A DNA stretch of 64,000 bases from Ianthella basta (taxonomy: Eukaryota > Porifera > Demospongiae > Verongiida > Ianthellidae), in assembly GCA_964019415.1 (NCBI GenBank), contig OZ025888.1:4717036-4781035 (forward strand). The letters are read 5' to 3'. The position numbers and the translations under genes were made by a program. This document shows, one piece after another, positions 1 through 64,000 of this stretch (its first letter is position 1; every line of letters begins with the position of its first letter). A model generated the notes under the pieces. That model was not told the DNA's origin, did no database searches, and saw only the letters and a program-made list of their open reading frames with translations.

Positions 1-177
1 TAGATGTGAGTCTGTTGTGGTGTTGTGTCTGCTGGTGTGTGTGTAAATTTAATTGTTTATTCCTCTGCTTCTGGACCTCTCCCTCCCTTTCTTGCTCCCT
101 ATCCATCCGCTTTCCTCCTTCCTTCCCTTCCTTCCTATCCCTCCTCCTTCCATCCACTCTCACTGTCCTCTGCTCAG

Positions 178-270
178 ATTTACCTGACCACTGGGGATGA
201 AGGCTTTACTATCATCATCTGTGACTTTGAGAGCACTGACCTCAATATCTCCCATGCAAGCACTTCTTGA
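178..270 (+). CDS. Candidate terminal coding exon, gene entering from the left
   Basis: A long pyrimidine tract (about 75-175) ends in a CAG acceptor at 175-177. It is followed by a frame that stays open from 178 and stops with TGA at 268-270, giving about 30 residues. The other two frames stop within a few codons, which favours this one. I do not recognise the peptide and the rest of the gene lies left of the window. A GTAAG at 288-292 just after the stop could be a donor, so the gene may continue or carry a 3' UTR intron. Confidence 0.3.
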   Translation: MYLTTGDEGFTIIICDFESTDLNISHASTS

Positions 271-425
271 CTCAAACCGTAAGACCAGTCACCACCAGTT
301 GTACTGTCTAGCAAGGAGGTCATTTATATCAAAAGTTTAATCATGCATGTTTTTGTCCATATTTATGTATTTGCAACTTTCTTTCTGTCTGCATGCATGC
401 CCAATTGACTAGACATATATATGCT

Positions 426-452
426 CCCCCCCCCCCCCCCACACACACACAG
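426..452. repeat. Poly-C and (CA)n tract
   Basis: Fourteen or more C residues run straight into a short CA repeat. The tract abuts the AG that would serve as acceptor of the exon at 453. Confidence 0.8.
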
Positions 453-529
453 GTACAAGCTCGATCAATTTACTGGACAGTTGTTTCTGGAAGATTCTTG
501 CACTTCAAGCTGGAATTGACTCGGTTTCC
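453..529 (+). CDS. Candidate internal exon, unknown product
   Basis: A C-run plus CA-run (426-452) supplies a 3' splice-site-like tract ending in AG at 451-452. The following 77 bases are open in two frames and end at a strong donor, GTAAGTG, at 530. One reading contains the piece YWTVVSGRFLHFKLELTRF, which looks protein-like but which I cannot assign. It may belong to the same gene as the exon at 178-270 or to an alternative transcript. A plus-strand AATAAA lies downstream near 1046. Confidence 0.2.
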
Positions 530-1157
530 GTAAGTGTACTTTTTTCTAGTGTCTGTAGTTGACGTGCTAGTCATGAAGTGCAGCCATGCACACTTCAGTA
601 TAGCAGCCAGCCTTCACTAGTCAAAGCATTTGATGTACAGTGGTCCTGTCTATAGTAGTCACTGTATAATGCAGTCACCCATCTAAAGCAGCCAGCCTCC
701 CCTGGTCCAAAATTTGAGTGTGTGTGCGTGTGTACAGCTTCCTCAAATGTAATGTATGCTCCTGTATACAGTACATGTTAACTTAGTTCCATGGCCATTC
801 TCATTTCTCTAATAATAATAACGAATGTGCTTCTCACTTTAAACTAGCCAAACAAAAATGGAGTGAGCGTATATACCCAATCCCATGCAGTAACTCTTAC
901 AAGATAATGAATTTTGTTATAAATGGAAATACTAAGCACTTGGTATTGATACCATATGAACTTGCACACAGCTGCAAACTCCTGTGATACAACAAAGCCG
1001 CCAACAAGAACGCCCTGGAACACAGGTCATCATGACATGCTACCAATAAAGCAGTGTTGTATATTTCGGTGATGGTTCATCTGCACTATCCTTGTCAGCT
1101 GTGAATCAAGCTTGTGGATGAAAGGAGCACTCCAAAGGATGCACACTTCACACTTCC
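530..1157. other. Non-coding, contains a dispersed repeat
   Basis: No convincing exon. The stretch at about 595-715 holds copies of a dispersed repeat built around the words CAGCCAGCCTC and GCAGTCACC. Relatives recur at 14340-14600 and 53990-54140. A plus-strand AATAAA near 1046 could serve a gene to the left. Confidence 0.5.
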
Positions 1158-4100
1158 TCACTGCTGCACACCGATGGAGTTCACTGTCACTCCACAGCAG
1201 TCCTTCAAGAAGAGAGTGGCAAGGTTCTTCAACCTAGGCCTGTCATCAGAGGCTGCAAACTGCTGCATCAGGTCCACAACGAGTTGGGCTGTAATCGCTG
1301 AAAGGAGAATTTGATTCAAAAATCACTAAGGAAACCTCCAAAGGTATCACATGCAAGTAAGTTAGGACACATTACTACATTCCAACAGAATCTGATATCG
1401 TCTATCATGATAATTACATTTGTGCCACACTGCCCGAACACACGGATGTAAAGGACCATCCACTCCTCTCATCCTTACCTTCTTTTGTGCGAGGACTGTA
1501 CATGTAGATGAGGGAAGTGATGGCGGACAGAACTGTCTCTTCATTGGCACTACACAAGCGGAGAAGTGACTACAACATGAGCAATGCTAACTCACACACA
1601 GCATCCAATGCATTCGATAGACTGTAAGGAAAATAGCAGCTGGGGACGTTTAGTTGAAGCTGTGCTTCAAATCTAGGCCCTCCCAAGACCAATCAACTAT
1701 CAATGTTGTGAATGGCAATATCTAGGTCCATTGCAATCCACTTTCTGAGAAGCAAGAAGTAATCTGGACAGCAATGTGATAGCTCTGTGCCTTCCCCAGT
1801 GCCCAATTGTACAGGTGACCTAAGACACTGTCACAGCTACACACAACACACCTTGTGAGAGACTTGACTGTCAACTCAATGCCATCATTGTCAACCAGGT
1901 AGTCCCTGTTCACAGGGTCTGCACACAAAATAGAGACACTGCATTACATGCAAAGCACCATGGTAACCACCTGACCATTCTGTGAAGCTAGAGATATATA
2001 CGTAGTGTGGAGTGTACTTCAAGTGACCCCCCACTAAACGTCTCACCATGGCCATCCCAATCACAGTTTATAATGGCATGCAGTTAGAGGTGGGGAATGG
2101 ACTCAGGGTCTCACATGGAAGATTAATCAACACCTTACCACATACAGAGGTATGATCTCGTTCCCAGCCCACTTCCGACCGGTCTGGTACTGTATCTTTG
2201 GGCCCATTCCTTGGCTTGCCTCAATGCATCTTAAATAATTTCGACCAATCAGATTGCTGCTTGGTCACATGTCTACTAAAACCACACGCGAGCCTCATAT
2301 GTGAAGCTACAGGTGATGGTCTCAAACATTGTTTTTGGATCACAGATATATGCACAGAACTTGATGCCAATTGTGGATTATCCATAATTATACATAATCC
2401 AAAAAGAACCTTAATTTTACACCCTGAGACTCATCCCTATACAGCTTTATGTACAAGTTTTGCATGTGCTTTTTGGTTCAAGGAACAGCCTAATAATACC
2501 AGATCATCCTTTCTGTGGCCATTTTGTTAGTGGAATTGGTGGGCTGGGAACAAGACAGGGCCGTAGCACCCAGTCCGGCCGGTCCGGTTTTTGTTGCTGG
2601 AACAAAAATTCTAAATATTGAAGATATGCATTTAAAACACACTTTCAAATTGGGAGGAGGGTACTGGCCTAAGGTTAAACAACGTTCTAAAAGCAGAGTG
2701 GTCTTGTTACAGTGTTGCAGGACTTAGTTTGAACAAGGAATAGCCAGATACTTAGTCCTCTAACCAACCTTAATGGCGGCAGCCATTTTACGGATGTCGC
2801 ATGACGTTTTCTGATGTGTAAAATGATGCGTTAATCGATTGCCGTGCAAAATCAGACAGCACAGTAGCGCTTCAGCCATGTAAGGTGGATTTATGCAACC
2901 TTGCAACAGTTCCTACAGCATGGACAGTTGTTACCTAGGATACGTACTGGTACTGTAGTCACCTATTATATATCACCCTGTTCGTATCCTAGGTAACGAC
3001 TACCCAGGTATGGGAACTGTTGCAAGGTTGCATAAATCCGCTGTACATGGATGTATGCATGTTGCATGGTGGTATATATTTGTACATGGGAACATGTACG
3101 TAGCCTGAATGGACATATGCATGCAATAGGATACGTAGTCTCCTGTGGCAACCCTAGCTATTGCACACTCACATGTACACTTGCACTATCATACGCAAGC
3201 GGAGAAACAGGGGATGGTAGCAAGACCGCAAGCGCGGCAAAATGTTGGCAGATGTAGGGATGGTGAAAACGTATTCAAAGTCAGCGCATGTTAATGACCT
3301 GGGTTTTGCACAGACCAGCCCTCCTTGTTGCATGGACCGGCTAGGCTGGCCCCCATCTTTGCATGGACCGGCCCTCCTCCTGTTTTTGGAGGAAACATTT
3401 TTACACACCCTTTGCACTGTTGGTGTCTTCCAGTCAAGGGAAGGAGAGATTTGTGCTGCCTAGCATCAGAGAGACAGCCAAAAAAACACTAGATTTCGAT
3501 TTTTAATGCGCTATCTTCTTATTTCAACGCACTGTATTATCTGTTACATGACACTTGATCGCCTTTCCTGCTGTAAGTGCCTGTTGGTCTATGTTACATT
3601 TTTTCGTACTCATTGGAGTGTTGATGGGCCTAGAATTGCTCCAAAAGTACACACGGAACATCTAAATTTTAAAATTTTTCTGGGGGCATGCCCGCAGCCC
3701 CCCTAGTTTGTATCACGTCATCTATGGCCTGACCGGTTTTTATCCTGGTGCTACGGCCCTGCAAGACTAATACAGAAGCACGAAGAGAACTCTTCAACCA
3801 CATGCCATAAATTAATCAGATTTTCCAAGTCTCTACGTACTTACCTGCACAGCAGTTGCACACCCCACTCATTGCAAATTCTATCGCCTTCTCGTCGGTC
3901 TCATCTGCCAGCACATCTATGTATGAAGTGGTAGGAGGGAAGGGGAAGGAGTTATTGACCTGTAAAAATACAAAGCCAGTGGCACTCAATACACAGTCAA
4001 TGTACAGTACAGCTACTGCAGACATGCCTGAAAGTACGTGTACCACACACACACAGGTACATATAGGTGATCATACAACTAACAAATATGCATTCATTCG

Positions 4101-4499
4101 GCTCTCAGCAATACACTTATTCCGAACATGCACTCACCCAAGAACAAGTCCAACACATTCAACTTCTGGAAATGTTCATAGTTGATTGGGTCGTACGCAA
4201 AGTTGCCCAAATTGGCCAGGATCTGGAGCTTGTGTTCTGCACACAACACACAGAGGAGGGAGGTTACGCACAGAGAGAACAGGTACCAATTTGTGAGGCA
4301 ATTATGCTAAACTAGGTTAGGGTTAGAACTGATTTAAAAGTCAATGACACGACAAACTCCATGGAAGGACAGAAAGGCATACAGGCTAACCTGATTTGTC
4401 TGTGTCCTGGTACTCTGTCACCAACGCTTGGAGGTAGTGAAACCTGTCCAGATCATCAGCGCCGGTTTTCTTGTCTAAGTATGCCTGACTACTGAACAT
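1158..4499 (-). CDS. ARMC7: Armadillo repeat-containing protein 7 (six exons)
   Basis: Six minus-strand exons join in frame: 4499-4391, 4236-4138, 3916-3845, 1918-1852, 1549-1479 and 1297-1158. They give 185 residues, against just under 200 in vertebrate ARMC7. Every junction has GT donor and AG acceptor and phases agree. The order of blocks follows the family: [13 protein letters not shown], then [22 protein letters not shown] joined to [27 protein letters not shown], and [12 protein letters not shown] near the C terminus. This is a short armadillo-repeat protein reported as a spliceosome-associated factor; the role is family knowledge, not visible here. The start ATG sits 125 bp from the divergent SFT2 gene. 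The third intron (1919-3844) is inflated by a 1.2-kb inverted-repeat element. A longer acceptor option for exon 3 at 3959 puts a stop in frame, so 3916 is chosen. Confidence 0.92.
2154..2555. mobile_element. Degenerate fold-back element, CTCGTTCCCAG ends
   Basis: Left terminus ATCTCGTTCCCAGCCCAC near 2154 is mirrored by GTGGGCTGGGAACAAGA near 2539-2555. The ends resemble the TAGTCTCGTCCCAG family seen at 31617 and 35367, but no target duplication is clear because another element abuts the right end. Confidence 0.4.
2556..3761. mobile_element. 1.2-kb terminal-inverted-repeat element in ARMC7 intron
   Basis: It begins CAGGGCCGTAGCACC and ends with the exact reverse complement GGTGCTACGGCCCTG. 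The 5-bp sequence CAAGA flanks both ends (2551-2555 and 3762-3766) as a target duplication. It has no transposase frame, so it is non-autonomous. The CAGGG terminus resembles hAT elements, but 5 bp is shorter than the usual 8-bp hAT duplication. A related end occurs near 61873. The interior at about 3205-3315 matches 34270-34355. Confidence 0.7.
2876..3050. mobile_element. MITE with about 75-bp inverted arms
   Basis: The left arm (2876-2950) and right arm (2983-3050) are imperfect reverse complements sharing GGATTTATGCAACCTTGC and TTACCTAGGATACG. It is nested inside the element at 2556-3761. A relative lies at 6701-6880. Confidence 0.75.
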
Positions 4500-4624
4500 A
4501 ATTTATCTCGCTGCCTGGTCTATCGCGCCATTTTAGGTTGTCTTGGTCACGTGACCATAGTCGCATGACCGTGAGCTAACCCAGGCATAGTATTCTCTCC
4601 ACTATCTATGACCCAAGGAGCAAA
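4500..4624. promoter_or_regulatory. Shared divergent promoter of ARMC7 and SFT2 gene
   Basis: Only 125 bp separate the two start codons. The segment contains GCGCCATTTT (about 4526-4535) and a perfect 12-bp palindrome GGTCACGTGACC at 4545-4556, an E-box of the USF/MITF/TFEB type. No TATA box is evident. The layout is that of a compact bidirectional housekeeping promoter. Confidence 0.65.
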
Positions 4625-5260
4625 ATGGACAAGCTTTCCGATTCTTTCAAACGTATATTCAAGAGCGAAGATGAGGAGGAACCAGAAGAGGAGCAGACAT
4701 TTGTGTCCGAGGTATTACCTTTGTTCCACAACGCCTGATGCGTCAGACTCAATTCTAGTGTCTAACTTAGGTCCAATGTATAACTACTCGGACGGTTTAC
4801 TCAGAAGAAGAATCAATTTTACAGGCTTAGATCAGATGGATTCCCTGCTATTTAATTGAATATTGCTGTAATTCAATTAAGAACTGCCTACACAGAGACA
4901 TGCAATCAAATAGTCTATTTATTCACTCACTAGTACTGTATTAATTTGTCAGCAAGCACACCTGTTTACTGGTGCTGTTAGCAGAGATCTTGCAAATCTG
5001 TTGATACTTAGATTTGTTTACAAGGTATGTGTGTGTGTGTGGTATTGCATTTCCTACAGGTTCGTAAACGCCTCAACTTGACGTGGAAGCAGAGAATAAT
5101 AGGATTCCTCATAACATTCCTGGTTGCTTGTGGTTTTGCCATACTTGTGAGTCAATCAATGGTTGTTTTTAGTGAGTGCACACACATGGCTATTTAAGCC
5201 TAAGCTCTGGCAGAGGGCAAGTCACACACAAACACATGCTGTCTATCTCTCTCGCATGCA

Positions 5261-5300
<40 letters not shown>

Positions 5301-7899
5301 CACACATGAAGTACACCAACCAGGCTATTTGTCAGCGTTTAGTGCAAAGCTTTCTCACACAATTCAATTTCTGTTTATTTATTTCACTGAATATGCAAAT
5401 TCTGTCGAAATGTACCACATGCTCACATGGGTTGCAATGGTTTACGGAATAAGAAAATTAGAAAGGGTTGGTTCTCTAATACCAGCTTCACAACAGGGTT
5501 GAAAACCTTGCCGACGTTTCGACCAGATGCTCTGGTCTTCTTCAGGGCGAAGGTTCAATGTTTGTGCAGTGCCATTTGTGGTTGTGACCATCATGCCGTT
5601 ATAATAATGTTGGGGCCTTCCTCTCTTGTGCTACATGCACCTACACTCCTTGTGTTCTGTAGGGAGTCATTTTCGCAGCCGTACGCAATCCAGTAGCATT
5701 TGGCATTCTCTTTTGCATCGGCACTCTGATTGGTGTCATTAGGTGAGTCCTTGCGTGGCATTCAGGGAAGGAGGGATGACGTCTGTGTTGTATGTGTTGG
5801 CAGCTTAGGGAGGAGCACTATCTGCACACGGTGTGTATTCAATACCTGATTGCATTCAACAAGCAACCACCTGTGCCAATGTAGCTCCCTACAGCTTACA
5901 GTGAAAGAGAGAAAACTTCTGAGCAGGAGCTGTAGCACACAATTATATCAGAAACTGGACATTTGGCTGTGTATGTCTTTGCAGTTTAGCCTTTAGCAGC
6001 TGACAAAGCCTTCATGGCTGAAACATACAGTGTTTGACTTCTTGGTCTGCTGCATTCCTTGTTCAGAAATTCTCTCTCTTTCACTGACCCTACACGACTG
6101 TGAGCCTCTGCAGCATAATTGACAGCCATTAATGTTGTGACTGACCACCTGTCTTCTTTATTGTCATCCCTCCCCCCCCCCCCCCCCCCCCTGCCCCACT
6201 CCACAAACCTGTAGCACATTCTTTCTCATCTCTCCCATTGAGCAAGTCAAGAAGATGCTGAACGTTGTGAAGATCATATGTGTCGTTGTGTTCGTGGTGA
6301 GTTTAGCCTGTGTGGAGCATGGTACCTGGTAGCTGGCCCAGTAATACAATTGTCTCTCTCTCTGCGCCTGCTGTAAGACACACGTGATCGCACTGTGTAT
6401 GTGTTTCTTACCATGTTCGTAGTCTGCTACTTTGCGGTGTTTCAACAAGGTGTTCTAGTTAGTCTACTCCCTTGGTTCTTGTCTTGACAACAGTTACTGC
6501 TGTTATGTCCACCCACATCCATTGTTTGCCATCAAATCTAGAATGCTTGTTCAGCATGCCATAGGGTTGGGTATCTATGAACATGCCCAATGATAAATGG
6601 TGTGAAGCTGGGTGCTTCGTGTGATGTAATGACAATAGCACTATTAATAGTGACATTACATCATTTGCCATATCCAGACAATTGTTCTAACATCTTTCTG
6701 TACAGCAGATTGATGCAATCTTGCAACCATTCTCAAACCTTGGGCACTCATTATCAATGCTGCTAACCGAGTGGCAGTCATATGTTAGGTGTGTACGGTA
6801 CTGGGCTGTTTACATATATCCTAGGTTAGGACTGCCCAAGGTTTGGGAAGTGATTGCAAGATTGCATAATCTGCTGCACCTATACGTACGTATGTATATC
6901 CCTAGTCTGGTGCGCTAGCCCCTACTTCTGGCCCCCAATTGCGCGTGGGCAGGGAAAAACGCGCAAATTGGGGTCCGGAAGTAGGGGCTAGCACACCAGA
7001 CTAGTATATCCCACGAACGTGAAACTGATCAATCAAATGCACCATACCCGATGGTGCACTAAGTGACATCACCATCATCACAGTCATTTGCACTCTAAGT
7101 AAATGTCACTGTCAGCAAATGAAACAATGTTGGCTTACACTAGCCAAACGTGATGTAAGCTGAGTCAGCAGAGATAAATCCATTAGTGGGACAAAAGTCA
7201 GCCATTTCTTCAGTTGGTAAATGTGTAGTAATGCATAGTACAACTGACCAATTGCTTGGTTTTTGAAACTGTAATGTGACCATACGTTTCTCCATTGCCA
7301 TAAGCTTTGTATCAGTGTGACCACCCCTTTCAATATTGAGTAGTGAAAGCAGTTTGGTGTGTATTCTTGTTCACATAGCGATATGTCTACAAGACGTGTG
7401 GCTATACTTCAGTTCTGAGCTTCAGTTGATATTTACGTCTTTGTAACACACATTGCTGTGACCCAGTCTGTTTTGAAATGCTGTGTGTGTGTCTCCTTGT
7501 GTAGATTGCCTTCGCCCTCACCCTGTGTGCTGCGTTCTGGGTAAGCAGTGTCTGAAGTTGTATGTGTGTTGTGTCTGTAATGATTTAATGCTTGTGAGCT
7601 GCATTCTTGCACTGTGTTTCTCAGCCTTCCCAGTTACACACTCACTCGCCCTCTTCTGTCTCCCCTCCCCCCTCCCCCATCCCATTCATCTATTCTCTTC
7701 CTTTCCCCTCCTCCGCTCCTCCCCTCACCACCTCCCTCCCTATCATTCTCTCCTCCCTACCCTCCCAATATCCTCTTCTCTCCCTCTCCTTGGCCTTGCT
7801 CAGTGGACCAGTGTCTCAGGATTGGCAATACTCTTTGGAGTTATCCAGTTCGTGGCACTGGCTGTCTACTGTGTGCTACTTATTCCCTATGCGCAGTGA
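4625..7899 (+). CDS. SFT2D: SFT2-family vesicle transport protein (six exons)
   Basis: Exons 4625-4711, 5060-5146, 5663-5742, 6215-6296, 7505-7540 and 7804-7899 join in frame to 155 residues, the usual length for SFT2 proteins. The N terminus is acidic and cytosolic (KSEDEEEPEEEQ), followed by KRLNLTWKQRIIGF and four hydrophobic segments (about 42-58, 62-82, 98-126 and 130-150). The family loop FFLISPIEQVKKML lies at about 86-99 and the end is VLLIPYAQ. SFT2 proteins act in Golgi/endosome retrograde vesicle fusion; this comes from family knowledge. The annotated stop comes right after IPYAQ, where relatives carry a few more residues. The same bases (CA then GTGAGT at 7896) form a good donor, so a small seventh exon is possible. 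Confidence 0.9.
5265..5303. repeat. (CA)n microsatellite
   Basis: A run of CA dinucleotides with one CG interruption in intron 2 of the SFT2 gene. Confidence 0.9.
5504..5555 (-). ncRNA. Hammerhead-ribozyme-like motif of a Penelope-type repeat
   Basis: Read on the minus strand, stem I is AACCTTCGCC pairing with GGCAAGGTT at the far end, with one bulged C. Core CTGAAGA fits the hammerhead CUGANGA box. Stem II is GACCAGA, loop GCA, then TCTGGTC (7 bp). GAAACGTC follows, supplying the GAAA box, a minimal stem III and the GTC cleavage triplet. One extra A lies between the core and stem II, so activity is uncertain. Very short stem III hammerheads are known from Penelope-like elements. The surrounding repeat (about 5455-5560) has a second, inverted copy at 40606-40781. 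Confidence 0.55.
6170..6192. repeat. Poly-C tract upstream of SFT2 exon 4
   Basis: A run of about 20 C residues stands about 22 bases before the acceptor at 6213-6214. It probably acts as part of the pyrimidine tract. Confidence 0.85.
6701..6880. mobile_element. MITE related to the one at 2876
   Basis: The left end CAGCAGATTGATGCAATC mirrors the right end GATTGCATAATCTGCTGC. Inner arms share TCCCAAACCTTGGGCA-like sequence. It lies in intron 4 of the SFT2 gene. Confidence 0.7.
6903..7003. mobile_element. 101-bp fold-back MITE with 9-bp target duplication
   Basis: It begins TAGTCTGGTGCGCTAGCCCC and ends with the near-perfect reverse complement. It is flanked on both sides by GTATATCCC (6894-6902 and 7004-7012). 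The arms are about 45 bp with a tiny loop. The 9-bp duplication is typical of Mutator-type integration. It lies in SFT2 intron 4. Confidence 0.85.
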
Positions 7900-9639
7900 G
7901 TTGGTACCATCAATGGTACTGATTAGTATGAACGTCTCCACACAATCTTACAAGTGCTGATTACCACACACCTATAGGTCACCGGGTACAACCACTTACA
8001 TAATTGGGACCATTATCTTGTTATAATGTTGTGTTCCTCCATGTGCTGAGGGGCTGTAGGTAGCCGACCTTTAGGTGACCTTTGACCCTTGGTACACTAT
8101 CACCACCCTCTAATAGCATGAGAGGGATGTGTTATGTGCAATGCCACAGGATGACAGATATTAAAGGGCAGGTTGAACCAGGGTTGAACTGAAAATAGTG
8201 TTAGCCACTGCAACAGCTTGTCAATCAGTCATGTGACACTGTTAACACATGCTGTAATGGGACAGTGTCAGCACGCACACAGGGAGGTCACCAACACGCC
8301 ATGAAAGTGTGAGAGTTGAGGATGCAGCAATGTCAGCAACCTTGTTATTTTGCAGTACTGTATGACACTTCTGCTATGCTTTGCCAAGGGCATGCATGCA
8401 TGTGAAGGAACCGCTTATGGACTTGCTAAGACCCTACGATGTGATCTGAGTTGAATGACACTCCCTTTGGGCAAACACATCAGCAGAGTCAGTTCTTGAT
8501 TGGCATTTCAATGCAATGTTCCACTTGTCACGGCCTTTGTCAAGCACGCAGTCATTGCATTGAATAGAATTATTAATCAAAAAGTGATTTTGCTGGTGTA
8601 CTGCTGCTGATACTGCCAATGTATAATAGTTTTCATGACTTGATAATAGTGTTAATGGGGCATTAGTACCTGCAATTGAATCAAGTGTATTGGTACGGGA
8701 GCAGCCGCATCCCTCCACATCAATAGGCCATTTACCCAGTTACAGTACACAAATATGGGATGGCAGAATGGACAGAGATGATTGCAACCCATTTTAACAG
8801 GACTGTACACTAAGAGAATGAAGGCCATGTTGTTTGTACTTACAGACCTGTTAACCTACGCTCTGACTAGTTTGAAGAAGCCTGAGTGACTAGGGAAGTC
8901 TGAATATTTGGTTCCTTTTCAGTAGCCAACTTCATACAAATTCCATGTCTTTTGGTCGCTTGAGCTACCTTCTTCCGAGAATTATGACTCACATTTGCTG
9001 TAGATTAATTACTGATGAAAGCTGTTGAAGCATTCAGAAGTATTTATACGTGGAAAATGTAAATGAATGAAGTGTGGATGGACTGTAATCTGAGGTCTGG
9101 CCTTGCACTTTACTAAGAGATAATCAGTTGACCGCATGTTTAGCCTAATGGGATAACCTAGAACAGATGTTAGCAAACAGCACCTTGTACTGTTTCCTTG
9201 TGTGCAGCACATGTACGGAATCCTCTTCTCTACTGCAGAGAGTTTCTCAAGTCCACTTTCGGCAAGCTTGGAACTTGGATTGTATCTTGAGCTGTGTGGT
9301 ACACCAGACTGACACATTATACACACAGGAACCACATCACACTGTACATCTCTGGCCTGTGTACAGCTACACACAGCATGGTTTAAATTAGCTAGTTAAC
9401 AGTTAGTAGCTCTCTACATTTTATGGCACAATCATCAACATGTTGGGTAGTTCTTGCTCTACTGTCAAAGGACAGGACTGACAAACAACAGGACACCTGT
9501 CTAGTCAGGGCAGTGCCTACGACCCAGCTACTTACGTAGAGATGTGCACCAACCCACCTCTGAAATAAGGACACTTATCGAATATGAGAGGGCCTGCACG
9601 CATAATAATTATATGCTAAAAGGAGCGATACCATAGTCG
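7900..9639. other. Intergenic, no gene seen
   Basis: No exon could be supported. About 8865-8900 (GCCTGAGTGACTAGG) and 9440-9570 (words such as GAGATGTGCACCAACCCACC) match the flank upstream of receptor B (17760-18010). These are the decayed outer part of the A/B duplication. Confidence 0.5.
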
Positions 9640-9745
9640 CCTCTGTTATTATAACGTGGGCGCTTACTTGGAAGCTATAAAAATATCATTTTTAGTTGAG
9701 TGCTTCCGACTACGTTAGAGTGTCTGAAGTTGGGAGCTTGACAAG
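9640..9745 (+). promoter_or_regulatory. Core promoter of receptor gene A
   Basis: CTATAAAAAT at about 9674 lies about 70 bp before the start codon and is a TATA box. Upstream, ATAACGTGGGCGCTT is shared with the region upstream of copies B and E, where the phrase reads TATAGCGTGGGCGCTT. The leader GAAGTTGGGAG-TTGACAAGATG is also shared. Confidence 0.6.
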
Positions 9746-12476
9746 ATGCTGCTGCCGCTCCAGAAACTGATCGGCCTAACGGCTGTCCTGATCGTCTTCT
9801 CCTTTGTAACAGTTCAATCTCAAAGTATGGGTGATAGTGATTCTGCTTCCGACTTTCAGGACACGCCCGTCTTCAACGCCTGCATCCCTGTCGTGAACGG
9901 CTCAGCGAACCCTTCAGGTGTCCCCCTTCCGTCTTTCCCGCAGCAGTTCAGCGTGCAGGTGGAAGCATCCCTCACGAACAGAAACAGCACAGCTAGATTT
10001 GTCGAGTATTACGACGGTGTGGGACAACGTGGAAGGATCGAAGGCTACTTCAGCGCAGCATATCAGTTCGGCCCTCCTACTCGATTTACCTATGTCGCTG
10101 ATTTCAAGACTGACCAGGGTTTCCGCATTGAGTTTCCTGACAGCTCTGCCGTCAACTGTGAAGTGGTGAGGTTGGAGAACGACAGATTCACCCAGTTTAC
10201 CTTTCACACACTTCCAGGCCCCAACGGTACAATCCAGATCGGTTCTGCCAACGACTTGTTCCAGTTTGCCGGTCAACTGAAGGATCAAGAGGTGTATATG
10301 GGGCAAGAGTATGCGAGGGGAGTCCTCACTGACCACTGGCAGTATTGCTATCGGACGATGAACGTGTCCTATGTGATTGACTATTACTTTGCAGTGGAGG
10401 GTTGGGGACTGCCACAGAACGCCAGTCGTACCCCCATCCTTGCCACAGTGTTTGGGATAAATCAAGATGAGGATTTTGGTATACGTGTCATCAACCACAC
10501 GTACACCTTCACTGCCTTTGACCCTTCTCCTCTTGGTGATGACGTGTTTGCTGTCCCCGAGGGTGTAGTCTGCAAGAACAGGAAGAACTTGAAGCCTCTT
10601 CCTCCTCTTGACGGTATCAAATTCTTCAGTAGCATTTTCGAATCAACCAACACAGCAAAAGGACAGTCCTTTTATTCACCATTCTTCTACGACCGTCAAG
10701 CTAATCTTGTTCGCTATGACTTCACCTATCGAAACAGATCTGACCCTAAGAGTGTGCCAGGTCCGAGAAGTGCAATTCATGATTTCACACAGGGTGTCCA
10801 GTACTTGATTAACAGAGATAATGGATTCTGCAATGTCACCAGTCTCAGCGCAACAGGCTCTATCACACCTGATGAAGTTGTAGATGACCAGGGGAACTAT
10901 GCTATTGCTTCACTTCTGCACCTTCTCTCCCCCATCAATGACAGTGCCTCTGCCTATGTGTATGAAGGAGCCTCCACTGTGAGAGAAATTCCTGCTGAAA
11001 CCTGGCTGGCATTCATTCCAGTGGCTGCTGCTATGAATTTCCCCAATGTGACACTGGAAAATGTCACTAGCCTTATTTATTTCTCAAGGGACAACTGGGT
11101 TGTGAATGGTAGAAATGCCACAATGCCGACAATTCTTCGTGTGCGTGTCCGTGGGACAGCTATACGGAATGGCACTACTATACAATTTGATTTTTCTACC
11201 AATGTCTTCAACGTGGAATTTGAGGAGCCTCCGTTTGAAGTGTTTGATGCCTTTGAATGCTTCCCGCCTGAGCAGACAAAAGAGGTGATGTTCACCCTGC
11301 CTGTCGCGCCAACACCAAACACTCTCTCTCTGCTCCGAAGCAACATAAGGATGTCCCTCTCCAGCTTTACCAAAGCACCTGGATCACAGTTTGGGAACAT
11401 TCAGGTTAGAAGGGAATTGACGCTCCACACGCATTAGGGTCTGTGCGCGCAGAGGCTTGGCAAGTTGCAGCATAGATGCTTGTATGGGGTTTGCTTGTGG
11501 CATAAACTATCCCGTTGTTCGTAGCAATGTTTATTGTGGTAAATGTGTATTAGTGAAGTGGTGCTTAAGGTTCGTAGACACCAGGCAAATGAGCAATTGG
11601 TCTCCAATGTATTCGGTAGCTTCCAGCTGCCTTCATCAGGGAATAATGACAAGTGGAGCATTGCTACCAAAGCAATGATCAAATGTCCATTTTGGCTAGT
11701 GTCTGTGAATCTTAAGCATGTCTGACCTACCTAGCCACTCAAGGCTTTCCAAGCTAGTAAATTATTGGTGTTTCACTCTATGCCTTCTGTTTCTGCTGTG
11801 ATACACTTTCCTGAAAGTGAGCCAAAGTAACCAAACCCACATGTTTCATTTTCTGTGTGAGAGGTACGTGTGCATGCATGTGGAAGAAGCTAGAATGAAG
11901 CAAGCTGTAAAAATGGATAATATTGTGTAGTAGAGGTGTGCCTTGTGTATATTTGTGGTCAACCTACATGACCAATGGGTGCAGTCCCATTTCAATCATA
12001 GTTCCACCTTCATTATGACCTCATAGACTTGTTGTCTGTGCCTTAGTGCCTAGCTGTCTGTTCTGAGCTGTGTGCCTTCACTGAGGCTCACTTTCTCCTC
12101 TCTCTTGTAGATCCAGACCTACTCTCCAGACAGCATTGTGGTCAACTTGCTCCTCCATGATCCACCCAGTGCTGGCTACATGAATGGTACACGAAAGAAT
12201 AGTCAGACCCTGCTCAATGACATCACTGCAGGCATCTCCAGTGGTTCTCTCAAGATTCGCCTCTCCGATGGTACCATGGTCACTCCCCACTCTCTGCAGC
12301 AGGTCTGTGCCCAGCAATCAGCCGGCACCACTGCAGGGATAGTGGTAGGATGTTTGGCAGGAGGCTGCATTATCGGTATTCTCTTGGTAGCTGCAATGGT
12401 GGGCATCTACAAGTGTATGAAACGCACCGGGAAGACAGCCAGCGTCTCTTACAATGTCCACAAGGATGAACAGTAA
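9746..12476 (+). CDS. Receptor-like glycoprotein A (two exons), LolA-like ectodomain family
   Basis: Exon 1 is 9746-11404 (553 codons) and exon 2 is 12111-12476, with a phase-0 GTTAGA/TAG intron, giving 674 residues. A signal peptide occupies about 1-26. The ectodomain is rich in N-glycosylation sites and contains FVEYYDGVGQRGR, GQEYARGVLTDHWQYC, YYFAVEGWG, DDVFAVPEGVVCKNRKN and GFCNVTSL. Exon 2 encodes a conserved 60-residue module (VVNLLLHDPPSAGYMNGTR...LKIRLSDGT), then one transmembrane helix at about 627-653 and a 20-residue basic tail. The blocks WQYC and VFAVPEGVVC remind me of the metazoan 'LolA-like domain' proteins; this is from memory and unverified. Unlike its paralogues it has no Ser/Thr/Pro stalk, and its tail differs. 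Function unknown; a cell-surface or secreted-ligand-binding role is inferred. Confidence 0.85.
11609..11650 (-). ncRNA. Degenerate hammerhead-like motif in intron of gene A
   Basis: On the minus strand, CTGATGA (11633-11639) is followed by one A, then stem GGCAGCT, loop GGA, AGCTACC, then GAATAC in place of GAAAC. It shares the extra A with the copy at 5504 and probably derives from a Penelope-type repeat. The GAAA box is broken. Confidence 0.35.
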
Positions 12477-14779
12477 TGGTGCAATGCATTCTTTACTACC
12501 TTCTGGAACTAACTATAGACATAGAGTAATGCTGACTGTAGTTTGTCGCTGTATTCAACTACCTCCTCCTTGCATATCTTTATGCGCAGGTTTTGTAATT
12601 ACTTGCCTCCTTTTTGGGGCTCTGTATTAAGTTTCATTGCTGCAATTGTATTCTTTGAATGTGTGAGCATATCGAGATAGATTTTAAGCTATGTGAAGCA
12701 TATGCAGATGTGGCTCATTAACATAATGCATTGCATATAGCATAGCTCGCACTTGGTACATACGTATACATTTTGGTAAATGTACGCATCCATCTTGCAA
12801 TTGCTCTCTTATACTAGGCATACGCTAAGCGCATAAGAATTCCCTCGCAGCATGAGTAGTACGTGGCCAGTAGACAAGTGTAATGTGATGTTACAGACTG
12901 GAGCTGTCTTAGTAGCCAAGCGCCTTGTTTGTTATTGTCAAAGCTCCTCAAGCCTGGACTGCCGCTGCTCGTCCGTCGCCGACGCCAGTAGCCTTGCGCC
13001 ATCTGGTCGCATGCGCTTCTAGTCTGGCCTATCCTTGCCCCGCTGTCTCCGTATCAAGTCGCGCGCACCGTCTTGCAGCGTGGCCCCCTCGGCGTGCTGG
13101 ACGCAGCCGCGTCATTGCCATTTCCTTCTGTGCCCCTCTTCCGCGGGAGCATGCCGGCAAAGATGAGCGGCCGAACAGTAGCAGAAGCACCCCTTGAACA
13201 GCCGAGCCGTCACGTGACAGAGGCACATGCGCAGTCACGTGTCGTGCGATATCGCCGAGGCTCGAATAGACAGCGATCAATGGCCTCGCTTCGCTCGCTC
13301 GGCAATAAGCACATGCATGCATGCAATATGCATACGTATATAGTGCAGACAATGCAATGCATATAAAGTATGTAATTATAGTTACATTGCTATTGTACAT
13401 ACAGTTTACTGGATAGGCTATATAGCCTTTGATCCATTCCCTCCCTATATACCGAAGTGGGCGGGCTCTATCTAGATCCACCTTTGAAACTCCCACACTG
13501 GGCACTGACTAATCAGTGACACCATCAGAAGTGGTAATTAAGATGGTCTATGTACCATGGTCAATGTATCAGTTTCCCTTTCCCCCTCTTTCTTTACCAT
13601 ATGTAATTCCGAACGTTGTCTTTCATTTGTGTCACCATGGTACATAGACCATCTTAATCAGCACTTCCGATAGTGTCACTGATTAGTCAGTGCCCGGTGT
13701 GGGAGTTTCAAAGGAGGCTCTGGATAGAGCCCGCCTATTTCGGCATATAGAGAGGGAATGGATCAGTGGCTGTTGGCGGTGACCAGTGACCCAGCTGCTA
13801 GAGGGTCGGCTAAAGATCTGGAGGTTGCTGGTGCTGGTCTGGTTCACTGCCATTTTTTCCCTTCCCCCCTCTTTCTTTACCATGCATATGTAGTTCTGAA
13901 TGTTGTCTTTCAATGATCATACTGTACATAACAGAGGTTTGATTGTACTGGCATGTGACAAGTGCAAAGAACGCCAAAGATCCACCTACTCAGTGCCACT
14001 ACAAACTACAGGAACTGAAGCTGCAGGATTGCATGAAGCTTCTGGCAAGATGAGTTGGCTCACTTGCTGAACGTAGGCCATAATTCTCAAAAATTGCTCA
14101 ATGCTTGGAGATACCTATATGCTCAAAACATATGCCAGCATTATTTATCTGGGCCTTGCCTGTATACTGGCCATATGTACATTTTGGACCATAGCTCGAG
14201 CTCAATCATAGCACAATCATGCAATTAATGCTGCACCCTATATTACAGCATCAAAGAACTAGAATTTGAACTATACAAAATGTGTAAGGTAAAGTTAGTG
14301 CTGCGCATAATGCATGGACTTCATATGCTGTACAGTAGAACGTGTACAGTGTATAAGGCAGCCACCTGTCTAAAACAGCAAGCCTCTCTGATGTCACTCC
14401 AAATAGCATGCACTAAATATAGCACTGCAGGCTATAGCTATCTCTGTAATGCAGCCATGCACCATTCATGCAAAAACAGCCAGCCTCTCACTCAGACTCC
14501 AAATGCAAATAGCACTAAACATAGCACTAAAACATTACAGCTTACTTCTGTAATTCAGACACCTCTCTATAAAGGCCAACTGTTACTGGGTAACATACAC
14601 AGGTGGCTGTCTTAGACAGGTTCCAATGTGGAGCTCACTCAGGCTCGCCCCAATTAACTGGACTAGTTTGTTGAAACATTCAAACTAAAGTATAAAAGCA
14701 CTACACTATTAACTCCGATGAATAGTTTGACATGAAAGCATGCATGAATCTAAATTTAATGATTCCTTCTAAGGATGCT
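12477..14779. other. Convergent intergenic region between receptors A and B
   Basis: No gene supported. About 12960-13270 is markedly GC- and CpG-rich, with two CACGTG boxes near 13209 and 13236 and an ACATGCGCAG (NRF1-like) site between them. It could be an orphan promoter island. 13430-13765 is a fold-back element. 14340-14600 holds the dispersed CAGCC-rich repeat. Confidence 0.5.
13430..13765. mobile_element. Fold-back element with about 135-bp arms
   Basis: The left arm (13430-13562) and right arm (13635-13765) are inverted copies sharing GGCGGGCTCTAT, CTGACTAATCAGTGACAC and AAGATGGTCTATGTACCATGG. The 70-bp spacer holds a CCCCTCTTTCTTTACCAT block repeated again at 13864. Confidence 0.8.
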
Positions 14780-17623
14780 TCACATGTCGTCCAGTTGTTG
14801 GGCATAGTTCATCTTGGACAAATGCATCTTTCGACATGCTCTGATGGCCAGTACTGTCCCAGCCACTATCAGTCCCAGGAGGAGGCAGGCAATGAAACCA
14901 CCAATGAAGCATCCTACAGCCATTCCTCCAATGTTAGGTAAGCCTTCAAGCTTGACTGGATTGGAAGGACACAGGGTTGGGGTCGGGTCCAGTGTGGTGC
15001 TTGGGAACTGACTTGGAGTTGGACTGAGAGCTTGCGTTGATGATGGTGTTGGGCTAGGTGATGGACAGGGTTGCTGCGAGTGAGGAGAGACCATGGTGCC
15101 GTCAGAGAGACGAATCTTGAGAGAGCCGCTGGAGATGCCTGCAGTGATCTCATTGAGCAGGGTCTGACTATTCTTTCGTGTACCGTTCATGTAGCCAGCA
15201 TTGGGAGGATCGTGGAGGAGCAAGTTGACCACAATGCTGTCCGGAGAGTAGGTCTGGATCTATAAGAGAGAGGAGGAAGTGAACAGTTACAGACCTTTTG
15301 AATCGCTTGTCCACACTGCGTACCAGTATCCGGTAAGCACTTGCACAATATTATATGGATTCATACACATACTTACAGTATAATTGCAAGATCTAGTGTT
15401 GACATAGATTGCAAGCTAGAGATTTTATACAGCAATACTGCTCATGTTAATGTATAATACCACGATTTCGACTCCAGTACCCAGTGCCCAGTGTGGATAA
15501 CCAATACGAAATAGGAATGTATAAGGGTCAAGGCACAGACACCAAGTCTATGAGGTTTTAATGAAGGTCAAACTATGGTTAAACCAATATTTCTCTTTAG
15601 TGATTATTGAATAAAAGGGACTGCACCATCTGGTCTTGTGGAGTCTGCATGGACTGACCTCAATTAGCCACAAGGGACATACAAGTGCAGTGTTATCCCT
15701 TACTTAGCTTCTTCGGCTATAAGGCTTCTTTCTAATGCATCCTGGCTTCTTCCATGCCTCCCAAACTGATGCAGAGTGAATAAAACTTTACTCGACTAAG
15801 TGCACATTTACTACGACTGACACTGCTAGTGTACAACAGACAATTACAGCTTACCTCCACAACAGGTAAACCCCATTACCAGCATGCACGCATTACAACT
15901 CGCTGAGCCCATTTTGGTTCACCCTAATGTAGCTTATGTCATTTTCCATCCAATCTTACTGATCCCTTCTAACCTGAATGTTCCCAAACTGTGATCCAGG
16001 TGACCCTGTAAAGTTGGAGAGGGATGTCCTTACATTGCTGCGGAGCAGAGAGAGAGTGTTTGGCGTTGGCGCGACAGGCAGGATGAACATCACCTCTTTT
16101 GTCTGATCAGGCGGGAAGCATGCAAAGGCATCAAACACTTCAAACGGAGGCTCCTCAAATTCCATGTTGAAGACATTGGTAGAATAATCAAATTGTATAG
16201 TAGTGCCATCCCGTATAGCTGTCCCACGGACACGCACACGAAGAACTGTTGGCATTGTGGCATTTCTACCATTCACAACCCAATTGTCCCTTGAGAAATA
16301 AATAAGGCTAGTGACCTTTTCCAGTGTCACATTGAAATTCATAGAAGCAGTTACTGGAATGAATGCTAGCCAAGCTTCAGCAGGAATTCCTCTCACAGTG
16401 GATGCTCCTTCATACACATAGGCGGAGGCGCTGTCATTGAAGGGGGAGAGAAGGTGCAGAAGTGAAGCAATGACATAGTTCCCCTGGTCATCTACAACTT
16501 CATCAGGTGTGATAGAGCCTGTAGTGTTGAGACTGGTGACATTGCAGAATCCATTCTCTCTGTTAATCAAGTACTGAACACCCTGTGTGAAATCGTGAAT
16601 TGCACTTCTCGGACCTGGCACACTCTTAGGGTCAGATCTGTTTCGATAGGTGAAGTCATAGCGAACAAGATTAGCTTGACGGTCGTAGAAGAATGGTGAG
16701 TAAAAGGACTGTCCATTTGCTATGTTGATTGATTCGAAAATGGTACTGAAGTATTTGATACCATCCAGAGGAGGAAGAGGCTTCAAGTTCTTCCTGTTCT
16801 TGCAGACTACACCCTCGGGGACAGCAAACACGTCATCACCAAGAGGAGAAGGGTCAAAGGCAGTGAAGGTGTACGTGTGGTTGATGACACGTATACCAAA
16901 ATCCTCATCTTGATTTATCCCAAACACTGTGGCAAGGATGGGGGTACGACTGGCGTTCTGTGGCAGTCCCCAACCCTCCACTGCAAAGTAATAGTCAATC
17001 ACATAGGACACGTTCATCGTCCGATAGCAATACTGCCAGTGGTCAGTGAGGACTCCCCTCGCATACTCTTGCCCCATATACACCTCTTGATCCTTCAGTT
17101 GACCGGCAAACTGGAACAAGTCGTTGGCAGAACCGATCTGGATTGTACCGTTGGGGCCTGGAAGTGTGTGAAAGGTAAACTGGGTGAATCTGTCGTTCTC
17201 CAACCTCACCACTTCACAGTTGACGGCAGAGCTGTCAGGAAACTCAATGCGGAAACCCTGGTCAGTCTTGAAATCAGCGACATAGGTGAATCGAGTAGGA
17301 GGGCCGAACTGCTGTGCTGCGCTGAAGTAGCCTTCGATCCTACCACGTTGTCCCACACCGTCGTAATACTCGACAAATCTAGCTGTGCTGTTTCTGTTCG
17401 TGAGGGATGCTTCCACCTGCACGCTGAACTGCTGCGGGAAAGACGGAAGGGGGACACCTGAAGTGTTCGCTGAGCCATTCACGACAGGGATGCAGGCGTT
17501 GAAGACGGGCGTGTCCTGAAAGTCGGAAGCAGAATCACTATCACCCATACTTTGAGATTGAACTGTTGCAAAGGAGAAGACGATCAGGACAGCCGTTAGG
17601 CCGATCAGTTTCTGAAGCAGCAT
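14780..17623 (-). CDS. Receptor-like glycoprotein B (two exons), short stalk
   Basis: Exon 1 is 17623-15974 (550 codons) and exon 2 is 15259-14780, joined in phase 0, giving 709 residues. Exon 1 is close to gene A throughout, with the same signal peptide core LIGLTAVLIVFSF. The frame is open 16 codons further upstream, but the chosen ATG matches A and follows the shared GACAAG leader. Exon 2 begins IQTYSPDSIVVNLLLHD as in A. It then continues into a stalk of about 45 Ser/Thr/Pro-rich residues, a transmembrane helix at about 660-689 and a tail ending KMNYAQQLDDM. Stalk and tail resemble C and D, not A, so B is a mosaic: A-like ectodomain with a C/D-like C terminus. The intron is 714 bp. Confidence 0.85.
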
Positions 17624-19262
17624 CTTGTCAATCTCCCAACTTCCGAGACTCGCGTAGTCGGAAACACGCAATCCGAGAAGCGCCCACGCTATAATACATT
17701 GGCAAATGTTGTAATCGCTCCTTTAAATTAGCTATACATATGGATTTGGGACAGCCCCTAGCGTCCTCATTAGAGAGGTGTCCTTATTTCAGAGGTGGTT
17801 TTGTGCACATCTCTATGAAGTAACTAGGTCAGTAGGCACTGCCCTCACTAGACAGGTCTGGCTTGTTAGACATGCCAATAAGTGCCTATAGGTGCTTACT
17901 GGCGCCTGACCAGCTGCTATTATAGTTGGGACTGCACAAGGTATACTAGACCACACTAGTGCTTGCTATTATATGTGAAGTTTGAAAAGGCCTGAGTGAC
18001 TAGGTAGATCATCCATATCTGTAATCATTGACACTAGCCAAAATGAACAATGAAATGGAAATCCTGTGTTCATTTTGGCTAGAGTCAACGATTATGGATA
18101 TGGATTATATGTGAAGATTAGCTTGAGCATTAGTCTACCACCTGGTGGGCATGCAAGATGTAAGCAGAAAATCGAACTTATTGGACATGCATGCACGTGC
18201 AGGCATATACTGTAGCTAGCTAAATGCATCAATTTCTCATTCATTAGACTATTACTGTAGCACGGCATCTGTTGAGTAGCCATTTACGGTTGAATGTAGC
18301 TAACCAGTACAGATTTAATAAAGATACAATCAACAGTCACTAGTATTACTGCGTAGTTGGGTGTGATGTGGCTTAAAGTGATTATCATGTAACAATACTT
18401 TGTGAAGTGCAAGACTGTGGCTGCATGAAAGCACACTGAGACCTAGCTACATACATATCCCTTAAAACAAGATCAAAGGCACCTATGTAGAGGTGCCTGT
18501 ATACAGATAGCTACTTTGCACAGGTCAAACAACAGAATGCTCAAGCATGAGAGTATAGCTATGGCATGATGTAAGACCAGATGGAGGCTATGCAAGTAAG
18601 TGATCAATGCCGACCTGAGTAGCCATTTACGGTCTCTGGTCCATGCCTGCATGCTCAGAGCAACAGAAGTGTATGTGGTTAGTTAATTATCTATTTCAGG
18701 ATATTTTAATATTTGACCTCGAGGGTCTTTGTCAGGTGAACAATGTACGCTACAGTCACAATCAGTTATATATTCAGCTGACAAAGATGCTTAAGTTAAG
18801 GCTAGAATGTCCTAAACTTGTATGCTTCTGTTGTATGATTTGCTCGAAGAAATCTTCCCTGTTCATCATCCACAGAGAGCCTCTACAACTTCAAGTATGC
18901 ATGCACACTGTCTTATAAATGGTATAAATGTAAACAGTACACGCAGCTGTTGTTGCATAATAGCTATATAGGGTGACAGTTAGCTGGTGAAAATGTATCC
19001 AAATAAATTTGAAACTGTACTTGAAAACACATAATAGTTACTGCAAGAAGAAGAATGTTGACCTCGACGGAGTGCTGAACAAGGAATAGTAGTTAGTAAC
19101 TTGAATCTTCTTCCCTTTCCCAAGGCCACCATGACATTTTGGCTTTTCAATATGGTGTGCATGCATGCATGCACATGTCAACACACATGAAGCACACAGC
19201 ATAATAATATGGCTAGCTACACTGTGCATGCATGGCATCAGGAAATTGCTATATAGAATGTT
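17624..19262. repeat. Segmental duplication, copy 1 (flank of B)
   Basis: The flank upstream of B matches 38341-39751 plus 41944-42112 upstream of pseudogene E at high identity. It shares the promoter phrase, the AGAGGTGTCCTTATT block and the CAGATTTAATAAAGAT block. No coding sequence is seen. An inverted repeat near 18010-18105 pairs CATTTTGGCTAGTGTCAA-like arms around a short spacer. Confidence 0.8.
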
Positions 19263-19269
19263 ACAAGTA

Positions 19270-19376
19270 CTAGTTATAACATGGCCGCGAGGGCGCTGGC
19301 TGATTTATCACACGAGGGCGCGAAGCGCCCGAGTGCGATAAATCAGCTAAGCGCCCGAGCGGCCATGTTATAACTG
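19270..19376. repeat. Palindrome with GGGCGCGAAGCGCCC centre
   Basis: The arms TAGTTATAACATGGCCGC and its complement meet at CGAGGGCGCGAAGCGCCCGA. The second unit carries the same structure at 20091-20190. A variant is at 25724-25832. Confidence 0.8.
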
Positions 19377-20541
19377 ACTTGTTACGATTCAAACAGCAGG
19401 GATTAGCGCTTGAATTCGTTCGCTGTCGAATGAATTTACCGAACGAAACTGACAGAAGTAACTATAGAAACCAGAGAACACGCTTTTCTCGGAGCACAAG
19501 GCGAAAGGCGAGAAGCGTCGCAAGAAAAAGGCTGTCAGCGGCCTCTCGTACTGAATAAAACGTCGGCGCCGCTTGAGTCGGCACTAGGGCATATGATTAG
19601 AAGTCCTGCAAGCAGGGTATGAAGGGAGAACGTTCTTTTTAGAGAGTGTACTAGGATTTAAACGACTGGAGAACTTGGGAATGGCAAGACCTACCTTCAA
19701 TTTCATCCATAAAGTGAACTTGGAAAAGGGAATGTTGGTTTCTTTATCACTAAAGACATCACATGCACAATTACATGCCACTGCCACAAAAATACACGTG
19801 TGCTAGGCATACATTTATGTTAATGACCATGCTTCCAAGTGCCAAGCACTCATCATTTCAGAGCCAATGTTCATGAGAAAGTTCACAAGGTGATGAATAT
19901 CAAAGGCATTTTGCTAAAGCAGTAAACAAAACGTTTGTTTAAGGGTGGAAAGTGATTGGGTGAACCAATAAGAGCCCCCCTCAACGCAGTGTGTTATGAG
20001 GTGTGAAAGCGTAAACAGTGGTGTTATGCGAAATTAGACCACTGCAGCTTGCTTTGATGTATGGCTTCCTCATATAACAAGTACTAGTTATAACATGGCC
20101 GCGAGGGCGCTGGCTGATTTATCACACGAGGGCGCGAAGCGCCCGAGTGCGATAAATCAGCTAAGCGCCCGAGCAGCCTGTTATAACTTACTTGTTACGA
20201 TTCAAACAGCAGCGATTAGCGCTTGAATTTGTTCGCTGTCGAATGAATTTACTGAACGAACCTGACTGAAATTACTATAGAAACCAGAGAACACGCTCTT
20301 CTCGGAGCACAAGGCAAAAGGCGAGAAGCGCGTCGCACGAAAAAGGCTGTCAGCGGCCTCTCGTACTGAATAAAGCGTCGGCGTCGCTTGAGTCGGCACT
20401 AGGGCAAATAATTAGAAGTCCTACAAGCATCGTATGAAGGGAGAACTTTCTTTTTAGAGAGTGTACTAGGATTTAAACGACTGGAGAACTTGGGAGTGGC
20501 GAGATCTACCTTCAATTTGATCCAACAAGTGAACTCGTGAA

Positions 20542-20708
20542 AGGGAATCTTGGTTTCTCTATCACTAAAGACATTACATGCACAATTACATGTCACAAGG
20601 GAATCTTGGTTTCTCTATCACTAAAGACATTACGTGCACAATTACATGTCACAAGAGAATCTTGGTTTCTCTATCACTAAAGACATTACATGCACAATTA
20701 CATGTCAC
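20542..20708. repeat. Three tandem copies of a 56-bp unit
   Basis: The unit starts AGGGAATCTTGGTTTCTC and runs through CTAAAGACATTACATGC. Copies start at 20542, 20598 and 20654. The matching part of unit 1 has a single copy, so the triplication happened after the larger duplication. Confidence 0.85.
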
Positions 20709-21306
20709 TGCCATAAAAATACACGTGTGCTAGGCATAAATTTATGTTGATGACTAATCTTTCCAGAGCCAATGTTCATGAGAAAGTTCACAAGGTGATG
20801 AATATCAAAGGCATTTTGATAAAGCAATGAACAAAACGTTTGTTTAAGGCTAGAAAGTGATTGGGTTAGCAAATAAGAACCCCATTTGACGCAGTGTGTT
20901 ATGAGGTGTGAACATGTAAACAGTGGTGTTATGCAAAATTAGCACACTGCAGCTTGCTTTGATGTATGGCTTCCTCATGTAACAAGCATGGTTAGGGCTT
21001 TTGCCTGTTGGACCATATAGCCGACAGCACATGCACATTCCAGTGTCAATGAACTAAACAAAGCACAATAGAAAATGCTATTGTGATGAGCTCTACGAAC
21101 CAGCAGACCAATGGGTGTTATGTAAACTACAAGCTTGCCAAGCAATTTTATTGTAAAGATTACAAACAAAAAGCAGCCAACTATATGAAAACTATACTAA
21201 CTTGTTGAAGCATTAAATATTCAAACTAAAGAAAAGCCATTACAACTTAACCTTAACCATACAACATGAATCATGAATCAATCCAAATGACTTCTACAAG
21301 GACACT

Positions 21307-23943
21307 TTACATTTCGTCCAGCTGTTGGGAATAGTTAACCTTGTACGATTTCATCCTTCGGAGTCCTCTGATACCTAGAACAATTCCAGCTACTATCAGT
21401 CCCAGGAGGAGGCAGGCAAAGAAGCCACCAAAGAAGCATCCTGCAGCTATTCCTGCAATGTTGGGTGCACCTTCAGTCTTGACTGGATCAGAAGAGGGAC
21501 ACAGGTTTGGGGTCGAGTCTAGTATCGAACTTGCAGACTGACTGGGAGTGGAATTTGGGATCTGACTGGGAGTGGAACTTGGGTTTGGACTAGGACTCAA
21601 AGATGGACTTGAACTTGCAGTTGGAGTTGAGGTAGGGTTCAACGTTGGGACTGAGGTTGGGGTCAAATCTGGAGCAGAAACAGGACAAGAGCAAAGAGTT
21701 GGAGTTGAAGTTGGATTTGAAGTTGAAGTGGAGGTGGGACCCGTTGAGTTGGAGGTTGGATTTGAAGCTGCAGTCGACCTAGGACTAGATGTTGGGCTCG
21801 GTGTGGTGCTGGAAATAGAGCCTGTCGTTGGCTTGGGAGTGGATTGCGAGGTTGGACTGAGAGCCTGCGTTGACGGTGTTGGGCTAGGTGATGGGCAGGG
21901 TTGCTGCAGCGAGTGAGGAGAGACCATGGTGCCGTCAGAAAGACGAATCTTGAGAGAACCACTGGAGATGCCTGCAGTGATGTCATCGAGCAGGGTCTGA
22001 CTATTCTTTGGTGTACCAATCATGTAGCCAGCATTGGGAGGATCGTGGAGGAGCAAGTTGACCACAATGCTGTCCGGAGCAAAGGTCTGGATCTATAATA
22101 GTAGAAATGAAACAGAAAGGGTTGGCGCTGCTACTACAATGCACGGCACCAATAAAGAGCATGCAGGCACAAACAGTCATAGCAATCACTGTCACTATGC
22201 ACGATAAGGTATTGTGACAATTCAAGGATGAATAGAGTCTGGTTCAGTTTCCAAAGGTGAGCTGAGCATACAATGATGTTAGAGGTAGCTCTACTACAGT
22301 AAACATGTACCCAACAAACATGAGCAAGGCATAGCCAGTACAGTGTGTACCTGAATGTTCCCAAACTGTGATCCAGGTGACCCAGTAAAGTTGGAGAGGG
22401 ACGTCCTAATGTTGCTTCGGAGCAGAGAGAGAGTGTTCGGTGTTGGTGCGACAGACAGGGTGAACATTGCCTCTCGCGTCTGTTCTGGCGGGAAGCACAC
22501 AAAAGCATCAAACACTTCAAACGGAGGCTCCTCCAGGTCATAACTGAAGATATCACTAATGTAATCAAACTGGTTAGCAACAGTACCATTCCAAATGGAC
22601 GTCCCATGGACACGCACACGTAGCACTTGTTTTGAGGAATTTCTACCATTCACAACCCAGTCATCCCTTGAGAAATACACCAGATATGTAACATTTCCCA
22701 GTGTCACATTGGGATAGGTAGGATCAGCCATTGGAATGAATGCTAGCCAAGCTTCAGCATCAATTCCTCTTACAGTGGAGGTTCCTTCATACACATAGGC
22801 AGAGGCACTGTCATTGTAGGGGGAGAGAAGGTGCAGAAGTGAAGCAATAACATAGTTCCCCTGGTCATCCACAACTTCATCAGGTGTGATAGAGCCTGTA
22901 GCGTTGAGACTGGTCACATTGCAGAATCCATTATCTCGGTTAATCAAGTACTGAACACCCTGTGTGAAATCATGGATTACGCTTATTCGGCTTGGTGCAC
23001 TTCCAGCAGATTTGTTTTGATATATGACATCATAGCGGACAAGATTAGCTTGCCGGTCATAGTAAAACGGATAAGTAGTTGTCTGCTTAGTTGTTATAAC
23101 GGTTGTCTGAGAAATGCTACTGAAGAATTTGATACCATCCAGAGGAGGAAGAGGCTTCAAGTTCTTCCTGTTCTTGCAGACTACACCCTCGGGGACAGCA
23201 AACACATCATCACCAAGAGGAGAAGGGTCAAAGGCAGTGAAGGTGTACGTGGTCTCCGTAATTACAAACTCTCCAGAAGGTGCACGAAAGTTAATTAAGA
23301 TAGTTGCCGAAATGGGTACACGGCTAGCATTCAAGGGAAAGCTCCACCCCTCTACAGCAAAGTAATAATCAACCAAGTAGGAGCCATTCTCGGAAGCAAA
23401 ACAGTATTGCCAGTTATCAGTCAGGACACCTCTCACGAACTCTTGGCCAATGTACATCACTTGGTCCTTTAGCATACCAGGAATAATAAAGTCGTTAGCA
23501 GAGCCAATCTGCAGTGTGCCGTTCGGTCCAGGGATTTCGTGAAAGGTGAAGTTGGTATCCCTGTCTTCTTCCAGCGGCACAGCGGTGCAGTCCGTGATTC
23601 GGCCTCCGGCATACCTTATGTGGAAAGCCTGGTCCGCATTGAAGTCGGATATCAAGGTGAATTGATCGACATAGTCCACCCGACCGCGCTGGCCTACGCC
23701 GTCATAGTATTCCACCGCTCGATACGTGGCGTTCTGTTGCCCATTGGCAGCTTCGATTTGCACGCTAAACTGTGACGGAAAGGAGGGGAACGGAACTGCA
23801 AGATCATCAAGCGAGCCGTTCAGCGGCTCGCACATCGTGAAGTTGCCGTCTACCTGAGCATTGGTATAAACGCACAGCAACGCAGTCAGAAGAAATGTAA
23901 ATGAGACTTCTTTTCCAAGCTGCATCTTCTCCAGGCCACCCAT
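21307..23943 (-). CDS. Receptor-like glycoprotein C (two exons), long mucin-like stalk
   Basis: Exon 1 is 23943-22351 (531 codons) and exon 2 is 22092-21307, phase 0, with a 258-bp intron, giving 792 residues. The start MGGLEKMQLGKEVSFTF is chosen because it is shared with D, although the frame is open to 23967. The signal peptide ends near VYTNAQ. The N-terminal 250 residues are only about half identical to A/B. Later blocks (FTAFDPSPLGDDVFAVPEG, DEVVDDQGNY) are almost identical. Exon 2 carries the 60-residue VNLLLHD module, then about 150 residues of Ser/Thr/Pro-rich low-complexity sequence with NPTS/TPTS-type repeats. A transmembrane helix follows at about 743-771, then a tail ending KVNYSQQLDEM. 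The stalk predicts dense O-glycosylation and an extended stem. Confidence 0.85.
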
Positions 23944-24044
23944 CGTAGATACTCCGGCAATCAACACGTCGACCTCTTATGACCATGAATCTATTTTAAA
24001 CACCTCAGTCAATGAATAATGTTGTTACTGGCTCACCTGAGCGG

Positions 24045-24352
24045 ACAGACCCGCCCGAAGGGCGGGTCTCTCCGCGTGCTCGGCGTATGCCAGCTGGTCG
24101 GACACAGGCTGGTAATGCCATTGTTACTCAGGTCCCAGCTAGTAATGCACTGGCTGGTCATGCATGCTCTGACAAAGCAAGCGCGGATCCAGGGGTATTT
24201 CCAAGGTTTCCAGAAACCGGTCAGATCACCTCTGGCTAGTATTTGCATGTATTCCCCCATTGATACCAGCCCATGGCTGAAGGGGTCACCTTTAATAATA
24301 ACAATAACAATAACAATGTATCAGTCTTATAATGTCTATGCTTCCTTATAGC
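24045..24352. other. Non-coding, GC-rich hairpin remnant
   Basis: At 24051-24070 an ACCCGCCCGAAGGGCGGGT hairpin is followed by TATGCCAGCTGGT. The same two parts recur at 60335-60440 and the hairpin type recurs at 26560-26575. These look like the ends of one dispersed element family. A short AATAAC repeat lies at 24294-24318. Confidence 0.45.
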
Positions 24353-25524
24353 TATAGACCACTTGCATAATGACGTCACAGCTTCGCGCGTCGTTCGTGC
24401 GTTTTTACTGTTGGCAAAAAGAACATTACGTGTATAGGGCATAAGCTGTTTTTGTACCTTTCTCGGCGTCAAGAGAGCTCTGAGTGGCTAGATATTGTGT
24501 TGACGGCCACAAACGAAGACAGCGCACACGATATGTGATACTCCAGGCCTCATTGGGGGCTTCACCTAGAGAGGTGCTCTAGGAATCGTTGAGGAAAGTG
24601 TCCAAAGCCTGTCTTCCTTGGACTGTAGGTCGCTCTGGAGGTGTTTTAACGACAAGTGGAGGTAGTAAAGTAGTTGATGACTGTAGTCCTTGCACTAGGA
24701 GGTGTACTGCCGCGACTCAGTGCGTGACGGAGTAGAATGGCTAGCTACGTATACCACTCTGGTTTCTTGGTATACGTATGTGCTCCAGTGTATATAATGG
24801 ATAACACCCGAATGATTGCAGCAGCTTGGTAACTGCTGCAATCACAATGAAGCGCAACCCTGCATTCCGAATACATGCCAGCCAAACACGCACCGAGCAT
24901 GAATAGCGTGCACATAACAATGAAGGCATAATATACCAATGACTACATCACTACAGTCATTCGCAAGCCTGAAGGAGCAGTACAGCTACCACTATAGCTA
25001 CACTCCTGCTACACTGCACAACAGTATACAGCTTGCACGTGTGCAGGGGGTTTCCTAGAATATGTACTTGTGTATAGCAAGCGCCCATGGTGATGGCATG
25101 TATATTACACCAAAGGGAGTCCCTCCTCCAGAGTACGCACAGGTTTCAGAAGGAATCGGCAGGTTGGCGACCATCGAAGCCATCATTATAGCAGAGCTAT
25201 TGTCATCTGTCCTTTCCTCCGTGTTTCAGCTAGCATTCACGCTCCCAGCGAGTTGGGACCCGTCAAGTAGCTTTGCCTCGTCTCACGCCGCCTCTGGAGA
25301 ATTTTCCTTACAAAGTGGCTTGGATCTACTGATTGTTGCCATCCAGCTTCTCTGCATCGACATTCCACGTTTCAAGTCTCAACACAGGTCGCGCGCCCTC
25401 CACCAGAGGGTCAAAGAAACCGAAAATCGTTCAGCGAACATTGCCCTGGAACAGCTTTTGCCAACATTTCCGGCGTTGCGCAACATCATGACGGTTCGTG
25501 ACGTCATTATGCAAGTGGTCTATA
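24353..25524. mobile_element. 1.17-kb element with 27-bp terminal inverted repeats
   Basis: The left end TATAGACCACTTGCATAATG runs on into ACGTCAC. The right end mirrors it exactly at 25498-25524. No target duplication is clear. The right half has an open plus-strand frame from 25062, running past the right end to 25688. It has hydrophobic and helical stretches (IIIAELLSSVLSSVFQLAF) and no recognisable transposase motif. It may be a passenger or a chance frame. Confidence 0.65.
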
Positions 25525-25723
25525 CCTTTATGTGTTGGAAACCAGTCATAAACGTTTCTCGATCCGCCCCAGCAAAGGATAGTCCAGGCTGGCCTGCAGC
25601 TGGAGATGTCAGTGTGACTGACCTACCATGTGTGCATGAAATTTACATGGAAGATCACCGTAGACAAACAATGGATAGTTGTATATAAGAAGCTGATGGT
25701 TTCTGTGTGTATATGTATTAGTT

Positions 25724-25832
25724 ATACCACGGCGCTGAGGTGTATATGGATTTTAGGCGCACGATGCCCGAGGGCGCGAAGCGCCCGAGGGCGAGTGCGT
25801 CTAAAATCCATATACACCGAAGCGCCGTGGTC
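25724..25832. repeat. Palindrome, variant of the 19270 type
   Basis: The arms ACCACGGCGC-GGTGTATATGGATTTTA and their complement surround the same GGGCGCGAAGCGCCC centre. The outer arm sequence differs from the 19270 and 20091 copies, so the centre is conserved while the flanks are not. Confidence 0.75.
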
Positions 25833-27558
25833 CAAGTGATATATACCCCGCCTAGCGCGTCTAGGCTCTTATTCGAAGGGCGGGCTTCTACCATGGCGGC
25901 AGATCTGAAGAGCGGCTGCCAAGTTTTGTTGAATTCACAAGTGCTGTGAAGTTTTTGCCTGAAGTTAAGCCATTGGAGCAATACTTTAAGGGGCCAGTGA
26001 AGTGATTGATGCCTCTGCGACGTTCTCGGCCTTCGTCGGCTTCGAGGGTTCTTTGCGCTCGTTGCTCGACTTTCTGTTCCCCTTGAAACAGTGCGTTCCC
26101 ACTGCTGCAGTGAGTTTGAGTGCCCTTGCGTACGAATTGGCGCACGAGCTTGATGTTTCTCATTTGTGCACTGTGCGGGTCGCGTACATGGTTTATCCAG
26201 CACGGCTACGGAGCGCTTTACGTTGCTGGCTTGCGTGCATTGGTTGCAGCGTGATGGAGGAAGGTATTCTCCTTTTCAATGCTTTGCCGACTCTTCCAAA
26301 GCCACGCAAAGTTGAAGCTGACTGCAAGTTGCTGCATTTGTGCTTTGGTGTGATTTGACACCTTCGTTGTTATCAATACAATTCTTTGTTATCTTTCACA
26401 CCTTCCATATTTGGGCTGGGATGTAACAGGATTTAAGCGCTCCTGTGCATATATATGCTTCTTAGATCCTGTTATATCCCGGCTGGCTTGTTTACGCGAT
26501 ATATTTTCGCGCGGTTGCCATGGCAACGGGGTATATATATTATTATTACTAGCTGAATGCCCGCCCTTCGGGTGGGTTCCCAGCATATCGTTTGAAATTT
26601 GAGCGTTTAACCAATCAGAACCGTCCATTTAATTGGGAGTATTCCGTAGACTCCTTCCGTAAAACTCCGTACATACAGAATTTACTTATGTTAATCTATT
26701 TCGTTTAAAGGAGTTCAGCGGCGAAGGCACTAACCACCTTAGGTCGCCCCCCGTATTGCCGTGATATAGTCTTCCACGTTTGGCGAAGATTGGTGAAAAA
26801 TTGAAGGAGGAGTTCGTGCACAACCAAACGCGATCTTTTCCCTATCTCTTAGATATGGCGGCGACCGTAAAAGTGGCAAGAACTCGGACGGAAAGACCTT
26901 AAACCAAATTTCGGCTCGGCGAGGTTACTCACAGTACGCCTCTTCGTAATCCTACCACGTTTCGTGAAGTTCGGTCCAGAATTGAAGAAGATTATCCCGG
27001 ACAACGAGAATGTGCGTTACGTTTATTATAATAAGATTATAAATTGGGCAAAGCAGGGTGGTTCAAGGTATAGCCCAGCGACTATCAAACTTCGGCCTTG
27101 GGCTTTGTTGATCGCCATGGCAAAACAACGCCAACGCCTAGGATACGGCATACTTTTCTTCCAAGGCCCAAGATGGCCGACGATCGGTTCATCCTGGGTT
27201 TTCGCCGCGCGCTCCTTGACAGCAGCTTATTTCAGCACGTCTACCACCTTATATTGAGACGGGGTACAGAGTGCTACGGATGGGAACGTTAACGTTTGGG
27301 CACTATTCGTCGACGCTCGCGGGAAGAGTTCGCGAACAACGGCTGGGGCTCTTCTTTTGTATTGGCAACATAGGAGCGTGCTCGGAAAACCGTATATTGT
27401 CTCCGTAGATCCAAGATGGCGGACGGTCAATTCGAGGTTTTTCGCTTCGCGCTCATCGGCACGGCTGTTTCGTATGTATAAATGGCGGCAGCTTAGTTTT
27501 GGTTTGGAAACCTGTCCATAGTATGCGAGTTTTCACCTCGTATCGTGGAGCGAATATA
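25833..27558. other. Gene-poor stretch with decayed repeats
   Basis: A plus-strand frame at 26002-26358 (119 codons, Cys-rich, e.g. LRCWLACIGCSVM) has no recognisable domain. 26555-26580 carries the CCCGCCCTTCGGG hairpin. 26755-27000 has two diverged copies of a block (CCACGTTTGGCGAAGATTGG and CCACGTTTCGTGAAGTTCGG). I see no gene I can defend. Confidence 0.4.
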
Positions 27559-30000
27559 TTTTAGCCTTATTCTCTGTGAAAGAGGATGCAATCCATAGGA
27601 AACTCTGTATCAAGGTGAGCAGAACAGTGGATAATGTGCTGTAAGGAATAGAAGCGTTGTTTATGCTTTTATGTTAGTCATATTTCGGCAAACGTTTGCT
27701 CGTATTAAGCGGCTCGTGCGTTTCTCCGGGTTTTCCTACCAACATGCGATGTATATCGTGATACAACATAGCAAAGGAGAGCTTGTTCTTGAGCCATTTT
27801 CTTACTTCATGTTCTGAGCGAAAGTAGTATAGTCACATAGCACAGCATGTGTATAGGGTAGCTAGCTAGGTGACTACATAATGCAATTCCCCACGACCCC
27901 AGTGTGTGACTAAGTCTCAGTGAATTGAGAATGTCTCTACATTGCAGTTTTTGCTTTACCTTAAATTGCTAAATTGGATCTGCAATGCTTTGACTATACG
28001 ATATAGTGTAAGCTAGCTAGCTGCATGCTTGCTATATAGACAATTGTTAGCATTAAGATCTCACAGGACACAGGGCATCAGCAGCTCAGAGCTGTAATCA
28101 CAGCCTCAGGATAGTCAAATGATTACACTGAATATATAATTATTATATGACTATAGTGATCACCTGTATGCTGTGTGACTCGGCCACTTATACTACAAAG
28201 TTATGCAGAACATAGAATTATTGCATACTTTTTCCCAGTAGCTAATAGTCTATAAGCTTTAAATAAGTCTAGGTGTATTACATAATCTGCCGATAATTAT
28301 AAGTTCAGTATGTTATGTATGTGCTAGGAGATTGTTCTGTCGTTCCTTCCTATTCTTGGTGGCTGCATGCAGTTGAGCTGTCAATGACGAAGTTTGCATC
28401 ATGTGTTCTTTAAGCATAAACTTCATGCGTCCCAGTGGATTACGCATTGCACAGTATGTTCGTCTATAAAGTGTTGAAAATATTGTGTATTGACTCTGCC
28501 CCTTGCTCACCGTGGAGCCCCAATGCCCAGTGCCACCTCCTCATCCACGGTACAACATGATCCTTGAGAAGGTGCAACTTTGGTGTAATGCTGGCATGTG
28601 CATGGGAAGGTTTCTCACTTACACTGTTAAAAATAGGGAGTGATGATTACACTCATAATTGGTGTGAATTGGTTGCCACTGTGAGCACACATATTTGCAG
28701 TGTGATGTTCACTCCAACCATGCAGTACACAACATACCATTCATGTGAACAGTTTATAAGAAACTAAGCACTTCATGGAACATTTCACTACAGATACAGT
28801 ACACAGCATACCACCAGGTGGGATTGTTAGTGGGTGACACAAAGTACCTAATGGTACATTAAATTGCATACTAGTTTGACGAGGTCCTCCCACTGTACAC
28901 AACATACCATCAGGCTAAGCTGTATCCTGGGTAGCTATAATTGTACTTGGATAGCTCGTAGGATTCCAAGTAAACTCTCATCTTTGCATGTAAATTACTT
29001 CAAAGTCTCTTAATCTATCAGAAATGATGTGAACAACAGTGTGGATACAGGTGTCAGTGTGAATGTCACAGTGAAGTAATAGTGTGACTGATCACACCCT
29101 TGGTGTGAGCACTGAGTGGTGTGACAGTCACACCATATTTTTAACAGTGTAGAACAGTTAAAAATGTGTCCACACTAACACATTACACATGCATGCAATG
29201 TTGCAATTGGAAGGGATCACTATTTGATATACTATGTTTTAATCAATTGATTCAATGATACATATCTACTATTGCTGTATGGTTCTTTGCAGGCATGGAT
29301 GCATGATAATATAATTCAGTGCACTGTCAGTTCATATCTATATACTTCTATGTAACTACGTATAGATACGCAAGCTGAATTATATAGTGCTATCACATAG
29401 CATATGCCTCTTTGGAAGTTCCTAGTCAGAAGTCATGCAACTGCAGTTTCCAGGCTGGAATAACAGTCATGAACTGTTCATGTCCTTTCAGATCAAAAAG
29501 CTAGCTGGCTAATAGCTATAACATGCATGCATGAAACAGTAACACATTCAAAAACTGCATGCAGACTCAATATAGCAAAGGTAAAGCAGAAACTGCAATA
29601 CAGAGACATTCTCAATTCACTGAGACTTAGTGACACTAGCTGGGGTCGTGGGGAAGTGCATTATGTAGTCACCTACCCTATACACATGCTGCACTATTCA
29701 TTAGCTGTAACTATTCTGTTTATATTCAAAACATGAAGTAAGAAAATGGCTCAAGAACAAGCTGTCCTTTGCTATGTTGTAGAGTGGTTGGGCTATCACC
29801 ACATGTATAGCATGTTGGCAGGAAAACCCGGAGAAAAGCACAACCATCCGTTTAATACGAGCAAATGTTTGCCAAAATATCGCTAACATAACAGCATAAA
29901 CAACGCTTTTATCATTTACAGCACATTATCCACTGCTCTGCTCACCTTGATACGGAGTTATCTATGGATTGTCTCTGCTTTCACGGAGAAAAAGGCTAAA
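27559..30000. mobile_element. 2.4-kb element with about 410-bp inverted repeats
   Basis: The left arm (27559-27962) and right arm (29578-30000) are inverted copies at roughly 80-85% by eye. Paired landmarks include TTTAGCC / GGCTAAA at the outer ends, AACGTTTGCTCGTATTA / TAATACGAGCAAATGTT, and GTGACTACATAATGCA / TGCATTATGTAGTCAC. The interior has no transposase frame and is invaded by the MITE at 28620. A long-armed fold-back element or an old inverted duplication would both fit. Confidence 0.7.
28620..29151. mobile_element. MITE with ACACTGTTAAAAATA ends and TA duplication
   Basis: The left end ACACTGTTAAAAATA and right end TATTTTTAACAGTGT are flanked by TA on both sides, as for Tc1/mariner-type elements. 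Inside, three diverged copies of a GTACACAACATACCA word occur at about 28722, 28798 and 28894. It is nested in the 27559-30000 element. Confidence 0.75.
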
Positions 30001-30105
30001 AACCAACTTTCCCCCAGGACAGCTCTAGACCGAATCCCGATTCCCAATCTGCGGCCATTTACCGGTAAGTAGCCTCGTACCTAGTACAGAATAGTCTCAG
30101 GGCAA

Positions 30106-31616
30106 GGGGGGTCGGTCAAGGTCACGTGTGTCCGCAAAATGGCTGACGCGGCTGCTCTTTACTGTGTATTTTACCTATGCTAGCTAAGAGCAGACATATT
30201 TCGAGAAACACGTCGCATCGCTTGTTCCTTTGCTTCTGAGCACACAGTTGGACAAGGGCTATCAGAAAATGGACCCTTCCCCGCCCTTCCCCAGCATCTA
30301 GGTAGGTTTTGCGAGCATTTTCCAACACCGGTGTACGAGTATTCGCTGTTGCTGGCTACGAGGCAGATGGAGCCTAATCTGGAGTACTGAGCAAGTGCTC
30401 CTGTGGAAGTGACTCCTTAGAAGCTGGTAGCGAGTCCTCATTGATCACTTCAGGACTGCAAGACTGATAGGTTGACTGCTTCTGCAATGGGAGTGCAATC
30501 GGCAGCCACGTCCTTGCAATCGTCTTAGTTCTGTACACGATTTGTCACATTTGATAGCAGGGATGCTAGAAATGGCTTGAGCGTGCTGGCAATCCTCAAG
30601 AAACGCTGCGATAACTTGCAAAACTAAATCGTGAAAGCGGTCAGACAATTAAGCCCAATCCACCGTATGGCTCCTTGGCTACGTACGTACCGGTCATACC
30701 AGGGGCGCGAATGCAGTACAAGGCCCTGCCATGGCTCAGGGTATGCACATTCGGCCTTGGAGCACAGTCAGCTAACATATGGAGACGCGATTAGAATGTC
30801 AGGAATGCAATTATTGAGGTGCTGGTATTGCGCAATCCCAGGACCTTGTCCGACCCCCCTGGTCTCAGGGGGGGTCGGTCAAGGTCACGTGTGTCCGCAA
30901 AATGGCCGACGCGGCTGCTCTTTACTGTGCATTTTACCTATACTAGCTAAGAGCAGACATATTTCGAGAAACACGTTGCATCGCTTGTTTCTTTGCTTTT
31001 GAGCACACAGTTGGACAAGGGCTATTAGAAAATGGACCCTTCCCCGCCCTTCCCCAGCATCTAGGTAGGTTTTGCGAGCATTTTCCAACACCGGTATACG
31101 AGTGTTCGCTGATGCTGGCTACGAGGCAGATGGAGCCTAATCTGGAGTACTGAGCAAGGGCTCCTGTGGAAGTGACTCCTTAGAAGCTGGTAGCGAGTCC
31201 TCATTGATCACTTCAGGACTGCAAGACTGATAGGTTGACTGCTTCTGCAATGGAAGTGCAATCGGCAGCCACGTCCTTTCAATCGTCTTGGTTCTGTACA
31301 CGATTTGTCACATTCGATAGCAGGGATGCTAGAAATGGCTTAAGTGTGCTGGCAATCCTCAAGAAACGCTGCGATAACTTGCAAAACTAAATCGTGAAAG
31401 CGGTCAGACAATTAAGCCCAACCCACCGTATGGCTCCTTGGCTACGTACGTACGGGTCATACCAGGGGCGCGAATGCAGTACAAGGCCCTGCCATGGCTC
31501 AGGGTATGCACATTCGGCCTTGGTCAGCTAACATATGGAGACGCGATTGGAATGTCAGGAATGCAATTATTGAGGTGCTGGTATTGCGCAATCTCAGGAC
31601 CTTGTCCGACCCCCCC
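30106..31616. repeat. Two tandem 750-bp units with GGGGGGTCGG inverted ends
   Basis: Unit 1 (30106-30859) and unit 2 (30868-31616) are about 95% identical. Each starts GGGGGGTCGGTCAAGGTC and ends GGACCTTGTCCGACCCCCC, so each looks like a terminal-inverted-repeat element. They are separated by only 8 bp (TGGTCTCA). Short frames inside (e.g. 30328-30122 and 31091-30885 on the minus strand) are near-identical between units but show no known domain. Confidence 0.8.
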
Positions 31617-31891
31617 TGGAATAGTCTCGTCCCAGCCCCACTTCCGCAAAAATGGCTGCCGCCCGCGGAAGTGTGGCTGTGGACGAGACTACCTCGTACC
31701 CAGTCCCTATTTCCATTCCGACTTCCGCTCGGGAGGGATATTTCCCTCCCGAGCGGAAGTCGAAATGGAAATAGGGAAATAGGGAAATAATGGAAATAGG
31801 GAAATAGGGAAACATTCCGCCTTCCGCTCGGGAGGGATATTTCCCTCCCGAGCGGAAGTCGGAATGGAAATAGGAACTGGGTACGAGGCTA
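31617..31891. mobile_element. Two adjacent fold-back structures with GCTCGGGAGGG hairpins
   Basis: 31617-31692 pairs TAGTCTCGTCC with GGACGAGACTA around a CACTTCCG...ATGGCTGCCG core. 31694-31891 pairs TACCTCGTACCCAGT with ACTGGGTACGAGGCTA. It contains two internal hairpins (about 31720-31760 and 31827-31866), each pairing CTTCCGCTCGGGAGGG with its complement, separated by ATGGAAATAGGGAAATAGGG repeats. Confidence 0.75.
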
Positions 31892-32484
31892 ACCGGTAAG
31901 TAAGCCTTGCGATCCAAACCGATTCCCATTCCAAATTCCTCGCGTACCTTTGAACAACATGGCGCATATACAAACAAAATGGCACCCTCTTCCGTGTTCA
32001 CGCGAAGCGATTTCCACAAACGAGAAGCATTCTTCGCGATTTTTTGAAGGTTCCCAAGTGTAAAAGATAGATTAAGGCTTTCAAAACTGATTTAAGCTAG
32101 TTTGTAATGTTTACCTTGTAGTTTGTGTCGCAGATTAAAGGAGAAAACTGCATTTTTCTTATAGCTGGAGCTGCAACACACTAGCTTCATTCAGATATTA
32201 TTTGCCTAATTCCTGAGGAGTAGATATGATGTAGTTGTTCGGCCATCTAGCTCACTTCTGCTTGTGGAAATGAGTTTGAAGCTATGGTACTGGTCCTACA
32301 TTTAGGCTGTGGCAGTTCCAAAGTGATTCCTATTTGTTCCATTCACTGCACCAACTGCCTTAGTTAGCAGAATTGTAAAAGATCTTGTTAACTTGCAATA
32401 ACAGCTTACTTAACATGGTTTAACAGAGTTGTAAGTAACAGACTTGCTTAACACTGTTAATCCAAGTAATGAATGTATAATCAA
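31892..32484. other. Non-coding, nothing recognised
   Basis: Two ATGGCG/ATGGCA start-like words near 31960-31985 look promoter-like, but no frame follows. I see nothing else. Confidence 0.4.
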
Positions 32485-33535
32485 TTATATTCATAATAAC
32501 AATATTGATATTCATGGTGCCACATACAAACTGTACAAATGTACTGTAGGTTTCAGGCTAGGAACATAATGTTTTGGAAATCACTTCAGCCTGGAGCAAG
32601 ATTAAGGACTGCTCATTGCTCCTATCTTGGCTTGCATGCTGCAAGATAAATAAACAATTTGCTTTGCACATATACTCCCAGGCATCAATCAAACAGTAGA
32701 CATTCAGCTGCCTATATGCATCCTGTGCATGCATGCATGTAGACTTCAGGAAGGTGTACATGTGTGCTTCTGTGTGTGCATGCACACACAAATCATGTAC
32801 ATTGCTGACTTCTGCGTGCTACAAAATGTGTAGAAGAACTAGTACTAGAATGCAAAACTAGAATGCAGCAGTCAGTACACACATGCAAGCTCATGAATTA
32901 AGCTACTATACTGCTGTATGTACATACATTTGTGTGCATATAGTTGAATGAGAATATACTGTGAGGTATATGCACAATTGTATGTTGTTAGTACTGTTCT
33001 AGCTATGGTGTACGTGAGGCATGCAAGCCATGCATTTACAGGCACGAGAAAGGAATGGAGGGCATTTTGTGTACGGTAAGCTGATAGTAAAGAGGCCTTA
33101 CAGCAGATGGCTAGCATTTCTAAAGTATGTCTTAAAGTATACATAGTACATGGCATGAGGAGGCAGGCATGAGAACAGAATGAAGGGCATTCTGTGTAAA
33201 GCAAACTGATGGTGAAGAGGCATGCCACGTACAGCAGTTACAGCCCACTTAGTTTGGACAGGTGGAAGGTAACTATTGCTATACTCAGGGGTTATTTCAA
33301 GCACAATGCATGAATAAGGGCAGCAAAGAACATTTGAAACCCATAGATAGTCTTCTCTAAACATACTGACCTGCATGCAGGGACCTGCACATGAAGTACA
33401 ACTATATGGCTGCATACATACCTGAGAAGCAATATAGCTACCATACAACCATTACAAAGTAATTGGACTCCATCTGCTGTCATGCCTCTGCACTATCAGT
33501 TTACTATATACAAAATTCCCTCCATTCTGTAACCA
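32485..33535. repeat. Segmental duplication, copy with the empty site
   Basis: This 1.05-kb stretch recurs in direct orientation at 34360-35357 plus 35858-35910 at well over 95% identity. It contains no convincing gene. Long shadow frames occur in both copies because the sequence is duplicated. At 33480-33505 it keeps the uninterrupted site CATGCCTCTGCACTATCAG. Confidence 0.85.
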
Positions 33536-34359
33536 TCCCCTATTTCTCCACCTGCATATTGTTATGCAATTGTAACTGTGCAATAACAAGTTAAAAGAGC
33601 TGCTACATGAAGGTGATTATGATTGCATGCCTATTCCAGCCATGCATCTTCCCATGTACACATCACCAAGCTGCATGCATACACCCATGTACATGACTAA
33701 AGTGGCGATGAGGAAAGGCTGTACAGCTATATAGCAATTAATTGCAGAATCTGGCGTACACTGTGGGGCATGCATATGTACTGGTGTGCTCTGATATACT
33801 GTAACACACTAGCTACCTGGATATATGTACATGTATGAAAGTTGAAGTGTACAATCTTTGTGCTGGCCTAGACCTAAACAGTGTGGGCATGAAAGTGGGT
33901 GTGGTGGTTTGCAGGCAGCGATGTAGTAACACCTATGGTAAGTATTGCCACTGCATTTGAGCTTAGTGTTTTGCCGCAGGGTCTCAGGCAGAGTGAGATG
34001 CATATGGCTACATAAGAGATGAATTAACCCAAAGAATATGGAGCCTGCAACTGATACTTACATGGAAACATGTAATGAATTGGAAGAGTATGAGGTTCTA
34101 GATTCTAGAGCACAGCAAAGTAGATTGGGTAGCAAGCAATTTGCAGGGATAAACCTTGTGGATAGGGAAGATAGAGCACAGCAAAGCAGAGAGATGGATA
34201 AATTGTAAGGCTGTACCTGTAGGTGCAAAAGGGAAGCTGAATAGCCAGAAAGGTTGTGCAATAGTAGCTAGGAGGCGCTGCAAAATGTTGCCAGATGTAG
34301 GGATGGTGCAATTGTATTCAAAGTCAGCGAATGTTAATGACCTGGGTTTTGCATGGACA
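33536..34359. other. Spacer between the two duplicate copies, no gene seen
   Basis: About 34270-34355 matches 3215-3315 (words GATGTAGGGATGGTG and AATGACCTGGGTTTTGCA), a dispersed repeat also present in the element at 2556. Nothing else was recognised. Confidence 0.45.
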
Positions 34360-35910
34360 GCATTCATAATATCAATATTGATATTCATGGTGCCATATAC
34401 AAACTGTACAAATGTACTGTAGGTTTCAGGCTAGGAACATAATGTTTTGGAAATCACTTCAGCCTGGAGCAAGATGAAGGACTGCCCATTACTCCTATCT
34501 TGGCTTGCATGCTGCAAGATAAATAAACAATTTGCTTTGCACATACTCCCAGGCATTAATCAAACAGTAGACATTCAGCTGCCTATATGCATCCCATGCG
34601 TGCATGCATGTATAGACTTAAGGAAAGTGTACATGTGTGCTTCTGTGTGTGCATGCACACACAAATCATGTACATTGCTGACTTTTGCGTGCTACAAAAT
34701 GTGTAGAAGAACTAGTACTAGAATGCAAAACTAGAATGCAGCAGTCAGTACACACATGCATGCAAGCTCATGAATTAAGCTACTATACTGCTGTATGTAC
34801 ATACATTTGTGTGCATATAGTTGAATGAGAATATACTGTGAGGTATATGCACAATTGTATGTTGTTAGTACTGTTCTAGCTATGGTGTACGTGAGGCATG
34901 CAAGCCATGCATTTACAGGCACGAGAAAGGAATGGAGGGCATTTTGTGTACGGTAAGCTGATAGTAAAGAGGCCTTACAGCAGATGGCTAGCATTTCTAA
35001 AGTATGTCTTAAAGTATACATAGTACATGGCATGAGGAGGCAGGCATGAGAACAGAATGAAGGGCATTCTGTGTAAAGTAAACTGATGGTGAAGAGGCAT
35101 GCCACGTACAGCAGTTACAGCCCACTTAGTTTGGACAGGTGGAAGGTAACTATTGCTATACTCAGGGGTTATTTCAAGCACAATGAATAAGGGCAGCAAA
35201 GAACATTTGAAACCCATAGATAGTCTTCTCTAAACATACTGACCTGCATGCAGGGACCTGCACATGAAGTACAACTATGGCTGCATACATACCTGAGAAG
35301 CAATATAGCTACCATACAACCATTACAAAGTAATTGGACTCTATCTGCTGTCATGCATGCCTCTGCTAGTCTCGTACCCAGACCACTTCCGGCCGCCATT
35401 TTGAAATGGGCCGAAAGATGGTCTGGTAGTAGCTTCGTCCCCCCAGGCCCTTCGCGTTAATTATCGCGGACGGCCTGGGGACGAGGCTAGTCTGGTAGCT
35501 ATGTGCAGATTCCTTGGCATTGATTGCGTAACCGTTAGCCTTGCAATTGCGTAGCTAACAGCCGTAGTTTGCATTAACAGCGCTAGCAGTCGTTCACACT
35601 ATGGAAGAGGAACGCTGTGCCTTGGCAACATCCCCAAGCACTCTTCGATAGCGCAGGGGCTCCACTAAGATTCCAAGTAAAGGAACATTCATCGCTGCAC
35701 AATTAGCTATAATGTACTTGCGCACGTGACCACGTATCTGCAATCTGATTGGTGTCCGCGGATCCGTGGATTCCGCCAAGGAATCTGCACATAGCTCCCA
35801 GACCATCTTTCGGCCTATTTCAAAATGGCGGGCGGAAGTGGTCTGGGTACGAGACTATGCCTCTGCACTATCAGTTTACTGTACACAAAATTCCCTCCAT
35901 TCTGTTCTCA
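34360..35910. repeat. Segmental duplication, copy with an insertion
   Basis: This is the second copy of the 32485-33535 block, split by the fold-back element at 35367-35857. Flanking bases TGCCTCTGC occur on both sides, once in the sister. Confidence 0.85.
35367..35857. mobile_element. 491-bp fold-back element, TAGTCTCGTACCC ends, 9-bp duplication
   Basis: It starts TAGTCTCGTACCCAGACCAC and ends with the reverse complement. TGCCTCTGC flanks it at 35358-35366 and 35858-35866. The sister copy at 33485 is an empty site, which proves insertion and its limits. The arms carry ACTTCCGGCCGCCATTTT, adjacent ETS-like and YY1-like motifs. A smaller nested fold-back (TCGTCCCCCCAGGCC paired with GGCCTGGGGACGA, about 35435-35488) interrupts the left arm. 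Confidence 0.9.
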
Positions 35911-36843
35911 TGCCTGTCAATGGCTTGCAAGCCTCACGAACACCATAGCTAGAACAGTACTAACAGCATACAAATGTGAATAATATATGCCTTACAGTAT
36001 AATCATTCTATATTACATGCACACACAAACATACATACAGCAGTATAGTAGCTCAATTCATTAGCTTGCATGCATGTAGTGACTGCAGTCATTTGCATGC
36101 ATATGGCTTGTATATTAACCAGATATGAATAATTATTATGAATCAGGCACACATGCGCACTGCCTGTGATAGAGTACATATACATAAATACATGCAAAGT
36201 GAAGTAAACAAAGCAATAATAAGCATAGGCAGTAGTATAGTTAATAGGCAGGTTAATTAGCACATATTGTCAAGGAGATCAATAGGGCTGTCTGACAGGT
36301 TCAATCTCTTTGGATGGTGCAAACTGGATCTGGCACCTTGTAAACACATAATTGAGGCATCAATCAGGGCGAAGGAAAGGCGATACAACAATAATAACGT
36401 CATCTATCTGGTTAAATGGAGAGCGGAGTGTGGCTTAACCTTAACCAATTTCGACAGGATAAAGACCGTTGTACTCACAAAGAAATGTACTGTGCGGTAA
36501 TACGGTGAATGAGTGCAAGTCGAATAGTTTGAAATCTGGATTGAAATCGCTACTAAGCTGCCATTATGAAACAGCTATATGTCGGCAGGAGCATCTTCGC
36601 GCAAGTCGCCCCCCTTAGATCGAGACCGGATGTGGCGTCCCTAATCTGGGAAAGTTTGGTCTATTGGTGGCCACTAAGTGGTGTGATTCGCTGTTGTCCA
36701 ACAATCAAAATTAAACTCAGCCGTCGTTATAGCAGCTACCCTCCGTTGCTAACAGCGCAGATTCTTCGAATCAGCTTGGGCCCGACTCGCTGTCGTGCAA
36801 CTTGCTGAAGCAGAAGCCCACTCAAGGCGGGCGCCCTGCTAGT
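35911..36843. other. Non-coding, nothing recognised
   Basis: AT-rich with GCATGC words until about 36250, then a more balanced stretch. Short frames (36267-36500 and 36566-36808) show no domain. Confidence 0.4.
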
Positions 36844-37997
36844 GTCACACAGTCTCTCCTCCTAAGCGGTGCATGCATTTTGATAAAACAGTCCTTTCAC
36901 CAGTTTACAAGTACGTTCAGGGACTAGTGCGGCACCTGGACGCTGGTACCTCAACCCATACACAGCTGCTTTCGTTTAAAGACCCCGCGTTGTGTAGGTG
37001 AGTGTATGGCTGCACGCGCTTTGGGTGGTTGTACGAGGCCGGGGACAACACCCACATTTCCAAAGACGGCATGTATGTTTGTTGGAATTTTAAAGGAACC
37101 GTTTAAAGCGTTCTAAACTCCATATGCATGAAACAGAGGGTGATTCTGGTACCTGCGAACGTCACTGCATGCATAATGGCACTGATGAGGTGACCTCATA
37201 TCAGTTGTTCTCTCCCACTCCTCCCCGCCCCACAGTGCACCCACCATGAGCTTCGACTTCTCCCGGGTCAGCAGCGTCTCCCAAGGACACACACCCATGC
37301 ATTACCCTCACCTCGCTAGCCCACTCAATAGCCCAAACCCAGCAGCAGTGGCCATCCCACTGCAGAGCCCAAACATGCTGCTGAGCCCTACAAACCAGGC
37401 AATCAGCCCTCGAGGGATCCCTGTGTCACAGATCCCCCCATACATGCACCCACAGCGGACAGGGATGCCTCAGTTTGTCCCCCAGCCTCCACAGTATCAT
37501 TCGCAACAGTTCTCCCCCAAGGCGATCCCAAACTCCCCAACCTCTCCCAAGCATGGGCAGAATGCTGTGTTTCATACCATCCCCAACAACAATATTGCCT
37601 CCCTGCCCCAGGGGTTCATGCCTGCGCAAATGACCACTGAGCCTGGTCCAGGAAATAGCTACCTTATACCATCCTATTCAGGTGATCCCTCAGCCGCAGT
37701 GCAACTTGCAGCCTACGCAATTGGTTGACCCAGAATCACCATAGGTGAAGGAGCTGGAAGATTTTGCCATCTCCTTCAAGCAGAAATGCTTGAAGCTTGG
37801 CTACACTCAGACACAAGTGGGACAAGCCTTTGCAGAAATCAACGAGACCGACTTTAGCCAGACCACCATCTGCAGGTTTGAGAATCTGCAACTCAGCTTC
37901 AAATATGCACAGAAACTGAATTCTGGAAAAGTGGCTTGAGCAGGCAGAGAAGGTGGGCAGAGTTCCAGAGCAGAAGGAAGCCTCCCCAGAGCAACGA
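36844..37997 (+). pseudogene. Truncated, frameshifted duplicate of the POU-I gene
   Basis: It matches 45330-46503, including the upstream non-coding exon, the intron and the start ATG at 37246. The Pro/Gln-rich N terminus and most of the POU-specific domain are present, but the homeodomain is absent. Lesions relative to the intact gene are a 24-bp in-frame loss near 37468, small insertions near 37650-37665 that shift frame, a nonsense TAG at 37742-37744, and a 5-bp deletion near 37920. It ends abruptly in reverse-oriented receptor sequence at about 37998. It is not expected to make a DNA-binding protein. Confidence 0.9.
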
Positions 37998-38340
37998 CAT
38001 AGGTGAATCGAGTAGGAGGGCTGAACTGATATGCTGCGCTGAAGTAGCCTTCAATCCTTCCACGTTATCCCACACCGTCGTAATACTCGACAAATCTAGC
38101 TGTGCTGTTTCTGTTTGTGAGTGATGCTTCCACCTGCATGCTGAACTGTTGCAGGAAAGATGGAAGGGGGACACCTGAAGTGTTCGCTGAGCCATTCACG
38201 ACAGGGATGCAGGCATTGAAGACGGGCGTGTCCTGAAAGTCGAAAGCAGTATCACTATCACCCATACTTTGAGATTGAACTGTTACAAAGGAGAAGACAA
38301 TCAGGACGGCCATTAGGCCGATCATTTTCTGGAGCGGCAT
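37998..38340 (-). pseudogene. Truncated receptor copy E (5' end only)
   Basis: From the ATG at 38340 the frame follows receptor B through signal peptide and about 90 codons, to GVG. A C-to-T change then makes TAA where A and B have CAA (about 38068). Homology continues past the stop to about 38003 and then switches to POU sequence. Everything encoding the rest of the ectodomain, stalk and membrane anchor is missing. Its promoter phrase (TATAGCGTGGGCGCTT) is intact, so transcription is possible. Confidence 0.9.
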
Positions 38341-40275
38341 CTTGTCAAGCTCCCAACTTCCGAGACTTGCATAGTCGGAAACATGCAATCCGAGAAGCGC
38401 CCACGCTATAATACATAAGTGAATGTTGTAATTGCTCCTTTAGCTATATGGATTTGGGACAGCCCCAAGTATCCTTATTAGAGAGGTGTCCTTATTCAGA
38501 GGTGGGTTTGTGCACATCTCTATGAAGTAACTGGGTCAATAGACACTGCCCTCACTAGACAGGTCTGGCTTGGTAGACGTGCCAATAAGCGCCTATAGCT
38601 CTTTCCATGCCAATAGGCGATTATTGGCGTCTGGCCAACTGTTATAGTTGGGACTACACAAGGTATACTGGACCACAGTGCTTGCTATTATAAGTGAAGA
38701 TTAGCTAGAGCATTAGTCTACCACCTGGTGGGCGTGCAAGACATAAGCAGAAAACTGAACTTATTGGACATGCATGCACGTGCATGCATACGGTAGCTAG
38801 CTAAATGCATTGATTTCTCGTTCATTAGACTGTTACTGTAGCACAGCATATATTGAGTAGCAATTTATGGTTTAATGTAGCTAACCAGTACAGATTTAAT
38901 AAAGATCATTAATTTTTGGAAAATAGCACAATCAGCAGTCACTAGTATTACTGCATACGTAGTTGGGTGTGATGTGGCTAAAAATGATTATCGTGTAAAA
39001 ATACCTTGTGAAGTGCAAGCCTGCAGCTGTGGCTGCATGAAAGCACACTGAGACCTAGCTACATACATATCCTTTAAAACAAGATCAAAGGCACCTATGT
39101 AGAGGTACCTATATACAGATAGCTACTTTGCACAGGTCAAACAATAGAATGCTCGAGCATGAGAGTATAGCTATGGCATGATGTAAGACCAGATGAAGGC
39201 CATGCAAGTAAGTGATCAATGCTGACCTGGTCCATGTATTATGAATATTTCAATGAAATGCACTACTATTCTACAACAATAAAGTACACCATACATACAT
39301 GTGCAGCCATTCACACTGATCATCTGAGAGGCTTGTTCGAGCAAATCAAGCAACAGAAGAGCATGTGGTTAGTTATCTATTTCAGGATCTTTTGATATTT
39401 GACCTCGAGGGTCAGGTGAACGATGTACGAGACAGTCACAATCAGTTATTCAGCTGACAAAGATGCTTAAGGCTAAATGTCCTAAACTTGTACCTTTCTG
39501 TTGCAAGATTTACTCAAAGAAATCTTCTCTGTTCATTGTCCACAGTGAGCCTCTACAAGTGTGCACATTGTCCTATACATAGTATAATTGTAAACAGTAC
39601 ACACAGCTGTTGTTGCATAATAGCTATATAGGGTGACGGTTAGCTGGTGAAAATGTATTCAAATTAATTTGAAAATGTACTTGAAAACACATAACAGTTA
39701 CTGCAAGAAGAAGAATGTTGACCTCCACAGAGTGCTGAACAAGGAATAGTATTGGATTGGATTGGATTGGAAATCTTATTTAAACTGAGAAGACCTTTAG
39801 CCTAAAGGCTACTTCTCAAGGCACCCAGACACAAAGAGAAAGAAAACAAGGACAAGGACAAGACAATAAACAAGGAATAAGGGAGGTGACAAGCATAGCT
39901 GTTCAGGTAATAGATAATCAATAAATTAATTGTTAATGAAGATGAATGACAAATATGATCAATTGGGAATTGCATGCAGGAGCTCAAAAGGTGTAAGATA
40001 ATAAATAAATGTTCCTAGCTGCAGTTGCAAATGTATCTAGGTTCTTGATGTCTCTCAATCTTAGTGGCAGAGCATTCCAGCTCCTTGACCCACGAAAGGC
40101 AAAAGATTTCTTTCCGTGGTTCGTGCAACTGTAAGGGATAAGAAGTCCTTTGCTTCTGGAAGACCTGGTCTCGTGCTGGTGAACCTGGGATGATGGCTAG
40201 AAAAGGGCATGCAGAGAGGTACGGGGAGCTATGCCCTGAAAAGCAGTGAAAAACCTCAGTAACTTCACTGAGTTT

Positions 40276-40590
40276 TCACCGCGATGCTAATGTAGGCCAG
40301 CCAAGCTCACACCGCATGGCTGTGGCAGATACATCCCTACACCTTCCCAGAATGACTCTAGCCTCATAGTTTTGTAGGTGTTCCAATGCACTGGCCTGTG
40401 CCACTGTGCACGTATTCCAGACTGCATCAGCATATGTCAAGTGGGGAAGCACGTATGCATTGTAATACATACATAGTGCTTTCCTTGGAAGAAACCAAGC
40501 AAGTCTCCTGAGGAGATTGATGCTCTTCGATGCCTTTGTACCCACCATCTTGACATGGTCATCCCAAGAGAGTGTGTCTTTCACCATCAC
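40276..40590 (-). pseudogene. LINE reverse transcriptase C-terminal remnant
   Basis: The 104-codon frame contains DTLSWDDHVKMV, INLLRRLAWFLP and YYNAYVLPHLTYADAVWN, the order seen after the palm domain in CR1/Jockey-type reverse transcriptases. The catalytic YxDD region is absent. Confidence 0.85.
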
Positions 40591-40605
40591 ACCTGGGAAC
40601 TTGTA

Positions 40606-40781
40606 TCAGAAAGGGTTGGTTCTCCAATACCAGCTTCACAACAGGGTTGAAAACCTTGCCGACGTTTTGACCAGATGCTCTGGTCTTCTTCAGGGCGAAG
40701 ATAAGAGAGCATCTGGTCAAAACGTCGGCAAGGTTTTCAACCCTGTTGTGAAGCTGGTATTAGAGAACCAACCATTTCTGA
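40606..40781. repeat. Inverted pair of Penelope-type repeat ends inside the LINE
   Basis: The left arm (40606-40680) and right arm (40704-40781) are nearly perfect inverted copies of the repeat at about 5455-5560. The left arm on the minus strand keeps the hammerhead-like layout (40652-40700), but GAAA has become AAAA. The insertion sits where the reverse transcriptase core would lie. Confidence 0.75.
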
Positions 40782-41332
40782 TGCCTGAGCCAGCTGAGAA
40801 GCCCTCACTTCATAGGAACTTGTAGCAGCGTACTTGCTCAATGGGAGTACCGCTGAGATGGACATTGATGGGTGGAAGGGACTCACGCCAGCAGGAATGG
40901 ATGAGCATTCCAAGACAGATAGAGACTAACTGCACAGTGATCACTAATTCCGATATCCACCACATTGGCTGTCTTAACTATCTCTCTCAAGGACACAAGG
41001 AAAATATCCAATAGGGTAGTGGAGTGGGTAGTGATTCATGTGGGAGAGGCTATGGGCTGTAGTAAGTTACGGGTAGTGAAGTAGTCAGACAGGAAGACAG
41101 TTTGAGAGTGGCCAGCATCCAGCAAGTTAACATTTAGGTCACCACATACTATCACATGATCCCGCATGGCTAGAGCTTGATTAGTCTGGTCACACACGGA
41201 GACAATGCAGCTGCTAGGAGAGCTGGGTGGGCGGTAGATACAGCCAACTAGAACAGTAGATGGAAAGGACTGGCATGAGATCTCAAGCGATAGTCCTTCA
41301 GCTGCAGGTGGTGGGTCACTGTCGATATGTAC

Positions 41333-41880
41333 TTACTTGCATTTAAGAGTCACGTTAGTATAGATAGCAACACCTCCACCGTGGCAATGACGATATTTCC
41401 TATGAATATTGAATCCAGGAATTTCAAGCAATAAATCTTCAACACTGGAATCCAGCCAGGTTTCAGACATGGCTAGGATGTCAGGAGAGTGGGTACTGAC
41501 AAATTCAGTCACTTGTTCAAGGTGCCCCATGAAACTATGGACATTAAGATTAGTAATGTTGAACGATGAGTGTGAAAATACCAGTGAGGTTGGTGATGCA
41601 ACTGCAGAGGTTGGTTGTATGCTCTCTATAAACAGACTGTCAAACTTGGGTAGGGCACAGTTGGCACAAGACCACAAGTTGCTGCTCTTAGACAGCCGAC
41701 TGTATAGTGGATCGTTTATACCCTCACATTTGGTGTGGTACCAACGGTCACAGGTATCACACAGAAATCGCTTCTGATTTACGTTCACTGGTTTGTACAC
41801 ACCTTCCACATGGAAACCTGACAGGTTCAGGATTTGGCTCAACGTCTCCAGCAAGCAGCAGTAACCAGTAGTGAGTTGGC
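41333..41880 (-). pseudogene. LINE ORF 5' part: 2A-like peptide, PHD finger, start of endonuclease
   Basis: Around 41875-41830 the minus strand encodes LLLLAGDVEPNPEP. The 2A consensus ends NPGP, so the glycine codon has mutated to glutamate. A frameshift follows, then CDTCDRWYHTKCEGIND and WSCANC form a PHD zinc finger. ITNLNVHSFMGHL and AMSETWLD begin an exonuclease-endonuclease-phosphatase domain. It continues in other frames through 40890-41330 (VCGDLNVNLLDAGHS, DIGISDHCAV), with at least one stop. Confidence 0.85.
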
Positions 41881-42414
41881 ATCAGCGGTGTCTGGCCGCA
41901 GCAACTACGACTTCGCGAACTGAGATAGAGAATAGTCATCAGAGAATAGTAGTTAGTTACTTGAATCTTCTTCCTTTTCCTGAAGCCACCATGACAATTT
42001 TCAATATGGTGTGCACACATGCATGCACATGTCAACACACATGAAGCACACAGCATAATAATATGGCTAGCTACACTGTGCATGCATGACATCAGGAAAT
42101 TGCTAGAATGTTACATGCATGGTTAGGGCTTTTGCCTGTTGGACCATAGCCGACAGCACATGCACATTCCAGTGTCAATGAACTAAACAAAGCACAATAG
42201 ACAATGCTATAGTGATGGGCTCCACGAACCAGCAGACCAATATGTGTTATGTAAACTACAAGCTTAATTGCCAAGCAATTTTATCATAAAGATTACAATC
42301 AAAAAGCAGCCAACTATAAAAACTATACTAACTTGTTGAAGCATTGAAACTAAAGAAAAGTTAACCATACAACATGAATCATGAATCAATCCAAATGACT
42401 CCTACAAGGACACT

Positions 42415-45105
42415 TTACATGTTGTCCAGCTGGTGGGAATAGTTAACCTTGTATGAATTCATCTTTCGGAATCCTCTGATACCTAGAACAATTCCAGCCA
42501 CTATCAGTCCCAGGAGGAGGCAGGCAAAAAAGCCACCAAAGAAGCATCCTGCAGCTATTCCTGCAATGTTGGGTGCACTTTCAGTCTTGACTGGATCAGA
42601 AGAGGGACACAGGTTTGGGGTCGAGTCCGGTATCGAACTTGCAGACTGACTGGGAGTGGAATTTGGGATCTGACTGGGAGTGGAACTTGGGATCTGACTG
42701 GGAGTGGAACTTGGGTTTGGACTAGGACTCAAAGATGGACTTGAACTTGAAGTTGAAGCTGGATTTGAAGTTGGAGTTGAGGTAGGGTTCAACGTCGGGA
42801 CTGAGGTTGGAGTCGAATCTGGAGTAGAAACAGGACAAGAGCAAAGAGTTGGAGTTGAAGTTGGATTTGAAGTTGAAGTGGAGGCGGGACCCGTTGAGTT
42901 GGAGGTTGGATTCAAAGCTGTAGTTGACCTAGGACTAGATGTTGGGCTCGGTGTGGTGCTGGATATAGAGCCTGCCGTTGTCTTGGGAGTGGATTGTGAG
43001 GTTGGACTGAGAGCCTGCGTTGACGGTGTTGGGCTAGGTGATGGGCAGGGTTGCTGCAACGAGTGAGGAGAGACCACGGTGCCGTCAGAGAGACGAATCT
43101 TGAGAGTACCATTGGAGATGCCTGCAGTGATGTCATCGAGCAGGGTCTGACTATTCTTTCGTGTACCATTCATGTAGCCAACATTGGAAGGATCGTGGAG
43201 GAGCAAGTTGACCACAATGCTGTCCGGAGAGTAGGTCTGGATCTATAATAGTATAAATGAAACAGAAAGGGTTGGCACAGCTACTACAATGCACGGCACC
43301 AATAAAGAGCATGCAGGCACAAACAGTCATAGCAATCACTGTCAATATGCACGATAAGGTATTGTGACAATTCAAGGATGAATAGAGCCCGGTTCAGTTT
43401 CCAAAGGTGAGCTGAGCATACAATGATGTTAAAGGTAGCTCTACTACAGTAAACATGTACCCAACAAACATGAGCAAGGCATAGCCAGTACAGTGTGTAC
43501 CTGAATGTTCCCAAACTGTGATCCAGGTGACCCAGTAAAGTTGGAGAGGGACGTCCTAATGTTGCTTCGGAGCAGAGAGAGAGTGTTTGGTGTTGGTGCA
43601 ACAGGCAGGGTGAACATCACCTCTTTTGTCTGTTCAGGCGGGAAGCACACGAAAGCATCAAACACTTCAAACGGAGGCTCCTCCGGGTCATTACTGAAGA
43701 TGTCACTAATGTAATCGAACTGGTTAGCAACAGTACCATTCCAAATGGACGTCCCATGGACATGCACACGTAGCACTTGTTTTGAGGAATTTCTACCATT
43801 CACAACCCAGCCATCCCTTGAGAAGTACACCAGATATGTAACATTTTCCAGTGTCACATTGGGATAGGTAGGATCAGCCATTGGAATGAATGCTAGCCAA
43901 GCTTCGGCATCAATTCCTCTTACAGTGGAGGTTCCTTCATACACATAGGCGGAGGCACTGTCATTGTAGGGGGAGAGAAGGTGCAGAAGTGAAGCAATAA
44001 CATAGTTCCCCTGGTCATCTACAACTTCATCAGGTGTGACAAAGCCTGTAGCATTGAGACTGGTGACATTGCAGAATCCATTATCTCGGTTAATCAAGTA
44101 CTGAACACCCTGTGTGAAATCGTGGATTACGCTTATTCGGCTTGGTGCACTTCCGGGCTCAGATTTGTTTTGATATATGACATCATAGCGGACAAGATTA
44201 GCTTGCCGGTCATAGTAAAACGGATAAGTAGTTGTCTGCTTAGTTGTTATAACAGTTGTCTGAGAAATGCTACTGAAGAATTTGATACCGTCAAGAGGAG
44301 GAAGAGGCTTCAAGTTCTTCCTGTTCTTGCAGACTACACCCTCAGGGACAGCAAACACGTCATCGCCAAGAGGAGAAGGGTCAAAGGCAGTGAAGGTGTA
44401 CGTTTTCTCCATAATTACAAACTCTCCAGAAGGTGCACGGATGTAACCTAAGACAGTTGCCGAAATGGGTACGCGGCTAGCATTCAAGGGGAAGCCCCAC
44501 CCCTCTACAGCAAAGTAATAATCAATTAAGTAGGAGCCATTCTCGTAGGCAAAACAGTATTGCCAGTTATCAGTCAGGACACCTCTCACGAACTCTTGGC
44601 CAATGTACATCACTTGGTCCTTCTGCATACCAGGAAAAAACAAGTCGTTAGCAGAGCCAATCTGCAGTGTGCCGTTCGGTCCAGGGATTTCGTGAAAGGT
44701 GAGGTTGGTAGCCCTGTCTTCTTCCAGCGGCACAGCGGTGCAGTCCGTGATTCGGCCTCCAGCATACCTTATGTGGAATGCCTGGTCCGTGTTGAAATCG
44801 GATATCAAGGTGAATTGACGATCGACATTCCAGTAGTCCAACCGACCACGCTGGCGCACGCCGTCATAATATTCCATCACTCGATACGTGGCGTTCAGTT
44901 GCCCATCGGCTGCTTCGATTTGCACGCTAAACTGTGACGGTAAGGAGGGGAACGGAACTGCAAGATCATCAAGCGAGCCGTTCAGCGGCTCGCACATCGT
45001 GAAGTTGCCGTCTACCTGAGCATTGGTATAAACGCACAGCAACGCAGTCAGAAGAAATGTAAATGAGACTTCTTTTCCAAGCTGCATCTTCTCCAGGCCA
45101 CCCAT
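42415..45105 (-). CDS. Receptor-like glycoprotein D (two exons), longest stalk
   Basis: Exon 1 is 45105-43501 (535 codons) and exon 2 is 43242-42415, phase 0, 258-bp intron, giving 810 residues. The start matches C at MGGLEKMQLGKE; an open frame extends 26 codons upstream but is not conserved in C. D is the sister of C and is close to it along its whole length. Exon 2 has the VNLLLHD module, about 165 residues of Ser/Thr/Pro-rich stalk, a transmembrane helix at about 761-789 and tail KVNYSHQLDNM. Compared with C, D has extra copies of two stalk units (SNPASTSS and SSTPSQIP types). No disabling change is visible. Confidence 0.87.
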
Positions 45106-45329
45106 TGTAGCTACTCTGGCTTCAATCAACACGTCTGCCTTGGCCCGTCTTATGACCAGCGGTGAGGTTTGCGTCAGACGCACGTGGGCCTAATGGGAAA
45201 GGGTTGCATAAGCTCGGTGACAACACACGTGTTTTACAGAAACCCATGAATCTATTTAACCCCGTCAGTCAATGAATAATGTTGTTACTGGCTCACCTGA
45301 GCAACGTCATGAATGTATTCATAAGACGT

Positions 45330-45732
45330 CACGCAGTCTCTCCTCCCAAGGGGTGCACGCCTGCTTTTCGATAAAGCGATCCTTTCGCCAGTTTACAAGT
45401 ACGTTCAGGGTCTAGTGCGGTATCTTGGACGCTGGTACCTCAACCCATACACAGCTGCTTTCGTTTAAAGACCCCGCGTTGTGTAGGTGAGTGTATGGCT
45501 GCACGCGCTTTGGGTGGTTGTACGAGGCCGGACAACGCCCACATTTCCAAAGACGGCATGTATGTTTGTTGGAATTTTAAAGGAACCGTTTAAAGCGTTC
45601 TAATCTCCATATGTATGAAACAGAGGGTGATTCTTGTACCTGCGAACGTCACTGCATGCATAATGGCACTGATGAGGTGACCTCATATCAGTTGTTCTCT
45701 CCCACTCCTCCCCGCCCCACAGTGCACCCACC
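45330..45732 (+). promoter_or_regulatory. Promoter/5' UTR region of the POU-I gene with a leader intron
   Basis: TTGTGTAG is followed by GTGAGTG at 45487, a strong donor. CCCCGCCCCACAG at 45710-45722 is a strong acceptor 10 bases before the start ATG. This predicts a non-coding first exon and a 235-bp leader intron. Both parts are preserved in the broken copy at 36844-37245. The divergent receptor D starts at 45105, so the interval may drive both genes. Confidence 0.6.
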
Positions 45733-46824
45733 ATGAGCTTCGACTTCTCCCGGGTCAGCAGCGTCTCCCAAGGACACACACCCATGCATCACCCTCACCT
45801 CGCTAGCCCACTCAATAGCCCCAACCCAGCAGCAGTGGCCATCCCACTGCAGAGCCCAAACATGCCACTGAGCCCAACAAACCAGGCAATCAGCCCTCGA
45901 GGGATCCCTGTGTCACAGATCCCCCCATACATGCACCCACAGCGGACGGGGATGCCTCCCATGTCTGTTCCAGTGGTCCAGTTTGTCCCCCAGCCTCCAC
46001 AGCATCATTCGCAACAGTTCTCCCCCAAGGCGATCCCGACCTCCCCAACCTCTCCCAAGCATGGACAGAATGCCGTGCTTCATACCATCCCCAACAACAA
46101 CATTGCCTCCCTGCCCCAGGGTTTCATGCCTGCGCAAATGACTGCTGGGCCTGGTCCAGGAGGTACCTTCTACCATCCTATTCAGATGATCTCTCAGCCG
46201 CAGCGCAACTTGCAGCCTACGCAATTGGTTGACCCAGAATCACCAGAGGTGAAGGAGCTGGAAGATTTTGCCATCTCCTTCAAGCAGAAACGCTTGAAGC
46301 TTGGCTACACTCAGACACAAGTGGGACAAGCCCTCGCAGAAATCAACGGGACCGACTTTAGCCAGACCACCATCTGCAGGTTTGAGAATCTGCAACTCAG
46401 CTTCAAAAATGCACAGAAACTGAAGCCAATTCTGGAAAAGTGGCTTGAGCAGGCAGAGAAGGCGGGCGGAGTTCCAGAGCAGGAGGAAGCCTCCCCAGAG
46501 CGACGACGTAAGAGACGCACCACCATTGGGACAGGCGCTAAAGATGCTCTTGAGCAGCACTTTGTAAACCAACCTAAGCCATCCTCTGCTGAAATCTCCC
46601 ACGTTGCAGAGTCTCTTCACCTGGACAAAGAAGTGGTTAGAGTATGGTTCTGTAACAGACGACAGCGGGAGAAGCGAGTCCGCTCATCCATCGGCCATGG
46701 TGAAGGACACAACTCGGTTGACCAAGAAGATGAAGATGATGTTGAAGGCCAGGGAAGTCTCTCCAAGTCCAATCCAGGACAGGAACCTTCGCAGACATCT
46801 CCGTCAGACGGCACTACCCACTAA
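45733..46824 (+). CDS. POU1: POU class I (Pit-1-like) homeobox transcription factor
   Basis: This single coding exon of 363 residues starts at an ACCATGA context. Residues 1-165 are Pro/Gln/Ser-rich. The POU-specific domain is about 170-245 ([54 protein letters not shown]). A basic linker [10 protein letters not shown] leads to the homeodomain at about 256-316, with the recognition helix [15 protein letters not shown]. Linker and both domains match class I (Pit-1) better than other POU classes from memory. The C terminus is acidic and Ser-rich. The protein should bind octamer-like sites through both domains. A broken duplicate lies 8.5 kb upstream. Confidence 0.95.
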
Positions 46825-47635
46825 CAGAGTATAGTGACACACAGTATTAGTGGCATATACAATGTAGGTGTTTATTTAATATAAATATGGAGCATGCAAA
46901 GGCAGTGTAATCGGAGTGCCAGTTTTAAATAATTTTTGTATTTTGCGTTGACTGTACATGTAGTGCACAGTCTGTGTGGGGTATCAAATGCCCCTCTTAT
47001 GTACATGCACATATATATACAGGTAGTGTTTTGTATTGCACAGTTTATGTATATTTTTATATGACGCTTACATCATATACGTGCAAAGAAATGTATGACT
47101 GTTGCACGATCCATTCCTGCGTGGGCCAGTGAAGTCCTCTTTACACCACCTTTCTGCTATTGAGCAACACTCAGTGGAGGTGTGTTGCACAGCCAGTGGA
47201 AGCACATCTATATATTGAGATTATGTTTGGTGCAGGCACATGTGGGGGTGTGCATAATTATACCCATCTTCCATCATGTGGATCAACTTTAATTTGCACA
47301 TGCATGATTATCAATCACTTCAAAGTGGCAGCTGAATAGCACCTATTCCAGGGTTCATATCACATTTTACAAATTATACGTCAAGCTTTTGGCAGGAGAT
47401 CAGGGTACATTAACATGAGATTATAATTTCGATATGGTGCAACGTTAAGACTGTACAAGCATTCTGTGAGGTAGCCACTATACGTGTAGATACAATGCAA
47501 GTTACAATATACACCACTAATCTATACACACACACAAGCATACAGAGAGAATATGTACAGTATTCATAACCTACACATTGTATGCATATAAAATATACAC
47601 AGTAATTAAAGCACAGTTCTACGTAGTTGGTGATG
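46825..47635. other. 3' flank of POU gene, no further gene
   Basis: AT-rich sequence consistent with a 3' UTR and intergenic space. Long runs of TATAT occur near 47010-47060. No coding evidence was found on either strand. Confidence 0.5.
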
Positions 47636-48356
47636 CTAACTATCTGTGCACGATGCTTCCATCAGCTTGGAGACCTCCTGAATGGGATGCCGCAGCTCCT
47701 CAAACTCGTTGCAGAGCAAACACAGTTTGTTCACTAGTTCACCAACAGTACCAGACTCCTTCACAGCTTTGGCTATTCCAGAGTCCACATCCTGCAAGGA
47801 GTGTGCAGGACAGTGCAAGAGCGGGTTGAAAGGTGGACACTATCTTGAAGTACAGTCACACATGAACCATAAAGTGGCAAGGCACAAACTAAGCAGCACT
47901 AAAAACTTGTGTACACTACTGCTGGGGCATGCAGCGGTAGCGTCTATATATACACCACTTCAGCCAGTCCCTAGTCACCTACACATAATTATAGTTATGA
48001 ACACTCTAATTGCTACCATGTGCCACAAGAATGCAGACCAAAGTGCCCATGATGCATAAGATGCACAGATGATGTGAACAAGACCCAGCATATTCATGAG
48101 CTCCTTCACCCTTCAGCCCAAACACAGTGGTGATACTATCTCCCCTGATAGAGTCTAGTGGTTAGGCTTGGACAGACATCATGGAACCAGTATGGGTTAA
48201 CTGCCTCAATTAACCGGCCATTAATGTGTCAGAGGTCAATAGTGTATCAGTAGAACTATGAATCTCATTAATCCTATGCACCAATCCATCAGTGGATACC
48301 TTACAACTTGCTGCAAGTCCTTGTTTGGAGCATCCTTACTCATAGTACACACTCAC

Positions 48357-48392
<36 letters not shown>

Positions 48393-51300
48393 TCCACCAA
48401 TGGTGGCTAAGGGGGAGGGAGTTGTACACCCCAAGAGGCCTCCTCTCAAGCCCCCCAGACTGTAAACAGGTTGAGGTCATGAGGGAGTGTGGTGGCCACT
48501 TGAGAAGGCTTCTCTCTGATTCTCTGGTGTCAGTGATCAGTGATCACACACAGATACTGCAAGATACACACAGCACACACATGGGCATGCACACAATACA
48601 TTGTACACAGAGACAGACAGACAGACAGACAGACACCCACACACCATCACACTCACACATACACAATCACATGCACACCTACCCACATACCTACACCCTA
48701 CACACCATCCCCCCACCCACACACTCCCAGCCACTCCTCATATGACAGGGGCAGGGCCTATCAGCTAGAACATTACACACTAACTTCTACTTATAGGACA
48801 ACACAGTAGACAGTGTGGAACATCCTCAAGGGGGAGAGGACAGGGGGAGTGAAACTGAGGTTCCAGGTACTGCAACTTGGGGCGGGTATAGAAACAAGGG
48901 CTTTAATGTACTGGAGAGACTTATGAGAGGGGGTGGGAGGTTCATGCAAGGGAGTGGGGAGGGACGTTCACCGCCCTTATGCACTGTTCACAGCATTACT
49001 CTCACCTCACTGCTGGTGACAACATGATACACAATGACCATGTTTCCACGGTCTGCACGTCCACAAGAGTAGAAGGCATGGACTTTGTGGCCTTCCAGCA
49101 GACCAATTTGAGCATTTCTAGGAGAGAATGCACTGCCATGCTAGCATACAAGAGAGAGTGAGAGAGAGACAGCACACTCATGTCAAAGCTCGGTGTAAGG
49201 AATAGCCACCTCTATATCACCCACACATCATTCACACACATCACACACACTATCCCCACACACACATCACACCATCCCCCCACATACATCACATACACCA
49301 TCCCCCACACACATACTCACACCATCACCATGCACACCACACCCTACCCCCACATCACACACACATCACACTCACCACACACAACATGTACACTACCTGC
49401 ACACATCACACTCACACCAACCCCACACATTACACTAACACCATCCCACACACACACATCACACTCACAATCTCCACCACCCGTGGTCCTAGCCTGTTGA
49501 CTGCTATACCATCCAATTCCTCCGAGCCCTCACAGACATCCTGCCCCACCTCAGTGACATTGTACGGCTGATACAGCCCCATCTCTACTGTCTCTTGAAG
49601 GTAAAAGGCTTTGTCTCCCAACATTTCAACACTCTGAAACAACCATAGATGGTAAACCATGTTTACTTCTCGAGCCTCGGGTTCCACTCCAGATTTAAAA
49701 TCTGGAATTGAATGTATAGAAATGAACAAATCCAAATTCTCTGGGTTGTCAGGTGCCTGCAACAAGATGGACACAGCACAAGTCAAGCAGTGTCTATCTG
49801 CCATGTGTAGTAGAAGTGTTCTGATAATATTGCACCGTCTTTTGATTCCCATTACGACACTCAATCAATCTAACATGTCCCCGAAATCGCAGGTTGTTTT
49901 CACAATATTTATACTATGGAGTCACATGGCCACTAACCCAATATCCTCAATTCATCTGAATAGCAAATTTAATGATAGTTTACATGACTGCTAAGCTAAA
50001 AGTGGAGGCAAGTAATCGTGATGTGTTGTCATCCCCTGTAGGTATGTATGCATATCTGCAGTTGGTGCAACGAAATTCTATGCTTGTGTATGCATAACAA
50101 TACAATCCTATGTTCATGTATGTATATCTGTAACGCTTGCGCAATGCTTGCACAACGAGGCCAAAATGAGCCCCGGGGAGATGACTGCGAGCTGTCTGAA
50201 GGCAGGTTCGCATAGCAAGTGACGATTGCAAGTTATTTGCCCATTTGGCTGCTTAGACACCTCTCACTGCTGCACTGGTGCACTATGCTAAGGACAAAGT
50301 CGCTTTCATCACTGCAAGACAAAGAATCGGACAGACTATTAAGGACTTGCGCCACAGCGAGTATGCACATGGACACTACATCAGCTTGGAGATGTCCTAG
50401 CTAACAGCTGCCACAACTGTGCTTGGGCCATTATGAACAGTGCAGAAAGTAAGCATGTTCAAATGCGGCACCCCAAAGGGCCAACGCCACTTTATCTACT
50501 TCTCACAATGCACTTTCCTTCGCCTTCTTCCTCATGTTCTCAGGCACACACTACATTTTGCAGCTGCTCAGCGAGGCTGTTCGCATTTTGAATGCATACC
50601 CTAGTTTAGTGCTATATCTGGCACAGCCTTACATCAAACTCATCACTGCATCAAATGATACAGCTTTGAAGCACACAGCCAAACCTTGCTCTGCAATACA
50701 TTCCTGATGGAGGAAGGGAGGACAGCGAACACTGCAGACTTGTCTCTGCACCCTACAAGCGAGGCACTCTGGAGGTGGAGCAGAGCATATGGGAGTGCCA
50801 TTAGGTAGTCGTCAAACCCATAGACACCACTGAACGGGGAAGAAAGAGGAACATACAAGTCAGTCAGAGGAACATAGAGTAAGAATGGCATATTAATGAA
50901 TGCTGTACCATTACACCGAACAATGAGCTAAATTCAGCAAACACTTCTCTATTCCAGACACCTGTGGTACAGTTTGGGTCAGGTCCAAGTGTCCTAATTT
51001 TGTCTCGATTTCCGTGCTACTTTGGCTACATTGCCATTATCAGTCAGCAACCAATCCCATGAACACAGTATTGGAACATGAGATGGATCACTCATAGATT
51101 GACATCAGCATGCATCTGAGACTCCACCTACTCAATACTGCATTCACGCGATCTATTGGGGAGCATTGCTATAGAGCTGCACAAACCCACAAACCAGCTA
51201 TATTATGGACACACAGTGTGCCATTAGCTTCAATAGCTGGCTGCAAGACCCACAACTACTGTTTGTATCTGCACATGTGCATACACTACACGTCCATGTA

Positions 51301-51719
51301 CACACTCAGTTACTGTGCTGGTACGTGGCAGTCGCACGCATTCACAGCGACTTCCTAATATGGTCACAGTGTGCAAATGCACATGTCTGAAGTAGTCGAA
51401 GTCGAGTTTGCTGTATGTAGGGGGCTCAGCCTGCAGGTAAGTGACAGTGCGTGTAATACTACTCACCACTGCGGTATGCAGTGGTAGGGCAGCATCTCTG
51501 AGAACGTTTTCACGGCGAGAGGATCCTCCTCCACCTCGGGACTCCTGAGAGACACTTGGAACACGTCCTCCAGCCATGTGCCAGTGGATGTGGTGTTCTT
51601 CCGTCGACGACTCCACCAACCATCCTCCGGCGCCACTGCAAAAAAAAACACGCAGACATAGCGCACGGCCATGATAATTCTCTACAGATTATTCCACCGA
51701 ATGCAGATTTACCGGCCAT
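47636..51719 (-). CDS. Unrecognised multi-exon gene, incomplete model
   Basis: Several minus-strand blocks look like exons of one gene, divergent from ATP5PO. A likely start is ATGGCCG at 51719-51713. The next block, 51635-51467, reads EDGWW...GTWLEDVFQVSL...LPYHCIPQ after a poly-T/CAG acceptor. Others are about 51430-51370 (PPTYSKLDFDYFRHVHLHTV), about 50835-50735 (GFDDYLMALPYALLHLQSA), 49770-49650 (NPENLDLFISIHSIPDF), 49635-49485 (SVEMLGDKAFYLQETVEMGL to GPRVVEI plus GTGAGT), about 49130-49015 (GHKVHAFYSCGRADRGNMVI) and 47791-47636 (C terminus, ending at TAG). Phases do not all close, so exons are missing or misplaced. I do not recognise the protein and assign no function. Confidence 0.5.
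48359..48389. repeat. (CA)n microsatellite
   Basis: About 15 CA units. A (GACA)n run follows at 48610-48635 and CA-rich degenerate sequence at 49215-49470. Confidence 0.9.
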
Positions 51720-51799
51720 TTTGCTACGCATATGGTGATTCCCCCATGATGAATGACGTCAGAAATTGTCACAACGGATCAGTCCACGCCCTAAACAAA
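51720..51799. promoter_or_regulatory. Divergent promoter of ATP5PO and the minus-strand gene
   Basis: Eighty bases separate the two candidate start codons. A perfect CRE palindrome TGACGTCA lies at 51754-51761. Both genes begin at AAAATGGC-type starts (AAAATGGCGGCC for ATP5PO, AAAATGGCCG opposite), which overlap YY1-like motifs. Confidence 0.65.
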
Positions 51800-53197
51800 A
51801 TGGCGGCCATAAGGAGGGCAGCAACTTTGCATCGACTGGTAAGCCTGCCTTTTGGCTGTAGAAGGTGTATTGTGAGGTAACAATGTGTGTATACTCTTTA
51901 GATGCTTTCTCGAGGATTTGCTACTGAGACTACTAGCGTTAAGGTGAGTGTATCTGTACGTCTTATGTTCTCAATTGCGTTCACCCCTGCACACTCCCCA
52001 TGGCCTCATAGCCACCGATACAAGTTTTTGGCGTTGAGGGTCGATATTCAACGGCACTGTACACCGCTGCGCACAAGAATAAATCTTTGGAGAAGACGGA
52101 GACAGAGCTCAAGGCTTTTGAGGTTGGTGACCACTTTTGTCATGAATCCTTCATGTTGCGCAGGCGCTTCAACATGCTTTTTGACGGGTGAAAGTGCTGC
52201 TAGAAGAATAGGTTGTGTATGTTCTTACATTTAATAGTACATTACAGCGGAAGCCCTGTAGAAAAGACACTGAATTCAGGACACCTCTGTAATGAGGACA
52301 GAGCCCACTGTCCCATCTACATAGAGACATGTACAAAGCTACCTGTGAAATAAGGCCACCTCTCTAATCAGGACACTTGGGTCTGTCTCAAAGCTGTTCA
52401 GAATAGAGAGGTGTCGCTGTGCAATGTTGTGCTGTTGACTAAAATGTGCTAATGGGCATAACTTGTATATATTCATTGCTCCATGTATTTCTCAGAAATT
52501 GGTTGCCGACAAGCCCGCTGTGCTGGACTTCATTCTGAACCCAATGGTGCAGACAGAGCAGAAGCTTACAACTATGAATGAACTGCTTGGTGCAATGAAG
52601 TTCTCCCCCATGACCATCAACCTCTTCAAGGTGATGGCTGAAAACAACCGGCTCACAAAACTGCCGGAGGTTATTCGGTCGTACATGAAACTGATGGCGG
52701 CACATCGAGGGGAGCTCTCATGCAGTGTGACAACAGCTAAGGTTGGTCATCTGTGCAGCGCATGAATTGTTAATATTGTGATGTTTGTGATCAGTAGTCT
52801 TCACAAGGGTAGTGCATGAAGGGTGCACTGGAACATTAGGTAATTGAGGGGTGGCTAGTGGATGGTTGTAGTGGGTTCGAGAGAGGGTGTCATTTATCTG
52901 TGCAGAGCGCAGTAGCTGAACGCAGGGAGAACTTCATGAAGCAATGCATGTGTAGTGCATGTGAATAGTATCGCCCACATCACATGACTAGTGGTACCTT
53001 TCAAGGAAGGTCCGTTGACGTTTTTGTTGGTGGTGCTTTGCCCACAGCCTCTGAAGGATTCTGAAGTGAAGAGTCTTGAGAAGGCACTGAAGGGTTTCAT
53101 GAAGGACTCAAAAGTGCTCATGTTGGAGAAGAAGGTGCGTATAGGGGGTGCTCAGCCTCACTGACAGCTTAAGTGCTCCAAACTGCCCTCTTTCATC

Positions 53198-53253
<56 letters not shown>

Positions 53254-53303
53254 GTGTGTGCGTGTGTGTGTGTGTGTGCGTGTGTGTGTGTACGTGTGTG
53301 TGT

Positions 53304-53338
<35 letters not shown>

Positions 53339-53618
53339 GGCAAGCACGCATGTGACTCACTGTGTCGGTGTGTTTGCATACAAGAGTGTTGTGTACATGT
53401 AAGTGGACTTTGTGTGCAGTGTAATGTTGTCTCACAACTGCAGCTAGTGACTTCACTGTGTAGCAGGACCTGACAATGTATTGTATTATCTCACTCAGGT
53501 TGACCCCGAGATTGTGGGTGGGATGGTGGTGGAGGTTGGGGACAAGTTCATCGACCTCTCCACCAGGACGAGGATCAAGAAGATGGTCGGTCTCCTCAAG
53601 GAGTCCACCTCAGTCTGA
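51800..53618 (+). CDS. ATP5PO: Mitochondrial ATP synthase subunit O (OSCP), six exons
   Basis: Exons 51800-51838, 51902-51943, 52012-52122, 52496-52741, 53048-53134 and 53499-53618 are all phase 0, total 214 residues, and match the usual length. Residues 1-25 are basic and Ser/Ala-rich, a mitochondrial presequence ending near RGFATET. The mature protein has the family pieces [20 protein letters not shown], the helical core ([47 protein letters not shown]), [12 protein letters not shown], and the C-terminal [24 protein letters not shown] links the F1 head to the peripheral stalk in the inner membrane. Intron 5 holds a long TG repeat. Confidence 0.97.
52255..52425. repeat. Dispersed repeat in ATP5PO intron 3
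   Basis: Words such as GTAATGAGGACAGAG, ATAGAGACATG and GAGAGGTGTC recall blocks upstream of receptors B and E (17760-17860 and 38460-38570) and near 9490-9570. Confidence 0.45.
53198..53336. repeat. Long (TG)n microsatellite with CG and AC interruptions
   Basis: About 139 bases of TG with periodic CGTG and TACGTG variants in ATP5PO intron 5. Long frames here are artefacts. Confidence 0.95.
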
Positions 53619-53765
53619 CCACTAGTACCTGTGAACTGTAATGGAGTATATCGGTACACTTATTGGCGTGTTCTGTCGGCCATATTGTTGTATGTTTTAA
53701 TAATAGTGTAATCTGCTATCATGGCTGTGCTCTCTTTAGATTGATCTGGGGTGGGTGCTGTGTGT

Positions 53766-53814
53766 GGAGAGGGTGTGTGTGTGTGTGTGTGTGTGCACGT
53801 GGGTTTGGGGGTAG

Positions 53815-53862
<48 letters not shown>

Positions 53863-53898
53863 TAGTAGTAGTAGTAGTAGTAGTAGTAACAGTAGTAG
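53766..53898. repeat. (TG)n and (TAG)n microsatellites
   Basis: Two TG runs, the second passing directly into about ten TAG units, lie 150 bp downstream of the ATP5PO stop. Confidence 0.95.
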
Positions 53899-54780
53899 TT
53901 TGTGATACATAGGGGAAGTGCATGGCAGTGCATATGAGTTGTACATACCAGTACTGCTGAATAGAGCACTGAAGAAGCATGTCTTGCATTTACTGCATAA
54001 GGCAGCCCCCTCTAAAACAGCCAATCTCCCTCGCCCCAAATAGCACCAAGATGCACTAAAGCATTGCAGTCTTCCTCTGTAATGCAGCCACCGCTCTGTT
54101 AAGGCCAATTATAACTGGCTCACATGCAGGTGGCTGTCTTACACATGTCTTAAGACACTTAATTCACTGTACTGTTTAATTCAGTAGAAGCATGCACAAA
54201 CACAGTGCACAAGTGCTGTTGTCCTTTCATAGGTCATCAGGTTCTTGCAATTGAGAGAATCAATATTAGCGAATGAATATCAACAAAATATAGGATCACC
54301 TGAGAGATCAAGTGTCCTCTCCATAGTGCATCCTTGAGCACCTCCTTTAGCAGAATACTCAAATTGCAGCCATGATGACACCGTATGTGTAAGAGCATTG
54401 GCAGAGACATACGACGCAGCTTGTAGCCCTTGTGCATGTGCAAGTTGCACATAAACCGTTGCTGCACCTCTTCTTGTATTGATCGGTGCTGGTCTTGACC
54501 TGCAGCTTGTGCTAGTGGTGTTCTCCTATACCATCAATACACTGAGCAGCTTACACCAGCGGAGGCCCCACATTCTTAGCAATGGTACATTGGTGTTTTT
54601 CTTCTCAATGTAACAGTAATATACAAAATTATAATGATGTGCATACAAATGCATAGTGCAACATGCACTGTGTGGTGACGTGTGTACATGTGGTGTATTA
54701 ATTAATTACGTACGCAAGCATTTATACCCTTATTGCTGATGATATTCATTGCTGATAATATTCATGGTGATTTGTGAAAA
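53899..54780. other. Intergenic; dispersed CAGCC repeat and TRIM leader
   Basis: 53990-54140 matches the dispersed repeat at 14340-14600 (AAAACAGC, CTGTAATGCAGCCAC). 54730-54780 is a leader with a direct repeat (GATATTCATTGCTGATAATATTCATGGTG), duplicated before the second TRIM gene at 57838-57870. Confidence 0.5.
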
Positions 54781-56967
54781 ATGGCTGAAAGACCTCCTCC
54801 CTCTGAAGCTCCCTTGCAATCCTCTCATCTCAGCCTCTCCTGCTCCAGCTGTAGATATGAAGTGGATGAGGTCAAGTGCCTCCCTTGCCTCCACTCCCTC
54901 CCCCTCTGTGACAAGGCAGACTGCCACCAGAAGGCCCTCCAGAGAGGTGTGAGCTGCCAGCAGTGCCACGAGGTGTTCCCTGTCCCCAGCGGGGGTTTCT
55001 CGCCCTACCAATTTGCTGGTAGGAAGGCGATGAGCAAGCAGTGCGAGGAGAATAACGTGTTCTGCCACGAAGACCACGACGAGCCGCAGAAGGCAGTGGC
55101 CTACTGTCCGCAGTGCCCAGGGGCCATATGCGAGGAATGCGTGCAAGTACACAGATCAAAGAAGCTTTATAGGAGTCACACCACTATGCAGTTGGATAAG
55201 GCTGTGAGTGAAGGGAGCATTGTGAAGAAGGTAGCGTTTGTGTGTGAGAAGCATGCTGAGAAGCAGCTATTGTACTGCACAGAGTGTGAGACACTCGTCT
55301 GTGCACTCTGTCACTTGGTGGGTGACCACAAGTCTCACTCGGTGCTGTTTATTGACGACAAGATTGGAGAAAAGAACAAATCCACACTAAAGACCTGCAT
55401 TGCCTCAGCTGAGAGGGGCATTGACAAATTGGCAAGAGCTTTGGACCAGGTGGAAGGAAACATTGACGTCATGCAGCAACAGTCAGAGAATGCCAAAGTG
55501 GAAATAGGAGAGCTAATTGATCGTCTCGTTGCTATTCTGCGTACTCGTCAAGCTGCTTTGGTTGGCGAGGTTGACCAGTTAAAGGTAAGGATAGGAGAGG
55601 AGCTTCAGAGGCAGAAGGAAAAGCTAAATCAGCAATTAACTGAACTGAATCAGTTTAAATTGCTAGCAGAAGACCTCCTTCGGCATGGCATCACAATGGA
55701 GCAGATTTCTCTGAAGAAACGTGTAGTGCAAAGGATTGCTGCTCTAACAGCTGCACCCCACTCTGCATCACCCCAGTCATCATGCAGCATTCATTTTGAT
55801 TTATCGACTATCAAGGAAAATCTTGAGGAGGAATTATCTCAGCTGGGTTCCTTGGCGTGTGCTGCAAGTCCACTGGAGTGTACAATGGAAGACTTGCCAG
55901 CACCAGTTGATGATGGAGTGCTGCTAATACCTGGCATACCTGTTACATTTAAGGTTGTCACTCGTGACGAGGGCAGTAAGCCATGTATGGGAGGGGACAG
56001 AGTGTTGGCCACTGTTTCTCCTTCCACTTGTGGTGTGCCTGTTGTGGGTAGAGTGGAGGACAAAGGAGACGGGACCTACCAAGTGCAGTTTGACACACTT
56101 CCAGCTCCACACTGCCAACTGAGAGTCACTGTTAATGGGGAACACACAAGGGGAAGTCCCTTGGTAGTGAAGGCTCATACAGTGCAGGTCGACATTGGTA
56201 AAGAAGTTAAAGTATACAGAAATCGGGGGGTAGAGCGAAAATTTCAGACATTAAATATTGGAAGAAATGGCTGTTTGATTGCAACAGACAACAAGAATGA
56301 GGAAGTATGTGTCTTCAACCAGGCTGGTTATATAGTGAGCCATTTTAAAGTTGATTCCAATAAAAGTATTAATGGCATTGTAGAGACACAAGAGGGAAGC
56401 ATTGCTGTGAGTCTTTACAAGACATTTGGCAAAGTGTGTGTATATATGTACACATCAGATGGGCAGTTTCTTATTAAGCAGTTAAATGATGCTGGTGGTG
56501 GTGGGCTTGCAGTGAATGCTAAGGGGCAGTTGTTTGTGGTAGACTGCAACCATTCCGATGTTGCAGTGTTTAACCAGAGTGGACAACACCAGTACAGCTT
56601 CGGAAGTGCAGGAGATGGCCCAGGACAGTTCAAGATTCCTTGCCAGATCTGTGTTGCACCTAACGAATTGGTATATGTCACTGACAATGGACAAAACTCT
56701 GTGCAAGTGTTTGAGCAAGATGGAAAATTTGTCCGACAATTTGGCAAGAATGTACTGAAACACCCAACAGGTGTAGCAGCGACCAAAGACGGTCATGTTG
56801 TAGTAGCATCTTGGGGAGCCCATAAGCTTTCAATCTTCACACTGGAAGGGCAGTGTGTTCGTGAACTCACTGACATTGGCCTGAGCCATCCTCATGGTGT
56901 TGCAGTTGATGCCTATGGTTGGGTGTACGTTGCAGACCAGGACAATCACAGAATCCTCAAACTGTGA
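54781..56967 (+). CDS. TRIM-NHL protein 1 (RING-like, two B-boxes, coiled coil, filamin, NHL)
   Basis: This single exon encodes 728 residues. About 21-67 is a Cys/His RING-type region (CSSC, CLPCLHSLPLC, CQQC) with unusual spacing. About 93-140 is a first B-box (FCHEDHDEPQKAVAYC...C-EEC) and 155-197 a second (CEKHAEKQLLYCTECETLVC). Residues 200-320 form a coiled coil. About 380-475 is a filamin-type Ig domain (GDRVLATVSPSTCGVPVVG, DKGDGTYQVQF). About 490-728 is an NHL beta-propeller with blades such as GPGQFKIPCQICVAPNELVY and HPHGVAVDAYGWVYVADQDN. TRIM2/3/71-type proteins are E3 ubiquitin ligases and RNA or cargo regulators; whether this RING is active is unknown. It is the first of a tandem pair. 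Confidence 0.92.
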   Translation: MAERPPPSEAPLQSSHLSLSCSSCRYEVDEVKCLPCLHSLPLCDKADCHQKALQRGVSCQQCHEVFPVPSGGFSPYQFAGRKAMSKQCEENNVFCHEDHDEPQKAVAYCPQCPGAICEECVQVHRSKKLYRSHTTMQLDKAVSEGSIVKKVAFVCEKHAEKQLLYCTECETLVCALCHLVGDHKSHSVLFIDDKIGEKNKSTLKTCIASAERGIDKLARALDQVEGNIDVMQQQSENAKVEIGELIDRLVAILRTRQAALVGEVDQLKVRIGEELQRQKEKLNQQLTELNQFKLLAEDLLRHGITMEQISLKKRVVQRIAALTAAPHSASPQSSCSIHFDLSTIKENLEEELSQLGSLACAASPLECTMEDLPAPVDDGVLLIPGIPVTFKVVTRDEGSKPCMGGDRVLATVSPSTCGVPVVGRVEDKGDGTYQVQFDTLPAPHCQLRVTVNGEHTRGSPLVVKAHTVQVDIGKEVKVYRNRGVERKFQTLNIGRNGCLIATDNKNEEVCVFNQAGYIVSHFKVDSNKSINGIVETQEGSIAVSLYKTFGKVCVYMYTSDGQFLIKQLNDAGGGGLAVNAKGQLFVVDCNHSDVAVFNQSGQHQYSFGSAGDGPGQFKIPCQICVAPNELVYVTDNGQNSVQVFEQDGKFVRQFGKNVLKHPTGVAATKDGHVVVASWGAHKLSIFTLEGQCVRELTDIGLSHPHGVAVDAYGWVYVADQDNHRILKL

Positions 56968-57876
56968 CTTAACCACATGTACAGAAACTTTAGACTGTTA
57001 TATTGTAACATATACTATAATTTATAATTATTTACATAATTTATAGATCTCCCAGTATAATGTAATGTATGTTAGTGGATGTGAGCGTCAATGCAACCAT
57101 TCAGAGATGCATCAGAACAAATACAAGCCCATTCCATTGCTGTATATTGTGTATTATGTGGTACATCTTCTCATGTTTGTATTGATCCTGATCTAATGCA
57201 TGCATGATGTGTGCATGCCCTTTCACATATATGTGTGCCTAAGGCCTTATACATAGTGAAAGGTTTACACCACCAATGTAGAGGGCGCATGCATGCTGCA
57301 CAGCACATCTGCATATGCATGTGTGTCGACCACCACATATGAGTGCATGCATGTCTGCATTGCATTATGCAATAATTATTATACTTCAATTGATCCAGCC
57401 ATGCAATTTACACTGATTACATTTATGTATACTTAATGCATGTAGAATTATTATAAATGCAGTCCATGCGCGCACAATACAAGCGCACATGTACATACTT
57501 AGCTTACTACACGTACAGCACGCAGGGTTTGTGGCCTTCTATATACACACATGTACATGTATGCATGTTATACATTGTACATTTGCTACTGTGTGCATGC
57601 ACCCTGCCTCATCCTGTACCATGCAGTGATGGCCATGGATAGTCCAACCTGCAGTTTGCAATAATGACCAGCGCTAGCATTGTCTTGCCATCAGTTTCAA
57701 TTCTGAACTGCACTTATGCTGGTCATCACCTTTAGTAACTTACACTCGTGGTGTTCTCCCCATGGAACATTAACACAGTTGCTGTACGATGTGCATATAA
57801 AGCACAGTGCAACAATTATGTAGGCATCTAGTCTGATGATATTCATTGCTGATAATATTCATGGTGTTCTGTAAAA
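56968..57876. other. Spacer between TRIM-NHL genes
   Basis: AT-rich with GCATGC words and no exon. The last 45 bases repeat the leader found before the first TRIM gene. Confidence 0.5.
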
Positions 57877-60045
57877 ATGGCTGAAATACCGCCTTCCCTT
57901 GAAGTTCCCTTGCAATCCTCTCACCTCAGCCTCTCCTGCTCCAGCTGTGGAGATGAAGTGGACGAGGTCAAGTGCCTCCCTTGCCTCCACTCCCTCCCCC
58001 TCTGTGACAAGGCAGACTGCCACCAGAAGGCCCTCCAGAGAGGTGTGAGCTGCCAGCAGTGCCACGAGGTGTTCCCTGTCCCCAGCGGAGGGTTCGTGCC
58101 CTACCAATTTGCTGGTAGGAAGGCGGTGAGCAAGCAGTGCGAAGAGAAAGACGTGTTCTGCCACGAAGACCACGACGAGCCGCAGAAGGCAGTGGCCTAC
58201 TGTCCGCAGTGCCCAGGGGCCATATGCGAGGAATGCGTGCAAGTACACAGATCAAAGAAGCTTTATAGGAGTCACACCACTATGCAATTGAGTAAGGCTG
58301 TGAGTGAAGGGAGCATTGTGAAGAAGGTAGCGTTTGTGTGTGAGAAGCATGCAGAGAAGCAGCGACTGTATTGCACAGAGTGTGAGACACTCATCTGTGT
58401 ACTCTGTCACTCGGTGGGTGACCACAAGCTTCACTCAGTGCTGTTTATAGATGACGGGATTGGAAAAAAGAACAAATCCACACTAAAGAGCTGCATTGCC
58501 TCAGCCGAGAGGAGCATTGCCAAGGTTACAAAAGATTTGGACCAGGTGGAAAGTAACATTGATGTCATGCAGCAACAGTCAGAGAATGCCAAAGTGGAAA
58601 TTGGTGAGCTAATTGACCACCTTATTGCTGTCTTGCATGCTCGTCAAGCTGCTTTGGTTGGCGAGGTTGACCAGTTAAAGGAAAGGATAGGAGGGGAGCT
58701 TCAGCGGCAGAAGGAGAAGCTAAACCAGCAATTAACTAAACTGAATCAGTTTAAATTGCTAGCAGAAGACCTCCTTCAACACGGCATCACAATGGAGCAG
58801 ATTTCTCTGAAGCAAACTGTAATGCAAAGAATTGCTAACATCACAGGTACACCCCTCCCTGCACCACCCCAGTTGTCATGCAGTATTCACTTTGATTCAT
58901 CCACTGTCCGAGAAAATCTTGAGGAGGAGTTATCACAGCTGGGTTCCTTGGCGTGTGGCGCCAGTCCACTGGAGTGTACAATGGAAGACTTGCCAGCACC
59001 AGTTGATGATGGAGTGCTGCTAATACCTGGCGTGCCTGTCACATTTAAGGTTGTCACTCGTGGTAAGGACGGCAAGCTGTGTCAGGGAGGGGACAGAGTG
59101 TTGGCCACTATTTCTCCTTCCACTTGTGGTGTGCCTGTTGTGGGTAGAGTGGAGGACAAAGGAGACGGGACCTACCAAGTGCAATTTGACACACTCCCAG
59201 CTGCTCACTGCCAACTGAGTGTCACTGTTAATGGGGGGCACACAAGGAGAAGTCCTTTGGTAGTGAAGGAGCGCACAGTGCAGGACATCGGTAAAGTTAC
59301 TGAGGAATATAAAGATAAAGTTGTAGAGGGAAACATTCGAGCATTAAATATTGGAAGAGATGGTTTTTTGCTTGCAACAGATAACAAGAATGAGGAAGTC
59401 TGTATCTTCAACCAATCTGGTCATATAGTGAGCCACTTTAAAGTTGATTCCTTAAACCTTAATGGTATTGTGGAGACACAAGAGGGGAACATTGCTGTAA
59501 GTTGTCTGTACAAGACATTTGTCAGAGTGTACACACCAGATGGGCAGTTCCTTAAGCAGTTAGATGATATTGGTGGAGGTGGGCTTGCATTAAATGCTAA
59601 GGGACAGTTGTTTGTAGTAGAGTCTGACATTTGCCAGGTGTCAGTGTTTGATCAGAATGGACATCATCAGTACAGCTTCGGAAGCACAGGAGATGGCCCA
59701 GGACAATTCAAGGAGCCTTGCCAGATCTGTGTTGCACCTAATGAATTGGTATATGTCACTGACCTTGGAAACAACTCTGTGCAGGTGTTTGAGCAAGATG
59801 GAAAGTTTGTCCGACAATTTGGCAAGAATGTATTGAAATACCCAGCAGGTGTAGCAGCGACCAAAGACGGTCATGTTGTAGTAGCATCTTGGACAGCCCA
59901 TAAGCTCTCATTCTTTACTCTCTTAGGGCAGTGTGTTCATGAAGTCACAGACATTGGCCTGCAATGTCCTTATGGTGTTGCAGTTGATGCCTATGGTTGG
60001 GTGTACGTTGCAGACCATGACAACAACAGAATCCTCAAACTGTAA
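57877..60045 (+). CDS. TRIM-NHL protein 2, tandem paralogue
   Basis: This single exon encodes 722 residues with the same architecture as the gene 0.9 kb upstream. The first 120 residues are almost identical to it (CLPCLHSLPLCDKADCHQKA unchanged). The coiled coil, filamin and NHL parts differ at more positions, e.g. DISVSVF-type changes and SFGSTGDGPGQFKEPC in the propeller. It has the same start context, GTAAAAATGGCTGAAA. Both copies lack disabling changes, so both are probably functional. The uneven divergence suggests conversion at the 5' end. Confidence 0.92.
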   Translation: MAEIPPSLEVPLQSSHLSLSCSSCGDEVDEVKCLPCLHSLPLCDKADCHQKALQRGVSCQQCHEVFPVPSGGFVPYQFAGRKAVSKQCEEKDVFCHEDHDEPQKAVAYCPQCPGAICEECVQVHRSKKLYRSHTTMQLSKAVSEGSIVKKVAFVCEKHAEKQRLYCTECETLICVLCHSVGDHKLHSVLFIDDGIGKKNKSTLKSCIASAERSIAKVTKDLDQVESNIDVMQQQSENAKVEIGELIDHLIAVLHARQAALVGEVDQLKERIGGELQRQKEKLNQQLTKLNQFKLLAEDLLQHGITMEQISLKQTVMQRIANITGTPLPAPPQLSCSIHFDSSTVRENLEEELSQLGSLACGASPLECTMEDLPAPVDDGVLLIPGVPVTFKVVTRGKDGKLCQGGDRVLATISPSTCGVPVVGRVEDKGDGTYQVQFDTLPAAHCQLSVTVNGGHTRRSPLVVKERTVQDIGKVTEEYKDKVVEGNIRALNIGRDGFLLATDNKNEEVCIFNQSGHIVSHFKVDSLNLNGIVETQEGNIAVSCLYKTFVRVYTPDGQFLKQLDDIGGGGLALNAKGQLFVVESDICQVSVFDQNGHHQYSFGSTGDGPGQFKEPCQICVAPNELVYVTDLGNNSVQVFEQDGKFVRQFGKNVLKYPAGVAATKDGHVVVASWTAHKLSFFTLLGQCVHEVTDIGLQCPYGVAVDAYGWVYVADHDNNRILKL

Positions 60046-61576
60046 TAACTCAGCCATGAATTCTTCAAATAGTTGCACATTTGTATCTATTAATTTAAAT
60101 TTATAGATCCCACACTATAGTTTTTCATGTATAGTTTCTGAATTGATATGCGAGTGTCCATATGCATGCACCTGGCCATTTCAGGGATTGTAATCAGAAA
60201 GAGTATTATATTAATATACATGCTTGCAGCTCTTTGCATTGCTGTAGCTACTATGCACATGTATGATCAGTGAAATTGACATCTACATCTAAATCTAAAT
60301 CTGTTCGTGTTTGTATATAATATACTAGCAGGAAAGCCCGCCTTCGGCGGGCTTCCCTGCTCCGGTGCCTCCACGACGGCTGCTGCACGATAGCTGCTCC
60401 ACGACAGTGTGGCTTATGATTGTGTGGGTATGCCAGCTGGTAGGCTACAATCATAGCTATGCATGCATGTTGCAGGCGATGCTGTGTGTAGCATGATGTG
60501 GACAGAGAATCACCCGGAAGAAGTGGAATCATGCATGCACTGACATTGGATATGCAAAAGCAGCAACATGCTCACAGAAGGAAGCTAAGAGGTCTATGAT
60601 GTTGCTGCATTGTAGATTCATATTGTAGCTGATGTATATCAGAATGGTGCCATAGATAGTGTTGGCTGCAGTTCTGTTGCTTCACAGAAGGAAGAGGTTT
60701 CCCATGTTGCCGCATTTTAGTCTCATATTGCATCTGATTTACATCAGTATGGTGCCATAGATAGTGTTAGCTGCAGCGCTGTAGCATGGCAGAGCGCGAA
60801 CGCTCTCCCTTTGGCATGGTGCCGCGCTTGAAAAGGTTAAGTAACCGGAATCCCGTATACGCAGACCGTAAACGGACGAAGAACATGGCGTCATTTTCCG
60901 TAACGGAGGGAAAACGTGCGGCGCTCTTCGCAGGCGCAGCGATTCATCTTCCGTATATCCCCTTATAACCATCACCATGCGACGCTCTGTAATAATCCTG
61001 AGTTTCACGTCGATCGCGTGCAAACTGCGTGAGGAGTTTGCGAACAAAGGATTTAAGCTCTACCAAAATATATATAGAGATTGCTGTACGCCCTTGTACA
61101 TGTATAAGTTACTAGCAGATCGAGGAGCCCATCTTCAGCAAGCTTCTCTTCTATGGCACCCGACCAACCTGTCCCCCGATGCCCTCAGCAACCATGTTAC
61201 TGCTCCAGCTAGTCTTATGCTGACTAAATATAAAATAATATATAGCTGGTATGTATGATGATTATGTATAAATCCGACCATGGGACGACAACCAATCAAG
61301 TCGAGATCTGGTAAAAACCAGAAATAAATGCATGCATGGGAACGAATGGAAATTAGATTACATATTAGATTAGAAATGATTAGAAAATGGTGGTCGTCCG
61401 CAAAGGAAAAAGCGGAAATGGACAGATAGCTCTCTGCCAACCGCAAGACAGGCGATGTCAACCCTGCTATATATAACCTGATCCCCAGTGCCCCCAGCAA
61501 CCACAGCAAGCTTGACAGCGATGGAGCAAGAAACGCGCGCAGACATAGTGAACACACAGAGACACTTTCAGCTTTA

Positions 61577-61654
61577 TATGGTATGGTATGGTATGGTATG
61601 GTATGGTATGGTATGGTATGGTATGGTATGGTATGGTATGGTATGGTATGGTAT
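61577..61654. repeat. (ATGGT)n microsatellite, about 15 units
   Basis: Near-perfect 5-bp repeat, open in all frames by periodicity, so its frames are not genes. Confidence 0.97.
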
Positions 61655-61747
61655 AGGTATAACTATATACAATTATGCCACTATGCATGTATAATGTATG
61701 CAGTGCAGATCTATAGAGGGTGTTTGCTGTCGACCATATTATGGGTA

Positions 61748-61858
61748 GCACTGGAGGCCCTATCGCTAGCCATATATGGAGGCCATATGTGTAACAATGG
61801 AGGCCCTATGGTTAGCACTGGAGGCCATATGGTTATGCACCGGAGTCCCTATGGGTAG
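61748..61858. repeat. Minisatellite, five diverged copies of about 22 bp
   Basis: The unit is close to CTGGAGGCCCTATGGTTAGCA, repeated with changes such as GGAGGCCATATGTGTAACAA. Confidence 0.8.
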
Positions 61859-62241
61859 CTGAAGCATAGGTGTAGCACCCGGTCTGGCCGGTCCAGCCAC
61901 AGGTGGCCCCTTTTTGCTCAAGATATAAATTTTCTAAAAATAAAAACTGGCCAATTTGCACACACTTCCAGAGGGGGGGGGTCTAACTATAAACCAAGAA
62001 GTAACTTTGGTAAACTTACCTGATAATTTAAAGTTTCAACTAAAAGGACAACGCTTTAGCAATGCATCACTTCAATAGACTACCATGCCCCCTAATGGGG
62101 TGGGCTGAATCTCGAAGATCTGATGTCGTGACGTCAGGAGGATATGACGTTACAACCAGCTGCTACAACAACTGCCATGTGCACAGCTGATGGTCGGGAA
62201 GGTTTGGCGTGGTTTGGAGTGATTCTTGTTCCACATCCTCA

Positions 62242-64000
62242 ATGGCTTCATCAGCGGCTTCTTCAACAGAAGTTGATCTACCTGCATGGGCTCAATCACT
62301 GGAGAATGCTTATGCAAAGGATAGGTTTGTACATAGTTTCATTAGTGACAAATTACAGTTGGAACTTGTCCTTGAACTGCACAGGAGGGCCAGTCTGACA
62401 GAGTACATCAGAAGGTGAATAACTACTGGGTAACTACTGATTGTGTAGCTAGCTACGTAGCAATGTTTTCAAAGAACGCAGGTAGCTATAGCTAGTGTGT
62501 GCTTTGGGGTGTTGTCTTGTAGTCACAAAGATGATTTTGAGAAATGGCATGAAGGTCGCATGGAATTCGAAGCCTCTCATCTATTGTGCAAGTATGGATC
62601 CATTCCAGCTAGTGACTGTCCTTTTCTTGTCGTGAACTCGCAAGAACTTCAATGCCAATATGGACTGCCACAAATATATACCAAAGTGTTGAAGGCATGC
62701 ATATAGTACATGCATTGTGCTTGCTGCAGTTGCTATTAGTTATCATGCACCTGCAGGATAGCAAGCCAGATAAGCCAGAGGGTGATCATGCTTACTCAAG
62801 GAAGCACCGGCTCCACTTGCAGAAAGGCAGAAAAGTTGGTTGCCCTGCCACAGGAATAGTGAAAGAGCTATTGAAGTACGTTGTACATAGTTCCCCATTT
62901 CTTTGCAGAAAATGTATGCTAGCATTATAACGTCTGTTTATATGTAGATTCCCATCACATATACTGTTGCAAGGTGGTAAAGGAGAAGACCAAAGTGTAC
63001 TTTCAAAACTCATGTGATGAGTCTAACAGTGCTGAAATTTTATCCACAATTGATGTGTCTGGGAAAGTACCAGTTTCAGGTAAAATTGCCGCATGTTTTT
63101 CTGGTGATGGTGCACACTATTGTAGTGATGATGCAGACAGTGATGACAAATGTGACCCTGAAGATAGTGAGAGTTCAGCCTCAGGAAAGACATTTCTCTA
63201 TGTCCATCAGGAGCCATGGCAGCAAAGACTGTTAACGAAGTACGGAAACATACTAACTCTTCTCGATGCAACATACAAGACAACAAAATACTCCTTACCA
63301 CTATTTCTTCTTTGCACTAGGAGTTACTGTGGGTACATTCCTGTTGCAGAGTTTATCATTGAGCAGAAAAGTGCTGTACTAATTGCTGAAGCCCTTATTA
63401 AATAATAATAATAAGATAATATCATTGTGGAATAGCCAATGGGCTCCACCTTACTTCATGATTGACTATAGTGAGGCTGAACTCAATGCAATCTTGGCAG
63501 TGTTCCCTGCAACTGAAGTGTACCTTTGTGAGTTCCATCGAGAGCAGGCTTGGACAAGGTGGTTACAAAATGGTAGGTATTTCTGTATGCATATATGTAC
63601 AGAATTTACATACCCTTGCATAGTGCACGTGTATACTATAGTGACATCAGGAAATACTCTTCCATAGGTAGTACAGTTTATCTACATAGTTGTGATGTCT
63701 CCATTTGCTTGCAATTCTATAGGAAAGCACAATCTCTCAGAGGAAGAACAAGGGGAGATACTACATCTGCTAAGAGAGGTAGCCATTGAACCTGAAGCTT
63801 GCTAGTATACGATCTCCCTTCTCATAAACGAAAAAAGAGGTTGAGTCTGTTCGACTGTTCGACAGATATAAGAAGCGAGTTGGGAGGTATGCTGACATCG
63901 TGAAAGCTGCTTCCGACATATCTGTAGCTGTAGGTAATCCCTCACAAGATAGCAGTGGATCTAAGCTCAGATTAACCAATGAGCCAATGGCAAAGCAACC
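62242..64000 (+). pseudogene. MULE/CaRF-like transposase-domain gene, disrupted and cut by window end
   Basis: Probable exons are 62242-62414, 62523 to about 62690, 62757 to about 62878, about 62948-63402, about 63412-63572, 63722-63778 and a last piece from about 63850 to the edge. The core reads LLDATYKTTKYSLPLFLLC, then PVAEFIIEQKSA, YFMIDYSEAELNAI, FPATEVYLCEFHREQAW. This is the DDE core found in Mutator-like transposases and in proteins often named calcium-responsive transcription factor-like. Two expected aspartates are present; the catalytic glutamate would lie further on. An ATT-AAT-AAT-AAT microsatellite at 63396-63412 puts stops and a frameshift inside the domain. Retained introns suggest a host-type gene or an old element. 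Exon edges after the second are uncertain. Confidence 0.7.

What the first reader, a model, noticed from the sequence alone, without database searches (positions are those of the whole stretch)
9746..45105. Clustered receptor-like family with a stalk that varies from 0 to about 165 residues
Four intact genes (A, B, C, D) share a signal peptide, a large N-glycosylated ectodomain, an invariant phase-0 intron, a 60-residue membrane-proximal module, one transmembrane helix and a short tail. Seen directly: stalk lengths of none, about 45, about 150 and about 165 residues, with tandem units gained between sister copies C and D. Inference: a surface system in which reach and glycosylation vary while the head is conserved, as in some recognition or adhesion receptors. 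The ectodomain resembles LolA-like metazoan proteins only from memory.
Basis: partly seen in the sequence, partly recalled or inferred. Interest (0 to 1): 0.75.

Follow-up and report, generated by a model that had tools for sequence, protein, structure and literature searches.

The report
Tandem LolA-fold surface receptor cluster
A small cluster of animal cell-surface proteins seems to carry two copies of a fat-binding fold as its head; the copies have exchanged head sequence while their stalks, membrane anchors and tails stay different, so one shared binding head may be presented at different heights and to different cell interiors.

Summary
Four intact genes (A-D) each encode a signal-like leader, a large ectodomain with many N-glycosylation sequons, a phase-0 intron, a membrane-proximal module, a stalk of 10, 47, 148 or 162 residues, a transmembrane helix and a short tail. 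A 5' fragment (E), fused to a truncated POU copy, was missed. In the genome (209 Mb, 96 contigs) the head matches these five places only (lower bound).

New: the ectodomain is two homologous halves with EPDR1-like D-x6-R...C...W...F...C positions. A half-2 model of low confidence (pLDDT 48) has EPDR1, sponge EPD-BCP1 and LolA as its ten best Foldseek matches. The recalled LolA likeness is thus supported, but Pfam Ependymin is not reached (at most 15.2 of 32.3 bits).

The head is partly homogenised: A and B share 224 of 225 residues in half 1, while introns and 3' ends are mostly unalignable. Most likely these are membrane-anchored hydrophobic-ligand receptors or carriers with a shared head and diverging stalk and tail, resembling paired receptors. 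Ligand, signalling and stalk polymorphism are untested.

The parts
9746..12476 (+). Gene A: exon 1 9746-11404, phase-0 intron 706 bp, exon 2 12111-12476; 674 aa; practically no stalk (10 residues)
9920..10594 (+). Gene A, half 1: first LolA/EPDR-type domain (residues 59-283)
   Evidence: homologous to half 2: shuffle tests, alignment A4; motif YDx6R
10598..11269 (+). Gene A, half 2: second LolA/EPDR-type domain (residues 285-508)
   Evidence: fold search of the D counterpart; motif
11270..12308 (+). Gene A, membrane-proximal SEA-like segment (residues 509-619), split by the intron 11405-12110
   Evidence: SEA likeness is inference from the strand/helix order read by eye; no Pfam or PDB sequence match
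12339..12401 (+). Gene A, most hydrophobic 21 residues of the transmembrane helix (630-650)
14780..17623 (-). Gene B: exon 1 17623-15974, phase-0 intron 714 bp, exon 2 15259-14780; 709 aa
14927..15067 (-). Gene B, Ser/Thr/Pro-rich stalk, 47 residues (57 % S+T+P)
21307..23943 (-). Gene C: exon 1 23943-22351, phase-0 intron 258 bp, exon 2 22092-21307; 792 aa
21454..21897 (-). Gene C, stalk, 148 residues (68 % S+T+P), with 1.9 copies of a 24-bp unit at 21538-21583
42415..45105 (-). Gene D: exon 1 45105-43501, phase-0 intron 258 bp, exon 2 43242-42415; 810 aa
42562..43047 (-). Gene D, stalk, 162 residues (70 % S+T+P), with 2.9 copies of the 24-bp unit at 42646-42715
43636..44304 (-). Gene D, half 2: the domain whose structure was predicted and searched
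44308..44958 (-). Gene D, half 1: first LolA/EPDR-type domain
37992..38564 (-). Fragment E: 5' part of a B-like exon 1 with leader and proximal upstream DNA; upstream likeness to B continues in pieces to 39751; truncated
36844..37998 (+). Truncated second copy of the POU gene's 5' part, fused to fragment E
10091..10558 (+). Gene A residues 116-271: longest stretch in which A and B are identical at every polymorphic site (175 sites in a row)
   Evidence: no run as long in 2000 shuffles

Best explanation
A one-locus family of type I membrane glycoproteins. Shown or well supported: gene structures, a pair of homologous ectodomain halves, likeness of half 2 (and by homology half 1) to the LolA/ependymin-related fold, a stalk that differs in length between copies, one transmembrane helix, a short tail, and head sequence that has moved between copies while intron, stalk, transmembrane segment and tail diverged. 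Inferred: each half is a beta-clam whose groove, or the interface between the two clams, binds a hydrophobic ligand (lipid, or a carotenoid as in the sponge protein EPD-BCP1); the mucin-like stalk sets how far the head stands from the membrane; sequence exchange keeps ligand specificity common to the copies, so that copies with the same head but different reach and tail give different outcomes, as in paired receptors. The tail is too short to be an enzyme; any signal would go through its tyrosine eight residues from the end or through a partner.
Confidence: 0.45

Rival explanations
1. Membrane-tethered carriers or scavengers: the heads only hold or hand over lipids or carotenoids at the cell surface; the stalk is a passive spacer that drifts in length by slippage, and nothing is signalled.
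For: EPDR1 binds membranes with negatively charged lipids and is proposed as a lysosomal activator or lipid transporter (PMC6363788, abstract); EPD-BCP1 of a sponge carries carotenoids (PMC10470211, start of the abstract in a listing, and passages). Tails are 20-24 residues in A, B and C. The C/D difference in the stalk includes a gained tandem unit.
Against: Does not by itself explain why such carriers have four different stalk lengths or why A keeps a very different anchor and tail.
Confidence: 0.3
2. Polymorphic self/non-self or pathogen recognition receptors whose stalk and head vary between individuals.
For: Clustered copies, exchange between copies, an incomplete copy and tandem-unit change; that such features are usual in recognition loci is recalled.
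Against: dN/dS is below 1 in the six whole-length pairs and in the four pairs of each head half: A/B half 1 has 2 silent and 2 replacement changes in 225 codons, the opposite of diversification between those copies. Only one haplotype is on hand.
Confidence: 0.12
3. Neutral concerted evolution of an ordinary, constrained membrane protein family: exchange by proximity and inverted arrangement, stalk length without function.
For: The like parts of A and B form an inverted pair 4.5 kb apart, a geometry that favours exchange (inference); exchange patches do not follow domain borders exactly.
Against: The A/B likeness stops at the intron and at the stalk, leaving the anchor and tail old and different; one pair cannot show selection for that.
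Confidence: 0.13

Closest known systems
Ependymin-related proteins (EPDR1/MERP; sponge EPD-BCP1), LolA/LolB/VioE fold superfamily
   Same: Predicted beta-rich fold with these as leading matches, the D-x6-R motif, positions of the conserved Cys pair and Trp matched by eye, hydrophobic leader, tandem gene clusters
   Different: EPDRs have a median length of 213 aa (PMC6280359 Results part 1), and the vast majority in three clades consist of the fold alone, though an EPDR+cathepsin form exists and the tree of PMC6363788 used 229 domains from 196 proteins, so proteins with more than one domain are known (section 12). Here: two domains, a membrane-proximal module, stalk, transmembrane helix and tail. 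Pfam Ependymin cut-off not met. The genome's recognisable ependymins lie elsewhere, on C20.
Vertebrate paired receptors (e.g. CD300A/CD300C)
   Same: Like ectodomains preserved by gene conversion beside divergent signalling parts (PMC12447643 abstract)
   Different: Immunoglobulin superfamily with inhibitory and activating signalling; neither is seen here. A likeness of working only.
SEA-domain mucin-like membrane proteins
   Same: Membrane-proximal alpha/beta module (by eye) next to a Ser/Thr/Pro-rich stalk
   Different: No SEA profile match; here the module precedes the stalk, and the usual G-S cleavage site reads D-S (motif recalled).

Membership tests
Ependymin-related proteins (Pfam PF00811) | Score over the curated cut-off of the family profile | tested here: not met
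   Best 15.2 bits against 32.3 in C; D 14.3 and B 13.1 bits; none in A
Ependymin-related proteins (Pfam PF00811) | Three cysteines common to all EPDR profiles (PMC6280359) | tested here: inconclusive
   Equivalents of C113 and C210 of EPDR1 can be placed by eye in both halves (A: C138/C276, C362/C505); an N-terminal Cys can be placed before half 1 only (C46)
Ependymin-related proteins (Pfam PF00811) | Protein of about 213 residues, mostly the fold alone | tested here: not met
   Two halves, transmembrane helix, 674-810 aa
LolA/EPDR fold superfamily | Predicted or solved 11-strand beta-clam fold | tested here: inconclusive
LolA/EPDR fold superfamily | Conserved D70 and R77 (spacing 7) of EPDR1 | tested here: met
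   YDx6R in both halves of all four proteins; invariant in A4
LolA/EPDR fold superfamily | Binding of hydrophobic ligands | not testable with these tools
   Needs purified protein
SEA domain (PF01390) | Profile match | tested here: not met
   No SEA match up to E 10 (filters drop most above 0.1) in 8 exon pieces or in the spliced B protein and two spliced segments. One search found none in the genome, but nothing rang in the controls either, so that search says nothing
Paired immune receptors | Homogenised ectodomains with divergent anchors and tails | tested here: met
   A/B half 1 224 of 225 residues identical, transmembrane+tail 13 of 44
Paired immune receptors | Opposing signals through ITIM and ITAM or adaptors | not tested
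   Tails read by eye only; no usual motif seen

The most novel reading that the evidence does not exclude
An animal far from vertebrates (perhaps an early-branching one) has built a paired-receptor-like system on the LolA/EPDR lipid-binding fold: gene conversion keeps one tandem-clam ligand head common to several receptors while stalk length, membrane anchor and tail diversify, so that one hydrophobic cue is read at different distances and with different intracellular outcomes.
Probability: 0.2. Interest if true: 0.8.

Novelty: new variant of a known kind. Interest (0 to 1): 0.5.

Why it matters
EPDR/LolA-fold proteins are known mainly as soluble carriers of lipids or pigments. A membrane-anchored, two-domain version with a variable mucin-like stalk would be a receptor or tether use of that fold. 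The head-alike, tail-different pattern is the genetic signature of paired receptors, described for vertebrate immune receptors; finding it in another fold and a distant animal would let one ask whether it evolves wherever a common ligand needs several readouts. My nine paper searches listed no paper whose title or start of abstract describes such a protein; several lists were capped (10 of 292, 8 of 15 and 8 of 89 papers), and subscription papers are not held.

Tried and rejected
Pfam and NCBIfam scans of the exon pieces gave no accepted family. Low-scoring matches to collagenase G, interleukin-21 receptor, phage tail proteins, GrpE and glycosyl hydrolase 71 were set aside as sub-threshold and covering only part of a domain. 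A profile of all eight halves found nothing in PDB sequences at E up to 10. hhalign of half 1 against half 2 with four rows each gave probability 0.7 %, E 0.078: it did not support the repeat. Shuffle tests (number of 500 shuffles as good): local A1-A2 366, D1-D2 4, A1-D2 0, D1-A2 77; global 11, 1, 0, 8. AlphaFold2 on the whole of exon 1 failed (pLDDT 29). Scans for relatives in prokaryote genomes and viral contigs found none (70 and 126 stretches matched a pattern, none confirmed), as expected for an animal gene; no other animal genome is held. Weak matches of D exon 2 (72 rows at E up to 10, 140 of 172 candidates scored; 67 of the rows outside this locus): low-complexity stalk or transmembrane likeness. 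Of these 67 I looked at two (L036: a transmembrane exon beside what look by eye like CCP repeats; L037: another Ser/Thr/Pro run before a transmembrane stretch) and took them as unrelated; the other 65 were not examined. Four further stretches (L042-L045) were fetched and not analysed. A metazoan 'LolA-like domain' family that I recalled under a Pfam number is not in this library; a recalled link to trypanosome surface proteins gave two papers in the listing, not followed.

Gene conversion against partial duplication: for A/B the data show that exon 1 and the first part of exon 2 are much younger than intron and 3' end; whether by conversion or by unequal exchange is not decided. The run test shuffles sites and ignores selection and codon position. 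The runs of 16 sites shared by B with C and D at residues 620-626 reflect that A differs there and are no separate sign of exchange.
Full report
WHAT IS THERE. The window lies in an unnamed eukaryote genome of 209 Mb in 96 contigs, contig C21. Four genes are present: A (+, 9746-12476), B (-, 17623-14780), C (-, 23943-21307) and D (-, 45105-42415). Each has one phase-0 GT..AG intron at the same codon and an open frame of 674, 709, 792 and 810 residues. Introns are 706, 714, 258 and 258 bp. A six-frame search of the whole genome with exon 1 of A (E up to 0.001) or of D (E up to 10) found five places, all in this locus: the four genes and fragment E (5 of 5 candidates in each). Exon 2 of A found the four genes only (4 matches from 7 candidates). 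Counts are lower bounds by the tool's own note; highly diverged relatives could be missed.

ANATOMY. Leader with a hydrophobic core; a short N-terminal stretch; half 1 (A residues 59-283); half 2 (285-508); a membrane-proximal segment (509-619) that the intron splits; a stalk of 10, 47, 148 or 162 residues, 30, 57, 68 and 70 % Ser+Thr+Pro; a transmembrane helix; a tail of 20-24 residues in A, B and C. Sequons before the membrane: 14, 15, 18, 20. One search computed the transmembrane segment of A, B and C and then stopped with an error; that of D is placed by its likeness to C. All four tails hold a tyrosine eight residues from the end (sequences); its meaning is unknown.

THE REST OF THE ECTODOMAIN. 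Residues 509-619 read, by eye, as strand, helix, strand, strand, helix, strand, the order of a SEA-type domain (recalled), with the intron near the second strand. This is inference: no Pfam or PDB sequence match, and the SEA search of the genome was uninformative because nothing rang in the controls.

HOW THE COPIES EVOLVE. C and D are recent duplicates (overall dS 0.096; intron 97 % identical), with 3 kb of shared DNA (92.8 %). A and B are different: half 1 dS 0.014 (2 silent and 2 replacement changes), half 2 0.105, membrane-proximal segment 0.276, transmembrane+tail 1.73. Along the DNA, in bins of 100 columns, identity is 88-100 % in exon 1 from 9751 to 11350, 36-53 % inside the intron, 95 and 81 % at the start of exon 2, then 30-42 %. 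I read the low values as chance level, without a control; the introns do share one 55-bp piece at 87 % and a few shorter ones, so they are old relatives rather than unrelated. So the head of A and B is young and their 3' ends are old. Between the A/B and C/D types, half 1 has dS 2.0 (A-C) and 1.6 (B-D), but the bins at residues 270-300, 360-420 and 510-600 hold only 0-5 type-specific sites, against 15-45 in the other bins up to residue 510; beyond 600 A alone differs. The longest A-B run is 175 polymorphic sites (residues 116-271), not reached in 2000 shuffles; A-D has a run of 7 at residues 511-519, likewise not reached. B shares upstream DNA with fragment E far beyond where A stops matching, so A is the more likely recipient (inference). 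dN/dS is below 1 in the six whole-length pairs and in the four pairs of each head half.

FRAGMENT E. A B-like 5' piece (37992 onward, - strand; it covers residues 3-118 of the 553 of exon 1, with one TAA in the matched stretch) joins a truncated copy of the POU gene (36844-37998, 92.8 % identical to 45328-46507) with a few bases of overlap. No exon 2 of it was found. The intact POU gene lies beside D.

HOW IT PROBABLY WORKS. See the best explanation. Shown: anatomy, homology of the halves in most tests, exchange. Likely: LolA/EPDR fold. Inferred: hydrophobic ligand, stalk as spacer, shared ligand with different outcomes. In EPD-BCP1 the carotenoids sit at the dimer interface rather than in the groove (PMC10470211, passages seen), so the interface of two tandem clams is a candidate site too. 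The likeness to paired receptors rests on CD300A/CD300C, where gene conversion preserves the extracellular domain despite divergent signalling (PMC12447643, abstract).

MEMBERSHIP. Not filed as an ependymin-related protein: the profile cut-off and the usual size and form were tested and not met. Filed as a divergent, membrane-anchored two-domain relative of the LolA/EPDR-fold superfamily, with fold membership likely but marked inconclusive. Proteins with more than one EPDR domain are not new as such: PMC6363788 counts 229 domains in 196 proteins. McDougall et al. took several Amphimedon gene models to be incorrect on grounds that include several ependymin domains in one model, and rebuilt them where they could (PMC6280359 section 13); here both halves lie within one exon and cannot be a fusion of neighbouring models.

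VERDICT. The added points are the two-domain head, the head exchange with unalike 3' ends, and confinement to one locus as far as the search reaches. Interest 0.5.

Noticed in passing
54778-56967 and 57856-60045, +: Two tandem single-exon genes, 88.5 % alike, with B-box, filamin-type repeat and NHL repeats (TRIM-NHL-like; no Pfam RING hit at E up to 0.001).
   Followed up: partly
45676-46824, +: Open frame with POU domain and homeodomain, divergently arranged beside D; its 5' part is duplicated and truncated at 36844-37998.
   Followed up: partly
41336-41881, -: Piece with PHD finger and endonuclease/exonuclease domain, probably a LINE-type element remnant (the element type is my inference).
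   Followed up: no
12809-13000, +: Stretch downstream of A that belongs to a high-copy repeat: 38 other places at 94-97 % and one at 81 % identity, a lower bound (40 of 140 candidates scored).
   Followed up: no
30103-30862 / 30866-31619 and 32489-33485 / 34362-35356: Two further local duplications of 0.76 and 1.0 kb at 96-97 % identity: the region is rich in recent duplications.
   Followed up: no
L018-L024 (G000 contig C20, about 5.510-5.516 Mb): Cluster of recognisable ependymin genes or pieces of this genome (7 rows, 6 flagged over the cut-off alone or with neighbours; 4 of 7 have a stop in the matched frame, which may be intron read-through).
   Followed up: partly
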